Under the pieces are notes generated by a model, which made no database searches, was not told the origin of the DNA, and saw only the letters and a list, made by a program, of their open reading frames with translations. The position numbers were made by a program, and so were the translations under genes. Shown piece after piece: positions 1-64,000 of a stretch of DNA of 64,000 nt (positions within the stretch are counted from its first letter, which is position 1; each line of letters opens with the position of its first letter). This stretch comes from Williamsoniiplasma luminosum (GTDB lineage Bacteria > Bacillota_I > Bacilli_A > Mycoplasmatales > Mycoplasmataceae). The stretch covers positions 62,001-126,000 of the forward strand of contig NZ_CP024963.1 of NCBI RefSeq assembly GCF_002803985.1. Reading direction: 5' to 3'.

Positions 1-239
1 AACAAATCATGCAAGAAAAATTTGAAATGAGTAAAATTTCACACATCACAATCATTACTGTTTTACTAATTATTACAACTCTTCAAATCGTAACGATGGG
101 TTTGGTTGGTGAAAAATTTAGCAGTTTGTTATCAACATATTGATGAGTGATTGTTGTGTGTTTCTTTTGAAATGCTTTGATCACATATTTATCATTTGGT
201 TTTAAAACTTATATGTACAATAATGCATTAAAAAAATAA
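1..239 (+). CDS. C-terminal end of a membrane protein, partial
   Basis: The frame is open from the left edge and ends with TAA at 237-239. About 78 residues are visible, with two hydrophobic stretches (ISHITIITVLLIITTLQIV and WWVIVVCFFWNALITYLSF) separated by a short loop, and a Lys-rich end. Three TGA codons are read as Trp, two of them adjacent. It converges on trmB and shares a bidirectional terminator with it. The family cannot be recognised from this fragment; a permease subunit is possible but unproven. Confidence 0.6.
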
Positions 240-256
240 GCACGAGCTTATTTTTT
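231..256. terminator. Bidirectional terminator between the left-edge gene and trmB
   Basis: AAAAAATAAGC at 231-241 and GCTTATTTTTT at 246-256 are perfectly complementary around a four-base loop ACGA, with A and T tracts on both sides. It contains the stop codons of both convergent genes. Confidence 0.8.
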
Positions 257-913
257 TACATTCTGAATGCGGTACATATTAATATTCTTATTTAATTGAT
301 TAAATTTGGTTTCATATTCGGTTGGAATATTGCCGATTAAAAGTTTTTGATCATCATATAAATCTTTTGTTTCAACCAGTAATTTTCAATTTTTGGTTTC
401 TTTTAATTGTTCTAAGCTAAATTCGAACAATCCATCATTATCAGTTTTTAGTTGTAAAATCCCATTGGGTTTTAAAATTTGGGAATAGATTTCTAAAAAA
501 TTCACATGAGTTAATCGTTTTTTAGCATCCCTTGTTTTTGGTCAAGGATCTGAAAAGTTTAAATAAATTTGATCCACACTATTTGGTTCAAACATCATTA
601 ATAAATTCTCGGCAAACTTATTTAAAAATTTTAAATTAGTCATCTTTTCTTTGCCTAATGTTTGAATCGCTTTTTTTAATGCAACCCCAACAACAGTCTT
701 TTCTTTTTCCATTGCAATAAAATTAATGCCTGGATTTTGCAAAGCATTTTCAATCAGAAATTGCCCTTTACCAGAACCAATTTCAAGTGAAATTGGTTGT
801 GAATTTTGGAAAAAATTTATCGAATTGATTTTTTTATCTTCTGTTCAATCAATCAAAAATTCAGCATGATTTTCTAAAAAATCATGAGTTCATTTCTTAT
901 TTCTTAATCTCAT
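248..913 (-). CDS. trmB: tRNA (guanine-N7-)-methyltransferase
   Basis: Cytosolic SAM-dependent enzyme that makes m7G46 in tRNA. The 221-residue product has the family length and motifs: the SAM-binding [11 protein letters not shown] near residues 44-54, FIAMEKE about residue 70, and the diagnostic YLNFSDPWPK near residue 121, followed by KKRLTH. Two TGA codons are read as Trp, one in the DPWPK motif itself. The start at 911-913 is preceded by AAGAGGT at good spacing, which overlaps the end of mgtE, so the two genes are probably co-transcribed. The gene ends inside the bidirectional terminator. Confidence 0.95.
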
Positions 914-922
914 ATCAACCTC

Positions 923-2335
923 TTAAAAAAATGCTAATCCAATTCCAAAAAAGACAGAAATTGTAATGATGTCAATCACCAAAGTGATAAATGGACCTGT
1001 TGCATTTGCTGGGTCTATTTTCAAAGCTTTGGCAATAATTGGTGCTAATGTGGCAATGATTCCAGCCACCAGAATTGAAATCAAAATCGTGATTGAAGAA
1101 ACCCCAATTAGTTCTCAAACGATTGTGTTTATTTCTCCAACTTGAACAACATAAACAATTAGAAGTCGGACAATATTTACCACTATTAAAATTAGTGCCA
1201 CAAGCATGGTTGTGATAAATTCTTTCATTAGAAAAGTTTTAATGGTTTTTTTCTTCACTTCACGAAGTGTTAATGCCCGCATCATAATTGTTGCAGATTG
1301 GCTTCCGTAAAGACCAATCACCCCAGCAATCACAATCGCCATTGGAGCCAATAAAACAATTCCAATATATGCTTTAGAAGTGACTGGTAAACTAGTAACA
1401 TCACCAAGATATAAATTATAAAAAACCATTGTTAGAATTTGGGTAATGGTTCCTAAAACTAATAAAAGAACTAATCAAAGTGTTCTTGATTTAAACATTT
1501 TAAAAATGCTTAAATCAAAATAGTTTTGATCATCATGTTTAATTCCAGCCATTTTATTCATGTCTTCAGATGTTTCTTTTTCAATCACATCCACAATATC
1601 ATCAACTGTGATAATTCCGATCATTTTATTTGAATCATCAACCACAGGAATACTTGTGACATCATAACGTTTGAACATATTGGCCACTTCTTCTTGATCG
1701 GCTGTTGAATTGACATATAAAAGTCTAGTTTCCATAATCTCTTTGATTTTGGTTTTTGGGGAATTAAAAATCAAATCTTTTAATTCCACAAAACCTTTTA
1801 AATGACCATAATCATCTAACACAAATAACGTATCAATTGTTTCAAATTCTTCATGAATTTCTCGGACATATTTGATTGTTTTTTCAATTGAATCTTTCTC
1901 TTTGATTTCAATGAAATTCACAGTCATAATTCCACCAGCAGTGTCTTCTTCATACTTAAGAATGTTATTAATTTCTGCACGGATTTTAGGAGATGCTGCT
2001 CTTAAAACTTTTTTTACAATTGTGGCTGGTAGTTCATCGATTAAATCAACTAAATCATCACTGTATAAATCTTTAACAATTTCTTCGACTTCTTTTGAAG
2101 AAAAAGATCTGATAATAAATTCTTGAATTTCGGGTTTCAGATAAGAAAAAATATCAGTTTCATCTTCCTTGTTTAACATTCTGAAGATTCGCAAAATTAG
2201 TCTTTCGTTTAATTCTCCCAAAACTTCTGCAAAATCAACTTGTTGTGATTTTTTGGCGATATTTCTTACTTCATTTAAATCATTATTTATCGCAGCTTGA
2301 ATTAACTGCTCTTTCAGATCCGATATTTCTAACAT
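923..2335 (-). CDS. mgtE: Magnesium transporter MgtE
   Basis: Mg2+ channel/transporter of the cytoplasmic membrane, 470 residues. Order: MgtE N-terminal helical domain (about 20-125, with LYSDDLVDLIDELP), a pair of CBS domains (about 130-255, with YDVTSIPVVDD and MIGIITVDDIVDVIE), then five membrane helices. The pore region shows GLYGSQSATIMMRAL and the C-terminal end DPANATGPFITLVIDI, both typical. In the family the CBS and N domains gate the pore in response to cytosolic Mg2+. The ATG follows AAAGGAAG closely. It lies 9 bases upstream of trmB. Upstream lie the ssrA terminator and tmRNA, so transcription probably starts in the short gap. Confidence 0.93.
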
Positions 2336-2394
2336 GTACTTCCTTTATATTGTTTAATATATTATATATTAACAAAAAACTAAATTTAAAGTGA

Positions 2395-2423
2395 AAACAA
2401 AAAACTCACCATTAAATGGTGAG
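2395..2423 (-). terminator. Terminator of ssrA
   Basis: On the minus strand, CTCACC, loop ATTTAAT and GGTGAG (2405-2423) are followed by a T run. It lies 15 bases past the mature tmRNA 3' end. Confidence 0.8.
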
Positions 2424-2437
2424 GTTGTTTCGAATAA

Positions 2438-2846
2438 TGGTGGAGATGGCGAGAATCGAACTCGCGTCCAAAATAGTTTGCTAAAAGATTTCTACAGTTT
2501 AGTAAATTTTATAATTTATGAAGTCTAACTAAAACTTACCAAAAGTTAAAAATCATTCGTGATTCGAATTTCAAGAACAACTAACCACGATGTTGCTCTC
2601 TATTAAACTTGGGTAATTCGACTAAGTTATAAAGCTTAAAATATAACTAGTGATTGAATGCTATTAATTAAATTAATTAAGCAAAAGCGTAAGCTGGTGC
2701 TCCAGATGCCATATAATTTGGCATGAATTCTGGCATTTCAAATTCTGATTTTTTTGATTCTGCGTTTATTTCGCCTAAAGTATTATGGTCTACCAAACCA
2801 CTGCTATCTTAAAACAAAGTTATCCTGTCGAAACCAGGACATCCCC
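2438..2846 (-). ncRNA. ssrA: Transfer-messenger RNA (tmRNA)
   Basis: The ribosome-rescue RNA works with SmpB, which is encoded at 7292-7738. The 5' end GGGGATGTCCTGGTTTCGAC (2846 downward) pairs with the 3' end CATCTCC, followed by A and an encoded CCA at 2438-2440. The T arm GTTCGATTCTCGCC is typical. The tag frame runs from resume codon GCA at 2761-2763 to TAA at 2677-2679: 28 residues, starting AESKKSEFEMPEF and ending PAYAFA. Known Entomoplasmataceae tags are similarly long and end in a hydrophobic AFA-type tail recognised by their Lon protease; that link is family knowledge, not visible here. Confidence 0.95.
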
Positions 2847-2854
2847 GTACCATT

Positions 2855-2860
2855 ATTATA
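2855..2860 (-). promoter_or_regulatory. -10 element of ssrA promoter
   Basis: A consensus TATAAT on the minus strand, eight bases before the tmRNA 5' end. The expected -35 position (about 2877-2883) falls on GGTGGT, the surviving arm of the hairpin split by the IS element, so the insertion at 2887 lies only a few bases upstream of the promoter. Confidence 0.7.
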
Positions 2861-2886
2861 ATCCAAAAATAAAAAAACCACCATAG

Positions 2887-2913
2887 TAAACTGGGAAAAA
2901 ATAATTCTACACA
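2887..2913 (+). repeat. IS terminal inverted repeat, left
   Basis: Begins TAAACTGGGAAAAAATAATT and matches the right end exactly over 27 bases. The transposase stop codon follows immediately at 2914. Confidence 0.9.
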
Positions 2914-4056
2914 TTATGAATTTAGAGCGCTGGCATAAGCTGGCGTTTTTCAATTCAATCTTTTTTGTATTCTTTTAGAATTATATCATTCTATATATTC
3001 TGCAATATGCTTATGGATTTCTTCTAAACCCATTGTTTTGGTTTTTATATGATTAAGGTATTCTCCTTTTAGGCAACTAAAGAAATATTCAGCCTCTCTA
3101 TTATCTAAAGAATTACCAATTCGACTCATAGATGTTATTCCACTCATGTTTCTTAATTTTTCAATAACTTGGTATGAGGAATATTGGATTCCATGATCAG
3201 AGTGAAAAATAAAGTTTGTTCTTTTTAGTTCATCAATTGTATCTAATACAAGTTTTGTGTCATTTAAATAAGATAATTTTCATGATTCTATTAGTTTAGT
3301 TTTGTGACTGATCACGACTGATAAATATACAAAATTTTGCTGTGTATTGGCAGGAATATAAGAAACATCGGTTGCGACAATGTTATCTTTTTCTGGATTA
3401 TAATTTCTATTTACTTGATCAACATATTTCACTTTAGTGTTTTTTTGCTCAGATTTTCTTTTCTTTTGTCTAGTTAAAGTGGCTATTCCCCATCTAATCA
3501 TGTAATTTCTTAGCGTTCTATCACTAATGGAAATCCCATTTTCACCAAGGATTATCGCAATTTTTCTACTCCCATATATTTTTTTGCTTTCATTAAAGAT
3601 TTTTACAACCTCAGCTTTTAAGTAATCGTATTTATATGTTTTTGTAATATGTTTCTTATACATTGTTGTTCTATGGAGTGATAAAACCTCAGCTTTTAAA
3701 GAATTTGTTAAAGTAGAAAAATCGCTCAACTTTTCTTTCTTTTCTTTATCTCGTTGATCTTTTATTCAGTGTTCAATGATTTCTCTTTTTTGTTCCTCAT
3801 TCAATTTATCTATAATACCCGGAATATCCGAGTCATCTCTTTTTAAAGGTCTCCCATTAATTTTTTTCTTTTTGTATTCTTGCATACCTAAATTATCTAA
3901 TAATTTGGCTTTTTTTCTAATTCTTTTTCTCGCGTCTTTTAAATGTAAATTTTTATCTCTTGTTTTTAAATATTCAGTAACCGCTAGATCAATCCCTTTT
4001 TTATTGTAAATTTCTACAATTTCTACTCACTCACTTGTTGTTAATTGTTTGGACAT
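2914..4056 (-). CDS. IS3-family transposase, OrfA and OrfB in one frame
   Basis: Catalyses DNA transposition. The 380-residue frame starts MSKQLTTSEWVEIVEIYN with an N-terminal helix-turn-helix/OrfA-like part (about 1-110, Lys/Arg-rich), a linker helix, an HTH_21-like segment (KIYGSRKIAIIL) and an rve integrase core. DDE residues are visible in ATDVSYIP, FHSDHGIQY and NREAEYFFSCLKGE. Most IS3 elements need a -1 frameshift between orfA and orfB; here the two parts are fused in one open frame. Several TGA codons are Trp. Because the gene has the same orientation as the EIIC gene whose terminator was split, read-through could express it. Confidence 0.9.
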
Positions 4057-4083
4057 AAAAAATTCCACACTTCCTTTCATGGT

Positions 4084-4110
4084 TGTGTAGAATTATTTTT
4101 TCCCAGTTTA
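4084..4110 (-). repeat. IS terminal inverted repeat, right
   Basis: Exact reverse complement of 2887-2913, ending CCCAGTTTA. It is followed by the TAG target copy. Confidence 0.9.
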
Positions 4111-4127
4111 TAGGTGGTTAATTATTA

Positions 4128-6293
4128 TTAAGAATTAATTTTTAATGCTGTATTTTTCATGTACACAATAAGTTCTTTTTTAGTCATATTACGTAGATTT
4201 GCATCTTTTAATTTAATCCCTTGTTTTTTTGCTTCGGCACGAAGTGATGAAGCGTGTTTTTGTAATTCGCTTCTTGCTTCTGTGATTTCAGCTGATCCAT
4301 CAACTTTAGCACGTGATTTAATATCTAATTTAGCATGTGCTTCTTCATCAACGATTTTTTTAGTTGATAATTTAGCATCATATTTTTTAACTAAATCATT
4401 TGTTAAATCTTTTACTTCAGTTTTTGGTTGTTTTGGTTTTGCAACTTTTGGTTCAGTTTTCTTTTCAACTTTTGGTTGTTCAACTTTTTTTGCAACTTCA
4501 GTTTTTGGTTGTTCAACTTTAACTTCAGTTTTTGGTTGTTCAACTTTGATAGTTTCTTTTTGAACTGGAGTTGCAACTGTAGCTTTCACTTCAACTTTTA
4601 CTTCAGGTTTTTCATCAACTGTTTTTTCAACTTTTGGTTCAGCTTTTTTAGCTTGAAAATCTGCTTTAGTAAATAGTTTTGCTCCTTCACGACCTGGCAC
4701 TTCAACTTTTCCTGCTTTTACTGAGAAGTAGAAAGCGAAGAAGTAAAGTGGGGCCATGGCAGCGGCAACAACCAGAATTCCAAATGCTGATTGTCATTTC
4801 ATCAATCCTGATGCAAATGGAATAATTCCAAATACGATGTAATCGATGATTCCACCAGAAACAGTCATTGAAACGTGAGTTTGCAATGCTCCTGCTAAGA
4901 AGAATGAAGTGGCTGCCAATGGCATATGCACTCCATAGAATAATCATGGCGCTAAGAATAAGAATGAATATTCTAGTGGTTCTGTAATTCCTGTTAAGAA
5001 ACAAGTAAACGCAGCTGAGAAATAAATCCCCATAACTGATTTACGGTTTTCTTTTGGCACTGTTAATCACATTGCTAATCCAGCCATTGGTAATCCTAAT
5101 AGCATAAATCCAAACTTACCTGATTGGAAACGTCCAAGGTTTAATCCTAAGTTTTCCAATAATGTAAAGTTCATCATTGAGCTACCACCAATAACAGCTT
5201 GCATCATGTATTGATCCCCGTTAGCATCAAACAATTTAATTCCTGCAAGACCTTGAGTTTTTCAGAAATCAAGAATTGCTTGCATAGCTTGAATTGGAGT
5301 CATACCTTCAACATTGGCATGTTTAGGTAAAAGTAAATATTGTTGGATTCATTGATCAAAATTCATTTCTGATCCACTTAAGAATGTTGGTAATCATGAT
5401 GAATTAAGAATCAAGTCACGATTAATATCTCATTGTCTTCCAGCATTTTGTAATGCTTCTGAAATCGATCCCCCAGCTTGAGTTCATCATAGTGGTGCGT
5501 AGAATACGTGGTGTAGACCAAAAGGTACTAATGAACGTTCTACGATTTCAAACACTAATGAATCAACTCCTGTTGGAAGTGTTCCTGTTCAGTTTCCAAA
5601 ATATGATAAACCAATACCAATGATTGGTCATACGATCATGAAAATGAATGATAGAGGGATAACCATGAAGAATGTAACGATTGGTACAAGTCTTGTCCCC
5701 CCAAAAAAATCAATCCCTGCTGGTAGTTTTTTTGTTCTAAATTTATTATAGGCATATGCTGACATAGCACCGACAAAGATTCCGGCAAAGACTCCTGTAT
5801 TTAGTGATGTTACTCCTAAATTAGAAGCAATTAGTTTGTCCGGAACTTTTAATACTTCTGATGATCCATTATAAAATAATAGAGTATAGTAAGCTGAATT
5901 TCCGTCTACTGCATCATGATGTTGTAGCAATGCACCTTGCATTGCGTTCATAACTAAGAATCCAACAACTGCTGTTAAAGCAGCAATTCCTGATTCTTTT
6001 GAGTAAGCTAAAGCAACTGACATTGCAAATAGAATTGGTAAGTTTCCAAATGCAACATCTCCCATTGCTTTAATTGTTGAACCAATGTATCACCCTGTAG
6101 ATAATTCAGTGGTTTTTGAAGCAATTAATGCTCCAATTCCCAAGAATACACCCGCGATTGGTAATAACGCGATTGGTAACAAAAAGGCTCTACTCAATGT
6201 TGACATGATAGCCATAATTCCGGGCCCACTTTTTTTCTTTTTAGTGGTTTCGGTAAAGGCTGTGATGTCTTTTGATTTAATGGCTTTTTCCAT
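4128..6293 (-). CDS. PTS glucose-family permease, EIIC domain with Lys/Pro-rich tail
   Basis: Membrane component of a phosphotransferase sugar transporter, 721 residues. Residues about 20-520 form the EIIC domain of the glucose/N-acetylglucosamine superfamily: [43 protein letters not shown] and the diagnostic [11 protein letters not shown]. The region about 535-640 is low complexity, rich in [11 protein letters not shown] repeats, and the last 75 residues are charged and helical ([15 protein letters not shown], somewhat SAP-like). No IIB phospho-cysteine motif such as CxTRLR is present, so phosphate must come from a separate IIB (and IIA) protein if this is a working transporter. Which sugar is carried is unknown. 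A small membrane protein gene lies 41 bases upstream. Confidence 0.85.
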
Positions 6294-6334
6294 TAAGACC
6301 TCCTTTTATGTAATTGTGTTTTTTCAAAAAGAAT

Positions 6335-6601
6335 TTATTTAATCGCCATTGTAAGACCGGCTACAAATAGCATAATCCCGAAAACGATTAAAACTAATGG
6401 AAAGTTCTTTTTAGTAAAATCCCATACGTTTTTTGATTCACGATTATGTTGTCTGAAACTGTTAAATCTTTCACTTCTTTTCTTAATTAAAAAATATAAT
6501 CCGACAAACAAAAGAGTCATTAGTAAACCAATAACTATTAATGAAATCCCGATTATTTTATTATTTTCTAAGGCTGTGAAAAGCAGTGATGTAAATAGCA
6601 C
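6335..6601 (-). CDS. Small two-helix membrane protein, unknown
   Basis: The 88-residue product has two membrane segments (IIGISLIVIGLLMTLLFVGL at about 15-35 and FPLVLIVFGIMLFVAGL at about 66-83) separated by a basic loop with RSERFNSFRQ. The GTG start is chosen because AGGGAGA lies about eight bases upstream and no better ATG exists. It is the first gene before the EIIC permease, and co-transcription is likely. No family recognised; an accessory role to the permease is only a guess from position. Confidence 0.6.
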   Translation of the reverse strand: MLFTSLLFTALENNKIIGISLIVIGLLMTLLFVGLYFLIKKRSERFNSFRQHNRESKNVWDFTKKNFPLVLIVFGIMLFVAGLTMAIK

Positions 6602-6662
6602 AATAAATTCTCCCTTATTTATTAAACCACTTATAAACCAAAATAGGAAATAATCTGATACA

Positions 6663-6695
6663 AAAAACCTTTTGTGGTTTAAACAAAAGGTTTTT
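6663..6695 (-). terminator. Terminator after the 159-residue membrane protein gene
   Basis: AAAAACCTTTTGT (6663-6675) and ACAAAAGGTTTTT (6683-6695) form a 13-base stem. The gene's TAA (6679-6681) lies in the loop, so the last codons are part of the stem. Confidence 0.8.
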
Positions 6696-7158
6696 CAGTG
6701 ATTTTGGTAGTTTTCTTTCAATTATGTAAGTGATTATTTGATTCTTGATCGTTGTCAATAATTTCTAGGATATAAAACTTAATATCATCAATTGATTGAT
6801 TGGTAAATTGTAAGTAATCTAAAAGTTTTTTATTATCATTTAAACCATTTTTAATATGTAATAACTCCTTTTTCAGATTAGGTGTTGAGATTAATTGTAA
6901 TGGTAAAAATTCATCTTTAAAGTGTCACTTTTTACCAACAACCATTAGGATGATCATTTTTTGATCATCACTATTTAAGTCATCAATTTTATCTAATTTA
7001 ATTGCGTCTTTGCTTTTTAGTTTTGCATATCATTTGTGTTCTTTATTTTTCATAAATAATTCGATTTTCAATTCTCAAACTGAAAACCCATATCAACCAG
7101 CTGATATCATTGCTGCAAAGAAAAGCACCCCAACAATCAGCCATACTCATCATTCCAT
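6679..7158 (-). CDS. Single-pass membrane protein, unknown
   Basis: A 159-residue frame that opens only when TGA is Trp; it contains about seven such codons, four in the first 30 residues (MEWWVWLIVGVLFFAA...). One N-terminal membrane helix is followed by a charged, Lys/Asp-rich cytoplasmic or surface domain (DKIDDLNSDDQKMIILMV). The ATG is preceded by AAAGGAGAG. It sits between smpB and the EIIC cluster with terminators on both sides, so it is probably monocistronic. No family recognised. Confidence 0.7.
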
Positions 7159-7240
7159 AATTAACTCTCCTTTATTCACTTATATCATACTAAAATTTTG
7201 CTTCGATTATGTCATATAACCCATATCTAATGGAAAATAT

Positions 7241-7283
7241 AAAATCTGGTTTTCTTACATTAAATGTGAGAAAACCAGATTTT
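7241..7283 (-). terminator. Terminator of smpB
   Basis: A 15-base perfect stem (AAAATCTGGTTTTCT at 7241-7255 with its complement at 7269-7283). It ends the secG-rnr-smpB cluster. Confidence 0.8.
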
Positions 7284-7291
7284 GTTCATTA

Positions 7292-7738
7292 TTAATATTT
7301 ATTAGATTTAGCTTTACGATCTAAATCACGTTGTTTAATTGTTTGTCGTTTGTCATAAAGTTTTTTTGGTCGTCCTAATCCAATTTCAAGCTTGACTAAA
7401 CCTTCTTGAAAATATAATTTCAATGGCACAATGACTAAACGTTTTAATTGAATTTCTTCACCAAGTTTTTTGATTTGTTTTTGATGCAGTAATAATTTAC
7501 GTGTTCTGGTTTCTTCAATTCCAGCAACATAATTAGCATATTCATATTTTTTAATATGCATGTTTAAAATAAAACATTCACCTTTACGAATTAAAATAAA
7601 ACTCCCTTCAAGTGTGACATCGTGATTTCGAATTGATTTGATTTCAGGTCCACTTAAGACTAGACCTGCTTCAATTTTTTCTAAAATTTCATAATGAAAA
7701 TAAGCTTTTCTATTTTGTGCAATAATTTTTTCACTCAT
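7292..7738 (-). CDS. smpB: SsrA-binding protein SmpB
   Basis: Binds tmRNA and carries it to stalled ribosomes for trans-translation. The 148-residue product has the normal length. Family motifs are visible: [10 protein letters not shown] near residue 29, EGSFILI, the [10 protein letters not shown] block near 80, and the basic C-terminal tail [19 protein letters not shown] that mimics the anticodon/mRNA track. Its ATG follows AAAGGAG. It lies 15 bases after rnr, the common arrangement. The partner ssrA is 4.5 kb away in this window. Confidence 0.96.
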
Positions 7739-7753
7739 AAAAATTCTCCTTTA

Positions 7754-9868
7754 TTATTTTACTAGTTCAAAATCTATTGTTCTCTTTTTAATATCAGCAC
7801 CAACTAATTTAATTTTCACTTTTTGTCCCATACGATAAAAAGTGTTGTCAGGTTTGGTTAGAGTTTGAAGTTTTTCATCATAAACTAAACCATCTCCCAA
7901 TGTTGAAATATGGACAAGCCCTTCAACCATATTTTCTAATTGAACAAAAAATCCAAATTTTAAAGCAATCGAAATTGTCCCATCAAAAACACGTCCAACT
8001 TTATCAGATAAGTATTCGACCATACAAACTTTCACAACTTCGCGTTCACAATCAACAGATGTGATTTCTGTTTCATTGATAATTGGACAAGCTTTATTAA
8101 TGAATTCTTGATTAGATTGTAAAATAAAATCTCGTTTTTCATTTTGAATAATATATTGTTTCAAATATCGATGAACCATCAAATCTGAATAACGACGAAT
8201 TGGTGATGTAAAGTGGGTATAACATTTTGAAGCAAGACCAAAATGACCGACATTTTCTAAACCATATTTAGCTTTTTCCATATGTCTTAGAAGTGATAGG
8301 TGTAATAACTCATTTGAAATTGGATCACTAATTTGATTATCAATTTGCATTAAAGTTTTGTTTAAATTTTTTGGATCAATCATTTCTAAATTAGTTAATT
8401 TAGGGTCGATTCCAAAAGATTTGATTGTTGCATACCATTCAACCAAAGAACTTTCTTCTGGTTTTTGGTGGTTACGATAAATAAATGGTAATTCCTTTTC
8501 AAAAATCAGTTCAGCAACTGCTTCGTTTGCACTAACCATAAAGTTTTCGATTAATTTTTCTGATTCACCAGTTTCACGAGCTTTAATTTCAAGCACATTT
8601 GAATCTTTGTCCATGACAACTTTCGCTTCACGAACATCTAAATTAATCATTCCGTTTGCTGCTTTTATTTTGGCAATTGCTAAATATAATTCTTTGGCCA
8701 CATCAAGCATTTGAGCAACTTCTGGTTGTTTGGTTCAATGTTTATTTGCAAAATATTCATTCACTTCACTATATGTTAATCTTGCTTTTGAAATCATGAT
8801 AGTTTCATAAACTTTTTTAGAAATTAGATTTCCATTTTGATCAAACATCATTTCACAAGCTAGCGCAAACTTTTCAGTGTTTGGGTTCAAAGAACACAAA
8901 TCATCACTTAAAATTTTTGGTAACATTGGTAACACTTTATTTGCTAAGTATGTTGAATTTCCTCTTAACAAAGCTTCATTGTCTAGTGGTGATCTTGGTT
9001 TTACATAATGTGAAACATCGGCAATCGCAACAATTAATTTGTATCCGTCTTTGACTTTTTCAACATAAATTGAGTCATCTAAATCTTTGGAATCTGATCC
9101 ATCAATTGTGACAAGCATTGTATCAATCAATGATGTTTTTTCACGTCTTTTAATTTCATCTTGTTCTTTGATCACTGGAATATTTACTTCTTCAGCATTT
9201 TTGATTGTTTTATATCCAAATTCAGTTTTAATATTAAATTCTTCAGCAATTGATAAAATTCTGTCAGCTGCTTTTGTTGAATCACCGATCATTTTTTTCA
9301 ATCTAACAAAAAGTTTGCGATCTTTTGCTTCTAAAATTTTAGCTTTAAATAACATGTTTGGTTTTAGTTCGAAATCTCTTTTATTCACCATCACAACTCT
9401 AAAATTGGAAAGTGATAAATCTGTTGGAATGAAGTCTAAAAATTGACCATCTCTCGATTTTACGATCTCACCAATCACCATTTCTTTTGTGCGTTCAGCG
9501 ATTTCAATAATTTCAGCAAAAATTTTGTCATCTCTACCTTTTGAAACTTGGTAAACAATCACATCACTTCCGATTGCCCCATTGGTCATTGTTGGAGGCA
9601 CAAAAAAATCATCAGCATCAAGTTGAGTAAGATCATTTACAAAACCAAAACCTTTAGGATTCATCTTTAAAGTTCCAGCTTTATATTTAGAATTTTCTAA
9701 CAAATAAATGTTTTGGTTTTGTGTTTTGATAATTTTAAAATCATGGATCAAACTATCTAAATCTTGATTTAATTCGAATAAATCTTTGACCTTTAATTTC
9801 TGTGCTAAATCTTCAATTGAGATTTTAAAATCATTTGATTTTAAAGTTTGGATAATTGTTTCTTTCAT
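7754..9868 (-). CDS. rnr: Ribonuclease R (RNB family 3'-5' exoribonuclease)
   Basis: Degrades structured RNA, including defective mRNAs during trans-translation. 704 residues: an N-terminal winged-helix and cold-shock part (about 1-200, with MNPKGFGFVNDL), the RNB catalytic domain (about 245-590) with metal-binding DGSDSKDLDDSIYV near residue 260 and VAIADVSHYV, the TSPIRRYSDLMVHR active-site block, and a C-terminal S1 domain with FGFFVQLENMVEGLVHIS. One TGA (near residue 379) is Trp and would otherwise split the gene. In mollicutes RNase R is usually the main processive 3' exonuclease. It sits between secG and smpB. Confidence 0.95.
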
Positions 9869-9895
9869 ATTTAATATGCCCCTTTGTTCTAATCA

Positions 9896-9927
9896 GAAAA
9901 ATAAAACACTATTTTAAAACAGTGTTT
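9896..9927 (-). terminator. Hairpin overlapping the secG stop
   Basis: Minus-strand AAACACT, ten-base loop, AGTGTTT, then TATTTTT. It contains the secG TAG and lies 28 bases before the rnr start, so it may attenuate rather than fully separate secG from rnr. Confidence 0.6.
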
Positions 9928-10214
9928 GTTAATATGGAAATAATAATTGTTATTACAAAAAAAGATATTCCTAATGACATCATTCAAAGTGACATTGTTC
10001 TTTCAAAACCACGTTCTTTTGTGTTTGAAAATAATTCTTCATTACCACCATTAAGTGCACTTAATCCAGTTTGTGATTTTTTGTTTTGCAACATCCCAAT
10101 GATGATCATTGTCAAGGCAATGATCATCATCAAAATTTCAAACACAAAAACAATGGTATTTTCCATACCCTTACCAGTTTTACTAGATTCAGCAAGTAGA
10201 TTTAAAAAGCTCAT
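9909..10214 (-). CDS. secG: Preprotein translocase subunit SecG
   Basis: Small accessory subunit of the SecYEG channel. The 101-residue product has two membrane helices (VFVFEILMMIIALTMIIIGML at about 23-43 and LGISFFVITIIISILTN near the C-terminus) and the conserved QNKKSQTGLSALNGG block between them. A TGA Trp at about residue 77 joins the second helix. ATG follows AAGGAAA. The secG-rnr-smpB order is widely conserved in Gram-positive bacteria. Confidence 0.9.
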
Positions 10215-10305
10215 AAATATTTCCTTTTCTTATTCTTATTAATAATACTACACACTACGATAATTTATTCAAAAACCATTAAAAGACATCGGATATATGT
10301 TGTTA

Positions 10306-10340
10306 AAAAAAGCTTAATTTATAAAATTTAATGCTTTTTA
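10306..10340. other. Inverted repeat between divergent secG and ABC permease
   Basis: AAAAAGC (10307-10313) and GCTTTTT (10333-10339) surround an AT-rich palindromic core. It lies in the 232-base divergent promoter region and could be a terminator-like or operator structure; no function can be assigned. Confidence 0.3.
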
Positions 10341-10446
10341 TGAGATGTGACACATATTTTTGTTAAAGTAATTTTGGTTATCAAAAAATTTTAAAAATTA
10401 GAGAAAATGGTATCATATATTTAATCTAAAGAAAGGGCTATCAATA

Positions 10447-11277
10447 ATGAAATTTACAAATCCACTGCCAAATAAATACATTATCATTGCCCATTTTAAA
10501 AGTAATTGAAAATGAATTGCTGGAATGACGGCTTCTTGATTAATTGCTGTTGTTGGAATATTGATTTACACAGTCCACATCAATAATGCTTCAAATCTGA
10601 TTTCGATTGTGATTGATGATGTCCCAAATTCTCATAATAGTATTTCTCTAGCTTTAAAACGCATCATTCAATCAAGCCCGATTTTTATTGCAGCCGTTGT
10701 AAGTAGTTCAATGATTGAAAACACAATCACGCAAGAAATTAGTCGCGGACAAATAACTTTGTGAATGACTTCATCACTTTCAAGAAATAGGATTATGTAT
10801 TCGAAAATCATGTTTGTTTGATTAGTCAATTTGCTTATTCTTGCCCCTTCATTAGTCCCAATTTTTGTTTATTCAGGGATTGCAGTTGATGCTAATCAAT
10901 ATTTTGGTCATATGGTTTTAGAATTAGTGGGAATGTTTGTTTTTAGCTTAATGTTTACAGCTATTTTTGCCTTAATTGCTTCACTTTTTTCACATAGTTC
11001 ACGTTTAGTATTAATTATCCAATTTAGTATCATTGGTTATATGTTTCTTTTTGAAGTCTTGGAACTTTGAGGTCCAGATTGAACTCAATATCTCCAATAT
11101 TTTGACATTCGTTCACTGCTTGTTGTGGTGCTTGTTTCTGGAACCAAAGGTGTGATCAATTTGATGGAAACAAATTTAGGATGGGTTTTGGGTGCGCTCG
11201 CAATCAACATTGCCTTAACTAGTGTTTTCTCATATTTAGCTTGTTGAATTTTCAAAAGAAAAGATTTGATGTTGTAA
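10447..11277 (+). CDS. ABC-2-type permease-like membrane protein, paralogue 1
   Basis: A 276-residue membrane protein with six predicted helices, starting MKFTNPLPNKYIIIAHFKS. The N-terminal helix is followed by an extracellular loop, then the coupling-helix-like QEISRGQITLWMTSSLSR (about residues 98-115) and four more helices. It is collinear with the permease at 12647-13477 over its whole length (same number of residues and the same RGQITLWM block), so the two arose by duplication. It has no adjacent ATPase of its own; the ATPase at 11943 is the likely partner. Substrate unknown. ATG follows AAAGGG. Confidence 0.8.
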
Positions 11278-11290
11278 AACAAAACCTTGA

Positions 11291-11353
11291 AAAAATGGTT
11301 TTAATTTTGACTATTTATCTTATCCTTGTTTTATTAAAATTAAAACCATTTTT
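11291..11353 (+). terminator. Terminator of ABC permease 1
   Basis: An 18-base perfect inverted repeat (11291-11308 and 11336-11353, AAAAATGGTTTTAATTTT) with a T-rich 3' flank, 13 bases after the stop. Confidence 0.8.
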
Positions 11354-11474
11354 CTTTTGGGTATGTCTGTTCAATAATCAAGAGCCTACCAAATTTATAT
11401 TCACCAGTTTCTTTATGATAATCTCCAGGTGCTTCTGATCATCCTTTATATATTTCTCCGACTTTCACATTCAT
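11340..11474 (-). CDS. Short hypothetical frame, possible gene remnant
   Basis: 44 codons starting MNVKVGEIYKGWSEAPGDYH and ending in the arm of the opposing terminator. The composition is protein-like (KETGEYKFG) and one TGA is Trp, but there is no clear ribosome binding site and the frame opens only a few codons further upstream. It may be the end of a decayed gene. No family recognised. Confidence 0.3.
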
Positions 11475-11521
11475 ACTATTTTCACCAGTTCTTTGCTAAC
11501 ATCTAAAGTAATTTTACAACT

Positions 11522-11600
11522 AAAAAAAGAGCCAAAGTTCTATTTTTAGAGAGGCACTTGCCTACATACTTGAGCACCAAAGATAGCTTTGATTAATTTT
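11522..11600 (-). ncRNA. Candidate structured RNA element, copy 1
   Basis: Read on the minus strand: hairpin ATCAAA-GCTAT-CTTTGGT, a second stem GGC-AAGT-GCC (11553-11562), a CTCTAAAA linker, then an imperfect terminator-like AGAAC/GGCTCT hairpin with seven T. The same order of elements recurs in copy 2, 190 bases away, with different stem bases but a conserved GCAAGT core and CTAAAA linker. The -10 hexamer seen in copy 2 is not conserved here. Could be a small RNA or a decayed duplicate. Confidence 0.35.
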
Positions 11601-11713
11601 AGTTTGCACTTAATATTTTAAAAAATCCATACCTTTGCATTATTTTTTAAATACTTAAACAGGTGTGATTCTTGAAAAAAAATTTTAATATAACACACCA
11701 ATAATTTTATAAC

Positions 11714-11785
11714 CAAAAAAAGAGCTTTCGCTCTTCTTTTAGCAGAGTACTTGCTCCCAGCTTTTATCATCAAATGAAATTTGAT
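11714..11785 (-). ncRNA. Candidate structured RNA element, copy 2
   Basis: Minus strand: hairpin ATCAAA-TTTC-ATTTGAT, stem GAG-CAAGTA-CTC (11745-11756), linker CTAAAAGA, then a strong terminator AGAGC-GAAA-GCTCT (11721-11734) with seven T. TATACT at 11793-11798 is placed correctly as a -10 box for a transcript of about 72 nucleotides. No reading frame of interest lies inside. Confidence 0.4.
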
Positions 11786-11942
11786 CATTTTTAGTATACT
11801 TCGGATATTGCAAAAAATCTATCTCTTTTCAGTAACTTCGAAAATATAACCACTGCATTTTTTTCTAATGTTTAACAAAACAAAGAAATAGTAAAACCTA
11901 AATGTTAAAATAATTTTATGGTGATAAAAGGAGGGTTTTTTT

Positions 11943-12647
11943 GTGATTAAAATAACAAATTTAACAAAAGATTACGGACCACATATTGGAAATTTTTGTA
12001 TTAATTTATCAATCCAAGAAGGAAAAACATATGGCATTGTTGGGCCAAATGGTGCTGGTAAAACAACGTTAATTAGACAACTTTTAGGGTTTATTAAACC
12101 AACAAGTGGTGATATCCACATTAGTGGCATAGAGCCTTGAAAAAAACGTGAAGAGATTATGCAATTTACTGGATATATTGCTGGTGAAATTAGCTTATAT
12201 GATAATTTAACTGGTTTAGATTATTTGAAATTGGTCTCTAAATTAAAGAAGGAAACTGAGTGATCATTTGTTGAAACCTTATTAAAACATTTTGAGCTTG
12301 ATGCTTCAAGAAAAATCAAAAAAATGTCAAAAGGAATGAAGCAAAAAATTGCGATTATTGCAGCTGTGATGAACAAACCAAGATTTTTGGTTTTAGATGA
12401 ACCAACATCTGGACTTGATCCCGTGATGCAAGATCGTTTCAATGAATTGATCAATAAATTAAGAAAAGAAAACCATACAACAATTATTATTTGTTCACAT
12501 ATTTTTGAAGAAGTGATCAAATTGTCAGATTATATCGGTTTCATCAAGGCGGGAGAACTAATCGAAGAATACGAAGTAATTGATAAAGATGTTGACAAAT
12601 TACATGAAAAATTTAAAACCATCTTTGCAACAGAAAGTGTTTTATAA
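11943..12647 (+). CDS. ABC transporter ATP-binding protein
   Basis: Cytosolic ATPase of an ABC exporter-type system, 234 residues. Walker [14 protein letters not shown] (about 36-46), Q-loop region, signature-like [11 protein letters not shown] (about 128) where the usual LSGGQ is replaced by SKGMKQ as in many ABC-2 ATPases, Walker [14 protein letters not shown] (about 150) and switch His in [11 protein letters not shown] start chosen for the strong GGAGGG seven bases upstream. Its stop overlaps the start of the next permease (TAATG), indicating translational coupling. Confidence 0.92.
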
Positions 12648-13477
12648 TGCAAAAACTCAATACATTTCTCCCAAATAAAAATTTGATTAATTATCAATTC
12701 AAAAGTAATTGAAAAATAATTCTTATATATGTGGTTATTTGATTTGCGATTTCTTCAGGCATGATTATTTTAAGACTTGAGTTTTTGAATCACGACCATG
12801 TAATCACCATTCTTATGACCGGAAAAAACTACTATCTTAGCCTTGCTAATTTAGTCAACCAAGTAACTACATCTGGGCTTATTTTTATGTCATTGGTGAG
12901 TATGGTTTTGGTTAATTTCACCATTGGTCAAGAAATACGAAGAGGACAAATAACTTTGTGAATGGCTTCTCCCTTATCAAGAAATAAAATTATAGTTTCT
13001 AAAATAGTTTTTATTTGATTAGCTAACTTACTGATAATGGCCCCAGCATTAGTTCCGATTTTAATTTATGGTGGAATTGCTAGTGATGCTGGTACATATT
13101 TTGGTTATCTTGTTGAACAATTAGCAACGATGGTCTTATTTTTATTAATGATTTCAACCCTTTTCACAGTCATTGGTTTGTATTTTTCATCAATGGGCCG
13201 ATTAACTGGATTCGTTCAATCTGCAATCTTGGGGTATATGTTTCTCTTAACCATTTTAACAAATGTTTTAATGAGTTATGGTTATACTTGAGGAGAATAC
13301 TTAGATTATATAAATTTGAGATCACTACTTCCATCCGTGATGTCTTCTAACGATAAAGACACAGGTTTTACAAATCAAGGATGAGTTTTTGGTTCAATGG
13401 CCATCAATATCGCCTTAATGTTTGGTTTCACTTATCTCTCTTGTTTTAACTTTAAAAGCAAAGATTTGATGCTATAA
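12647..13477 (+). CDS. ABC-2-type permease-like membrane protein, paralogue 2
   Basis: 276 residues, translationally coupled to the ATPase by a one-base overlap. Six membrane segments; the conserved EIRRGQITLWMASPLSRNK block lies near residue 99. It shares length and order with the permease at 10447, for example NLLIMAPALVPILIYGGIA against NLLILAPSLVPIFVYSGIA. The two could form a heterodimeric pore served by the single ATPase. Substrate unknown. Confidence 0.82.
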
Positions 13478-13481
13478 AAAA

Positions 13482-13513
13482 ATGATGCAGATGATTAAGT
13501 TCATCGGCATCAT
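13482..13513. terminator. Terminator between ABC permease 2 and xre
   Basis: ATGATGC (13482-13488) and GCATCAT (13507-13513) with a T run on the plus strand and an A run on the other side. It serves the two convergent transcripts. Confidence 0.75.
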
Positions 13514-13517
13514 TTTT

Positions 13518-13742
13518 TTATGTTTCTTTTAATAAATCCAACCAATCGATCTCCAAGCCGTTGGCAAGTTTTAATAAGGATTTGATTGATGGATTGCGTT
13601 TAGCTAATTCAATATCTGAAATGTAATTTTTATGCAAATCAGATCTAAATGATAATTCCTCTTGGCTGATTTTTTGCTTTTCTCGTTCTGTTTTGAGATT
13701 ATACGCTAAATTTTCTAAAACATATTGTTGATTATTTTTCAT
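13518..13742 (-). CDS. XRE-family helix-turn-helix regulator
   Basis: A 74-residue DNA-binding protein consisting of one Cro/C1-type HTH: NLKTEREKQKISQEELSFRS, HKNYISDIELAKRNPSIKS and LLKLANGLEIDWLDLL. The length leaves no effector domain. Its ATG lies inside the last codons of whiA (11-base overlap), so it is translated from the same message, as the last gene of the hprK-whiA operon. Targets are unknown. Confidence 0.85.
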   Translation of the reverse strand: MKNNQQYVLENLAYNLKTEREKQKISQEELSFRSDLHKNYISDIELAKRNPSIKSLLKLANGLEIDWLDLLKET

Positions 13743-14676
13743 GGTCGACTCCAGCGATTTTGTCTATTGTTCGGAAGATATTACTGATCCCAGATTTAGT
13801 GATTTTATGACCTTTTTTATTCATCGCTTGGGCTAATTCCAAATATGACATTTCAGGATTGGCTAATCTTAAATTAGCCAATATTTTAATCCGATCTGAT
13901 AATGCGTTAAACATTTTTTGTTCTTTCAATCAATGAATTTGTTTAGTTTGTTTTTCAGCAGTTGATGTGGTTTTTCTTTGATTATAAATATCAATATTTT
14001 GAATGCGATTTATATTGTTCACAAGATCTCGAGAAATTCTTTCATTCTCAAATTCCATGACCGAAATTGGGGCATCAACTAGTTTGATAAAATCAGACAC
14101 CAAAGCAGATTTTTTAATATAACAAATGATTTTATTTTCACTACGTACTAAAATTTTAAAATCAAAATCATATTTTTTATTTAAAATTTGAGAAAAATAT
14201 TCTGCACTTTCCAGATCTTTAAACTGCACCTCTAAGTGATAATTAATTGTTTCTGGGGAATTGACAGAGCCAAGTGCAACAAACATCCCGGCAATATAAG
14301 CTCTCAATAAATCATCAGTTTTTAAAACAGTTTCATTCACTGCAATGTTTTTATGATTGTTGAAATCATAGATTTCCAAATCTCGGAGAAACGCTTCAGT
14401 TTCTCCGATTAAAGTTAGGTGAAAAGTTTTTTGCTTTTTCAATGATTGCGATTGAATAATTGCAATTTGAATTTCACCTTTGAAAAATTCTTTACACATC
14501 GAAAGCAGTGAACGTGCAATGCGATTTGAAATTGTACTTAACCTTAATTTAATTCCTGTGCTCGTGTAAATAAATTCACCATTAGATTTAATAAATCCAC
14601 ACAAGAAGGTTTGTTTTTGAATGTGCGTAAAAGAGTGAGAAACAATCTCTTCTTTTACTTTTAAAGCAAACGACAT
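13732..14676 (-). CDS. whiA: WhiA-family DNA-binding regulator
   Basis: Conserved Gram-positive/mollicute protein, 314 residues. The N-terminal part (SFALKVKEEIVSHSF... FLCGFIKSNGEF) and middle LAGLIDADG-like fold (LLRAYIAGMFVALGSVN) resemble homing endonuclease scaffolds without nuclease activity. The C-terminal HTH (about 225-314) contains LANLRLANPEMSYLELAQ and ITKSGISN. A TGA Trp at about residue 249 connects the two parts. In mollicutes WhiA has been described as a repressor of ribosomal protein genes; that role is family knowledge. ATG follows AAAGGTGAG; 19 bases after lgt(1). Confidence 0.92.
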
Positions 14677-14695
14677 TATTTCTCACCTTTTTTCT

Positions 14696-16078
14696 TTATT
14701 TTTTCTTTTCTAATTTTTCAAGTTTAGCTTGTGCTTTTGCTTGTTTAGCTTTGTTTTTTTCTTGTTTAGATTCATTGACAACATGCGTTTTTGGTTCTTT
14801 TTTTACTTCCACATTTGTAGCATCTTGAAGTGAGAAATATTCTTTTTCATAAATATAACCATCTTTTCTAAAGAATTGTGGTACTCCAATTTGTGTAATA
14901 ATCATTCCGATTAATCCAACTAAAGCACTTAATCCAATCACTGTTAATGACAATGGCTTGTCATACATAATAAATAGTCCATCCTCTGATCGAGACATTT
15001 CTAATAAGAATCTTACTAGGTTTCAACCAAAGAAGAAAGCAAATCCTTCAAATCCAACCTTAGTAATTCAATAACGCTCTGGGTTATTTGCGCTGTTTAA
15101 TTCTTTGACCGTTTTTCTTCTTTTAACTCATTTTGAATCTGTTGAAGCTTGAATTGCTTGCGCTTTTAAAATGAATTCATCTTTAGCTTTTTCATCAACA
15201 TTTTTGTAATATGCATCATCTCAAACTTGGTTGTATGTTTTTTTTGTCTCTGATTTAACTCAAGGGGCCACGAAGTGCAAGAAAGTAAATGATCATGAAA
15301 ATTGATATTTATTTGGATATTTTTTATATGGTTTTGGCCCTAATCATTTTCCGATGTTCGGAACAACAAAAGTAATTAAAACTCAAACTAATAATAACGA
15401 TACCGATTCAATCAAAAAGATTGGCACCATTTGATACACATCCCCAGTTCCTTTTTCAACTCCTAATGTATTTCTTAAAAGTCATGAAAAAGGACCATCA
15501 TACATACTCTGATATTCAGAGTTTATATGGATTTGACTATAATCAATAGTGTCTGCAGAATACATCGGACATGTTCCAACTTTGAATCATGCTGGACCTG
15601 TTAGTTCATGGTTGAAGAAATTACCTCAGCGTCCTGCAACTTGTCCCAATAGAATATTGGGAACGATTGCATCAAAATAAGTGAGTAAGGAGATATGGGT
15701 TTTGCGACCAATGAAATAGAAAATGATGATCCCAGCAAGCACTCCACCATAAACTCCACCATGAATGGATAATCCACCTTGCCAAAATGCAAAGAGAGCT
15801 AAAAATTCTTGAAAATTTTGAACTCCGGTTTGGAATTCATTTAATTTTCCAAATAGACTAGCCCCAAATAACGAAATCGGAATGATAAAAATAGTTGCAA
15901 TTGGAATTGCTGAAAGTGGTAAACCTTTTCTTTTAAATTTATAAACAGAATAGAGAATGGCCAAGGCCATTCCTAAAGTCATTGTAAAAGCATAAACCCG
16001 AAAAAAACCACCATATTCAGGTTTAATTTCATTCGACATTACTATACTTCAATCTCTGCCACTTCAATCTTGTCACAT
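14696..16078 (-). CDS. lgt: Prolipoprotein diacylglyceryl transferase, canonical copy
   Basis: Transfers diacylglycerol to the lipobox cysteine of prelipoproteins in the membrane. 460 residues if begun at the ATG 16076-16078, chosen because AAGGGGG lies seven bases upstream; the downstream ATG at 16039 (447 residues) lacks a good site. Diagnostic motifs are complete: WQGGLSIHGGVYGG and GQVAGRWGNFFNHE (the arginine and histidine regions needed for catalysis). It is longer than typical bacterial Lgt because of a loop near residues 250-340 and a Lys/Ala-rich C-terminal tail (KAQAKLEKLEKKK). It lies in the hprK-lgt-trxB-lgt-whiA operon. Confidence 0.93.
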
Positions 16079-16109
16079 GCCAAAACCCCCTTGTTTCTAT
16101 TTTATTGTC

Positions 16110-17051
16110 TTATTTTTTTCTTATATTATATAAGAAATCTAATGCCATTTGTCCGGCAATTGATCCATCTCCAACCGCTGTGGCGATTTGACGCAATTCT
16201 TTTGCCCTCACATCTCCAGCTGCAAATAAACCAGGAATTGATGTTTCTAATTTTTCATCTGTTTGATTAACATAACCTTCATGATTAGTTAATTGTAATC
16301 CTTCAATGGTTTTTGTTAAAGGATTAGCCCCAATATAAGGGAAAATTGCACTCACTTCTAAATCGCGTTCAACACCATTTGCATCTTTAATTGTGATTGA
16401 TTCAACTTTTTCTGTTCCATTAATTTTGGTTGTCACAGTTTCTAATAAAATTTCGACGTTTGGAAGATTTTGGAAATCTTTCAAAGTTTGATTATCAACT
16501 CTAAAATAATTTTTACGCACAATCACGTAAATTTTTCCGACAAATTTAGCAAGATAAGTTCCTTCTTGGACAGCAGAATAACCTCCACCAACAACAGCGA
16601 CAGGCTTGCCTTTATGGAAGGCACCATCACAAACTGCACAATAAGAAACACCTTTTCCGTACAATCTTTCTTCACCAGGAATCCCTAATTCATTTTCTTT
16701 AGTTCCGGTGGCTAAAATCACTGCTCGTGATTTTAGAATGGTTCCATCAAGACAATGAACTTCAAAAATTTTATCAATTGGTTTAATATGTTGTGCTTCA
16801 TTAAAAATAAATTCTGTGTTTAATTTCACAGCTTGTTCATACATTTTATTTGATAGATCAGGACCTTGAATTGATTCAAAACCAGGATAATTTTCAATTA
16901 AATCTGTTTTTACCATTTTCCCACCAGGGAACTCTTTTTCGAGAATTACTGTCTTAGCTCCCCCACGTGCAGCATAAACTGCCGCCGTTAAACCAGCTGG
17001 ACCTGCTCCAACAATTAAAACATCAATCATGTCATTAGTAAGATTTTTCAT
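16110..17051 (-). CDS. trxB: Thioredoxin reductase
   Basis: NADPH:thioredoxin oxidoreductase (FAD flavoprotein), 313 residues. FAD-binding VGAGPAGLTAAVYAARGG near residue 15, the redox pair CAVCDGAF near residue 140, NADPH-binding VGGGYSAVQEGTYLA about residue 160 and C-terminal FAD motif GLFAAGDVRAKELRQIATA are all present. Start MKNLTNDMIDV is preferred to an upstream in-frame MWPRID because it follows GAGAGG and fits family length; it overlaps the end of lgt(2) by 17 bases. Confidence 0.95.
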   Translation of the reverse strand: MKNLTNDMIDVLIVGAGPAGLTAAVYAARGGAKTVILEKEFPGGKMVKTDLIENYPGFESIQGPDLSNKMYEQAVKLNTEFIFNEAQHIKPIDKIFEVHCLDGTILKSRAVILATGTKENELGIPGEERLYGKGVSYCAVCDGAFHKGKPVAVVGGGYSAVQEGTYLAKFVGKIYVIVRKNYFRVDNQTLKDFQNLPNVEILLETVTTKINGTEKVESITIKDANGVERDLEVSAIFPYIGANPLTKTIEGLQLTNHEGYVNQTDEKLETSIPGLFAAGDVRAKELRQIATAVGDGSIAGQMALDFLYNIRKK

Positions 17052-18546
17052 ATAATCAATGTACCTCTCTATATCTATACGGGGCCACAAATTGGGCCAA
17101 TAAGATAATTATAATTCCTCCAACCAAAATTAATGAAAGAATAATAAAATCTACAACTAAACTATTTTGAATAAATAATTCTTCTGGTCTTCTTTGGGTT
17201 TCTAAAATGATTCGGATGAGTAAATATCCAACCACATAACACCCAGTCAAGACACCCGAATAAATCACGAAATATTTATTCGGGTTGTGCAGAGTTGCTA
17301 ATTCTCGACTTAAAGGATTACCTTTAATTTTTCTTGATCAAGTTCCGATCACATTTTTAATCTCTTGTTTTTGGTTTCAATATTTATTCAATTCAGATTC
17401 AATATTTGTTTTCTTTTCATTTAAAAGTTGTTGATATTTTGGGTTGTTTTTATCAAGTGATCGCATTTTATTTTTATAGTTTTCATTTGTTTTCTTGATT
17501 TTAATTTTATGATCAACTTTAATTTTATTTAATTTTTTTAATCCTTGATCAACTGAATTTCTTCATTCAGTTTCTCGATCTTCAATGTCTTTACTTTGAA
17601 CAGAATCAGGAACATATCAGTAATAAGCTTTATTTCAAGCTTGGAAAAATCCGAGTTTTAATTCTAAACTTTCTCCTGATTCTGTTTTAATTTTAATATT
17701 TTTATATCTAATTGGCAATTGAGTTTGCACATCAATCAAATCTTTTTCTTGCAAACTTTTGCATTGGGAATTATATCAACCAGGATAAGCTTTTGGTTGT
17801 AAATCTCAAGGTTTTGGTTTGGAAAAAATGCGTCCCAGATTATCAACCCCAAAAACAATGACAAGTCATAGACCTAAATTAGCAATGCTTTCATACAAGA
17901 ATATTGGTTGGTGATATTGAATTGGTTTATTCAAAAAGTCTCTTAAACCTGAGAAACTATCGATGTTATTTCATCAATCACCAACCAAATTAAAGTCAGT
18001 TAAATTCGGGAAATAAAACAATTTATTTTTGATCACTTCTGGCAATCAACTCAATTGTTCGTAAGCAATTGGGTCACCTAAAATTTCATGATTAAATAAG
18101 TTCCCTCAGCGCCCAATTGCTTGACCGATTAAAATATGTGGGATGATGCAATCTGCATAAACCCACATCGAAATTTGGGTTTTTTTTGACCGGATATAAA
18201 ACCAACCAAATCCCGAACTCATTCCAAGTAATAAACATCCAAACAATGACATTCCCGGTTCTCAAAAGAAAAATGCTTTATACCAAACCATATGTGGGAT
18301 AAACGCTTTTCCAAAAATTGATGCCCCAAGAATACCCAATGGGATCGTGATAAAAATTGCGAGTTCAAGTTCTCTTAAGGGAACTCCTTTTTGTTTAAAG
18401 CGGATGGCTGCAATTATGATTGTGACAGCCACACCGATAAACATAAAAACAGGATATGCTGGAATGACACCAAAAAAAACACGTTCACCACTTGGATCGC
18501 CATTTTGTTGGAATCATTCTAAATACGTTTTGCTCGTTCCCAGCAT
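17035..18546 (-). CDS. lgt: Lgt paralogue with altered HGG motif
   Basis: 503-residue membrane protein of the prolipoprotein diacylglyceryl transferase family. The central signature IGQAIGRWGNLFNHEILG (about 138-155) is intact, but the motif GGLSIHGG of canonical Lgt is here WEPGMSLFG (about 98-106), without the histidine and the glycine pair. A long Lys-rich predicted coiled coil (about 300-400, e.g. KTNENYKNKMRSLDKNN) is inserted before the final membrane helices (VVGYLLIRIILETQRR). Start ATG has GGAGGT close upstream. It may be a specialised or inactive partner of the Lgt encoded at 14696. Confidence 0.85.
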
Positions 18547-18557
18547 ACTACCTCCAT

Positions 18558-19487
18558 CTATTCTCTTTTCATGCGTTCTGACATCACTTCGACAATATCT
18601 CGAGCTTTACCAGTTTCCTTAATTTTTAATTCAGCAACAGCAGTTTCAATTAGGTTGGCAATATTTCTTCCAGCTTTGACAGGAATTTTAAGTGATGGAA
18701 TTTTCTTATCTAAAATTGTTACAGTTTGATATTCATTGCCTAAACGTTCAGTTTCATCACATCCATCTTGGGCAAACGGAATTAACTCAATTAACATATT
18801 GATTTCTGTTTCATACATAATTGCTTGATAACCATTGGTTCATGAAACATCAATAATTCCAATTCCTCTCACTTCAATCAAGTTTTGTAAAATCGGATGC
18901 GATTTTCCATAAATTTTATTATTTTTATTCGTTAAAATAATACGGTCATCTCCAACAAACATATGATTTTTTTTAATGATATCAATTGTGGCTTCAGATT
19001 TACCAATCCCTGATGCACCAGTAATCAAAATTCCTTTACCAAAAATGTTGACCAATGAGGCGTGAACTTCTTCTTGGAGCGCAATATATTGGTCATACTC
19101 TTCTAAAATCTTTTTAGTTAGGTTTAGAGTCGAAATATCACTATCAGTAATTAACAATGGAAAATTTAGTTCTTTAGCAATATTAGTTAATTCAGGATCA
19201 GTAAATTTTTGGGTTAGCACAATCGCTGGAATTCCAGACTTCATTAATGTTTCATATTTTTGTCTTTTGATTGCTAAATCAAATTGCATCATGTAGTTAT
19301 ATTCTTTGGTTGAAAGTAAAACTAAACGTTTTGAATTATCATTTGGTTGACCAAAAAAACCAGCCAATTCTAATCCGGCACGATTTAAACCATAAACTTT
19401 AATTTCTGTGTTAGCAATTTTGCTTTCACCTGCCAAAATTTTAAAATTAAATGTTTCTACTAAGTCTTTTAAAAAAAGTTTTTTCAT
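18558..19487 (-). CDS. hprK: HPr kinase/phosphorylase
   Basis: Bifunctional enzyme that phosphorylates or dephosphorylates HPr Ser46 and so controls PTS sugar uptake. 309 residues. N-terminal DRTGG-like domain (about 1-130), then P-loop GASGIGKSE near residue 155, VGDDRIIL, the HPrK/P signature LIEVRGIGIIDVS near residue 210 and the C-terminal ...VKAGRNIANLIETAV. A TGA Trp at about residue 217 joins the halves. First gene of the operon with lgt(2) 11 bases downstream; a -10 box is visible at 19512-19517. Confidence 0.94.
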
Positions 19488-19511
19488 ATTTTTTCTCTTT
19501 TCTTTATATAA

Positions 19512-19517
19512 ATTATA
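19512..19517 (-). promoter_or_regulatory. -10 element of the hprK operon
   Basis: TATAAT on the minus strand, 24 bases before the hprK ATG. No convincing -35 box at 17 bases, as is common in mollicute promoters. Confidence 0.5.
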
Positions 19518-19682
19518 CTTGGTTTAAACTCTAAGTTATTTTTTTGAAAAAACTTTTCTTGATTCTGCAAGATTCAAAAGCATCATTTAGGATTTAAAGA
19601 TTCAAAAATGAAATCCAAGCAATAAAATTTAATAAAGTTTTTTCAAAAATCATGATGGTTGTGAAGGGTCTTAATTAACCGT

Positions 19683-19711
19683 GTAAAAAGGAAGTGTTCC
19701 TTCCTTTTTAC
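19683..19711 (-). terminator. Terminator of surface protein A
   Basis: GTAAAAAGGAAG, loop, CTTCCTTTTTAC, a 12-base perfect stem directly after the stop. It closes the whole surface-protein array on the side facing hprK. Confidence 0.75.
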
Positions 19712-19716
19712 ATATG

Positions 19717-22272
19717 TTATTTATTAAATTTTGGTCTAAAATCTTTGTTTCAAACATCAGCCATATTATCGTATAGATTAGTGTTTGTAACATTCGAAAC
19801 ATCTCATTTGGATAGATCTTGATTAAATGCTCTGGCTGATCAAAACATTCCTTCCACAGTAGTTACTTTTGAAGTATTTCACTTTGAAATATCTTGATTG
19901 AATGATGTAGCTCCCATAAACAATGCTTCCATATTAACTACATTTGATGTGTCTCAATTAGATATATCACTATTAAACTTTGGTTTATAAGCTAAAGCCT
20001 GAGACAAACTAATTATTTTTGGACTGATATAGTTAGGCACCTTTTCAACAGAATCAGGCAGAGTATTTCTTCATCCATTGCCATTTCAACCAATATTAAT
20101 AATTTCTTTTGTTCCTTCAGGAGCCCAAGTTGAAGTCACTTGAATCTTATTATTTCCATCTAAATAAATAGTATTAGAATTGGTGTCTCTATTTTTGATA
20201 AAATAGAGATCAATTTCTGAAGCGTACTTAAAGGTGTTATCATCACTTCCATTCCCGGTAACTTTTCATCGCTGAATATATGATTCATTTAAAGTCTTAT
20301 CTTCTTCAACAGTAATTCCACCTTCAACATCTAAATTTGCTTGATTAATTGCTTTTTGTAAATCAGATTGCTTTCAAAGATCTGTCATTTTTGTATTCAA
20401 AATTTTTACTATTGGGGTTTCAACTTTGGCAACTGAAGGGATAATAGTGTAATTCACAATAACTTCTCCAACATAGTCATAATTCCCTTTAATTTTTGCA
20501 CTAGTTTCATTAATGATTTCAATATCTAATCCTTGTAATTTAATTTCTGGGTTTTCCTTAATAACTATTCTTCTAATTGTTTCTTCTTGATTATTTTTTA
20601 CACGTCCTAGATTAGTCGTTGTAATCACTTTTTTAATATCAACTTTATTACTTTCTGACTTGATAAATGCTTCATAAGCTTCACTTAATGTTTTTGTCAC
20701 TTGTGTGACTTGCGCTTCTTGATCTGCTAATAAATTTTGCTCGCGGATATGTTCTGCTTTTTTAATTTCTCGTTCTAAATGATCAACAACTGCATGGAGT
20801 TTGTTATTTTTATCACCAAAAAGTAAACCTTTGGCTGTTGCAAGTGTTGTATCTAATCGGCTGTAATCAACAAATTTATTATCTGCTTGATAGAACTCAA
20901 GAATTGCCAACTGTAATTTGTTGATTGCTTGATAAACTTCTTTTTCTCGACTAATTCCAAGATCAGCAATGCCAACATCATTAGCTTTGATGATTGCATC
21001 AGTTAAATTATTTGTTACTTGTTCTGGTTTAAAGTGTTTTGAACTTGAAACTTGATTAGCTTCAGCTAATAAAGCATTTAATTTTTTAGAAGCCTTAACT
21101 GCTTTTAGATCTGGGTTTTTAATTGGATCATTAAAGTCATTAATTGCTTTTTGTAAATCGTCAATTGCTTTAGATAAAACACCTTCGTTTTCTATTTCGT
21201 TTTCATAAACACTATCAATTCCTTCGGCAAGCCCAATCGCTTTTTTCAATTCAGCATATTGAACAAAACCTTTATCTTTTTGTTCAATCTTATTGGCTTG
21301 CTGAATTAAATTTTCAAATGTATCTAGTTTTGGGTTGTCAACAGCATCTAATTTATTAGCATTTAATTCAATATCATTAGCTCTTGGAGCTAATTGCTGA
21401 CTATCTTGATTTTGTTCTAATACATCACCCAACATTCTATCATTTAAATTACTTCTTGTTAAGTTTCCATTTTCCACATTAGGTCTTTGGTTGTCAACGT
21501 TTGGTAACATAATCACACCAAAGATTGTTGATCATAAATGCTCTGCTGCTTTATCTACCGCGTTTCGATGTTCTTTGCTGTTATCTCAAGATTTTGCTTT
21601 TTGATAAATATTTTTAGCTTCTTCGAATGCTTGTTTCATTGCTTCAATGGCAGGATCTTTTGGGTCCTTTCGGTCAGTTTTAACTTTTCCATAAGAATTG
21701 ATATTTGCACCCAACATAAAGACATCAACCACTTCTCTGTCAGCCCTTGTAAAATCAAAAATTGCTGCATCTAATTTCGCAATAGCATCTCCAATTTCAT
21801 CTTGTTTATGAGCCAACGGTTTAGTTTTAACAATTCCTTTTCCATATCCAATTTCTTGATAAAGCGTGAATTTTGCTGAGTTAATCATTGTTGAATATGT
21901 ATTAGATTCAACTAGCTTTGCAGCCTCTTCAATTTTTGCTTCTAAAGCATTTAAGTCTGCTGAATTAAGTGTGAATTCAACTGTAAATGAACTGGCAAAC
22001 ATGTTTTGCCCATCTACCTCAATTGAACAAATAGTATCTGTTTCATGTTTAAATGAATCAAAATTAATAATTAGATCATCTTGGTTAAATGTATAGTTTG
22101 GATTGGCCTTTTTAATGCCTCCAATAATATATTTTTTGTCTAATCCATCTATCCCACCGATATTTGTCTTTAAACTTTTTAAATTGATGATTTTATGTCC
22201 GCAACTAACCACAAGCAAAGTGGTTGGAACAACCAAGGATATACCCACTAATATACTTAATAACTTTTTCAT
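19717..22272 (-). CDS. Surface lipoprotein A (Cys24; FIVAR-like and DUF285)
   Basis: 851-residue prelipoprotein. Signal and lipobox LLVVSCG put the lipidated cysteine at residue 24. Order: a beta module (about 25-105), helices (106-250), a polar Asn/Asp-rich linker (about 253-320), FIVAR-like helices (about 325-545), two more beta modules (about 550-725; the last ends APEGTKEIINIGWN), then three to four DUF285/BspA repeats such as FNQDISKWNTSKVT. Expected on the cell surface, as an adhesin or variable antigen; no direct proof. It is second in a two-gene unit with B, whose stop lies 54 bases upstream. Confidence 0.82.
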
Positions 22273-22326
22273 ACAAAATGCCTTTTATCTTTCTAAAAAA
22301 TTTTTTAATTTTTAGGTTTTTTATTG

Positions 22327-24567
22327 TTAGTTAAATTTTGGTTTTTGTTCTTGTTTTCATGTTGCTGGGGTGCCATCGTCAAATTCGAACTTATTTGTGA
22401 CTTTTTGAACGTCTCATTTAGATAGATCTTGACTAAATCGATAGGCGTATAGAAACATTCCTCCCATATTAGTAACATTTGAAGTGTTTCAGTTTGAAAT
22501 ATTATTATTAAAACGGTAAGCACCTCCAAACATTTGATACATGTTTGTGACATTTGAAGTGTTTCAGTTTGAAATGTCTCCATTAAAGATTTCAGCTCCG
22601 CCAAACATTTGCATCATGTTTGTGATATTTGAAGTATTTCATTTTGAAATATCTCCATTAAATGTTTTTGCTTCTAAAAACAAGTTTTTTGTGCTTTCTA
22701 TTTTTGGACTAATATAATTAGGAACTTGCTTAACAGTTTTAGGCAACTGATAAGCATTACCATTTTTATCTCAACCAATATTGATAAATTCTTCAATCCC
22801 TTCAGGAGCACTGTCATTAATTGCTTTGATGTCATCATTTTTATCAAGATAAATAGTTTTATCTTGATTCTCTCGATCTAAAACTTGATAGAGAGTTAAT
22901 TCACCTTTATATTTGCTGAAATCATATTTGTCATATGCTTGAACTTTAAAACGTTTAACTTTTGGGTTTTCACTATATTTAGTTTCAATTACTCTTAATG
23001 CATTCTTTTGATCAAAATTTTTCTTTTCAATTGCTAGTTGCAATTGATGAGCTGTTCAAAAATCTTTTTTTGTATTCACAAGATCATCAAGTTCATATCT
23101 AAGGTTTTCAATATCTAAAACAAAAGTCACAACTGTTGTTGCAAGATAATCATTAACCCCTGTTAGTTTAAGACTAAATTCCCCAGTGCCATTAAATAGT
23201 TCAACTTGACCCATTATATAATCTCGTCCTTCTTTAAGTTTAGGAAATTGAGCTTGTAACTTTTCTTTAATAGTTGGTATATTGTTATCTTTCAAAACAC
23301 CAAGCGAGGTTTTGTAAAAGATAACACTTGCTAGGTTAATTCGGTCTGCTGTACTGATAAACTTTAAAGTTGCTTGTCATAAATCCTCAGTCTTTTGATC
23401 AACTTCATCTTGTTTATCTACTGTTAATTTGTTCTCGATATATTTTTCAGCCTGATCAATGGCAGCTTTTAAAAGTTTCCAATCTTGATCACGTTTATTT
23501 TTTTGAGTCAGCTTGCTAGCCATTTTAATATTTGCTTTTAATCATGTTAAATCAGCTTCTTGATTTAATATGTTATTAAAATCTTTCATGATTCGTTGTA
23601 AGTCTTGAACTTCTTGATCAATTTTGCTTTGTTGGTCAAATGTTGGTTCAGCATCAACAATTCCTTGAGCATGCATAATTTTTGTTTGTAATCCTATTCA
23701 TGATGACTTTGGTTTTAAATCTTGTGAAATTTTTTGAGCATCAATGACTAATTGTTGTAGTGTGTCAACATTCGCTTTTTGTTTACCTGCATTAATGTAT
23801 GCTTCAATTGCTTTGTTTAATCTGATTGTCGCTTGTTCTACAAGGTCTTGATCGGCTGTTGTGTATTGCTTATTAACAACTTTTTTCCCCTCAACAATTG
23901 CACGATTTAACCCCGTTGCTGCTCTAAGATCTTTTTTAGGATAATCAATCAAAGCTTGACTCGCTTTATTGAGTGCATTCTTTAATTGAGTATAATCTGC
24001 AAATTCATTAGTTGAATTCAAAAAACCAAGCATTGCAGTTTGTAATTTAAAAACATTTTCATTGATTAACCCTTGATCTTTTCTTAATGAAGTTTTAGAT
24101 GCCACAGTTTCTATTTCTGTAATTAGGTTTTTTAATTTTGTTTTTTCTGTTGGTAATTTTTTCGGATTTTGTTCAAGCAGACTATTTGCATTAGCAATTC
24201 GATTTTTTAAAATTTCTATGTTGACTAATTCATCATCAGTTTGCTTAAAAAGATCCATTGCCGCTGTTAATCTTTCATAAGCTTCAGTTAAGACATTAAA
24301 GTTTTCTGTTTCATTGATATAGATATCCAAAGTCCCGTTAGCTTCTCCAATTGCTTCATGCAATAGTTTGTATGAAGCAATTGGTTTGCTTTGTTCTTGA
24401 TTTGTCAATGTGTTAGCATTAGCAATTAATTTAGTTAATTGTTCTCTAGTTATTATTGTAAGAACTGCAGGAATATTAGTTCTTGGTAATTTAGCAAAAG
24501 AAACAATCGCTGTTGCACTTGTTGAAACAAGTCCTAAAGTTCCTAATATACTTAATAGCTTTTTCAT
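22327..24567 (-). CDS. Surface protein B (no lipobox Cys; FIVAR-like and DUF285)
   Basis: 746 residues. Signal-like MKKLLSILGTLGLVSTSATA is followed by IVSF, with Phe at position 24 where lipoproteins have Cys. FIVAR-like helical repeats span about 30-410 (e.g. QGLINENVFKLQTAMLGFL), then a beta module with EGRDYIMGQVELFNG (about 430-500), a second one with YDKYDFSKYKGELTLYQV (about 540-600) and four DUF285 repeats (NTSNVTNMYQMFGGAYRFN type). Start taken at MKKLL rather than 12 codons upstream, because AAAGGA sits just before it. Lies directly upstream of lipoprotein A. An ATA-containing signal could suit signal peptidase I, or the segment may stay as a membrane anchor. Confidence 0.8.
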
Positions 24568-24888
24568 AATTTCAAGGATTCCTTTCGAGAGATAAATTGT
24601 CATTCCTTAGTGATATATTACTTTTTTTAAACAAAAATGCACAAAAAAGGCACAAAAATGAGAAATTTTATTACCAAAGATTAAATTATAATATGGTCTT
24701 AATGTTGTTCTCTTATTGGTTTTTTACTTTTAAGTCCAATTGAATTATCTAATTATACATTTTTTGCTTTACTCAAAACCAATAGCTTTGAGTTACAAAA
24801 ACATAAAAAACGAATTAAAAAGTGTCAGCGTGTGCTGACACTATAGAATATTATAAATTGTCTAATTTCTAATTAAATTAAAAGTAGA
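24568..24888. other. Gap between B and C
   Basis: Contains the terminator of C, a long-range inverted repeat (TATTGGTTTT about 24715 and AAAACCAATA about 24775) and a TATAAT on the minus strand at 24685-24690 that may serve gene B. Nothing else is seen. Confidence 0.5.
24822..24841 (-). terminator. Terminator of surface protein C
   Basis: GTGTCAGC, loop, GCTGACAC, then TTTTT on the minus strand. Confidence 0.8.
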
Positions 24889-27051
24889 TTAAATATTATG
24901 TACAAAGTTTGGTTTTGGTAAGGTTCAAGCAGTTGCATCTTTGTCAAAATCTTTATATGATGTAACTTTTGAAACATCTCAGCCTGATAGATCTTGATTA
25001 AAGTCTTTCGCTCCTTCAAACATACTATCCATGTTAGTTATGTTTGGACTAACATATTTTGGAACTTTTTGAACAGTTGAAGGCATTTTGTATGCTTTAC
25101 CAGTTTTATCTCAACCTAAATTAACAATTTCCTTAGTTCCTTCAGGAGCAACACCATCTATTCATTTTAGGTTACCTCATATATCTAAATACATTGTTAG
25201 ACTTTGAGTTTCTCTATTTAAAATTTGATCAACAATGAATCCACCTTTATATCTACTATAGTTAGATTTTTCATTTGCTTTAATTGAAAATCTTTTAACC
25301 CCAATATCTGCATATTCAAATTCTGTATCTACTTCAATTGCATTTTTTCTATCTATTTTTTTATCTTCAATAGCTTTTTGTAAAGGACCAATCTTTCAAA
25401 TTTCTTTTGAAGAATGAATCATGTCTTCAATTTCTTTTTGAATGTGTCCGATAGGTAAAGTGAAAATTAAAATTGAATTGCTTCTATAATTACCAATACC
25501 TTCAATTTTGACATATCATTTTGCTACATCGCCTTTATCTACATCATCTATTGTAGGATCTCCAATTGTATAGTCATCCCCTTCTTTAACAGGTGTATCT
25601 TTAAATTTTTCAATTATTGCATTTTTCACTGTATCTTTATCATTGTTTGGCAATAGACCAAGACTGGTATAAGCAGGGATATAAAGTTGAATATATGATC
25701 TATTCTTTTGTCCTGCAAAATGAAGCATAGCATCTCATAAAATTTCATGTTCATTTTCAACTTCACCTTGTTTATCGATAGTTGGGCTTGTTCCTAAAAA
25801 TTCCGTTGCTCTTTTAAGAGCAGCTTCGAATGTTTTAATATCACCTGGTCTTTTTTTATCTTTATTGCCGTTTTGTAATTTTGTTGCTTGTTCAATTGTT
25901 GTTTTAAACGTTTCAATATTTGCTGGCTCATTCTCAGCCGCTTCAAAAGTTTTGATAGCCGCTTCTAATTCTTTTATTTTTGCTTCGACAAATTTTTCCC
26001 TATCGATTGAGGGTTCACCATTAACAATTCCTTGGGCAGTCGCAATTTTTTCTTCAAACTCTTTACGAGACTCTTTATTTTTATAACGGTGCTTGTCTAA
26101 TTTAGCAATTGTCTTGGCTTCTTCTAACAATGTCTTTAAATTTGGAAGATTTTTTGCCTTCTCTTTATTTGAATCTTTAAATATTACAAAAGCTTCTTCT
26201 ACTTTTTGGGTTCATCCATCAACCACTTTTTGTCCTTCAACACCTGATAGTTCAGATGAAATAAGGATCTGGAATGCACCCTTCAGTACTATTTCAAATG
26301 TCCCTCTTGCTATGTTATTATGTTTGTGTCCAGCATCAGAACCCCAATAACTGTTTCCTTCTTGATATGCAGCAGTTAACTTAGATTTATCTACTGATTT
26401 TTCATTCCCTTTATAAATGAGCATCGCGTTTTGCAAGTTGTTTGCTGCTAAATTCACATCGTTCTGTTTTGACATAGGTAGTTTATCTTTACCACCCAAA
26501 ACATCTTTAGCTTCTTCTAGTGCTTTTTTTAACGCTTCTATAGGATCAGCCTTTGCTGGTTTGGTTTCTGGTTGGGTTTCATCTAAATTTCTTGTTTTAA
26601 ATGAAGTTTCTGGTGCGGGAGGTTTTTGTTCACCTTGACCTTGCTCTTCATAACCTTTAATAATGTTTTCAGCTTGTTCAATTCGTGTATTCAATCTTGT
26701 TATTTCTGCATAAGCATTACTATTTGAATCTTTGAATTTATTCATGGCTTGTTCTAAAGTAGTAGTAGCATTACTCAAGGCATCTCCATTTTCTTTTGTA
26801 TTTTCATAGATTTCTAAAGTACCTTTAGCTTCTCCAATTGCATTAAATAACTTTTTATTAGCTTCATTAGTTTTATCTTGACCTTCATTTTTTACTAATT
26901 CTTCAGCTTCTATTATTAATTTTTTTAAAGCAGTTACTTCAGGCGCTTCTTCCCCTTCTTTGCTTTTTGGAATGGTCGTCAAAGAAATGACAGCTGTTGC
27001 ACTTGTTGAGACTAGTCCAAGAGTTCCTAATAAACTTAATAATTTTTTCAT
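24889..27051 (-). CDS. Surface protein C (no lipobox Cys)
   Basis: 720 residues; signal ends TAVISL with Leu24. Helical FIVAR-like segments (about 30-130 and 190-430) are interrupted by an acidic Gln/Pro linker (about 140-185, GYEEQGQGEQKPPAPE). One beta module (about 445-525, KEGDDYTIGDPT), a second (about 560-630) and only one to two DUF285 repeats (FNQDLSGWDVSKVTSYKDF) remain before the short tail PKPNFVHNI. This is the most divergent member of the array and stands alone, with terminator structures on both sides, not paired with a Cys24 gene. Start MKKLLSLL follows AAAGGA. Confidence 0.8.
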
Positions 27052-27480
27052 AATGTAAAAAAATCCTTTCGTAGATATAGTTATCTAATTATTATCTTAT
27101 TGCTTTTTTAGACAAAAACCACAGATTAGACCCAAAAATCTACTATTTTTATCCAAAAATAATGCTTTTTATTGTAAATTTTGATGTTTTAAAGACCCAG
27201 TATAAGTTTATCTGGGTAAGTTTTTTTATCCTTAATAAGTGAAATGCAGTTTCTATTTAATGTGTTTATACCGGTTTTTTAAATATAAAAATCATTATTT
27301 CTATCCAAGCAGTCCATGATTTACCAAAGACTTGACCAATACATTTTTCATAATTACAAAATATCTTTATATAATTCAATATAAAAAAATCGAATTTAAA
27401 AAACGTTAGCATGTGTTGCTAACGTTACTTTTTTAAAATTAATAAAATGACTTTTTAATTCGATATGCTAACCATATTTT
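27052..27480. other. Gap between C and D
   Basis: Upstream of C, the minus strand has TTTTTGTCTAAAAAAGCAAT, close to the block before K, L and M, so a shared promoter is plausible. A small hairpin ACCCAG/CTGGGT lies at 27195-27217. The terminator of D is at 27402-27426. Otherwise AT-rich with no gene. Confidence 0.5.
27402..27426 (-). terminator. Terminator of lipoprotein D
   Basis: AACGTTAGCA with its complement TGCTAACGTT, followed by TTTTT on the minus strand. Confidence 0.8.
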
Positions 27481-30090
27481 TTACATTACTCATTTTGGGT
27501 GTATTTCAGGGAAAGATTCAATTCCTGAAGCTATTGCAAAATTTTCATGATGTTTAACTTTTTGAACATTTCAACCCGAAAGATCTTGTCTAAATGCCAT
27601 TGTTATTTTAAACATTTCAGTCATGTCAGTTACATTATCAGTCTTTCATTTTGAAATATCACTATTAAAGTGCTGAGCACCATAAAACATTTCTTTCATG
27701 TTAGTTACATTGATTGTGTTTCAGTTTGAAAGATCACTCTCAAAATTTGCAGACATGAAAAACATTTCTTGCATACTAGTTACATGTGAGGTATCTCATC
27801 TTGAAAGATCCACACTGCCTGCAAATGCATGTTTAAACAATCCATCTAGTTTAGTTATCTTAGGACTAATGTAAATTGGAACTTTTTTAATATGATCAGG
27901 CATTACATGTGCTTGCCCATTTTTATCTCAACCAATATGAAGAATTTCTTCAATATGCCTTGGAGCACTACGTTCTACTGAATACATTTTGTTATAAATG
28001 TGGTCAAAATAGATCGTTTTTGAATTTGTATCTCTATTTTTGACAAAATAAATTTCAATTGATGAAGCATAATTAAATTCATTATCACTTTGTGCTTGAC
28101 CAATGAATTTTCATTTTTGAAGACCATGTGTATCTCATTCATTAACTTTTTGTACCTTAATTCCGTCTTTTATATCAAATTTTGCATCATCAATTGCTTT
28201 TTGCAATTGATCATCGGTTCAAAATTCTGTCATTTTAGAATTTAAAATTTCTTTTAATTTATATTCAAGTTCTGTGATTTGTTGAATTAATGTGTATTGG
28301 ACATTTATTGTTCCAAAATGATTTCAAGTTCCAGTAATTTCTACATTGTTATTGTTTAAAACTTCGATATCAAATTTTGCATCCTTAGCATCTGGATTCT
28401 TTTTAAGAATTGCTTTTCTAATTGATTCTTCATCATTATTTGGAATGCGATCTAGATTCTTATTTTTAATAACTGTTTTAATATCAGTTTTGTTTGGACT
28501 TCTTTCAAATCTTTCCATTGCCTTGGTTAATTGGTCAATATAATTTTTAATTTGATTTTGGTTTTCAAATGTTAAATTTTTAGCATCATCTTCTGTTTGT
28601 TGAATTACTTCATTAAATCATCTTGTTGCTTCTTCAGTTTTATTTACTTTTTTTGGTAAAGCATTTGCTTCATCAATTGTTTTATTTAATTCTTTAAGAT
28701 CAAATACATTAATAGCACTATAGAATTTAATGATGGCTGATTGTAATGTTTTTATTGCTTTAAAAACTTCATCTTCTTGGCTAATTCCCAAATTAGACTT
28801 CACAATTTTACTTGCTTCTATAACTGCATTATTTAATTTTTTAACTGCATCTTCTGATTTATACTTTGTATTTTTTAAAGCGTCATTAGCTTCAGTTATT
28901 CTAGTTTGTAAATTTTCTGTTGCTTCAATTGCTTTAATATCTTGTTGACGATCAAATTTTCTCATTGCAGCTTGTAAATATTCAAGGGCATCTTCTAAAA
29001 TGTATGGATGATTTAATTCATTCTGATAAATAGCACTCACACCTTGTGCATGACCAATAGCTTTTTTCAATTCTGCATACTTGTCAAAGCCTTTATCATT
29101 TTGTTTAATATCTTTGGCTTTGTTGATTAAAGTTTCTAATTGTTGTTTTGTTGTATTATTTGTGTTTTCTAAATCACCACTCTTAATAGATTTACTATCA
29201 TCCTCTAAAACTAATGGATTAGTTTTTTCTGGAACATTTTTTCTTAAAGGGTTTGTTTGGTTTTCAACAATCAAATCAACATTCTTTTGATTTGATTGTT
29301 GAACATTATAATTATAAATATCTGGTTTGATCACAAAAGCAAGAATGGCTGCTCACAATGAATTAGCAGCTTTGTTTATATCATCTTGGTGATCCACAGC
29401 GTTTCAGTTTTTAGTTTCTTCTATCTTGGATTGTGCTAAAGTAATGGCCTCTTGTAAAGTCTTTTTGCAATCATCGTCTTTTTTAGTTGTTGTTAAAACT
29501 TCTTGTGCTGTTTTAATATTTTCTTTTAACATTCATAAATCAACTGTTTTACGACCACAAGTTTCAAATCAATCAATTGCATCTTCTAATTTTTGACAAG
29601 TTTCTGCAACTTCAGCTTCTTTATTAATTGTTGGAGCAACACTAGCAACTCCTTCGGCATACCCGATTTGTTCAGAAAATGTAAATCATTCGTCATTCAT
29701 TACAATCTCTTTTTTAACATTATTTGCTTGGTTAATTAATTGTTTTAATTTTTCTAAATTTGCTAAGTTAAGTTTAAAATGAACTATATGTGTCCCAACA
29801 AATGTAGTTTTTCCTTCTAATTGAACATAATAAATTCTATTCTCAGGGCTGTCTGATTTTTCGAATTCTAATGAATCAAAATTAACATCTATATCAGCAC
29901 TACTCATTTTGTAATTTGGATTTACCTTCTGAAATGCTTTAATAATTGCTTCTTTATTCAATTGATTAATGGCACCTAGATCAGTTTGAAAATTACTAAT
30001 TGAGATTAATTGAGTTCCACAACTAACAACAAGCAAAGTGGTTGGAACAACTAAAAACACACTTGCAAATATAGTTAATAATTTTTTCAT
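27481..30090 (-). CDS. Surface lipoprotein D (Cys24; FIVAR-like and DUF285)
   Basis: 869-residue prelipoprotein with LLVVSCG, Cys24. It follows the plan of A: beta module (about 25-105), helices, polar linker near residues 253-330 containing QQSNQKNVDLIVENQTNP, FIVAR-like helices (about 330-520), beta modules (about 525-710) and four DUF285 repeats (FNSDISKWKTDNVTDM). The C-terminal tail differs from its paralogues: it ends EIHPKWVM instead of KPKFN, which suggests an independently replaced end. E lies upstream, 266 bases away. Confidence 0.82.
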
Positions 30091-30226
30091 TTATATTTCT
30101 TTTCTTTCCCAAAAAATTTTATTTTTTGTTTCTTATTTTCTTGTTATTGATTGAGTCTTTAATTAAACAATTTTCAACACTGACTGAGTGTTCAAAGAAT
30201 TAAAGTCCTTAGTTTTAAGAAAAATT

Positions 30227-30260
30227 CAACTCATGTTAGTTCACAAACGAACATGAGTTG
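30227..30260 (-). terminator. Probable terminator of surface protein E
   Basis: CAACTCATGTT and AACATGAGTTG form an 11-base stem, followed on the minus strand by AATTTTTC. A second hairpin (AGTTCTAACA at 30331 and its complement ending at 30358) covers the E stop codon itself. Confidence 0.6.
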
Positions 30261-30356
30261 ATATCTTTCCATGAATAAAGGCATTAAACGCCATTTATTA
30301 CCATTATTTTAATTAGCATTTAAGCTATGTAGTTCTAACAATTGTTGTTGTTAGAA

Positions 30357-32120
30357 CTATTTTTCTAATTTTTGAGATATTATTAGATCCCCACTAAATG
30401 AACTGTAATCAAAACTTTTATTTGCACTAATTCTGAAATTTTTACCTTCAACTGTTCCGTCGTTTGGCATTTCTTTTACTATTAACCCATTTGTACGATC
30501 TAATCCAGCATCATTAATTGCAGCTTGTAAGTCAGAAACTGTTCAAAGTTGATCTTTCTTGTCATTTACGATTTTTGTAAGTTGATCTTTAATATAATCG
30601 ATTTTTAATACAAATTTTACAATTGTTGTGTCTGAGTAGTCACCAGTTCCTGTAAGAACAACATGATATTTTTCACCTTTTGTTGTTTGTTCAGCATTTC
30701 CGATTGTGTATGAAGCAAACTCTTTAAAATCTTTTTCTAATTGTGCTTTAATAGTTGCTTCTTCAATATTTTCTAAAGGAGCACTCAATAAAGTATTATT
30801 AGCAATTTCATGTCTAATATCAGTTCTTTCTACTGAACTTAAGAAATCAACAGTTGCTTTTCACATAGCATTAGCTGCAGTATTAACTTCAACTTGTTTA
30901 TCAATATCTGGTTGTTTGTTAACTTCTGTCTCTGATCCTAATACTTTTTCAGCTGCTGCAATTGCATCATTAAAAGTCTTAATTGCTTTAGGTGTTTTAT
31001 TTGTATCTTTAATTGCTTTGGCAGCAGTGATGTTTGCTTTTAACATATCAATATTTGCTTTAGCATTATCTGAACCTGTAAATGCTTTAATTGCAGCATC
31101 TAATTTGTTAGTTTCAGCTTTAATTGCTTCTTCTTGACCTTTAACTGGTTTACCATCAACAATTCCTTGTGCATGTCCAATTGCTGTTTGGAAGATAATA
31201 CGATTTGCTTCAGTTTTGTGATTTGGAACAACTGCATCAGCATTAGCAACATTGTTAGCTTCTTTAATTTTTGCAATTAATGCTTTTAAATCAACACCTT
31301 CTTCATTTTCAGGATTAAGCGGTGGTAATCCTGCTTTTTCATATTTTGCAATTGCATCTAGCAATGCTTGAGTTGCTTTGTTTACAATGTCTTGTTTACC
31401 TGTTGTGTGGTTCTCACGAACAACAGCTTCAGCTGTTTTAATTGCTTCTAATATGCTTTTATTTGCTGCATCGTTTTTATCTTTGTTTTTATCTTTGTGA
31501 GAATTAGTAGCTTTAATAATTGCAGCGTCTAATTCTTTATAATCTGCTCTTTCATTAGTTGCTTTTAAAAAGTCAACCATAGCTTTTTGTAATACCAATA
31601 CAGCATTATCAACTTCTTTTTGTTCACTTAACATATGTGTAGCTTTGAAAATATTATTTGCATCTTCAATTGCTTCTTCAAAATCTGTTTTGGCTTGGTC
31701 AAGTTTATTATTATTAGTTGGTTTTGCAAGATGTTCTTTTGCATCTTTAATTCTTTCATCTAATAGTTTTTTATCAGCATTTTTTGCTTTTATATTTTCA
31801 AATACATTAATTGCATCTTGTAATGTTGTTTTAGCAATTGCTAAAACACCAATATGATCATCTTCATTTTTATAAATATCAAGAGTCCCGTTAGCTGCTC
31901 CAATTGCATTGTGTAATGCTTGGTATGCTTCAACTCCTTTATTTGGTTGTTTAACTAATTCTTTAGCTTCCTCGATTAAAGCATTTAATTCTTTTTGAAT
32001 CCCGTTTTCAGTTTCTACTTCTGAGTTATTATCTTTTGTTATTTCTGTAAAAGAAACAACAGCTGTTGCACTGGTTGAAACTAGTCCAAGAGTTCCTAAT
32101 ATACTTAATAATTTTTTCAT
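30357..32120 (-). CDS. Surface protein E, lacking DUF285 repeats
   Basis: 587 residues; signal TAVVSF, Phe24. Ala/Lys-rich FIVAR-like helices cover about 30-440 (e.g. VNKATQALLDAIAKYEKAG), then one beta module (about 445-525, FASYTIGNAEQTTKGE) and part of the next, ending FSGDLIISQKLEK and TAG. All paralogues except K continue here into an APEG.KEIINIG segment and BspA repeats; none is found in any frame downstream, so the C-terminal region has been lost. Start MKKLLSIL is preferred to an ATG seven codons upstream. Cleaner Ala-rich composition than its neighbours. Confidence 0.8.
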
Positions 32121-32538
32121 TATATAATAGTTTCCTTTCAAAGGCTAAAAAAGCCAATAAATCAAGTATACACATATGAAACTCAAAATAAAAGAGTAAA
32201 AACACAAAAATTACCATTTTTTTACCTTTTATGGGTGAAAAAATGGTGGAAATACATATTTTTCTAAAGGAGCACTTTAAATGTAAATTTATAGTCTAGT
32301 AAATAAACTAACATTAAAATCTAAAAAAATATCACTTTTCAGTTTTTGATTTTTATTAAAGATTTAATTAAAAGATCACATTTAAATGAATAATTTTATG
32401 CAAAATATACTCAACATAATTTAATCTAAAATAGGAAATGATCTTCCTAGTAAAGAACAACAAAATGAAAATACACTAGCAAAAGCTAGTGTATCAATTA
32501 TTAAATTTTAAAATTAAGCGTTGATGTTTTAAGATAAT
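32121..32538. other. Gap between E and F
   Basis: Right part holds the E promoter region with TATACT (32165-32170) and a GGCTTTTTTAGCC palindrome near the ribosome binding site. The left part (from about 32334) is homologous to 40581-40785 and belongs to the duplicated segment. Confidence 0.5.
32471..32494 (-). terminator. Terminator of lipoprotein F
   Basis: ATACACTAGC, AAAA loop, GCTAGTGTAT, with a T-rich minus-strand flank. Confidence 0.8.
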
Positions 32539-35208
32539 TTAATTTGTGAATTTTGGTTTGTTTTTGGGTTCTCAAATTGGAGTGTTGTTGTCAAATGAAT
32601 TGTGAGTTTTAACATTTGAAACATTTCACCCACTTAAATTTTGATTGAATGATAGGGCACTATTAAACATGTTATCCATATTAGTTACATTTGAGGTATT
32701 TCAACTTGAAATATTTTTGTTGAATCCAGATGCATAAAAAAACATAGCTTGCATACTAGTTACATTTGAGGTATCTCAACTTGAAATATCTTGGTTAAAT
32801 GATGATGCAAATGCAAACATTCCTGTCATACTTGTAATGTTTTGAGTGTTTCACATAGAAATGTCTTGGTTAAAGGCGCTTGCACCGTAAAACATTGAAT
32901 CGAAAATTTGAATAGTTGGTGGAATCTGATTCGGCACTTTTAAAATTGATTCAGGTGCACGAAAGGCACGATAAAATATTTGTTCTCCAATTAAAGAAGT
33001 TGTGAAACCAATATTAATAATTTGCTTGGTCCCATTTGGAGCTGAACCATAATTTGATTTGATTGACCCATCATTATGATCAACATAAATTGTGAATCTT
33101 TTGTCTGCATTACGTCCAACTTGATATAGGACTACTTCTCCGTTATATCTATAGTTATTTGCCCCTTCTTTGGCATTACCTTTAATTGTGATTTTAAGTA
33201 CCTGTAATTCTTGATTTAGTTGCCAACCTTCAGGAGTTACACTTATCCCCCCTTGAATATCCAAATTAGCCTTAACAATCGTTTCTTCTAATTGACGACG
33301 ATCTCATAATCCATCTAATTTTGAATCTACTATTTGTTGTAATTTGATTTCAATGGTAGAAATGGGTTTTATTTCAAATAAAAATGTTACTTCAACTGTT
33401 CCTTTATAATCGCCAATTCCTTTGATTGTAGCCTTATTATTTGTTATTGTATTTGGATCAATTTCAAAATCATTCTCTGTAGCACCTGGGTTTTTAGAAA
33501 TAATCGCACCTTTGATAGTGTCTAGCGCACTGTTTTCCAACTTATCTAAATCAGTAACCTTAATTAATTCTTTAATCTCTTTTTTATTATTTTCTGCTTT
33601 TTTAAATTCTTCAATTGCAGTTTTTAGTCTATTATTTGCTTTATCCACTTGGTTTTGTTGATCACTTGTTAAGTTTTGACCAAGAATTTGTTGTGCTGTT
33701 GCGATTCCATATTCTAACATCGCAACAGCTGATTGAATTTTGTTGTCTTTTTCTTTTGCAAGTAAGGTTGTGGCTTCACTGATTGTTTTAACCAATTCAG
33801 CATAGTTTGCTGAATTATTATCAGCTGCATGGAATTTAATCAATGCTAACTGTAAATCATTAATTGCTTGATGAACTTTATGTTTTTGACTAATTCCTAA
33901 AACTGGATTGGCTATCCCATTTGCTTTATCTAATGCTACTTTTAATTCATTTTTTACATTAGTTGGTTTAGAATGTCCATCATCAAAAGCTGCTTGAGCA
34001 ACTTCTATTTTTTTTATTAATTTATCAGTTGCTTTGTCTGCTTTTAAATCTTTACTTCCAGTAAATGTGTTGATTGCAGATTGCAAATCTGCAATCGCTT
34101 GACTTAATACACCTTCATTTTCTGTTTCATTTTCATAAACACTTAAAATTCCTTCAGCAAGTCCGATGGCTCTTCTTAATTTTAAATATTCATCAAAAGC
34201 TTTATCATTTTGTCCAAGAGCATTTGCTTGTTTTAACAAGGCTTCTAAGTCTTGTTGTGGTGTTTTATAAGAATTATCTACATCACTAGTCTTTATTGAC
34301 ATATTTTCTCCTTCTAAAACTAATTGTTCACTTGATTGTTGGTGTTCGTTTTCTAAAGCGTCTGCTTGTGTTCTGTTGCTTAATTTTAGAGTGTTTTGAT
34401 CTGGTTGAGGAGGTTCAATTCCTGGGGGAAGAGTTTCTACATTTGGTGACATGATAAATGTGAATACTTCACTCCATAAATCATCTGCAACTTTATCAAC
34501 TTCATCTTGTTTATCAATCTCTCAAATTTCATTCGCTGCTTTATCTCGAATGGATTCAGCAAAAGAAATTTTTTCTTCCAATATTCATTTTGGCCCTAAG
34601 CCTTTTCTGTCATTTTTAGCTGCTGTTTTTGCAGATTCAATATTTGCTTCCAACATTCATGGATTCACTTTTTTAGTCCCAGCCTCATCAAAATCAATAA
34701 TTGCCATTTGTAATCTATAATAAGCAGCATCAATTTCAGTTTGTTTATGAGCTAAAGGATCAACTCCAATAACTCCTTTTGCAAATCCAATTTCTTGGTT
34801 AAAAGTAAATCAAGCATCATCAAGTTTAGAACCTTGTGCGCGGTCTTTTTCTGCTTTTTCAACTAGGTTTTTTAAATCTTCTAAATTTGCTTTATTAAGT
34901 GTAAAGTGAACCGTTAAAGAACCGTGATATCTTCCTTGTCCTCGAACATCAACCGATCCGGTTCTTGGTTCACCATCCTCAGTTTGTAATGTATCAAAAT
35001 CAATTTCTAGATCGTTTGCGCTTATTGTATAACCTGAATTTGCTTTTCGAATTCCTTCAATAATATAGCGCTTATCCAAGCCATCGATTGCACCGATATT
35101 GGTTTCTAATTCACTTAAACTGATAATTTTAATCCCACAACTAACAACAAGCAAAGTAGTGGGAACACTTAATGAAACAGCGGCTAATAGACTTAATAAT
35201 TTTTTCAT
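32539..35208 (-). CDS. Surface lipoprotein F (Cys24; FIVAR-like and DUF285)
   Basis: 889 residues, the longest protein of the array. Signal MKKLLSLLAAVSLSVPTTL, lipobox VVSCG with Cys24. Beta module about 25-105 (GRYHGSLTVHFTLN), helices to about 250, Pro-rich linker (about 253-300, LPPGIEPPQPDQNTLKL), FIVAR-like helices (about 325-550), beta modules (about 555-740), then four DUF285 repeats (FNQDISSWDTSNVTSMQAMF). It is the counterpart of I; the linker and helical parts are nearly identical, but the terminal beta module and repeats differ strongly. G lies 57 bases upstream. Confidence 0.85.
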
Positions 35209-35265
35209 TTAAAGCATCCTTTCTCTTTCCCAAAAATTTAGATTTTTGGTTTGGGTTTGTTATTA

Positions 35266-37485
35266 TTAGTTAAAGTTTGGTTTCGGTAATTTTCAAGCAG
35301 GAGTGTTCCCATCAAATGAATCGTGAGACGTAACCTTTTTAACATCTCAACCACTCAAATTTTGATTAAACGCTTTTGTTGACCAAAACATTGCATTCAT
35401 GTTCGTGACTTTTGAAGTATCTCATTTTGAAATATCTTGATTAAATAATCCGGCTTCTCGAAACATATTATTCATACTAGTCACTTTTGAAGTATCTCAT
35501 TTTGAAATATCTTGATTAAACATTTTAGTACGTGAAAAGACCGCTGTCATATCAATTACATTTGAAGTATCTCATTTTGAAATATCACCATTGAACAATG
35601 TTGTTCCTCGAAAAGCATTTTGATAATGCGTTATTTTTGGACTAATATAGTTGGGAACTTTTTCAATAGTTGAAGGCATTGTGTGAACAAATCTTCCAGT
35701 TCAACCAATATTAATAATTTCTTTTACTCCATTTGGGACTGTATCACTCTTTGACTTGATTGTGTTATCTGTTGGATCTATATAAATTGTTTGACTTTGG
35801 TTTTCTCGATTTAAAACTTGAGATATAGTTATGTCTCCTTTGTAGTTACTATAATCATGTTGGTCATTGGCTGTGATTTTAAAACGTTTAACTTGAAGTG
35901 CTGCATCATGTGCAACTTCAGTCACCTTTAAAGCATTCTTAATATCAAGGTTTTTACCTTCAACAGCTGTTTGTAATTCACCAGCTGTTCAAAATTGGTT
36001 TTGCTTTGAATTGGCAAGATCGAATAGGTCATATTCAATGTTTTTAATCTCTAAAACAAAAGTCACAACTGTTGTTTTAGAGTAGCCATTAATTCCTGTT
36101 AATTCCACACCAAATCGGCCGTTATAGTCTTTAACATCTCCAATGGTGTAATCCTTGTCAGCTTTAAGGGTGTATTTTTCTTCTAGTTGTTTTTTAATTG
36201 TTGCTGGTTTGTTATCACTCAAAACTCCAATTGATGTCTTTCAAAAAATAGTACTACGAATATCTTTACGATCAGCTGCATTTAAAAATTGATATGTTGC
36301 TTGTCATAAATCTTCGGCCTCTTTGTCCACTTCATCTTGTTTATCAATGGTTGGTGGGTTTTTCACATAATTTTCAGCTTTGACAATGGCACTTTGAAAA
36401 ACATCCCAATCAGATTGCTTCTTGTTCATTATTTTAATTGTTCTGGCCATTGCAATATTCGAATTTAATCATTGTAAATCAGCTTTTTGATCTTGACTGT
36501 TAATAAAATCTGATTCTGCTTTTTGGATATCTTCAACTTCTTGATCGACAACTTGTTGTTTATCAAGTGTTGGTTGTCCATCAACAACTCCTTGAGCATG
36601 CTCAATGGCTTGTTGAAAAACAAGCCATGCTTGATCAGATTTATGTCATTGTGAAATATTTCGATAGTCAACAATGATTGCTTCTAATAATTCAGTATTT
36701 GCTTTTTCTTTACCGGCATCAAGAAATTTTTGAATTGCAGCTTTTAAATGAGTAACTTCTTGATCAACAAGTAATTGGTCAGATGTTGTATATTGTTTGT
36801 CAATAACTTCTTGGGCATGTTTAATTGCTTTTTTTAAAGAGTTTTTAACCCCTTCAGCTTTTTTAGGGTGATCTTTTAAGGCTTTTTCAGCTTCAATGAT
36901 TGTTGTGTTTAATTTCGAATAATCAGCAGCAGTATTGGTCGAGTTTAAAAAGCTGACCATGGCAGTTTGCAATTTTAATAAAGCTTTATCAACTAAACTT
37001 TGATCATTTTTTGGGGGGTTTTTCTTTGATAAGGCTTCTGCTTCACTAATCACAACTTTTAGTCTGTTCTTTTCTGCTTCGGTTTTATCAGGATGTTTAT
37101 TTAAAAGGCTATTAGCATCAGTGGTTCTAGTTTTTAATGTAGTAATATGTGCTAATTCATCGTTTGTGTTTTCGAAAGTCTTCATAGCAGTTTGTAAAGC
37201 TTCATAAGCCTCGCTTAACACACCATGATTTTCTGTTTCATTTAAGTAAATATCTAAAACTCCTTTGGCTTGTCCAATTGCTTGATGCAATGTTTGATAA
37301 GCCACAGAAGGTTTACTTTTTTCTTTAATTGCTAATGCATTAGCATCAGCAATTAATTGAGTTAGGCTATCTTTTGTTATAACTTGAAGATCATTAGTCC
37401 TCGGAGTCATTGTTCAAGATACAACCATGGTCGTGCTTGTTGAAGCAAGACCAAGAGTTCCTAATATACTTAATAGTTTTTTCAT
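35266..37485 (-). CDS. Surface protein G (Trp24; FIVAR-like and DUF285)
   Basis: 739 residues. The signal LGLASTSTTMVVS is followed by TGA, read as Trp, at position 24 where lipoproteins have Cys; one base separates TGA from a Cys codon. FIVAR-like helices (about 32-300, e.g. AIGQAKGVLDIYLNETEN), further helices to 420, beta modules (about 425-500 and 520-590; DYTIGDVKDYNGRFGVEL, YSNYKGDITISQVL) and four DUF285 repeats. It starts an F-G unit; J is its near-identical copy. ATG is preceded by GGGAGG at long spacing. Confidence 0.82.
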
Positions 37486-37532
37486 TATCAAGGATTTCCT
37501 CCCATCATAAGAATCTTTTAATCCTTAATTTT

Positions 37533-37563
37533 ATAATACCTAATTTTTCACAAAATAAGTCAA
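37533..37563 (-). promoter_or_regulatory. Candidate promoter of the G-F unit
   Basis: TTGACT (37558-37563) and TATTAT (37533-37538) with a 19-base spacer. A matching TATTATAAAATTAAG block precedes H, so the region is conserved between G and H; J, otherwise a copy of G, has lost it. Confidence 0.4.
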
Positions 37564-37709
37564 TTGGGACTAAAAATTGACAATTTTTAACTTTAAAATG
37601 TAATGAAATGAGCCTTTATTATGAAAAAATGAAATTTGAAATGTAAAAGATTTCTTTTTAAATCATTAAGCCTTTAACTCAATAAAAGACAAACTAAAAT
37701 CATAAGAAA

Positions 37710-37729
37710 AGCACTGGTTTGCCAGTGCT
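37710..37729 (-). terminator. Terminator of surface protein H
   Basis: AGCACTGG, loop, CCAGTGCT, then TTTTC on the minus strand. Confidence 0.75.
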
Positions 37730-37775
37730 ATCAAGTTAAACTTATAAAATTTTGATTTATATAAATTTATTTTTA

Positions 37776-38100
37776 TTACTTAAATTTTGGTTTATGTTCT
37801 TTTTTTCAATTTGGATTGGCATTATCAGCAAATTCTTTATATGCTTTAACTTTGCCCACACTTCAGTTTGAAATGTCTTGATTAAAGGCTTTTGCACCTC
37901 AGAACATAGTTGACATATCAGTTACATTAGAAACATTTCAGCTATTGCCATTAGTTTTAATGTTTTGGTTAAATGCTTCTGCTTGATCAAAAACATTTCG
38001 CATATTTGTGACTTTTGCAGTGTTTCATTTGGAAATATCTTGATTAAATTTACGTGCTTTTCAGAACAATTTTTCAAAAGTTTCTACTTTTGAAGTGTTT
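37776..38100 (-). repeat. C-terminal repeat block shared by H and L, copy in H
   Basis: Closely similar in nucleotide sequence to 47928-48250 of gene L, including the tail encoding NPNWKKEHKP and an unbroken stretch with NSWNVSNVTDMSTMFWGAKA. Upstream parts of the two genes are less alike. Confidence 0.75.
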
Positions 38101-40415
38101 CAGTTTGAAATATCCCCATTAAATGATGTAGCCCCTGTAAACATTCTTTCCATAGTTGTTACATTAGACACATTTCAACTATTACCGTTAGTTTTTAAAT
38201 TTTGGTTAAAGGCAGAAGCATTTTCAAACATAATACTCATGTTAGTGACTTTTGCAGTGTTTCATTTGGAAATATCTTGATTAAAGGCGCTTGCATCTTG
38301 GAACATCGCTCTCATCGTTACCACACTTGATGTGTCTCAATTGGAAATATCCCCATTAAATGATTTTGCTACTCAAAACATATCGAACATATCGGTGACT
38401 TTTGAAGTGTTTCATTTGTTACCATTAGTTTTTAAATTTTGATTAAAAGAAGTTGCTTCAAAAAACATCTTATGCATATTTGTTATATTTGATGTGTCTC
38501 AATTGGAAATATCTTGGTTAAAGTTTATTGCACCTTGGAATAATCTTTCCAAGCTTCTAATGTTGGGACTAATATTATTAGGAACTTTTTCCACAGTTGA
38601 TGGTATTCTATGAGTTTGTTTATTTGAACTTCAACCAATATTAATAATTTCCTTGACCCCCATTGGAGCACTACTATCAGTTGTTGCGATAATTTGTTCT
38701 TTTGGATCAAGATAAATTGTTTTATTTTGATTTTCTTTATCGATTACTTGGAAGACGTTCATCTCACCTTTGTATTTACTAAAGTCATATTTATCATCAG
38801 CTATAATTTTAAAATGCTTCACTTGAAGCTTTGCCTCGTATTGAACTTCAATAACTTTTAATGCATTTGAAACATCAAGATTTTTCTTTTCAATTGCTTG
38901 TTGTAATTCTGATTGTGTTCAAGCTGTTTGTTTTTCGTCAATGATGTTATCAATATCTCTTCTGATATTGTCGATGTCCAAAACAAAAGTCACAACTGTT
39001 TTTTCAAGATAGTCATTGATTCCTGTTAGTTCTACACCCAATTTATTATTGTATTCTTTAACTGATCCGATTGTATAATCTCGACCTTCTTTAAGTGTTG
39101 GATATTTGGTTTCTAATTGTTGTTTAATGGTTTCGGGTTTGTTGTCTTTTAAAACCCCAATTGATGTTTTTCAAAAAATAATACTACGAATGTCTTTTCT
39201 GTCACCTGCATTTAAAAATTTATAAGTTGCTTGTCATAAATCTTCTGCCATTTGATCAACCTCATCTTGTTTATCAATTAAAGGTGGGTTTTTAACATAA
39301 TTTTCAGCTTTCACAATGGCGCTTTGAAAAACATCCCAATCAGATTTTTTCTTATTCATGATTTTAATCGTTCTAGCCATTTTGATATTTGAATTTAATC
39401 ATTGTAAATCAGCTTTGGCATTTTCAGCTTTATTAAAGTCTGTTTTCGCTTGATTTAAATTCTTAACTTCTTGATCAACAACTTGTTGTTTATCAAGTGT
39501 TGGTTGTCCGTCAACAACTCCTTGAGCATGAGTAATCGCTTGTTGAAATTTAAGTCATGCTTGATTAGTTTTATGTCCTTGTTGAATTTTGCTTGCATCA
39601 ACAATTGCTTGTTCTAATGCTTCAAGTTTGGCTTTGGCTTTACCTGCATCAAGAAATTTTTTAATTGCAGCTTTTAAAGCATCCACTGCTTTGTCAACTA
39701 AGATTTGATCAGAGCTTGTGTATTTTTGGTCAATAACTCATTGTGCATTTGCAATTGCTTTGGTTAAAGCGTTAATTGCTCCAGGATCTTTTTTAGGATG
39801 GTCGGTTAAAGCCTTTTTGGCTTCAACCATTGTTTGGTTTAATTTTGTATAGTTTGCTTTTTCATTAGTTGAGTTCAAAAAGCTCACCATTGCATTTTGT
39901 AACTTTAATAAAGTTTGATCAACTATATCTTGATCTTTGCGTGGTGTTTCTTTTTGAACTAAACCCTCGGCTTCAACAATTGCATTATTTAATTTTTGTT
40001 TTTCTGTCTCTAATTTACCAGGATATGTTTTTAAAATATTCTTTGCATTGGCAATTCTAGTTTTTAAAGTTTCTTTTTGAGCTAACTCATTCTTAGTGGC
40101 TTTAAAAACATCAATCGCTGTTGTTAGTTCAGCATAAGCCTCATCTAACACGCCTGTATTTTCTGTTTCATTTAGGTAAATTTCTAAAGTTCCTTTGGCT
40201 TGTCCAATTGCTTTATGCAATTTTTGGTAAGCATCAAGTGGTTTACTTTTTTCATTAATTGCTAATGCTTGAGCATCAGCAATTAACTTAGTTAAGTTTT
40301 CTTTAGTTATGTATGTATTTGCATTAGCTTTTGATGTTTCTGCTAAAGCAACGACAGTTGTTGTGCTTGTTGAAGCAAGTCCGAGAGTTCCTAATAAGCT
40401 TAATAATAATTTCAC
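37776..40415 (-). CDS. Surface protein H with nine DUF285 repeats
   Basis: 879 residues, GTG start (AGGAGG upstream; no ATG near). Signal LGLASTSTTTVVALAE has Leu24. The N-terminal FIVAR-like part (about 30-300) resembles G and J; beta modules lie at about 430-600 (EGRDYTIGSVKEYNNKLG; YDFSKYKGEMNVFQV). The last 270 residues hold nine DUF285 repeats, the largest number in the window, organised as a higher-order unit of three: the long variant with NLKTNGNSW occurs at repeats 2, 5 and 8. The C-terminal 100 residues are close to L rather than to G/J. H lies between the two copies of the duplicated segment and has no Cys24 partner. Confidence 0.82.
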
Positions 40416-40785
40416 TATTAAGAATTTCCTCCTAAGGGTCTTTATGCCCTTAATTTTATAATACATAATTTTTAGAAAAATAATTTAATATGGGCCTAAA
40501 AATTTACAATTTATCTTCTTAAAATGTCCTAAAATAAGTCTTTATGAAGTAAAAATAAGATCAAAAACTGAAAAATTATTACTTTTCAGTTTTTGAGTTT
40601 TATTAAAGATTTAATAAAACTTTGTCATTTAAATGAACCTTCTTATGCAAAATATATTCAACATAATTTAATCTAAAATAGGAAATCATCTTCCTAATAA
40701 AGATCAATAAAATAAAAATACACCAGCTTTTGCTAGTGTATCGATTATTGAATTTTAAAGTTAAGAGTTTATGTTTTAAGATAAT
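40416..40785. other. Gap between H and I
   Basis: The 5' flank of H (right) carries the TATTATAAAATTAAG promoter-like block and AGGAGG. The left part, from about 40581, is the duplicate of 32334-32538, including a terminator hairpin. No gene. Confidence 0.5.
40718..40741 (-). terminator. Terminator of lipoprotein I
   Basis: ATACACCAGC, loop, GCTAGTGTAT: the same hairpin as after F with one mismatch. Confidence 0.7.
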
Positions 40786-43350
40786 TTAATTTGGGAATTT
40801 TGGTTTGTTTTTGGTTTCTCAAACTGGAGTGTTGTTGTCAAATAACTTGTACGTTGTGACATTTGAAATATTTCACCCACTTAAATTTTGATTAAATGAT
40901 AGGGCGCCATTAAACATTTTATCCATATTAGTTACATTTGAAGTATCTCAGTTTGAAATATCTCCATTAAATGACAGAGCATCTTGAAACATACCTCACA
41001 TGTTTGTTACATTTGAGGTATCTCATTTTGAAATATCTCCATTAAATGTTTTTGAACTCATAGCTATTCCTTCTAAAGATTTTATTTTTGGACTTATATA
41101 ACTTGGAAGTATTTCAAGATTTTCACTGAAATTGTCTGACCTACCCTCTTTATCCCAACCGATATGAATAATTTCTTTCTGAATGAATCCTGAATCCGCT
41201 CATACTATTCCATATATTGGATCTATATAAACCGTTTTGGTTTGGTTTTCTCGATCTAGAAGTTGATAAATATTGATTTGTCCTTCGTACTTAAAATCAT
41301 TTTTGTTTAGTTCAGCATTTCCAGTGACCACAAATGAACGTATCTTAATTTCTGGAAAGTTAACGGTTCTTGTCACACTAACACTGATTCCACCTTCAAT
41401 ATCAAATCCATCTTTAACAAATTCTTTTTCTAAATCTTTTGCTTCTCAAAAACTATTAGGTTTTTTATAAACAACTTGTTCTAATTCATATTTGATTATA
41501 GAAATATCTTTTAGTGAAAGTATAAAAGTTACTTCAACGACTCCTTTATAATCACCAATTCCTTTAATTGTTGCTTTTGTTTCTAATATGCTGTTGGGGT
41601 CAACTTCAAAATCTCTAACAGACACTCTGGGATTCTTAAGAATAACCGCCTCTTTGATAGAGTTTGCATCATTATCTTTTAATTCACCTAAATCAGTGAA
41701 TTTAATTAATTCTTTAATTTCTTTTTTATTATTTTCTACCTTTTTAAATTCTTCAATTGCAGTTTTTAGTCTATTATTTGCGTTATCCACTTGGTCTTGT
41801 TGATCACTTGTTAAATTTTTACCACGAACTTCTTGAGCTATGGCGATTCCACGTTCTAACATCGTAACAGCTAATTGAATTTTGTTGTCTCTTTCTTTTG
41901 CAAGTAAGGTTGTGGCTTCATTGATTGTTTTATCCAATTCAGCATAGTTTGCTGAACCATTATCAGCAGCATGGAATTTAATTAATGCTAATTGTAAATC
42001 ATTGATTGCTTGATGAACTCTATGTTCTTGACTAATTCCTAAAATTGGATTTGCTATTCCGTTTGCTTTATCTAATGCTTGTTTTAACTCATTTTTTATA
42101 TTAGTTGGTTTAAAATGTCCATCATCAAAAGCTTTTTTAGCAACTTCTATTTTTTTTATTAATTTATCAGTTGCTTTGTCTGCTTTTAAATCTTTACTTC
42201 CAGTAAATGTGTTGATTGCAGATTGTAAATCTGTAATCGCTTGAGTTAATACACCTTCGTTTTCTGTTTCATTTTCATAAACACTTAAAATTCCTTCAGC
42301 AAGGCCAATGGCTCTTCTTAATTTTAAATATTCATCAAAAGCTTTATCATTTTGTCCAAGAGCATTTGCTTGTTTTAACAAGGCTTCTAAGTCTTGTTGT
42401 GGTGTTTTATAAGAATTATCTACATCACTAGTGTTTATTGACATATTTTCTCCTTCTAAAACTAATTGTTCAATTGATTGTTGGTGTTCGTTTTCTAAAG
42501 CGTCTGCTTGCATACTATTGCTTAATTTTAGAGTGTTTTGATCTGGTTGGGGAGGTTCAATTCCTGGGGGAAGAGTTTCTGCATTTGGCGACATAATAAA
42601 TGTAAATACTTCACTTCATAAATCATCTGCCACTTTATCAACATAATCTTGTTTATCAATCTCTCAATTTTCATCTACTGCTTGTTTTCGAATTCCTTCA
42701 GCTTTTATAATTTCATTTTTCAATTTCTCAAGTGCTGCTGGTTCTTTCCTATCATTTTCAGCCGCTTTTTTTGCTGAAGCAATATTCGCATCCAACATTC
42801 ATGGATTGATTTTTTTAGTCCCAGCCTCATCAAAATCAATAATTGCCTTTTGTAATCTATAATAAGCAGCATCAATTTCAGTTTGTTTATGAGCTAAAGG
42901 ATCAACTCCAATAACTCCTTTTGCAAATCCAATTTCTTGGTTAAAAGTAAATCATGCATCATCAAGTTTAGAACCTTGTGCATGTTCTTTTTCTGCCTTC
43001 TTAACCAACTCTTTTAACTCTTCTAAATCTGCTTTATTAAGTGTAAAGTTAACTGTTAAAGAACCATGGTATCTTCCTTGTCCTTGAACATCCACAGATC
43101 CAGTTCTTGGTTCACCATCCTCAGTTTGTAATGTATCAAAATCAATTTCTAGATCGTTTGCGCTTATTGTATAACCTGAATTTGCTTTTCGAATTCCTTC
43201 AATAATATAGCGCTTATCCAAGCCATCAATTGCCCCAATATTGGTTTCTAATTCGCTTAAACTGATAATTTTAACCCCACAACTAACAACAAGCAAAGTA
43301 GTGGGAACACTTAATGAAACAGCAGCTAATAGACTTAATAATTTTTTCAT
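40786..43350 (-). CDS. Surface lipoprotein I (Cys24), copy of F
   Basis: 854 residues, Cys24 in VVSCG. The first 550 residues follow F closely (linker LPPGIEPPQPDQNTLKL, helices with DKAFDEYLKLRRAIGLAEG). From about residue 555 it diverges: the beta modules (ILSLKDISIIKYELEQVV) and the final three DUF285 repeats, ending ETKNKPKFPN, differ in sequence and number. It is 35 residues shorter than F. The pattern suggests a conserved stalk and a changing tip. J lies 58 bases upstream. Confidence 0.84.
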
Positions 43351-43408
43351 TTAAAGCATCCTTTCTCTTTCTCCAAAAATTTAAATTTTTGATTTGGGTT
43401 TGTTATTA

Positions 43409-45643
43409 TTAGTTAAATTTGGGTTTATATTCATCTTGTCAAGCAATGGCCTCATTATCAAAACCTTTATAATCAATAACGTTTTGCATATTTCATTTAG
43501 ATAAATCCTGATTAAATGCTTTTGCACGTTGAAACATATCGCCCATGTTTGTTAGTTTAACAGTGTTTCAATTTGAAATATTTTTATTAAAGGTTAGTGC
43601 ACCACTAAACATAGCTATCATGTTTGTGACATTTGAAGTGTTTCACTGATTACCATTAGTTTTTAAATTCTGATTAAATGCATCTGCATATCGAAACATA
43701 GAAGCCATATTAACTATATTTTGTGTCTCTCATTTTGAAATATCTTGGTTAAACTTTGTTGCACCTTCAAATAACCTTTCTAAACTTTCAATGTTTGGAC
43801 TGATAAAATCAGGAACTTTTTCAATAGTTGTCGGTGTTCGATGAATTTTAATTCCATCTCAACCAAGATTGATAATTTCTTTAACCCCTTCTGGTGCCCG
43901 ATAATCTTTTGACTTTATTGTGTCATCTGCTGGGTCAATATAAATTGTTTTGGTTTGATTTTCTCGATTCAAAACTTGGTTGACGATAATTTCACCTTTG
44001 TAGTTACTATAATCATATTGGTCATTGGCCGTGATTTTAAAACGTTTAACTTGCAGTGCTTGTTCATGTGCAACTTCAGTTACTTTTAAAGCATTCTCAA
44101 TATCAAGGTTTTTACCTTCGATGGCTGTTTGTAATTCATCAGCTGTTCATAATTGATTTTGCTTTGAATTGACAAGATCGAATAGGTCATATTCAATGTT
44201 TTTAATCTCTAAAACAAAAGTCACAACCGTTGTCTTAGTGTAGTCATTAATTCCTATTAATTCCACACCAAATCGACCATTATAGTCTTTAACTTCTCCA
44301 ATGTTGTAGTCCTTACCTTCTTTAAGTGTGTATTTTTCTTCTAAGCGTTTTTTAATCGTTGCTGGTTTGTTATCACTTAAAGCCCCAATTGATGTTTTCC
44401 AAAAAATAGTACTACTGATGTCTTTATGATTGACTGCATTTAAAAATTGATATGTTGCTTGTCATAAATCTTCGGCCTCTTTGTCCACTTCATCTTGTTT
44501 ATCAATAGTTGGTGGGTTTTTCACATAATTTTCAGCTTTAACAATGGCGCTTTGAAAAACATCTCAATCGGATTGCTTCTTGTTCATTATTTTAATTGTT
44601 CTGGCCATTGCAATATTCGAATTTAATCATTGTAAATCAGCTTTTTGATCTTGACTGTTAATAAAATCTGATTCTGCTTTTTGGATATCTTCAACTTCTT
44701 GATCGACAACTTGTTGTTTATCAAGTGTTGGTTGTCCATCAACAACTCCTTGAGCATGCTCAATGGCTTGTTGAAAAACAAGCCATGCTTGATCAGATTT
44801 ATGTCATTGTGAAATATTTCGATAGTCAACAATGATTGCTTCTAATTTGTCAGTATTAGCTCTTTCTTTACCTGCATCAAGAAATTTTTGAATTGCATCT
44901 TTTAAATGAGTAACTTCTTGATCAACAAGTAATTGGTCAGATGTTGTATATTGCTTATCAATAACTTCTTGTGCATGTTTAATTGCTTTTCTTAAAGAGT
45001 TTTTAACCCCTTCAGCTTTTTTAGGATGATCTTTTAAGGCTTTGTTGGCTTCAGTGATTGCTGTATTTAATTTCGAATAATCAGCACTAGTATTGGTCGA
45101 GTTTAAAAAGCTGACCATGGCAGTTTGTAATTTTAATAAAGCTTTATCAACTAAATTTTGATCATTTTTTGGGGGGTTTTTCTTTGATAAAGCTTCTGCT
45201 TCACTAATCACAGCTTTTAGTCTGTTCTTTTCTGCTTCGGTTTTATCAGGATGTTTATTTAAAAGACTATTAGCATCAGTGGTTCTAGTTTTTAATGTAG
45301 TAATATGTGCTAATTCATCGTTTGTGTTTTCGAAAGTCTTCATAGCAGTTTGTAAAGCTTCATAAGCCTCGCTTAACACACCATGATTTTCTGTTTCATT
45401 TAAGTAAATATCTAAAACTCCTTTGGCTTGTCCAATTGCTTGATGCAATGTTTGATAAGCCACAGAAGGTTTACTTTTTTCTTTAATTGCTAATGCATTA
45501 GCATCAGCAATTAATTGAGTTAGGCTATCTTTTGTTATAACTTGAAGATCGTTTGTCCTCGGAGTCATTGTTCAAGATACAACCATGGTCGTGCTTGTTG
45601 AAGCAAGACCAAGAGTTCCTAATATACTTAATAGTTTTTTCAT
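43409..45643 (-). CDS. Surface protein J (Trp24), copy of G
   Basis: 744 residues, VVS-Trp24 encoded by TGA, as in G. Residues about 1-420 are nearly identical to G with scattered substitutions (TSADYSKLNTAITEANKAL against TAADYSKLNTTIIEAEKAL). The second beta module and the DUF285 part are different: four repeats including a long NLKTNGNQW variant not found in G. The tail is WQDEYKPKFN. The start codon context differs from G because the duplication ends there. Confidence 0.82.
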
Positions 45644-45682
45644 TATGCATGCCTTTCTATATACGACATTCATATTCACACC

Positions 45683-45721
45683 AATACTTGATTAAGTCTA
45701 ATACAGATTTAATCAAGTATT
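45683..45721. repeat. Inverted repeat between J and K
   Basis: AATACTTGATTAA and its exact complement (45709-45721) separated by 13 bases. No T run follows on the minus strand, so it may be a weak terminator for K or an operator near the J start. Confidence 0.5.
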
Positions 45722-45758
45722 GATAATTTCATGTTTAAAAAGAAGTTATCAATTACAA

Positions 45759-45824
45759 CCTATTTAAATTTTGGTTTTGGTAATTTTCAAGTAATTGCAT
45801 TATTAAACATATTGTTCATCCTAA
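45759..45824 (-). pseudogene. Out-of-frame C-terminal remnant of K
   Basis: Minus-strand ATGAACAATATGTTTAATAA onward encodes MNNMFNNAITWKLPKPKFK, matching the last residues of intact paralogues such as G (PAWKLPKPNFN). It is joined to the truncated K frame and is not translated in frame with it. Confidence 0.65.
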
Positions 45825-47546
45825 TTATTTTATAGTTTGAGTAATGGTCACTATACCATCATAACCACTAAAGCCATATCTATTATTAGCTGTAATTTCA
45901 AATTTTCTAGTTTTACTTGTTGCACCTTCAGACATTTCAGTTACATTTAAACCATTTATAACATCTATCTTATTGTTTTCAATTTCAGCTTTTAATTCAG
46001 CAGCTGTTAAAAGTTTTGTACCTTTATTAGCAATTGTAGTAAGTTGAGCTTCAATGTTTTTGATAGCTAATCTAAAATACACAACGGCTGTTGCGCGATA
46101 ATCATTAACTCCGGTTATTAGTGCACTTGATTTGTTTTCGTTGTTTGCTACTTTAATATCTGTAATTGTATAATGAATTTTTTCTTTAACATTTGGAAAT
46201 TGGATTTCCAATTGTTGCTTAATTGTTGCTTCTTTACTATCTGCTAAAACTGCAGTTAGTTTAGCTCCAGTATAAATTTGAGCATTAATATTGATTCTGT
46301 TGTCTGAACTTAAGAATGTTAAAGTCGCATCTCACATAGCATTAGCTGCGTCGTCATATACTTTTTGTTGATCAATGTCATGATTTGTTTCATTTACAGC
46401 TTTAGCAGTGGCAATTGCTGTGTCAAAAATTCCAACTGCAGCTGGTTTTTTCTTGGTTTTATCAATTTTTTCAGCAGCATCAATGTTGTTTTGTAACATT
46501 GACTTATTTGCTTTTTCATTTTTTACCAAGCCAAAGTTATCTATTGCTGTTTGCAAGAGTTTAAGTTCAGCTGTAATTTTATCTTTTTGAGTAATAACTG
46601 GTTTTCCGGCAATAATTCCTTCGGCATGTCCAATTGCTTGTTCAAATTTATTACGCTCTTCTAAAGGTTTTAATTGATTGTTTACATCGCTCGCAATTCG
46701 TTTGGCTGTAACAATTAAATCTTTTAGTTTTGTTAAATCAACGTCATCTGGTGGAATTGGTGGTTGTCCTGCATTTTTATAATCTTCAATTGCTTGTTTT
46801 AATCGTTCAGTTGCAGCATCAACAATATTTTGTTCACCCGATGAGTATTTAGCATCGCGAACATCTTCAGCAAGTTTAATTTCTTTTCGTAATGCGTCCA
46901 TAGCTTCATCGGCTTGAGGTGTTTTTAAAGCCTCAATAGCCTTTGCAATTTCTGCTACTAATGCATCTGTGTTTGCATAAGCGTCAGTTGCATCAAAAAA
47001 TTTAAGCGTCGCAAATTGCAAGTCCGAAACCCCTGTATTAACAACGTTTTGTTCAGCAGATTTTGGTTTTCCATCAATAATTTTTTGAGCTTTTGCAATT
47101 GCTTCTTGTAGTCTTGTCTTATCTGCTTGATCTTTTCATTGATTCACAGGCGCTTCTAAAACTGTATTGGCATCAGTAATTCTTTTTCGAAGCATCTCTA
47201 TGTTTGCAAGTTGATCTGGAAATTCTGAAAAAATACCCATCGCACTCGTTAGGTTTTTATGTGCTGTGCTTAGCACATTAGGGTTTTCTGTTTCATTTTC
47301 ATAAATAATTAAAACCCCATCAGCTTCTCCAATTGCTTTATGTAGTGCTTTATAAGCATCAGGATGCTTGCTTTTTTGATCAGTTGCCATAGCTCTAGCT
47401 TCACCAATCAACTTAATTAATACATCTTTATCTATTGGTTTTGATTCAGCATCATTCCCTCTTGGTGCTTGGACCAATGAGACAACAGCTGTTGCACTTG
47501 TTGAGACTAAACCTAGGGTCCCTAATAGGCCTAATAGTTTTTTCAT
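45825..47546 (-). CDS. Surface protein K, truncated before DUF285 repeats
   Basis: 573 residues; MKKLLGLLGTLGLVSTSATAVVSL with Leu24. FIVAR-like helices about 30-400 (ERLKQAIEDYKNAGQPP), beta module about 445-525 (HYTITDIKVANNENK), then the start of the second module, ending YDGIVTITQTIK and TAA. Directly behind the stop, another frame still encodes MNNMFNNAITWKLPKPKFK, the typical end of an array protein, so the DUF285 region was removed by an internal deletion that also shifted the frame. The product would lack the C-terminal repeats. Confidence 0.8.
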
Positions 47547-47564
47547 AATTCAAAAATTCCTTCC

Positions 47565-47582
47565 ATGGGATTGTGTTCCCAT
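47565..47582 (-). promoter_or_regulatory. Leader hairpin of K (also L and M)
   Basis: On the minus strand ATGGGAACACAATCCCAT, immediately before GGAAGGAA and the start codon. The same element lies at 50217-50234 (L) and 52953-52970 (M, perfect seven-base stem). Each begins with an ATG in frame with the main gene, giving a possible 13-codon N-terminal extension; MKKLL is preferred as start because it begins the signal peptide. Confidence 0.5.
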
Positions 47583-47861
47583 AATTCAATAATAATTGCT
47601 TTTTTTACAAAAAAAAGCGAAATACCCTAAAATTTTGTAACTTTTTACCCCAATAGTGGATAAAAATTTAATTTAAAATGGAATAAAACAAGGAGTTTTT
47701 AAGTGACATACACATTTTATAATAGGGGTTTAAAAAGGATAAACACTTTTCCATGTTGCTTATCATTAAGTTTTTTAGTCTAATTCATGATGGGTTTGAA
47801 CAGACGATCTTCATTAAAAACCTTAATTTTTTTCAAATAATGCCACTCGAGACATTAAAAA

Positions 47862-47884
47862 CACCACCTTTTTATCAGGTGGTG
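47862..47884 (-). terminator. Terminator of surface protein L
   Basis: CACCACC, loop, GGTGGTG, followed by TTTTTAATG on the minus strand. The same hairpin closes M. Confidence 0.75.
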
Positions 47885-47927
47885 ATTTGAAGATTCTTAA
47901 TCGTTTAAATGAATTAGTGAATAAAAA

Positions 47928-48250
47928 CTATTTAAAATTTGGTTTATGTTCTTTTTTTCAATTAGGATTTGCTCGAGCATCAAATTCTACATACGCTTTA
48001 ACTTTCGTCACATTTCAATTTGAAATGTCTTGGTTAAAAGCTTTTGCACCTCAGAACATAGTTGACATATCAGTTACATTAGAAACATTTCAACTATTGC
48101 CATTAGTTTTAATGTTTTGATTAAATGCTTCTGCTGTATCAAAAACATTTTGCATATTTGTAACTTTTGCAGTGTTTCATTTGGAAATATCTTGGTTGAA
48201 TTTCTTTGCTTGTCAGAACAATTTTTCAAAAGTTGTTACTTGTGATGTAT
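47928..48250 (-). repeat. C-terminal repeat block shared by H and L, copy in L
   Basis: See 37776-38100 for the partner. The two blocks are about 10 kb apart and in the same orientation. Confidence 0.75.
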
Positions 48251-50198
48251 CTCAGTTTGAAATATCACCATTAAATGTTGTTGCTTGTTGAAATACACTC
48301 GTCAAATTGGTTATTGTTGGATTGATGTAATTTGGTACTTTTTCAATACTTTTAGGTGCTGGTCACGCTTTACCACCTGTATGTCCCATTAACAGAATTT
48401 CTTTAGTTCCTTCTGGGGCACTACCACCAATATGTTCGATTGTGTTTTTATTATTATCAACATAGACAGTTCAACCTTTTTTTAGGATATCTGTAATTTG
48501 AGTTACGATTACTTCACCTTTATAGGCACTAAAGTCAAGTCTATTATTGGTTGAAATTTTGAACTGTTTTACATACGTTAATTCATTTTTATATTTTGTT
48601 GATTCAACTACTTTTAAACCATTTACAACATCTATACCTTTCTTCTCAATTTCAGCTTTTAATCCAGCAGCTGTTCAAAAATCTTTATTTGCTCCTGAAT
48701 TTGCAATTGTATTAAGTTCACTTTCAATGTTTTTAATATCTAATACAAAGTAAACAGTCGCTGTTGCTGTGTAATTACCAACCCCAGTTATTAGAACGCT
48801 TGTTTTGTCATCCTTGTATGCTTTTTTAACATCTCCAATGGTGTAATCTTTGCCTTCTTTAACATTTTTGAATTGGATTTCTAATTGTTTCTTAATTGTT
48901 TCTTTTTTACTATCTGCTAAAGGAACAGTTAAGAAAGCTCCATTATAGATTTCAAAATTAATATTGATTCGGTTAGCTGAGCTGACAAAATCGAAAGTTG
49001 CTTGTCACATATCTTCAGCAGCTTGATCATATTCTGATTGTTTATCAATGTTTAGATTCTTTTGCAACACAGCATTCGCATCAGTAATGGCTTGCTTAAA
49101 TTTAGTAACTGCATCTGGTTTTTTGTTTTCTGTTTGAATCCCTTTCGCAGCATTAATGTTATTGCTCAACATTGTTTTATCAGCTTTTTCATCAGTTACC
49201 TTGATAAAGTTATCAATTGCAGTTTGTAAGGCTGTAATTTCATCTTTGATTTTTTGCTCTTGTCCTTCAACTGGGTTTCCGGCAATAATTCCTTCAGCAT
49301 GTCCAATTGCTTCTTCAAATGTATTACGTTCTGCTAAAGGTTTGAATTTATTTTTGGCATCGCTTGCAATTTTTTTAGCTTCTTCAATTTTCGCTCTTAA
49401 AGCCGTTAGATCAGGATGTGTTGGTGGAAGTACGGGTTTACCTGAACTGTTATATTCTTCAATTGCATCTCGCAATCTTTGAACTGCTTTTTCAACTTCA
49501 GCTTGTTCCCCTGATGATAAATCACGAGGAAAATCATTCGCAGCTTTAATTGCATCTTTTAATTTTTTAACCGCTTCTTCAGCCTTAGGTGTTTTTAAAG
49601 CTTTCTCAGCATCTGCAATTGCATTATCTAAACCTGTGTAATCAGCAAGTGTGTTAGTTGCATCAAAAAATGCAACCATCGCGGTTTGTAAATCTAAGAC
49701 TGTTGAATTGACAACACCTTGTTCGCCAGCTTTTGGATTTCTATCACGAACTGTTTTGGCAACACCAATTTGTTGTTGTAATGTATTTCAAGCTGATTCA
49801 AGTTTGTCACCTTTTTTAATTTTTTCTGCACTAATGATTCTATTTTTAAGTGTGTCTATTTGCGCAAATGCATCAGGTGATCCTTCAAAAGTTTGTTTAG
49901 CATTCGTTAAATTTTTATGTGCCGTATCTAACACACCATAGTTTTCAGTTTCGTTTTGATAAATTACCAAAACCCCTTCAGCTTCTCCGATTGCTTTATA
50001 TAGTGCTTTATAAGCATCAGGTGCTTTATCTTTGTTAGTATTTGCTAAGTTTGTGACTTCATTAATTAGCGCCTTTAAACTTTCAATTGATATTGTTTTA
50101 GAATCATTGCTTTTTGGTATTTCAACCAATGAGACAACAGCCGTCGCGCTTGTTGAGGCTAAACCAAGAGTCCCCAAAAGACCTAATAGTTTTTTCAT
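47928..50198 (-). CDS. Surface protein L (Leu24; FIVAR-like and DUF285)
   Basis: 756 residues; signal LGLASTSATAVVSL. Helical FIVAR-like regions about 30-400 with internal KPVLPPTHPDL linker (about 255), beta modules about 430-510 and 520-620, then four DUF285 repeats, one with the long NIKTNGNSW insert. N-terminal 130 residues and the upstream region are almost the same as M, whereas the C-terminal block matches H, which marks L as a mosaic. Ends NPNWKKEHKPNFK. Confidence 0.82.
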
Positions 50199-50594
50199 AA
50201 TTCAAAAATTCCTTCCATGGGATTGTGTTCCCATAATTCAATAATAATTGCTTTTTTGATAAAAAAAAGCGAAATACCCTAAAATTTTGTAACTTTTTAC
50301 CTCAATAGTGGATAAAATTTTAATTTAAAATTGAATAAAACCGAGAACGTTTTAAGTGAAATATGCATTTTTATAATAGAGATTTAAAACAGGTGGAGAT
50401 TTTTAAAGATTAGTCAGAGATGGGGGTTTTACGCTAATTAAGAATCGGTTTTTGATCAAATGATCTTCATTAGAAACCTTTAATTTTTTACAAATAATGA
50501 CACCCACGGCATTAAAATCACCACCTGATAAAAAGGTGGTGATTTGAAGATTCTTAATCTTTTGAAACTAATTAGTTGTTAAAGTTTATTTAAA
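50199..50594. other. Gap between L and M
   Basis: Right next to L lies the leader hairpin (50217-50234) and the GC-T6-GAT-A8-GC tract, as before K and M. The M terminator is at 50515-50545. No gene seen. Confidence 0.55.
50515..50545 (-). terminator. Terminator of surface protein M
   Basis: AAATCACCACC with its complement GGTGGTGATTT around a nine-base loop; the same core as the L terminator. Confidence 0.75.
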
Positions 50595-52934
50595 TTACGA
50601 TTTAAGATTTGGTTTAAATTTTTCTTCTCAGACAGTTGCACCCGTATCAAAATTAGTCTTATCTGTTACTTTTCCGACATTTCACTTACTTAAATCTTGA
50701 TTAAATGATGTCGCTCTTTGAAACATTCTATTCATAACAGTTACTTGTCCTGTGGTTCAATTTGTGATATCACCATTAAATGCTTTTGTATCTTCAAACA
50801 TAATACCCATATCGGTCACTTTTGAAACATTTCAAGAATTACCATTTGTTTTTAAGTCTTGATTAAATGATGAAGCATGTTGGAACATAGCATTCATATT
50901 GGTTACACTTGAAGTATTTCATTTTGAAATATCTCCATTAAATTTTTCAGCTTCTCAAAACATATCACTCATATTGGTTACATTTTTAGTATCTCAACTC
51001 GAAATATTTCCATTAAATACTTTGGCTTTATTAAACATTTTACTCATATTAGTTATTTTTGGACTAACATATGGTGAAACTTTTTCAATAGTTGAAGGGA
51101 CTTTATGTGCTTGAAATGTTTTTGCGTCTCATCCAAGATGGATAATTTCTTTTGTTCCTTCAGGAGCTGGAGTATCTGGTTCTTTTATTATATTAGTGTT
51201 TATATCAACATAAACAGTTTTAGATCTTCTTTCTCTTTCTAAAAATTGATTAATAATTACTTCACCTTTATAAGCACTAAACTCATATCTATCATTAGCT
51301 TTAATTTTAAATCTTTTCAATTTAAATGGTATATCGACATAGATTTCAGTTACTTTTAAACCATTTCCAACATCTATACCTTTTTTCTCAATTTCAGCTT
51401 TTAATTCAGCAGTGGTTCAAAATGCTGGATTCGCATTTACAAGAGTATCAAGTTCACCTTCAATGCTTTTAATATCTAATACAAAGTAGACAGTCGCTGT
51501 TGCTGTGTAATTACCCATTCCAGTTATTAGAACGCTTGTCTTATCAACCTTGTTTGATTTTTTAACATCTCCAATTGTATAATCGGTTCCTTCTTTAACT
51601 TTTGGGAATTGGATTTCTAATTGTCTCTTAATTGTTTCTTTTTTACTATCTGCTAAAGGAACAGTTAAAAGAGCTCCATTATAGATTTCATAATTAATAT
51701 TGATTCGATTAGCTGAGCTAACGAAATCAAAAGTTGCTTGTCACATATTTTCTGCAGCTTGATCGTATTCATTTTGTTTATCAATGTTTAGATCCCTGTT
51801 TCAAACAACATCTGCAGCATCAATGGCTTGTTTAAATTTAGTCACTGCATCTGGTTTTTTGTTTGCTGTTTGAATATTTCTAGCAGCATCAATGTTTTTC
51901 CCCAACATTGTTTTATCAGCTTTTTCATCAGTTACTTTGTTAAAGTTGGTGATTGCAGTTTGTAAGGCTGTAACTTCAGCTTTAATTTTTTGCTCTTGAC
52001 CAAGAACTGGTTTTCCAGCAATAATTCCTTCAGCATGTCCAATTGCTTCTTCAAATTTATTACGTTCTGCTAATGGTTTGAATTGATTTTTTGCATCGCT
52101 TGCAATTCCTTTGGCTGTAACAATTAAAGCTTTTAAAGCTTTTAAATCAAGATCAGTTTCAGGAATTTCTGGTTGCCCTGACTTGTTATATTCTTCAATT
52201 GCATCTCGCAATCTTTGAACTGCTTTATTAACTTCAGCTTGTGCCCCTGATGATAAATCAGTTGGAAAACTTTCTGCTGCTTTAATTGCATCTCTTAATT
52301 TTTTCATTGCTTCTTCAGCTTTAGGTGTTTCTAAAGCTTTATTGGCATCTGCAATTGCAGTTTTTAAACCAGTGTAATCAGCAAGTGTGTTAGTTGCATC
52401 AAAAAATGCAACCATCGCGGTTTGCAAATCTAAGACTGTTGAATTAACAAGACTTTGTTCACCAGCTTTTGGATTTTTATCACGAACTGTTATGGCAACA
52501 CCAATTTGTTGTTGTAATGTCTTTCAAGCTGATTCAAGTTTGTCACCTTTTGGAATTTTTTCTGCACTAGTAATTCTATTTTTAAGCGTGTCTATTTTTG
52601 CTAATTCATCAGACGAACCTATAAAAGTTTCTTTAGCATTCGTTAAATTTTTATGTGCTTCATCTAACACACCATAGTTTTCAGTTTCGTTTTGATAAAT
52701 TACCAAAACCCCTTCAGCTTCTCCAATTGCTTTATATAGTGTTTTATAAGCGTCGGGTGCTTTATCTTTGTTAGTAGTTGCTAAGTTTCTGACTTCAGTA
52801 ATTAGCGTCTGCAAACTTTCTTTTGATATCGTTTTAGAATCATTGCTTTTTGGTATTTCGACCAATGAGACAACAGCCGTCGCGCTTGTTGAGGCTAAAC
52901 CAAGAGTCCCCAAAAGACCTAATAGTTTTTTCAT
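50595..52934 (-). CDS. Surface protein M (Leu24; FIVAR-like and DUF285)
   Basis: 779 residues; first gene of the array in transcription order. Signal LGLASTSATAVVSL. FIVAR-like helices about 30-400 with a KSGQPEIPETDLDL linker near 250, beta modules about 440-610 (YEFSAYKGEVIINQFL), and five DUF285 repeats, one with the NLKTNGNSW insert (FNGDITNWTTGQVTVMNRMF at the end). Tail WEEKFKPNLKS. Close relative of L in the first half. Confidence 0.82.
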
Positions 52935-53251
52935 AATTCAAAAGTTCCTTTCATGGGAATGTGTTCCCATAATTCAATAATAATTGCTTTTTTAACAAAA
53001 AAAAGCGAAATACCCTAAAATTTTGTAACTTTTTGCCCTAATAATGGACAAATATGGAATTTAAAATTAACTTATAGGTCTAGGTTTTTACAAATGAAAA
53101 AATGAATTTAAGATGCTATCAAGATGCATGTTATTTTATAAATAATCGGATCTGATCATGAAAAAGCACACCATTTTTATGTGGTGTGCTATCATTTTTT
53201 ATCTATTAATAACTTATTATATTACTCATGTAAGCAGGAGCATGGATTTAA
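52935..53251. other. Gap between M and lipoprotein N
   Basis: Contains the M leader hairpin (52953-52970), the GC-T6-AAC-A8-GC tract upstream of it, and the terminator of N (53165-53190). No gene. Confidence 0.55.
53165..53190 (-). terminator. Terminator of lipoprotein N
   Basis: AGCACACCA, loop, TGGTGTGCT, followed by TTTTTCATG on the minus strand. Confidence 0.8.
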
Positions 53252-54472
53252 TTATTTAGATTGAATCGGTAAAGATACCATACCTTTAATCTTATCAGAA
53301 TTGGGGTGTGCACCGATTTCTATATTCGATGTTTTTAAATCTACAACTCCACTAAGAGGATTTAAACCCTTAACAAAATAGTCTTTTTTGAATTTAAGTC
53401 CATGACAAATATTATCTATTGCTTTTTGAATTTTTTGTTTAATTTGTGTTGTTGAGTCACTGCGGTTTATTGTTAGATTATCTTTCAATTCAGAAAGATC
53501 TTTTCTGTCATCTTCTTTGATTGCAAAACTAAAATCTCCAAAAATTGAGGGAGAACCATTTTGACCATCAGTTCCTTCTTTAGCTTTTACTTTTACTATT
53601 TCACCTAATTTTAATCCATTTTTTGGTAGTTCAACATCATATTCTTTATCAGTAATGACGGCACTTGTAATTGTGTTTATCATAAAATTAATTTTACTTT
53701 TCAACACATCTTCTTTTTCACCAACATAGGCGTTTATTTTTTTATTTAAACTTGCAATGTCCATTTTTTGGATATTAAAAGCAAAAATTTCACTTAACTC
53801 AGTATTTAAATTTGGTTCTTGTACTGACTTCAGTTTAACATATGCTAAACCTTCCTTGTCCTTGGCTTGAACATTTATTGTTCTTTGTGTTTCACCTTCT
53901 GTTGGTACAAAGCCATCACCTAAACCAATGCTGTTAATCAATGATTTGGGTCACAACATTATATTTGAAAGTTTCTTATTCTCGTCATTAATTTCGTTAC
54001 CATTCTCATCAACTTCAACAGGTTTAAGATCTTTGTCTTCATAACCATTGATTAATGTTTCTTCAAATGTAAAGTTTATCATTCCATTTGGTACTATCAA
54101 TTTTGGCTCAGACTGTTCTGGTTCTAAGTTTGTTTGCCCATCTTGAATTGTAATCTCAAATGAATCTTTAATTAAATTCGAACCTTCTACTGCTACAACT
54201 GTGATTTTATCACCAACTTCGAAAGAATCCTTCAATCCTTGGATTGTATAATCAGTATCTAAAATAGCTCCCTCAATCACATTATTTATAGCTTCTTGAA
54301 TTTGATTTTTGATAGCTTCTTTGTCGTCATTAATAGTTATTGTTAAATCTTTAATACCATTAATACTTGTTTGTTGATCAGATATGGAATTTGGATTACC
54401 ACATGCCACAACAGTTGTTGCAGTTGCGGTCATCGTTCCAACACTCCCTAAGATCATTAATAATTTTTTCAT
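53252..54472 (-). CDS. Lipoprotein N, repeated-module type
   Basis: 406-residue prelipoprotein with TTVVACG, Cys24. It is unrelated to the FIVAR/DUF285 proteins. It carries about four modules of 70-90 residues with a common pattern: a helix after DDKEAIKNQIQEAI, a YTIQGL-type strand, GDKITVVA and a final strand (DSFEITIQ; FGDFSFAIKED). No enzymatic motif is visible. Mollicute genomes often hold such families as surface antigens. One TGA Trp at about residue 175. It lies 195 bases from O, its relative. Confidence 0.75.
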
Positions 54473-54628
54473 ATTTTCTTTTCTTCCTTATTTTTTCGCA
54501 ACATATAAGAGTATAAATAAAGTTTAAAAAAAGTAAAATAATGGATAAATAACGACACAAAAATGGTTAAAAACCATACTTTTAAGTCCAAAATTGCAAA
54601 ATAGAGGTTGTATTGTTTAGAAGAATCT

Positions 54629-54660
54629 ACAAAAAAAATCTACACTTTTTTTTGTAGATT
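54629..54660 (-). terminator. Terminator of lipoprotein O
   Basis: AATCTACA and TGTAGATT separated by eight bases and followed by a long T run on the minus strand. A third AATCTAC lies just beyond, at 54624. Confidence 0.7.
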
Positions 54661-54667
54661 TTTCAGT

Positions 54668-56494
54668 TTATTTTCCAGGAGGTACAAAATATTTTATTTC
54701 GCATTTAATTTTATCAGAATTTATATGTGCATTAATTGTTATCCGTTGTCCAGCTATAATGTCATCATCATTTAAAAGAGGATTGGAAAGAATAAAGAAA
54801 TCTTTTTTTAATTGCAGATTAAGTTCTGGATATTTATCATTTAGCGCTTCTTGAAATCTGTTTTTAAAAGTTTTAAATGTTTCAGCAGGTTTTGGTGTAA
54901 ATTGTCATTGCAAGTCTCAAATATCTACTCGTGTATCTGCTTTAAGTTTAAAACTAAATTCTCCAAAAATAGACTTAGAGCTTTTGTTAGCTATAACAGT
55001 AATTTGATCACCTACATGAATTCCGTCATGTAAAGGATAATGTTTAATAACAAAATCTCTTTTCGGTTCTGTGATATTTTTCATATCCTCAGAAGTGTGC
55101 ATAAAAGTAGCCGTATCGATCATCGTTTGAACTCTAGATTCTATAGTCTTTTGTTCTTCACCAACATAGGCATTTAATTTGTTATTTAAACTGGCAATAT
55201 TGAACTTTTTAATATCAACAACAAAATTTACATTCAAGAATTCTTTTGTTTTTGTCTTTGAATTCGATTTTTTAACACCTTTTAATTTAACATATGCAAG
55301 ACCTACATGATTCTTAGCCGTGATTGAAACTGTTCTTTGATCTGGGCCTTCAGTTGGAATCATATCCTCAGTTAAACCAGAATTATTTATTCAACCTTTT
55401 TCATATAGTCATGCGTATCTAAGTTTTTTAAATGACTCATCTTTTATCTCTTGACCATTGTGATCAACTTCAACAACTTCAACTTCATCATAATCTTTAA
55501 TTAAAGATTCATCAAAGAAAAAGTAATTCACTCCATTAGGTACTGCAGTTTTTTTGTCAAAGTTTCCATCGATTATTTCATGTGATGGTTTGATTTTAAT
55601 TTCAAATCAATCAATAATTAGCATTGATTTATCACTAGCTTTAACGATAATATTATTACCAACAACAGATTCATCATTGGGTCATTCAATTGTATAATCA
55701 ATACCTAAAACAGCTTCTTTAACGCGATCAGGGTTAGCTTCTGCGAGTTTATTATCAATGGCTTTTTGGATTTTTTCTGCAATTTCTTCTCTTTCATAAT
55801 CAACAACAGCCTCTATGTCGTTAATGTCTGAAATACTAATTTTGATGATTTGAATTGGTGCTTTATCCTTCATTCTAATGACGAAGGAATCCTTAATCAA
55901 TTCAGATTCATCTTTTGCTCTAACCAAAATTATTCCTGGTTCTGTTCACTTTTCCTCCAATCCATCAACTACATAATCTTTGCCAAAGACAGCTTTTTGG
56001 TCATTGCCTTTAATTTCTTTGAGTTTATTATCAATGGCTTTTTGGATTTTTTCTAAAATCTCTTCTCTTTCATCACCTTCAATAATGTCAGTGACGCGAA
56101 TTCCTAGAAGACTAATTCTTTGATCGTGTATTAGTGTTTTTGCTTGAATGCGAATTTCAAAATAATCTCTAAGTCATTCAGAAGTTGCATTAGCTTTAAC
56201 TGTGATTATTTCACCAGCTAATAATTCATCGCTGGGTCATATAATTTCATAATCCATTCCAAACACAGGACGGATAGTTTTTGCAAGATTTGAATTGATC
56301 GCTTTTTGAATTCTTGCTTGGATTCTTGCTTGAATTTCTTCTTTTGTTTCTCCTTCAACAACATTGATGTCATCAATGTCTAGAAGACTAATTCTTTGAT
56401 CAGATGTTGGGATGAAAACACCACATGCAACAACACTTGTTGCAGTCCCTGTTATCATTCCAATACTTCCCAATATTGTTAATAATTTTTTCAT
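54668..56494 (-). CDS. Lipoprotein O, repeated-module type
   Basis: 608-residue prelipoprotein, SVVACG with Cys24. The first part contains at least three tandem modules (about 28-115, 116-202 and 205-300), each opening with RISLLDI/KISISDI, then EEI..KIQKAIDNKL, a DY.I strand and an IIVKA strand. The second half (about 375-608) has modules like those of N (GLAYVKLKGV, HVGDQITVIA). Surface exposure is likely; function unknown. Regular module spacing gives scope for slippage or recombination. ATG lies behind AAAGGAAAG. Confidence 0.78.
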
Positions 56495-56608
56495 CTTTTA
56501 TTTTTTTGCTTTCCTTTCTTTTTAAACTTTTTAACAAAAAAATTATAAAAATAATTTATGAAAAAATCTTAAAAAGGGTCTAAAAAGTTTAAAAAAGTTC
56601 TAAAAAAA

Positions 56609-56631
56609 ATCCTTTTTAGAATAAAAAGGAT
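56609..56631 (-). terminator. Terminator of the uvrB-uvrA-folC operon
   Basis: ATCCTTTTTA and TAAAAAGGAT (56609-56618 and 56622-56631) with eight T on the minus strand, 30 bases after the last gene. Confidence 0.8.
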
Positions 56632-56660
56632 AGAAATTCTTGATTTTTTAAAAATTAAAG

Positions 56661-57458
56661 TTATTCGTCTGGATTGATTTCTTGAAGATCTTTTTGGTGT
56701 GAAAGCACATTATTTTCTTGGTGTTCAATTGCTAATACTTTTTTCTTCTTGCGCAGGATTGATCCCAAATCTCCAGATTTAGCACATCAAATTGTGCCTT
56801 GACGATTTGGGATTCTGGCAACAGAAAAGTAAATCACTCTAAACGAAACAATTGAAGATGAAACATAAATTGGTAACTCAATAATGAAGAGAAGTGGTTT
56901 TGGAACTCCAGGTTTTGGAAAGGTTCCAAGTAGATTTAATCAATAGTATTGAAAGAAGGTTTCAAATGAACTAACTTCAGTGTATGTTGTAATCATTAAA
57001 AGCGGATTTAAAACCATTAAATGTAAAAACAGGGCTATTCCCATATAAATAGTTGATTTAAAAATTCATCAACTATTTTTTCGATCTAAAAAGACTAACG
57101 CTCCCATGACTCCATATACAACTTTGATAAGCATGAATCCGGCATTGAATTGACCAGCACTATTGATGATAGTCCCAACTAAATCAGCGGCAATTCCATT
57201 TAAAATTCCAGCAATGGGTCCAAATAACATTCCTGCTAAAAAGATAATAAAGTTTCCAATCATAAATCGAGAACCCATAATATTGATGTTATATCCAATG
57301 ATGTTTGTAAAAATAATACTTAAAGCAGTCAATACCCCAAGCACTGTAATGTTATAAATTGTTAAACGTTTATAAGAAAATTTTTCAATTACAATTGAAC
57401 CAATAAACATGACAATAATTGCTAAAATCGAAAGAGTATTGGTCAATATAAAATACAT
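56661..57458 (-). CDS. ECF transporter S component, probably for folate
   Basis: 265-residue membrane protein with six hydrophobic segments. The GPIAGILNGIAADLVGTII block followed by GQFNAGFMLIKVVYG (about 72-115) is typical of substrate-binding S components of energy-coupling-factor vitamin transporters. Folate is inferred from position: the gene starts two bases after folC, with its AGGGGG ribosome binding site inside folC. The energising EcfA/EcfT proteins must be encoded elsewhere. A charged C-terminal extension of about 60 residues (ILRKKKKVLAIEHQENN) is unusual. Confidence 0.75.
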
Positions 57459-57460
57459 AA

Positions 57461-58570
57461 TTACCCCCTATTATTGAATCATTCATAAACAAGCGGAATA
57501 AAATATAAACTTCCACAAATTAAAATATCTTTATTACTATACTCTTTTAAAAAAACCTGTCAATCTTTCACCTTGTTAATATTTTTAATTTTACGAATAT
57601 CTCATGATTTGAAATGGTCAAAATTGGTAATATAAACTTGGTCAAAATTTTGTTGAAGTAAATCTAAAATTTCTTGATGATTTTTATATGTGCTTGAAGC
57701 AAATAAAATGATTGGATTTCAATTTTGTTGTTTAACAGTTGCAATTAATTGAGTAATTCCATCTAAATTATGTGCCCCATCGATCACTCATTTTGGATCG
57801 GATTTTAAAATTGTGTATCTTCCTAATGGCGGGGAAAGATTTAAATCATTGTGTTCAATTTGTAACACTTCAAGGGCTTTGGAAACCAATCCTTTATTGC
57901 GACCTTGATAAGAAATCACATCATCAAAAAGGTCAGCTCAAATAATTTGAACATCCTTGTCTTTTAAAAGTTCGATAATCGTATCTTGATATTGTAAGTT
58001 ATCGTGCGAAACAATTAATTTGGTTTTGGGTTTAACAATGCCTAATTTTTGAACAATAATATCTTCAATTTTTTCACCCAACACTTCAGTGTGGTCGAAA
58101 GAAATTGAAGTTAACAATGTCATCACTTGTTCAGACATTAAATTAGTGGCGTCTTTCAACCCCCCAATTCCAGCTTCAACAGCGGCAATATCAACTTTTT
58201 GATCATTAAAATATAAAATCATAATTAAAGTTCAAATTTCAAAGAAAGTTAAATTAAATTCTTTAATCTCTGGTTCAATTAATTGTAAATATTTTTTTAA
58301 ATCTTCATCACTAATCATTTGACCATTAATTTGAATTCTTTCATTGTGATAAATAAAAGCAGGTGAAGTAAATAAGCCAACTTTTTGGTATTTTTGTTCA
58401 AGTGTTTTTGCAAGAAAAAGTGAAGTTGATCCTTTTCCATTAGTTCCAACAATATTAATTGTTGGAATATTTTTTTCAGGATGATTTAATTTTTTTAAAG
58501 CTTTGCCCAAGTTATATTCTTGAGCAAACCTTTGATGAACAGGAATTATTTCTTGATCAACTTTAATCAT
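57461..58570 (-). CDS. folC: Folylpolyglutamate synthase
   Basis: Adds glutamate residues to folate, retaining it in the cell. 369 residues, somewhat shorter than the usual 400-430. P-loop [14 protein letters not shown] about residue 38, the omega-loop [15 protein letters not shown], and [16 protein letters not shown] about residue 118 are family signatures. Its ATG overlaps the last codons of uvrA by eight bases. A de novo folate pathway is not seen here, so the enzyme probably works on imported folate, in keeping with the adjacent S component. Confidence 0.9.
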
Positions 58571-61406
58571 TTAAGTACCTCTTTAAATATTCACCTGTAT
58601 AAGAATTTGCTACACTAGCCACTTGTTGAGGAGTTCCGGTGGCCACAATATTTCCCCCAAGTTTTCCCCCTCCGGGTCCTAAATCGATAATGTAATCAGC
58701 AACTTTAATAAAGTCTAAATTATGTTCAATTGCAATGACTGTATTTCCTAAATTCACAAGTTTATTTAAGACTTCAATTAAGCGTTTAACATCATCAATA
58801 TGTAATCCTGTTGTTGGTTCATCTAATAAAAAGACAGTTTTACCAGTCGCTTTTTTCAATAAGTAAGTTGAGAGTTTAACTCTTTGTGCTTCACCCCCAC
58901 TTAAAGTTGTAGCTGATTGACCAAGACGAATATAACCAAGTCCGACATCAAAAATTGCTTGCAATTTTTGATTGATTTGTGGGATATTGGTAAAGAATAA
59001 TAATGCTTCTTCAATGGTCATATTTAAAACATCATAAATATTTTTGGTTTTATATTTAACTTGTAAAGTTTCAACATTGTAACGTTTACCTTCACAAACC
59101 TCACAAACAACTTCCACACTTGGCATAAATTGCATTGCAATTGTGATCACACCATCTCCTTGACAATGTTCACATCTTCCCCCAGGAACATTAAATGAAA
59201 ATCTCCCTTTTTTATAACCACGGATTTTAGCTTCGTTGGTTTCAGCAAATAGATCACGGATATCATCAAAAACACCAGTATAAGTAGCTGGATTACTACG
59301 GGGTGTTTTTCCAATGGGTTCTTGAGAAATATAAATCGCTTTATCAACGTTCTCTAAACCATTGATTTGTTTGTATTGACCAGTTGTGACTGTGGTTTTA
59401 GAAATATGTTTGGTAATCCCTTTGTAAATAATATCTTCAAGCAGAGTGGATTTTCCTGAACCACTAACCCCAGTGATGCAAATAAATTTATTTAAGGGAA
59501 TTGTTACATTAATATTTTTTAGATTGTTTTCGCTCGCTTTAATAATTTCTAATTTTTTACCATTTCCGCCACGAGTTTTTTTAGGCACTGGGATTGATAA
59601 TTTATGGGCTAAATATTGACCAGTAATTGAATAATCAGCTTTTAAAATATCATTGTAAGTTCCGTTAAAAATAATTTCTCCCCCGTGTTCTCCCGAACCT
59701 GGACCAATATCAACAATTCAATCTGCTTGTTTCATCGTGTCTTCATCATGTTCAACAACAATTAAGGTATTTCCTAAATCCCTTAAATGTTTTAGGGTGT
59801 TTAATAAGCGATCATTGTCTTTTTGGTGTAAACCAATACTCGGTTCATCTAAAACATATAAAATTCCAGTTAGTTGTGAACCAATTTGTTTTGCTAAACG
59901 AATTCGTTGTGCTTCACCCCCACTTAAAGTTGCAGCACTTCTTGAAAGGTTTAAATAACTTAAACCAACTTCATTTAAAAAACTAATACGGGAAATTATT
60001 TCTTTTAAAACTAATTCTGCGATTTTAATTTGATTATCTGTTAATTGGATTTTAAGAATAAAATCCAATTCTTCTTCAATTGTCATTTCAGTAAATTCAG
60101 AAATTGATTTACCCCCAATTTTAATTGATAAGGCAGTTGGGTTTAATCGTGCACCATGACATGCGTTGCATGTAATTGAGGCCATAAATTTAGTGTAATA
60201 TTTTCTTATTTCTTCACTTGTAGTTTCAAGATATCTACGGTTGGTTCATGTCACAACACCTTCAATATAATCAAATTTATCATAACGATTTCCGCTTGCT
60301 GAAACTAGTTTAATTTCAATTGGTTCTTCTGTTCCATAGATAATGGCTTTGTATTGTTTAGGGGTCAATTTTTCGATTGGTAATTCTTGATCGATATAAT
60401 AATAATCACACAAAGTTCTGAATCTTTGTCATTCTAAATTATCAGTTCCAACAGTGTTTTTAAAGTAGGCAATTCCACCTTGTTTAATGCTCAAACTTTT
60501 ATCAGGAATAATTAAATCTGCATCAGCCGATAGATTCACACCTAGTCCACTACAAGTTTCACACGCTCCCATAGGAGCATTAAACGAAAGTAATCTTGGT
60601 TCCATTTCTGGAATTGTAAAACCACAAATATTACATGAATATGATGTGGAAAAAATTTGGTCTTCTTTGTTTTTAGTATGTGGATAATGGGTTTTAATTA
60701 AGCCATCAGAGTACTTGACAGCTAATTCCATCGCGGCATACATTCTTGAATTAATCTCTTCTTCGTTTTTATAAATAATTCGGTCAATCACAATATCAAT
60801 GTTGTGTCTAGTGTTTTTATCCAATTGGATTTCTTCGTTGATTTGATGAATTTTTCCATCGATTTGGACACGAAGAAATCCTTCAGTTGCGAGTTTTTCT
60901 AACTCAGTTTTAAATGTCCCTTTTTTATCACGGGCAATTGGGGCTAAAATATAAATTTGTTCTTCTTGGTTAGTGTTTTTTTGGACATTTAAAATGATTT
61001 CTTTAATTGAACTTGCTTGAATAATTCCATGTCCATTAATACAATGTGGCATCCCAACTCGAGCATATAATAATCTTAAATAATCATAGATTTCAGTCAC
61101 AGTTCCAACAGTTGATCTTGGGTTGTGAGAAGTCGTTTTTTGGTCAATTGAAATCGTTGGTGATAACCCTTCAATTGAATCCACTTCAGGTTTCTCATTA
61201 CCCCCTAAAAATTGTCGAGCGTACGCTGACAAAGATTCGATATATCTTCTTTTTCCTTCAGCGTAAATCGTGTTGAATGCTAAAGAAGACTTCCCAGAAC
61301 CTGACAGTCCTGTGAAGACAATTAATTTGTCTTTTGGTATTTCTAAATCAATATTTTTTAAATTATTTTCTCTAGCACCTTTAATAATGATTTTATCTTT
61401 GCTCAT
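58563..61406 (-). CDS. uvrA: Excinuclease ABC subunit A
   Basis: DNA damage sensor of nucleotide excision repair, 947 residues. Two ABC ATPase halves: first Walker [15 protein letters not shown] (about residue 30) and second [15 protein letters not shown] (near residue 650), signatures [13 protein letters not shown] and [13 protein letters not shown], and zinc modules CNICGF...CETCSGLGV and CEHCQGDG...[10 protein letters not shown]. Follows uvrB by seven bases; AAGGAA precedes ATG. TGA Trp codons break the apparent frame three times. Confidence 0.96.
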
Positions 61407-61413
61407 ATTTTCC

Positions 61414-63408
61414 TTATCTATTTTTTTGTTGTTCTAATTCAATTATTGTATCTCTTAAAGTCGCTGCAGTTTCAAAATCTAACTCTTTGGCCGCTTTCAA
61501 CATATCACTTCTGATTTGATCAATTGTGTGTTGAATCAATTCTTTTTTAGTTTTAATTGATTTCATTCCTTGAACTTTTTTGACAATTTTCAAGGCTTTT
61601 TCAGTTAAAAGTGTATCGTTTAAACTTTTAACAATGGTTTTTGGGGTAATATTATTTTTTTGATTATAAGCGATTTGAATCTCTCTTCTTCTTGATGTTT
61701 CTTCAATCGCTTCTTGCATTGCCCCAGACATGGTATTTGCATAAAAAATCACAAGTCCATTGACGTTACGAGCAGCACGCCCAGTTGTTTGAATCAGGGA
61801 TCTGGTATTTCTTAAAAAACCTTGTTTGTCTGCATCAATGATGCAGACTAAACTCACTTCTGGTAAATCCAAACCTTCTCGTAATAAGTTAACCCCAACA
61901 ATGACATCATACACACCTTTTCTTAAATCGTTTAAGATTTCACTACGTTCTAAAGTTTTTAATTCCGAGTGTAAGTAAGCAGCTTTGACTCCGCGTTCTT
62001 GCATGTAAGTAGTTAAATCTTCACTCATTCTAATTGTTAAGGTTGTGACAAAAACTCTTTCATTTTGGTTTTTTCTTTTTTGAATTTCGTTGATAATATC
62101 TTCGATTTGACCTTCACTTTTTCGCACTTCAATCATTGGATCAACTAACCCTGTTGGGCGAATAATTTGTTGAATAAATTGATTGTTAGTTTTTTCTAAT
62201 TCAAAATCTCCAGGGGTTGCTGAAGTATAAATAATTTGGTTTTGAAGTGCGAAAAATTCATCTTGATTGAGTGGTCGATTGTCCATTGCACTTGGTAATC
62301 TAAACCCATAATCGACCAAATTTTGTTTTCTTGAACGATCAGTATTATACATCCCTTTAATTTGTGAAACCATCATGTGTGATTCATCAATAATTGTTAA
62401 AAAATCTTTTTGAAAATAATCAAGTAAGGTAAATGGCCTTTGACCTGGAGCTCTAAAATCTAATTGTGCTGAATAGTTTTCAATTCCAGAGGTAAACCCA
62501 AATTCTTCTAATGATTCGAGATCATATTTTGTTCTTTGTTCGAGTCTTTCTGCTTCTAATAATAATCCGTTGTCAATGAAATATTTTAATCGTTCTTCTA
62601 ATTCGACTTTAATATTTTCAATTGCTTTTTTCAGTTTATCCTTTTTGGTGACATACGCTTGAGCTGGATAAACTGTAATTGTTCTGGTTTTATTAATCAC
62701 AGCCCCAGTTAAAATATCTAAAATATCAATCATTTCAATTTCGTTGTCAAACATCGAAATTCTAAACATCATGTTGGCAGTTCAACCAGGCACAATTTTG
62801 ATAATGTCACCTTTAGCACTAAAAGTTCCGGGTGCATTTTCAACATCATTTCTAGTGTATCCAGTTTGGACTAAAAACGTCAACAACTCACGTTTAGATA
62901 TTTTTTGATTGATGTTTAATTCAAAAAAAGCATCAGCATAATCCACTGGATTTTGACTAGCATAAATTGCTGCGACCGAAGCTACCACAATCGTGTCATT
63001 GCGAGTCACTAAGGCATTCATCGCACTCAATCTCATCATGTCTAATTCGATATTTTGGCGAGCATCTTTGTCAATGTATAAATCTTTTGAAGGAATATAA
63101 GCTTCTGGTTGAAAGAAGTCAAAATTGGAAACAAAATATTCAACTCGATTATTGGGAAATAACTCTTTAAATTCATAATAAAGTTGCATGGCTAAAGTTT
63201 TGTTGTGAGCAAGCACTAAAGTTTGACGATTCATTTGATTGATCACATTGGCCATAGTAAAAGTTTTACCAGTTCCGGTTGCACCAAGTAAGACTTGGTG
63301 CTTTTTATTTTCGTTTAATCCTTGGATCAAATCATAAATGGCATTTGGTTGATCACCAGCTGGTTTGTGGTTGGAAATCAATTGAAATTTTGTCTCTCTT
63401 GTAAACAT
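61414..63408 (-). CDS. uvrB: Excinuclease ABC subunit B
   Basis: Damage-verifying helicase-like subunit, 664 residues. Walker A LGATGTGKTFTMANV (about residue 42), beta-hairpin region YYVSNF-type FVSNFDFFQPEAYIPS, DESHMMVSQIKGMYN motif II (about 340), motif VI TTGRAARN and C-terminal UVR motif KAAKELDFETAATLRD that binds UvrC. A TGA Trp at residue 209 is the only break. AAGGAG precedes ATG. Heads the uvrB-uvrA-folC-S-component operon. Confidence 0.96.
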
Positions 63409-63430
63409 TTTGTCTCCTTAAAACCAAAAA

Positions 63431-63453
63431 TGACTAGATATCTTTTCTAGTCA
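63431..63453 (-). terminator. Terminator before uvrB
   Basis: TGACTAG, nine-base loop, CTAGTCA, then TTTTTGG on the minus strand. It separates the right-edge gene from uvrB. Confidence 0.75.
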
Positions 63454-63466
63454 ATATATGGAGCAT

Positions 63467-64000
63467 TTAACCGATTCTGGTTTTGCTAATTACTTCTTCT
63501 TTTTCTTCTGTTTTTGTTAATGTTTTAACTTTGATTGGTTTGGGTTTTGCTTTTTTATTAACAGCTTCACTTGAGCGAATGATCGCCATTTCTTTGGCGA
63601 CATTGACAAGAATTTCTTTGGCAAAATGCAGTTGCATAATAATTTGTTCATCAGCTGGTTTTTCTTCACTCATCAATTTTTCGAAGCATTCTTCAACTTC
63701 TTCAACAGTCATTTTGTTGAAATCTGCAATCCCTAAATGTTTTGCCATCTCTTCAACTTGAGCTTGATTAATTTCAATTTCTTGTTTATTTGGGTTAGCA
63801 TTAGCACCTCTGCGTTCTAACTCAATCACCAAACCTAACAAGATATCATGATGGGTTGCAATTTGTTTTTGCATTTCAGGATTGTCCTTGTTTGCTTCCA
63901 TTAATTGACTAAAGATATTGTGAATATCTTCTCTGTTTAGATTTTCATTAGTCATATTATTAGCTGCTAAAATTTCATTAATGTCTTGATCAGAGATTTG
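63467..64000 (-). CDS. Unknown acidic helical protein, partial at the right edge
   Basis: Ends with TAA at 63467. An ATG at 63953-63955 would give 162 residues, but the frame stays open to the edge (QISDQDINEILAANN precedes it) and no ribosome binding site is near that ATG, so the true start is probably outside the window. The visible part is acidic and helical (MTVEEVEECFEKLMSEEK), with a basic tail (VNKKAKPKPIKVKTL). No signal or membrane segment. No family recognised. Confidence 0.6.
   Translation of the reverse strand, partial: QISDQDINEILAANNMTNENLNREDIHNIFSQLMEANKDNPEMQKQIATHHDILLGLVIELERRGANANPNKQEIEINQAQVEEMAKHLGIADFNKMTVEEVEECFEKLMSEEKPADEQIIMQLHFAKEILVNVAKEMAIIRSSEAVNKKAKPKPIKVKTLTKTEEKEEVISKTRIG

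What the first reader, a model, noticed from the sequence alone, without database searches (positions are those of the whole stretch)
19717..56494. Nine of fifteen aligned signal sequences carry Phe, Leu or Trp where lipoproteins have Cys24
All fifteen preproteins in this stretch align without gaps over the first 24 residues. A, D, F, I, N and O have Cys24. B and E have Phe (TTT), C, H, K, L and M have Leu, G and J have Trp (TGA). Several are one base away from a Cys codon. The change removes the Lgt/Lsp site in a consistent way, so there may be two populations of the same surface architecture: lipid-anchored and either secreted or signal-anchored. Retention of one alignment frame argues against random decay.
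Basis: partly seen in the sequence, partly recalled or inferred. Interest (0 to 1): 0.75.

Follow-up and report, generated by a model that had tools for sequence, protein, structure and literature searches.

The report
Cys-less partners of mycoplasma surface lipoproteins
In a wall-less bacterium, one old branch of a family of surface proteins has lost the single cysteine that would attach them to a membrane lipid, yet keeps the rest of the export signal and sits in shared transcription units with lipid-anchored sisters, giving a natural test of how such bacteria handle non-lipid surface proteins without the usual signal-cutting enzyme.

Summary
All 15 preproteins align ungapped over residues 1-24; six have Cys24 and nine have Phe, Leu or Trp, and those nine contain no Cys anywhere. 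It is not nine changes. Trees put all 13 Cys-less members (nine here, one elsewhere in this genome, three in a sister species) in one fully supported clade against the Cys clade: one switch, then drift among bulky hydrophobics. The signal stays under strong purifying selection, so this is not decay, although E and K have lost their C-terminal tips. Every Cys lipoprotein of the pair family (A, D, F, I) lies directly downstream of a Cys-less gene (B, E, G, J); the trio K-J-I (Leu, Trp, Cys) recurs as Phe, Trp, Cys in the sister species. The genome has two lgt genes and lspA, but no recognisable signal peptidase I, nor have 59 relatives. Best reading: co-expressed, non-lipidated PARCEL/DUF285 surface proteins, resembling Mycoplasma hominis P80 beside P60. 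Whether the signal stays uncut (anchor) or is cut after residue 23 by an unknown peptidase is undecided. New variant of a known kind; moderate interest.

The parts
19717..22272 (-). A: Cys24 lipoprotein (VVS|C), stalk plus DUF285 tip; directly downstream of B
22327..24567 (-). B: Cys-less, Phe24 (TTT at 24496-24498), DUF285 tip; 54 nt before A
24889..27051 (-). C: Cys-less, Leu24 (TTG), followed by its own terminator-like hairpin 24842-24821
27481..30090 (-). D: Cys24 lipoprotein, downstream of E, terminator-like hairpin 27426-27402 after it
30357..32120 (-). E: Cys-less, Phe24 (TTT), short form; degenerate DUF285-like remnant in the E-D gap
32539..35208 (-). F: Cys24 lipoprotein, 57 nt after G, terminator-like hairpin 32495-32470 after it
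35266..37485 (-). G: Cys-less, Trp24 (TGA at 37414-37416), DUF285 tip
37776..40415 (-). H: Cys-less, Leu24 (TTA), GTG start, terminator-like hairpin 37729-37710 after it
40786..43350 (-). I: Cys24 lipoprotein, 58 nt after J, terminator-like hairpin 40742-40717 after it
43409..45643 (-). J: Cys-less, Trp24 (TGA), DUF285 tip; middle gene of trio K-J-I
45825..47546 (-). K: Cys-less, Leu24 (TTG), short form with an out-of-frame DUF285 remnant after its stop; first gene of trio K-J-I
47928..50198 (-). L: Cys-less, Leu24 (TTG), DUF285 tip, terminator-like hairpin 47884-47862 after it
50595..52934 (-). M: Cys-less, Leu24 (TTG), DUF285 tip
53252..54472 (-). N: Cys24 lipoprotein with spiralin domains; not of the pair family
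54668..56494 (-). O: Cys24 lipoprotein with spiralin domains; not of the pair family
14696..16078 (-). Lgt (prolipoprotein diacylglyceryl transferase), first copy
   Evidence: PF01790 E 9.5e-30
17035..18546 (-). Lgt, second copy, beside hprK (18558-19487) and the array
   Evidence: PF01790 E 2.6e-29

Best explanation
The nine Cys-less genes are one old subfamily of this array's own PARCEL/DUF285 surface proteins. Their entomoplasma-type lipoprotein signal (NCBIfam LP_plasma) kept columns 1-23 but exchanged the lipobox Cys24 for a bulky hydrophobic residue once, before the split of two species. Shown from sequence: no Cys anywhere, so no Lgt lipidation and no Lsp cut; no other membrane segment; selection on the signal; placement of four of them upstream of a lipid-anchored sister with no terminator-like hairpin, or only a weak one, between them. 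Inferred: the products are exported by Sec, stay at the surface by the uncut N-terminal signal helix (extended by F/L/W24) beside the co-translated lipoprotein, and can be shed by slow cutting near residue 23 by an unidentified, non-S26 peptidase, as described for M. hominis P80 beside lipoprotein P60.
For: One clade: 100/98 and, without signal columns, 100/100 support. Signal match to LP_plasma ends at column 23 of 24 in every Cys-less protein tested, 1-24 in lipoprotein F. Signal dN/dS 0.04-0.27 against 0.20-0.78 in the stalk. The three shortest intergenic gaps (54, 57, 58 nt) are all Cys-less to Cys, with no terminator-like hairpin in them, while hairpins follow C, D, F, H, I and L. The trio K-J-I (L, W, C) has a counterpart F, W, C in the sister species with one terminator after the Cys gene. 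LspA in all four genus genomes, two lgt in the window; no match over cut-off to PF10502, PF00717 or TIGR02228 in 60 genomes. Tall stalk-and-tip build makes most sense with an N-terminal anchor. Precedents: P60/P80 and P120/P120' of M. hominis (PMC539234).
Against: The signal's hydrophobic core is weak for a permanent anchor (approximate dG +0.7 to +2.1 kcal/mol against -0.8 to +0.9 in A, D, F, I, scale values from memory). Residues -3 and -1 still fit a cleavage site (V/I, then S/A). Spiroplasma citri cuts a non-lipoprotein signal and frees the passenger although no S24/S26 peptidase was found (PMC4392738). No expression, complex or localisation data exist. C, H, L and M are not paired with a lipoprotein.
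Confidence: 0.45

Rival explanations
1. Same history, but the signal is cut efficiently after residue 23 (VVS|F/L/W) by an unknown peptidase. The Cys-less proteins are then free secreted proteins, or are held only by binding to the lipoprotein sister.
For: -3 aliphatic and -1 small (S/A, G in r7) are kept after the loss of Cys; weak hydrophobic core; S. citri cleaves the 23-25 residue ScARP3d signal and releases beta-lactamase without an S24/S26 peptidase (PMC4392738).
Against: No signal peptidase I family hit in 60 genomes; a constrained bulky +1 residue is not needed by such a cut; a stalk-and-tip build is odd for a soluble protein.
Confidence: 0.37
2. The Cys-less genes are silent sequence reservoirs that donate stalk and tip variants to the expressed lipoproteins by recombination.
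For: Closely related pairs have far more synonymous divergence in the tip than in the stalk (G/J 0.96 against 0.15; L/M 0.91 against 0.25; F/I 0.76 against 0.18), a sign of domain exchange.
Against: Own Shine-Dalgarno-like sites and terminators, purifying selection on the signal itself, conserved Cys-less to Cys gene order in two species.
Confidence: 0.1
3. Random decay: the Cys-less genes are pseudogenes.
For: E, K and the relative's r1 have lost their DUF285 tip, with remnants after the stop, and a relaxed stalk dN/dS of 0.6-0.8.
Against: Seven long open frames here plus two elsewhere, signal dN/dS well below 1, position 24 always hydrophobic, state shared by two species.
Confidence: 0.04
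4. Sequencing or code artefact: the residue is really Cys, for example TGA read as Cys.
For: G and J have TGA, one base from TGT.
Against: TGA encodes 47 of 49 conserved Trp in the same genes; other copies have TTT, TTG, TTA; a second assembly shows TTC, TGA and TTT.
Confidence: 0.01

Closest known systems
Mycoplasma hominis P60/P80 complex and P120/P120' pair (PMC539234)
   Same: A lipoprotein and a non-lipidated protein with a type I-like signal, co-expressed (P60/P80), or two homologues with and without a lipid anchor (P120/P120'); P80 is anchored by its uncut signal and later shed.
   Different: Other protein families and a distant genus; there the signals are longer (44 residues in P80), here only the last column of a lipoprotein signal differs; complex formation and an uncut signal are not shown here.
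PARCEL/DUF285 (BspA-like) surface lipoproteins of Mollicutes (PMC2996958, PMC10634449)
   Same: DUF285/TIGR02167 repeat tips on surface proteins; lipoprotein and non-lipoprotein topologies are both on record for the family.
   Different: Those inventories mix unrelated frameworks; here lipid and non-lipid members share a related stalk and tip and the same signal module, and are paired in one array.
Spiroplasma citri ScARP3d/SARP1 adhesins (PMC4392738)
   Same: Short (23-25 residue) non-lipoprotein signal in a wall-less relative without a recognised S24/S26 signal peptidase.
   Different: ScARPs have a C-terminal membrane anchor; the proteins here have no second membrane segment.
Staphylococcal Ebh-type helical stalks (FIVAR)
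   Same: Weak FIVAR matches and a Foldseek lead to EbhA 2dgj.
   Different: Below the curated FIVAR cut-off and Foldseek E about 0.01; no cell wall to span here.

Membership tests
Lipoprotein of the LP_plasma signal type (NF038029) | Match to the 24-column signal model, columns 1-23 | tested here: met
   Over the cut-off of 24 bits for B, C, E, G, J, K, M and four relatives; L 22.7 and H 20.0 just below
Lipoprotein of the LP_plasma signal type (NF038029) | Lipobox Cys at column 24 | tested here: not met
   F, L or W in all nine; no Cys in the whole proteins. So they are not lipoproteins, though an automatic name would call most of them so
PARCEL/DUF285 surface proteins | DUF285 or TIGR02167 repeats | tested here: met
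   A, B, C, D, F, G, H by Pfam; I, J, L, M by genome search; E and K lack them, with remnants downstream
P60/P80-like pair | Non-lipid protein co-transcribed with a lipoprotein | tested here: inconclusive
   Gene order, gaps of 54-58 nt and lack of terminators in three of four pairs fit, conserved in a sister species; E-D has a 266-nt gap with a weak hairpin; no RNA data
P60/P80-like pair | Physical complex and uncut signal in the membrane form | not testable with these tools
   Needs protein experiments
Signal peptidase I substrates | Small -1 and small or aliphatic -3 residue | tested here: met
   V/I at 21 and S/A at 23 in all nine
Signal peptidase I substrates | A signal peptidase I in the genome | tested here: not met
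   No hit over cut-off to PF10502, PF00717 or TIGR02228 in own genome or 59 relatives; controls ring
Pseudogenes | Broken frames and neutral substitution | tested here: not met
   Seven of nine full length, signal dN/dS 0.04-0.27; E and K truncated

The most novel reading that the evidence does not exclude
A signal-peptide-cutting enzyme outside the known signal peptidase I families recognises the V-x-[SA]|[F/L/W/Y] site, so that one inherited signal module is sorted into a lipid-anchored and a non-lipid surface pool by a single residue. Non-homologous proteins (r7 Phe24, own 426491 Trp24, Tyr24 in G057) would have entered this second route independently.
Probability: 0.2. Interest if true: 0.75.

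Novelty: new variant of a known kind. Interest (0 to 1): 0.45.

Why it matters
Wall-less bacteria of this group have the lipoprotein enzymes but no recognisable signal peptidase I, and it is unclear how they process other exported proteins. Here nature provides matched proteins with one signal module, differing decisively at one residue, encoded side by side, in at least two species. That makes the question directly testable. It also warns that automatic annotation will name most of these Cys-less proteins 'lipoprotein'.

Tried and rejected
TGA as Cys: rejected. Downstream or alternative lipobox: none, no Cys in the nine proteins. Nine independent losses: rejected by tree. Short forms E and K as an ancestral tipless design: rejected, remnants of DUF285 follow K, r1 and probably E. 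Conserved gene pair at the same chromosomal place in the relative: rejected; the site between hprK and the ECF/uvrA genes there holds a different Cys/Phe pair (r6/r7), and the orthologous trio lies between a tRNA synthetase and an Ldh gene. The genome-contig scan gave only tip matches in unrelated MAGs and no name for the organism. Adjacency alone of Cys-less before Cys is weak evidence (about 0.18 by chance, by hand count); gap length is better (0.018) but the pairs are duplicates of each other. Structure search gave no match with E below 0.001.

Full report
WHAT IS THERE. The window lies in a 1.03-Mb genome whose genes read TGA as Trp. Fifteen genes on the minus strand at 19717-56494 encode preproteins of 406-889 aa. 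With internal starts chosen by Shine-Dalgarno-like sites, all begin with the same kind of 23-residue signal and align without a gap to residue 24. TGA as Trp is secure: 47 of 49 conserved Trp of the DUF285 repeats in these genes are TGA. The nine Cys-less proteins contain no Cys at all and no second membrane-like segment.

TWO FAMILIES, ONE CHANGE. Pfam finds C-terminal DUF285 repeats in A, B, C, D, F, G, H and spiralin domains in N and O; genome search adds DUF285 in I, J, L, M. E and K lack the DUF285 tip. A profile of the Cys-less proteins finds a tenth member in this genome (948981, Phe24) and three in a sister species, G002: r1 Phe24, r2 Trp24, r4 Phe24, with the Cys24 proteins r3 and r5 beside them. 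In a maximum-likelihood tree all 13 Cys-less proteins form one clade and A, D, F, I, r3, r5 another (100/98 and 100/99). With the first 30 residues removed and two long branches left out, the split is 100/100 and needs one change between Cys and non-Cys. The codons can be linked by single steps, TGT-TTT-TTG/TTA-TGA (inference). The tree cannot by itself tell loss from gain, but the signal is that of the surrounding lipoproteins, so loss is the natural reading.

THE SIGNAL IS KEPT BY SELECTION. Among Cys-less pairs with any synonymous change in the signal, dN/dS of residues 1-24 is 0.04-0.27, against 0.32-0.42 in the stalk of full-length copies and 0.64-0.78 for pairs with E or K. The NCBIfam model LP_plasma matches the Cys-less proteins over columns 1-23 of 24, mostly above its cut-off, and F over 1-24; only the Cys column is gone. 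Position 24 stays Phe, Leu or Trp. Unrelated proteins show the same kind of replacement: Trp24 in a 411-aa DUF285 protein at 426491 of this genome, Phe24 in r7 of G002, and Tyr24 in a Cys-free 1283-aa repeat protein of G057. Half of the single-base neighbours of a Cys codon are hydrophobic or aromatic, so this run is suggestive, not proof of constraint.

GENE PAIRS. Transcription runs O to A. Each of A, D, F, I lies directly behind a Cys-less gene (B, E, G, J). The gaps B-A, G-F, J-I are 54, 57, 58 nt, all others 181-429. Terminator-like hairpins on this strand follow C, D, F, H, I, L and N but are not found in B-A, G-F, J-I or K-J; a weak one (5 pairs) lies in E-D. The suggested units are M-L, K-J-I, H, G-F, E-D, C and B-A. 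In G002, r1-r2-r3 (Phe, Trp, Cys) stand in the order of K-J-I, with best matches to K, J and F/I at 53, 62 and 52-53% identity, no hairpin between them and one after r3. r4-r5 (Phe, Cys) form a second pair. The unit therefore predates the species split, although it sits at another chromosomal place there.

MACHINERY. LspA is present in all four genomes of the genus and two lgt genes lie in the window next to hprK. No match over cut-off to signal peptidase I families PF10502, PF00717 or TIGR02228 was found in this genome or 59 others of the family, while control genomes ring. A highly divergent enzyme would be missed. The literature agrees for Spiroplasma (PMC9666726), yet S. citri cuts the ScARP3d signal and releases beta-lactamase fused to it (PMC4392738). 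Signal peptidase I genes are reported from M. gallisepticum and M. pulmonis (PMC539234), so absence is not universal in Mollicutes.

HOW IT PROBABLY WORKS. Shown: no lipidation is possible, the signal is otherwise intact and selected, and four of the genes are paired with lipoproteins. Inferred: Sec export, then display at the surface. For an uncut anchor speak the absence of signal peptidase I, the hydrophobic residue kept at 24, the stalk-and-tip build (helical 38-401, mixed 417-540, repeat tip; mean pLDDT 82), and M. hominis P80 and P120', which keep their signals (PMC539234). For a cut after 23 speak the kept -3/-1 residues, the weak hydrophobic core and the S. citri result. I put these at about 0.45 and 0.37. 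The co-encoded lipoprotein would be the natural holder in either case, as P60 is for P80.

WHAT IS KNOWN AND WHAT IS NEW. PARCEL/DUF285 proteins with lipoprotein and other signals are on record (PMC2996958, PMC10634449), as are lipid/non-lipid pairs in M. hominis (PMC539234). I found no record, in the papers searched, of one lipoprotein signal module split by its last residue into two co-encoded, related populations kept across species. That makes it a new variant of a known kind.

LIMITS. The genome-wide signal census is by DNA pattern and partial; relatives are few (four genomes in the genus, one other with the family in full); terminator calls are consensus matches; hydrophobicity values are a rough sum. 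There are no expression data.

Noticed in passing
G000 C1 507790-507804 minus (L099 4790-4804); G002 C4 17669-17683 minus (L095): A DUF285 lipoprotein gene has a +1 frameshift inside its signal peptide (frame ...GTT GCG AGG, protein continues GGA ACA AC.), identical in two species although the body after the shift is only 50% identical with dN/dS 0.36 and open (541 and 763 aa frames). AGG is rare (15 of 15886 codons). It looks like a programmed +1 frameshift at GCG-AGG, or an old shared lesion; the motif occurs in no other of 60 genomes.
   Followed up: partly
window 32539-37485, 40786-45643, 47928-52934: Close paralogue pairs have tips 4-6 times more synonymously diverged than their stalks (G/J, L/M, F/I), pointing to recombination that swaps DUF285 tips or homogenises stalks.
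   Followed up: partly
window 30091-30357, 45644-45825; L035 9433-10070: Behind the short genes K and r1 lie DUF285 remnants (r1 in frame with two TAA stops, K out of frame), and probably behind E: recent loss of the tip.
   Followed up: yes
window 14696-16078 and 17035-18546: Two different lgt genes stand close together beside hprK and the lipoprotein array; two lgt genes are also reported for Spiroplasma (PMC9666726).
   Followed up: no
L044 2975-8449 (G002): The site between hprK and the ECF/uvrA genes in the sister species holds a non-orthologous, inverted pair, r6 (Cys24, spiralin-like repeats plus DUF285) then r7 (Phe24, MAG1450-like repeats plus DUF285).
   Followed up: partly
L046 7868-9784 (G056), L047 7405-11256 (G057): In another genus, Cys-free helical repeat proteins of 633 and 1283 aa carry a non-lipoprotein signal and no other membrane segment.
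   Followed up: partly
window, B C E G J K M: NCBIfam LP_plasma would name these Cys-less proteins 'lipoprotein' because the missing Cys costs only the last model column.
   Followed up: yes
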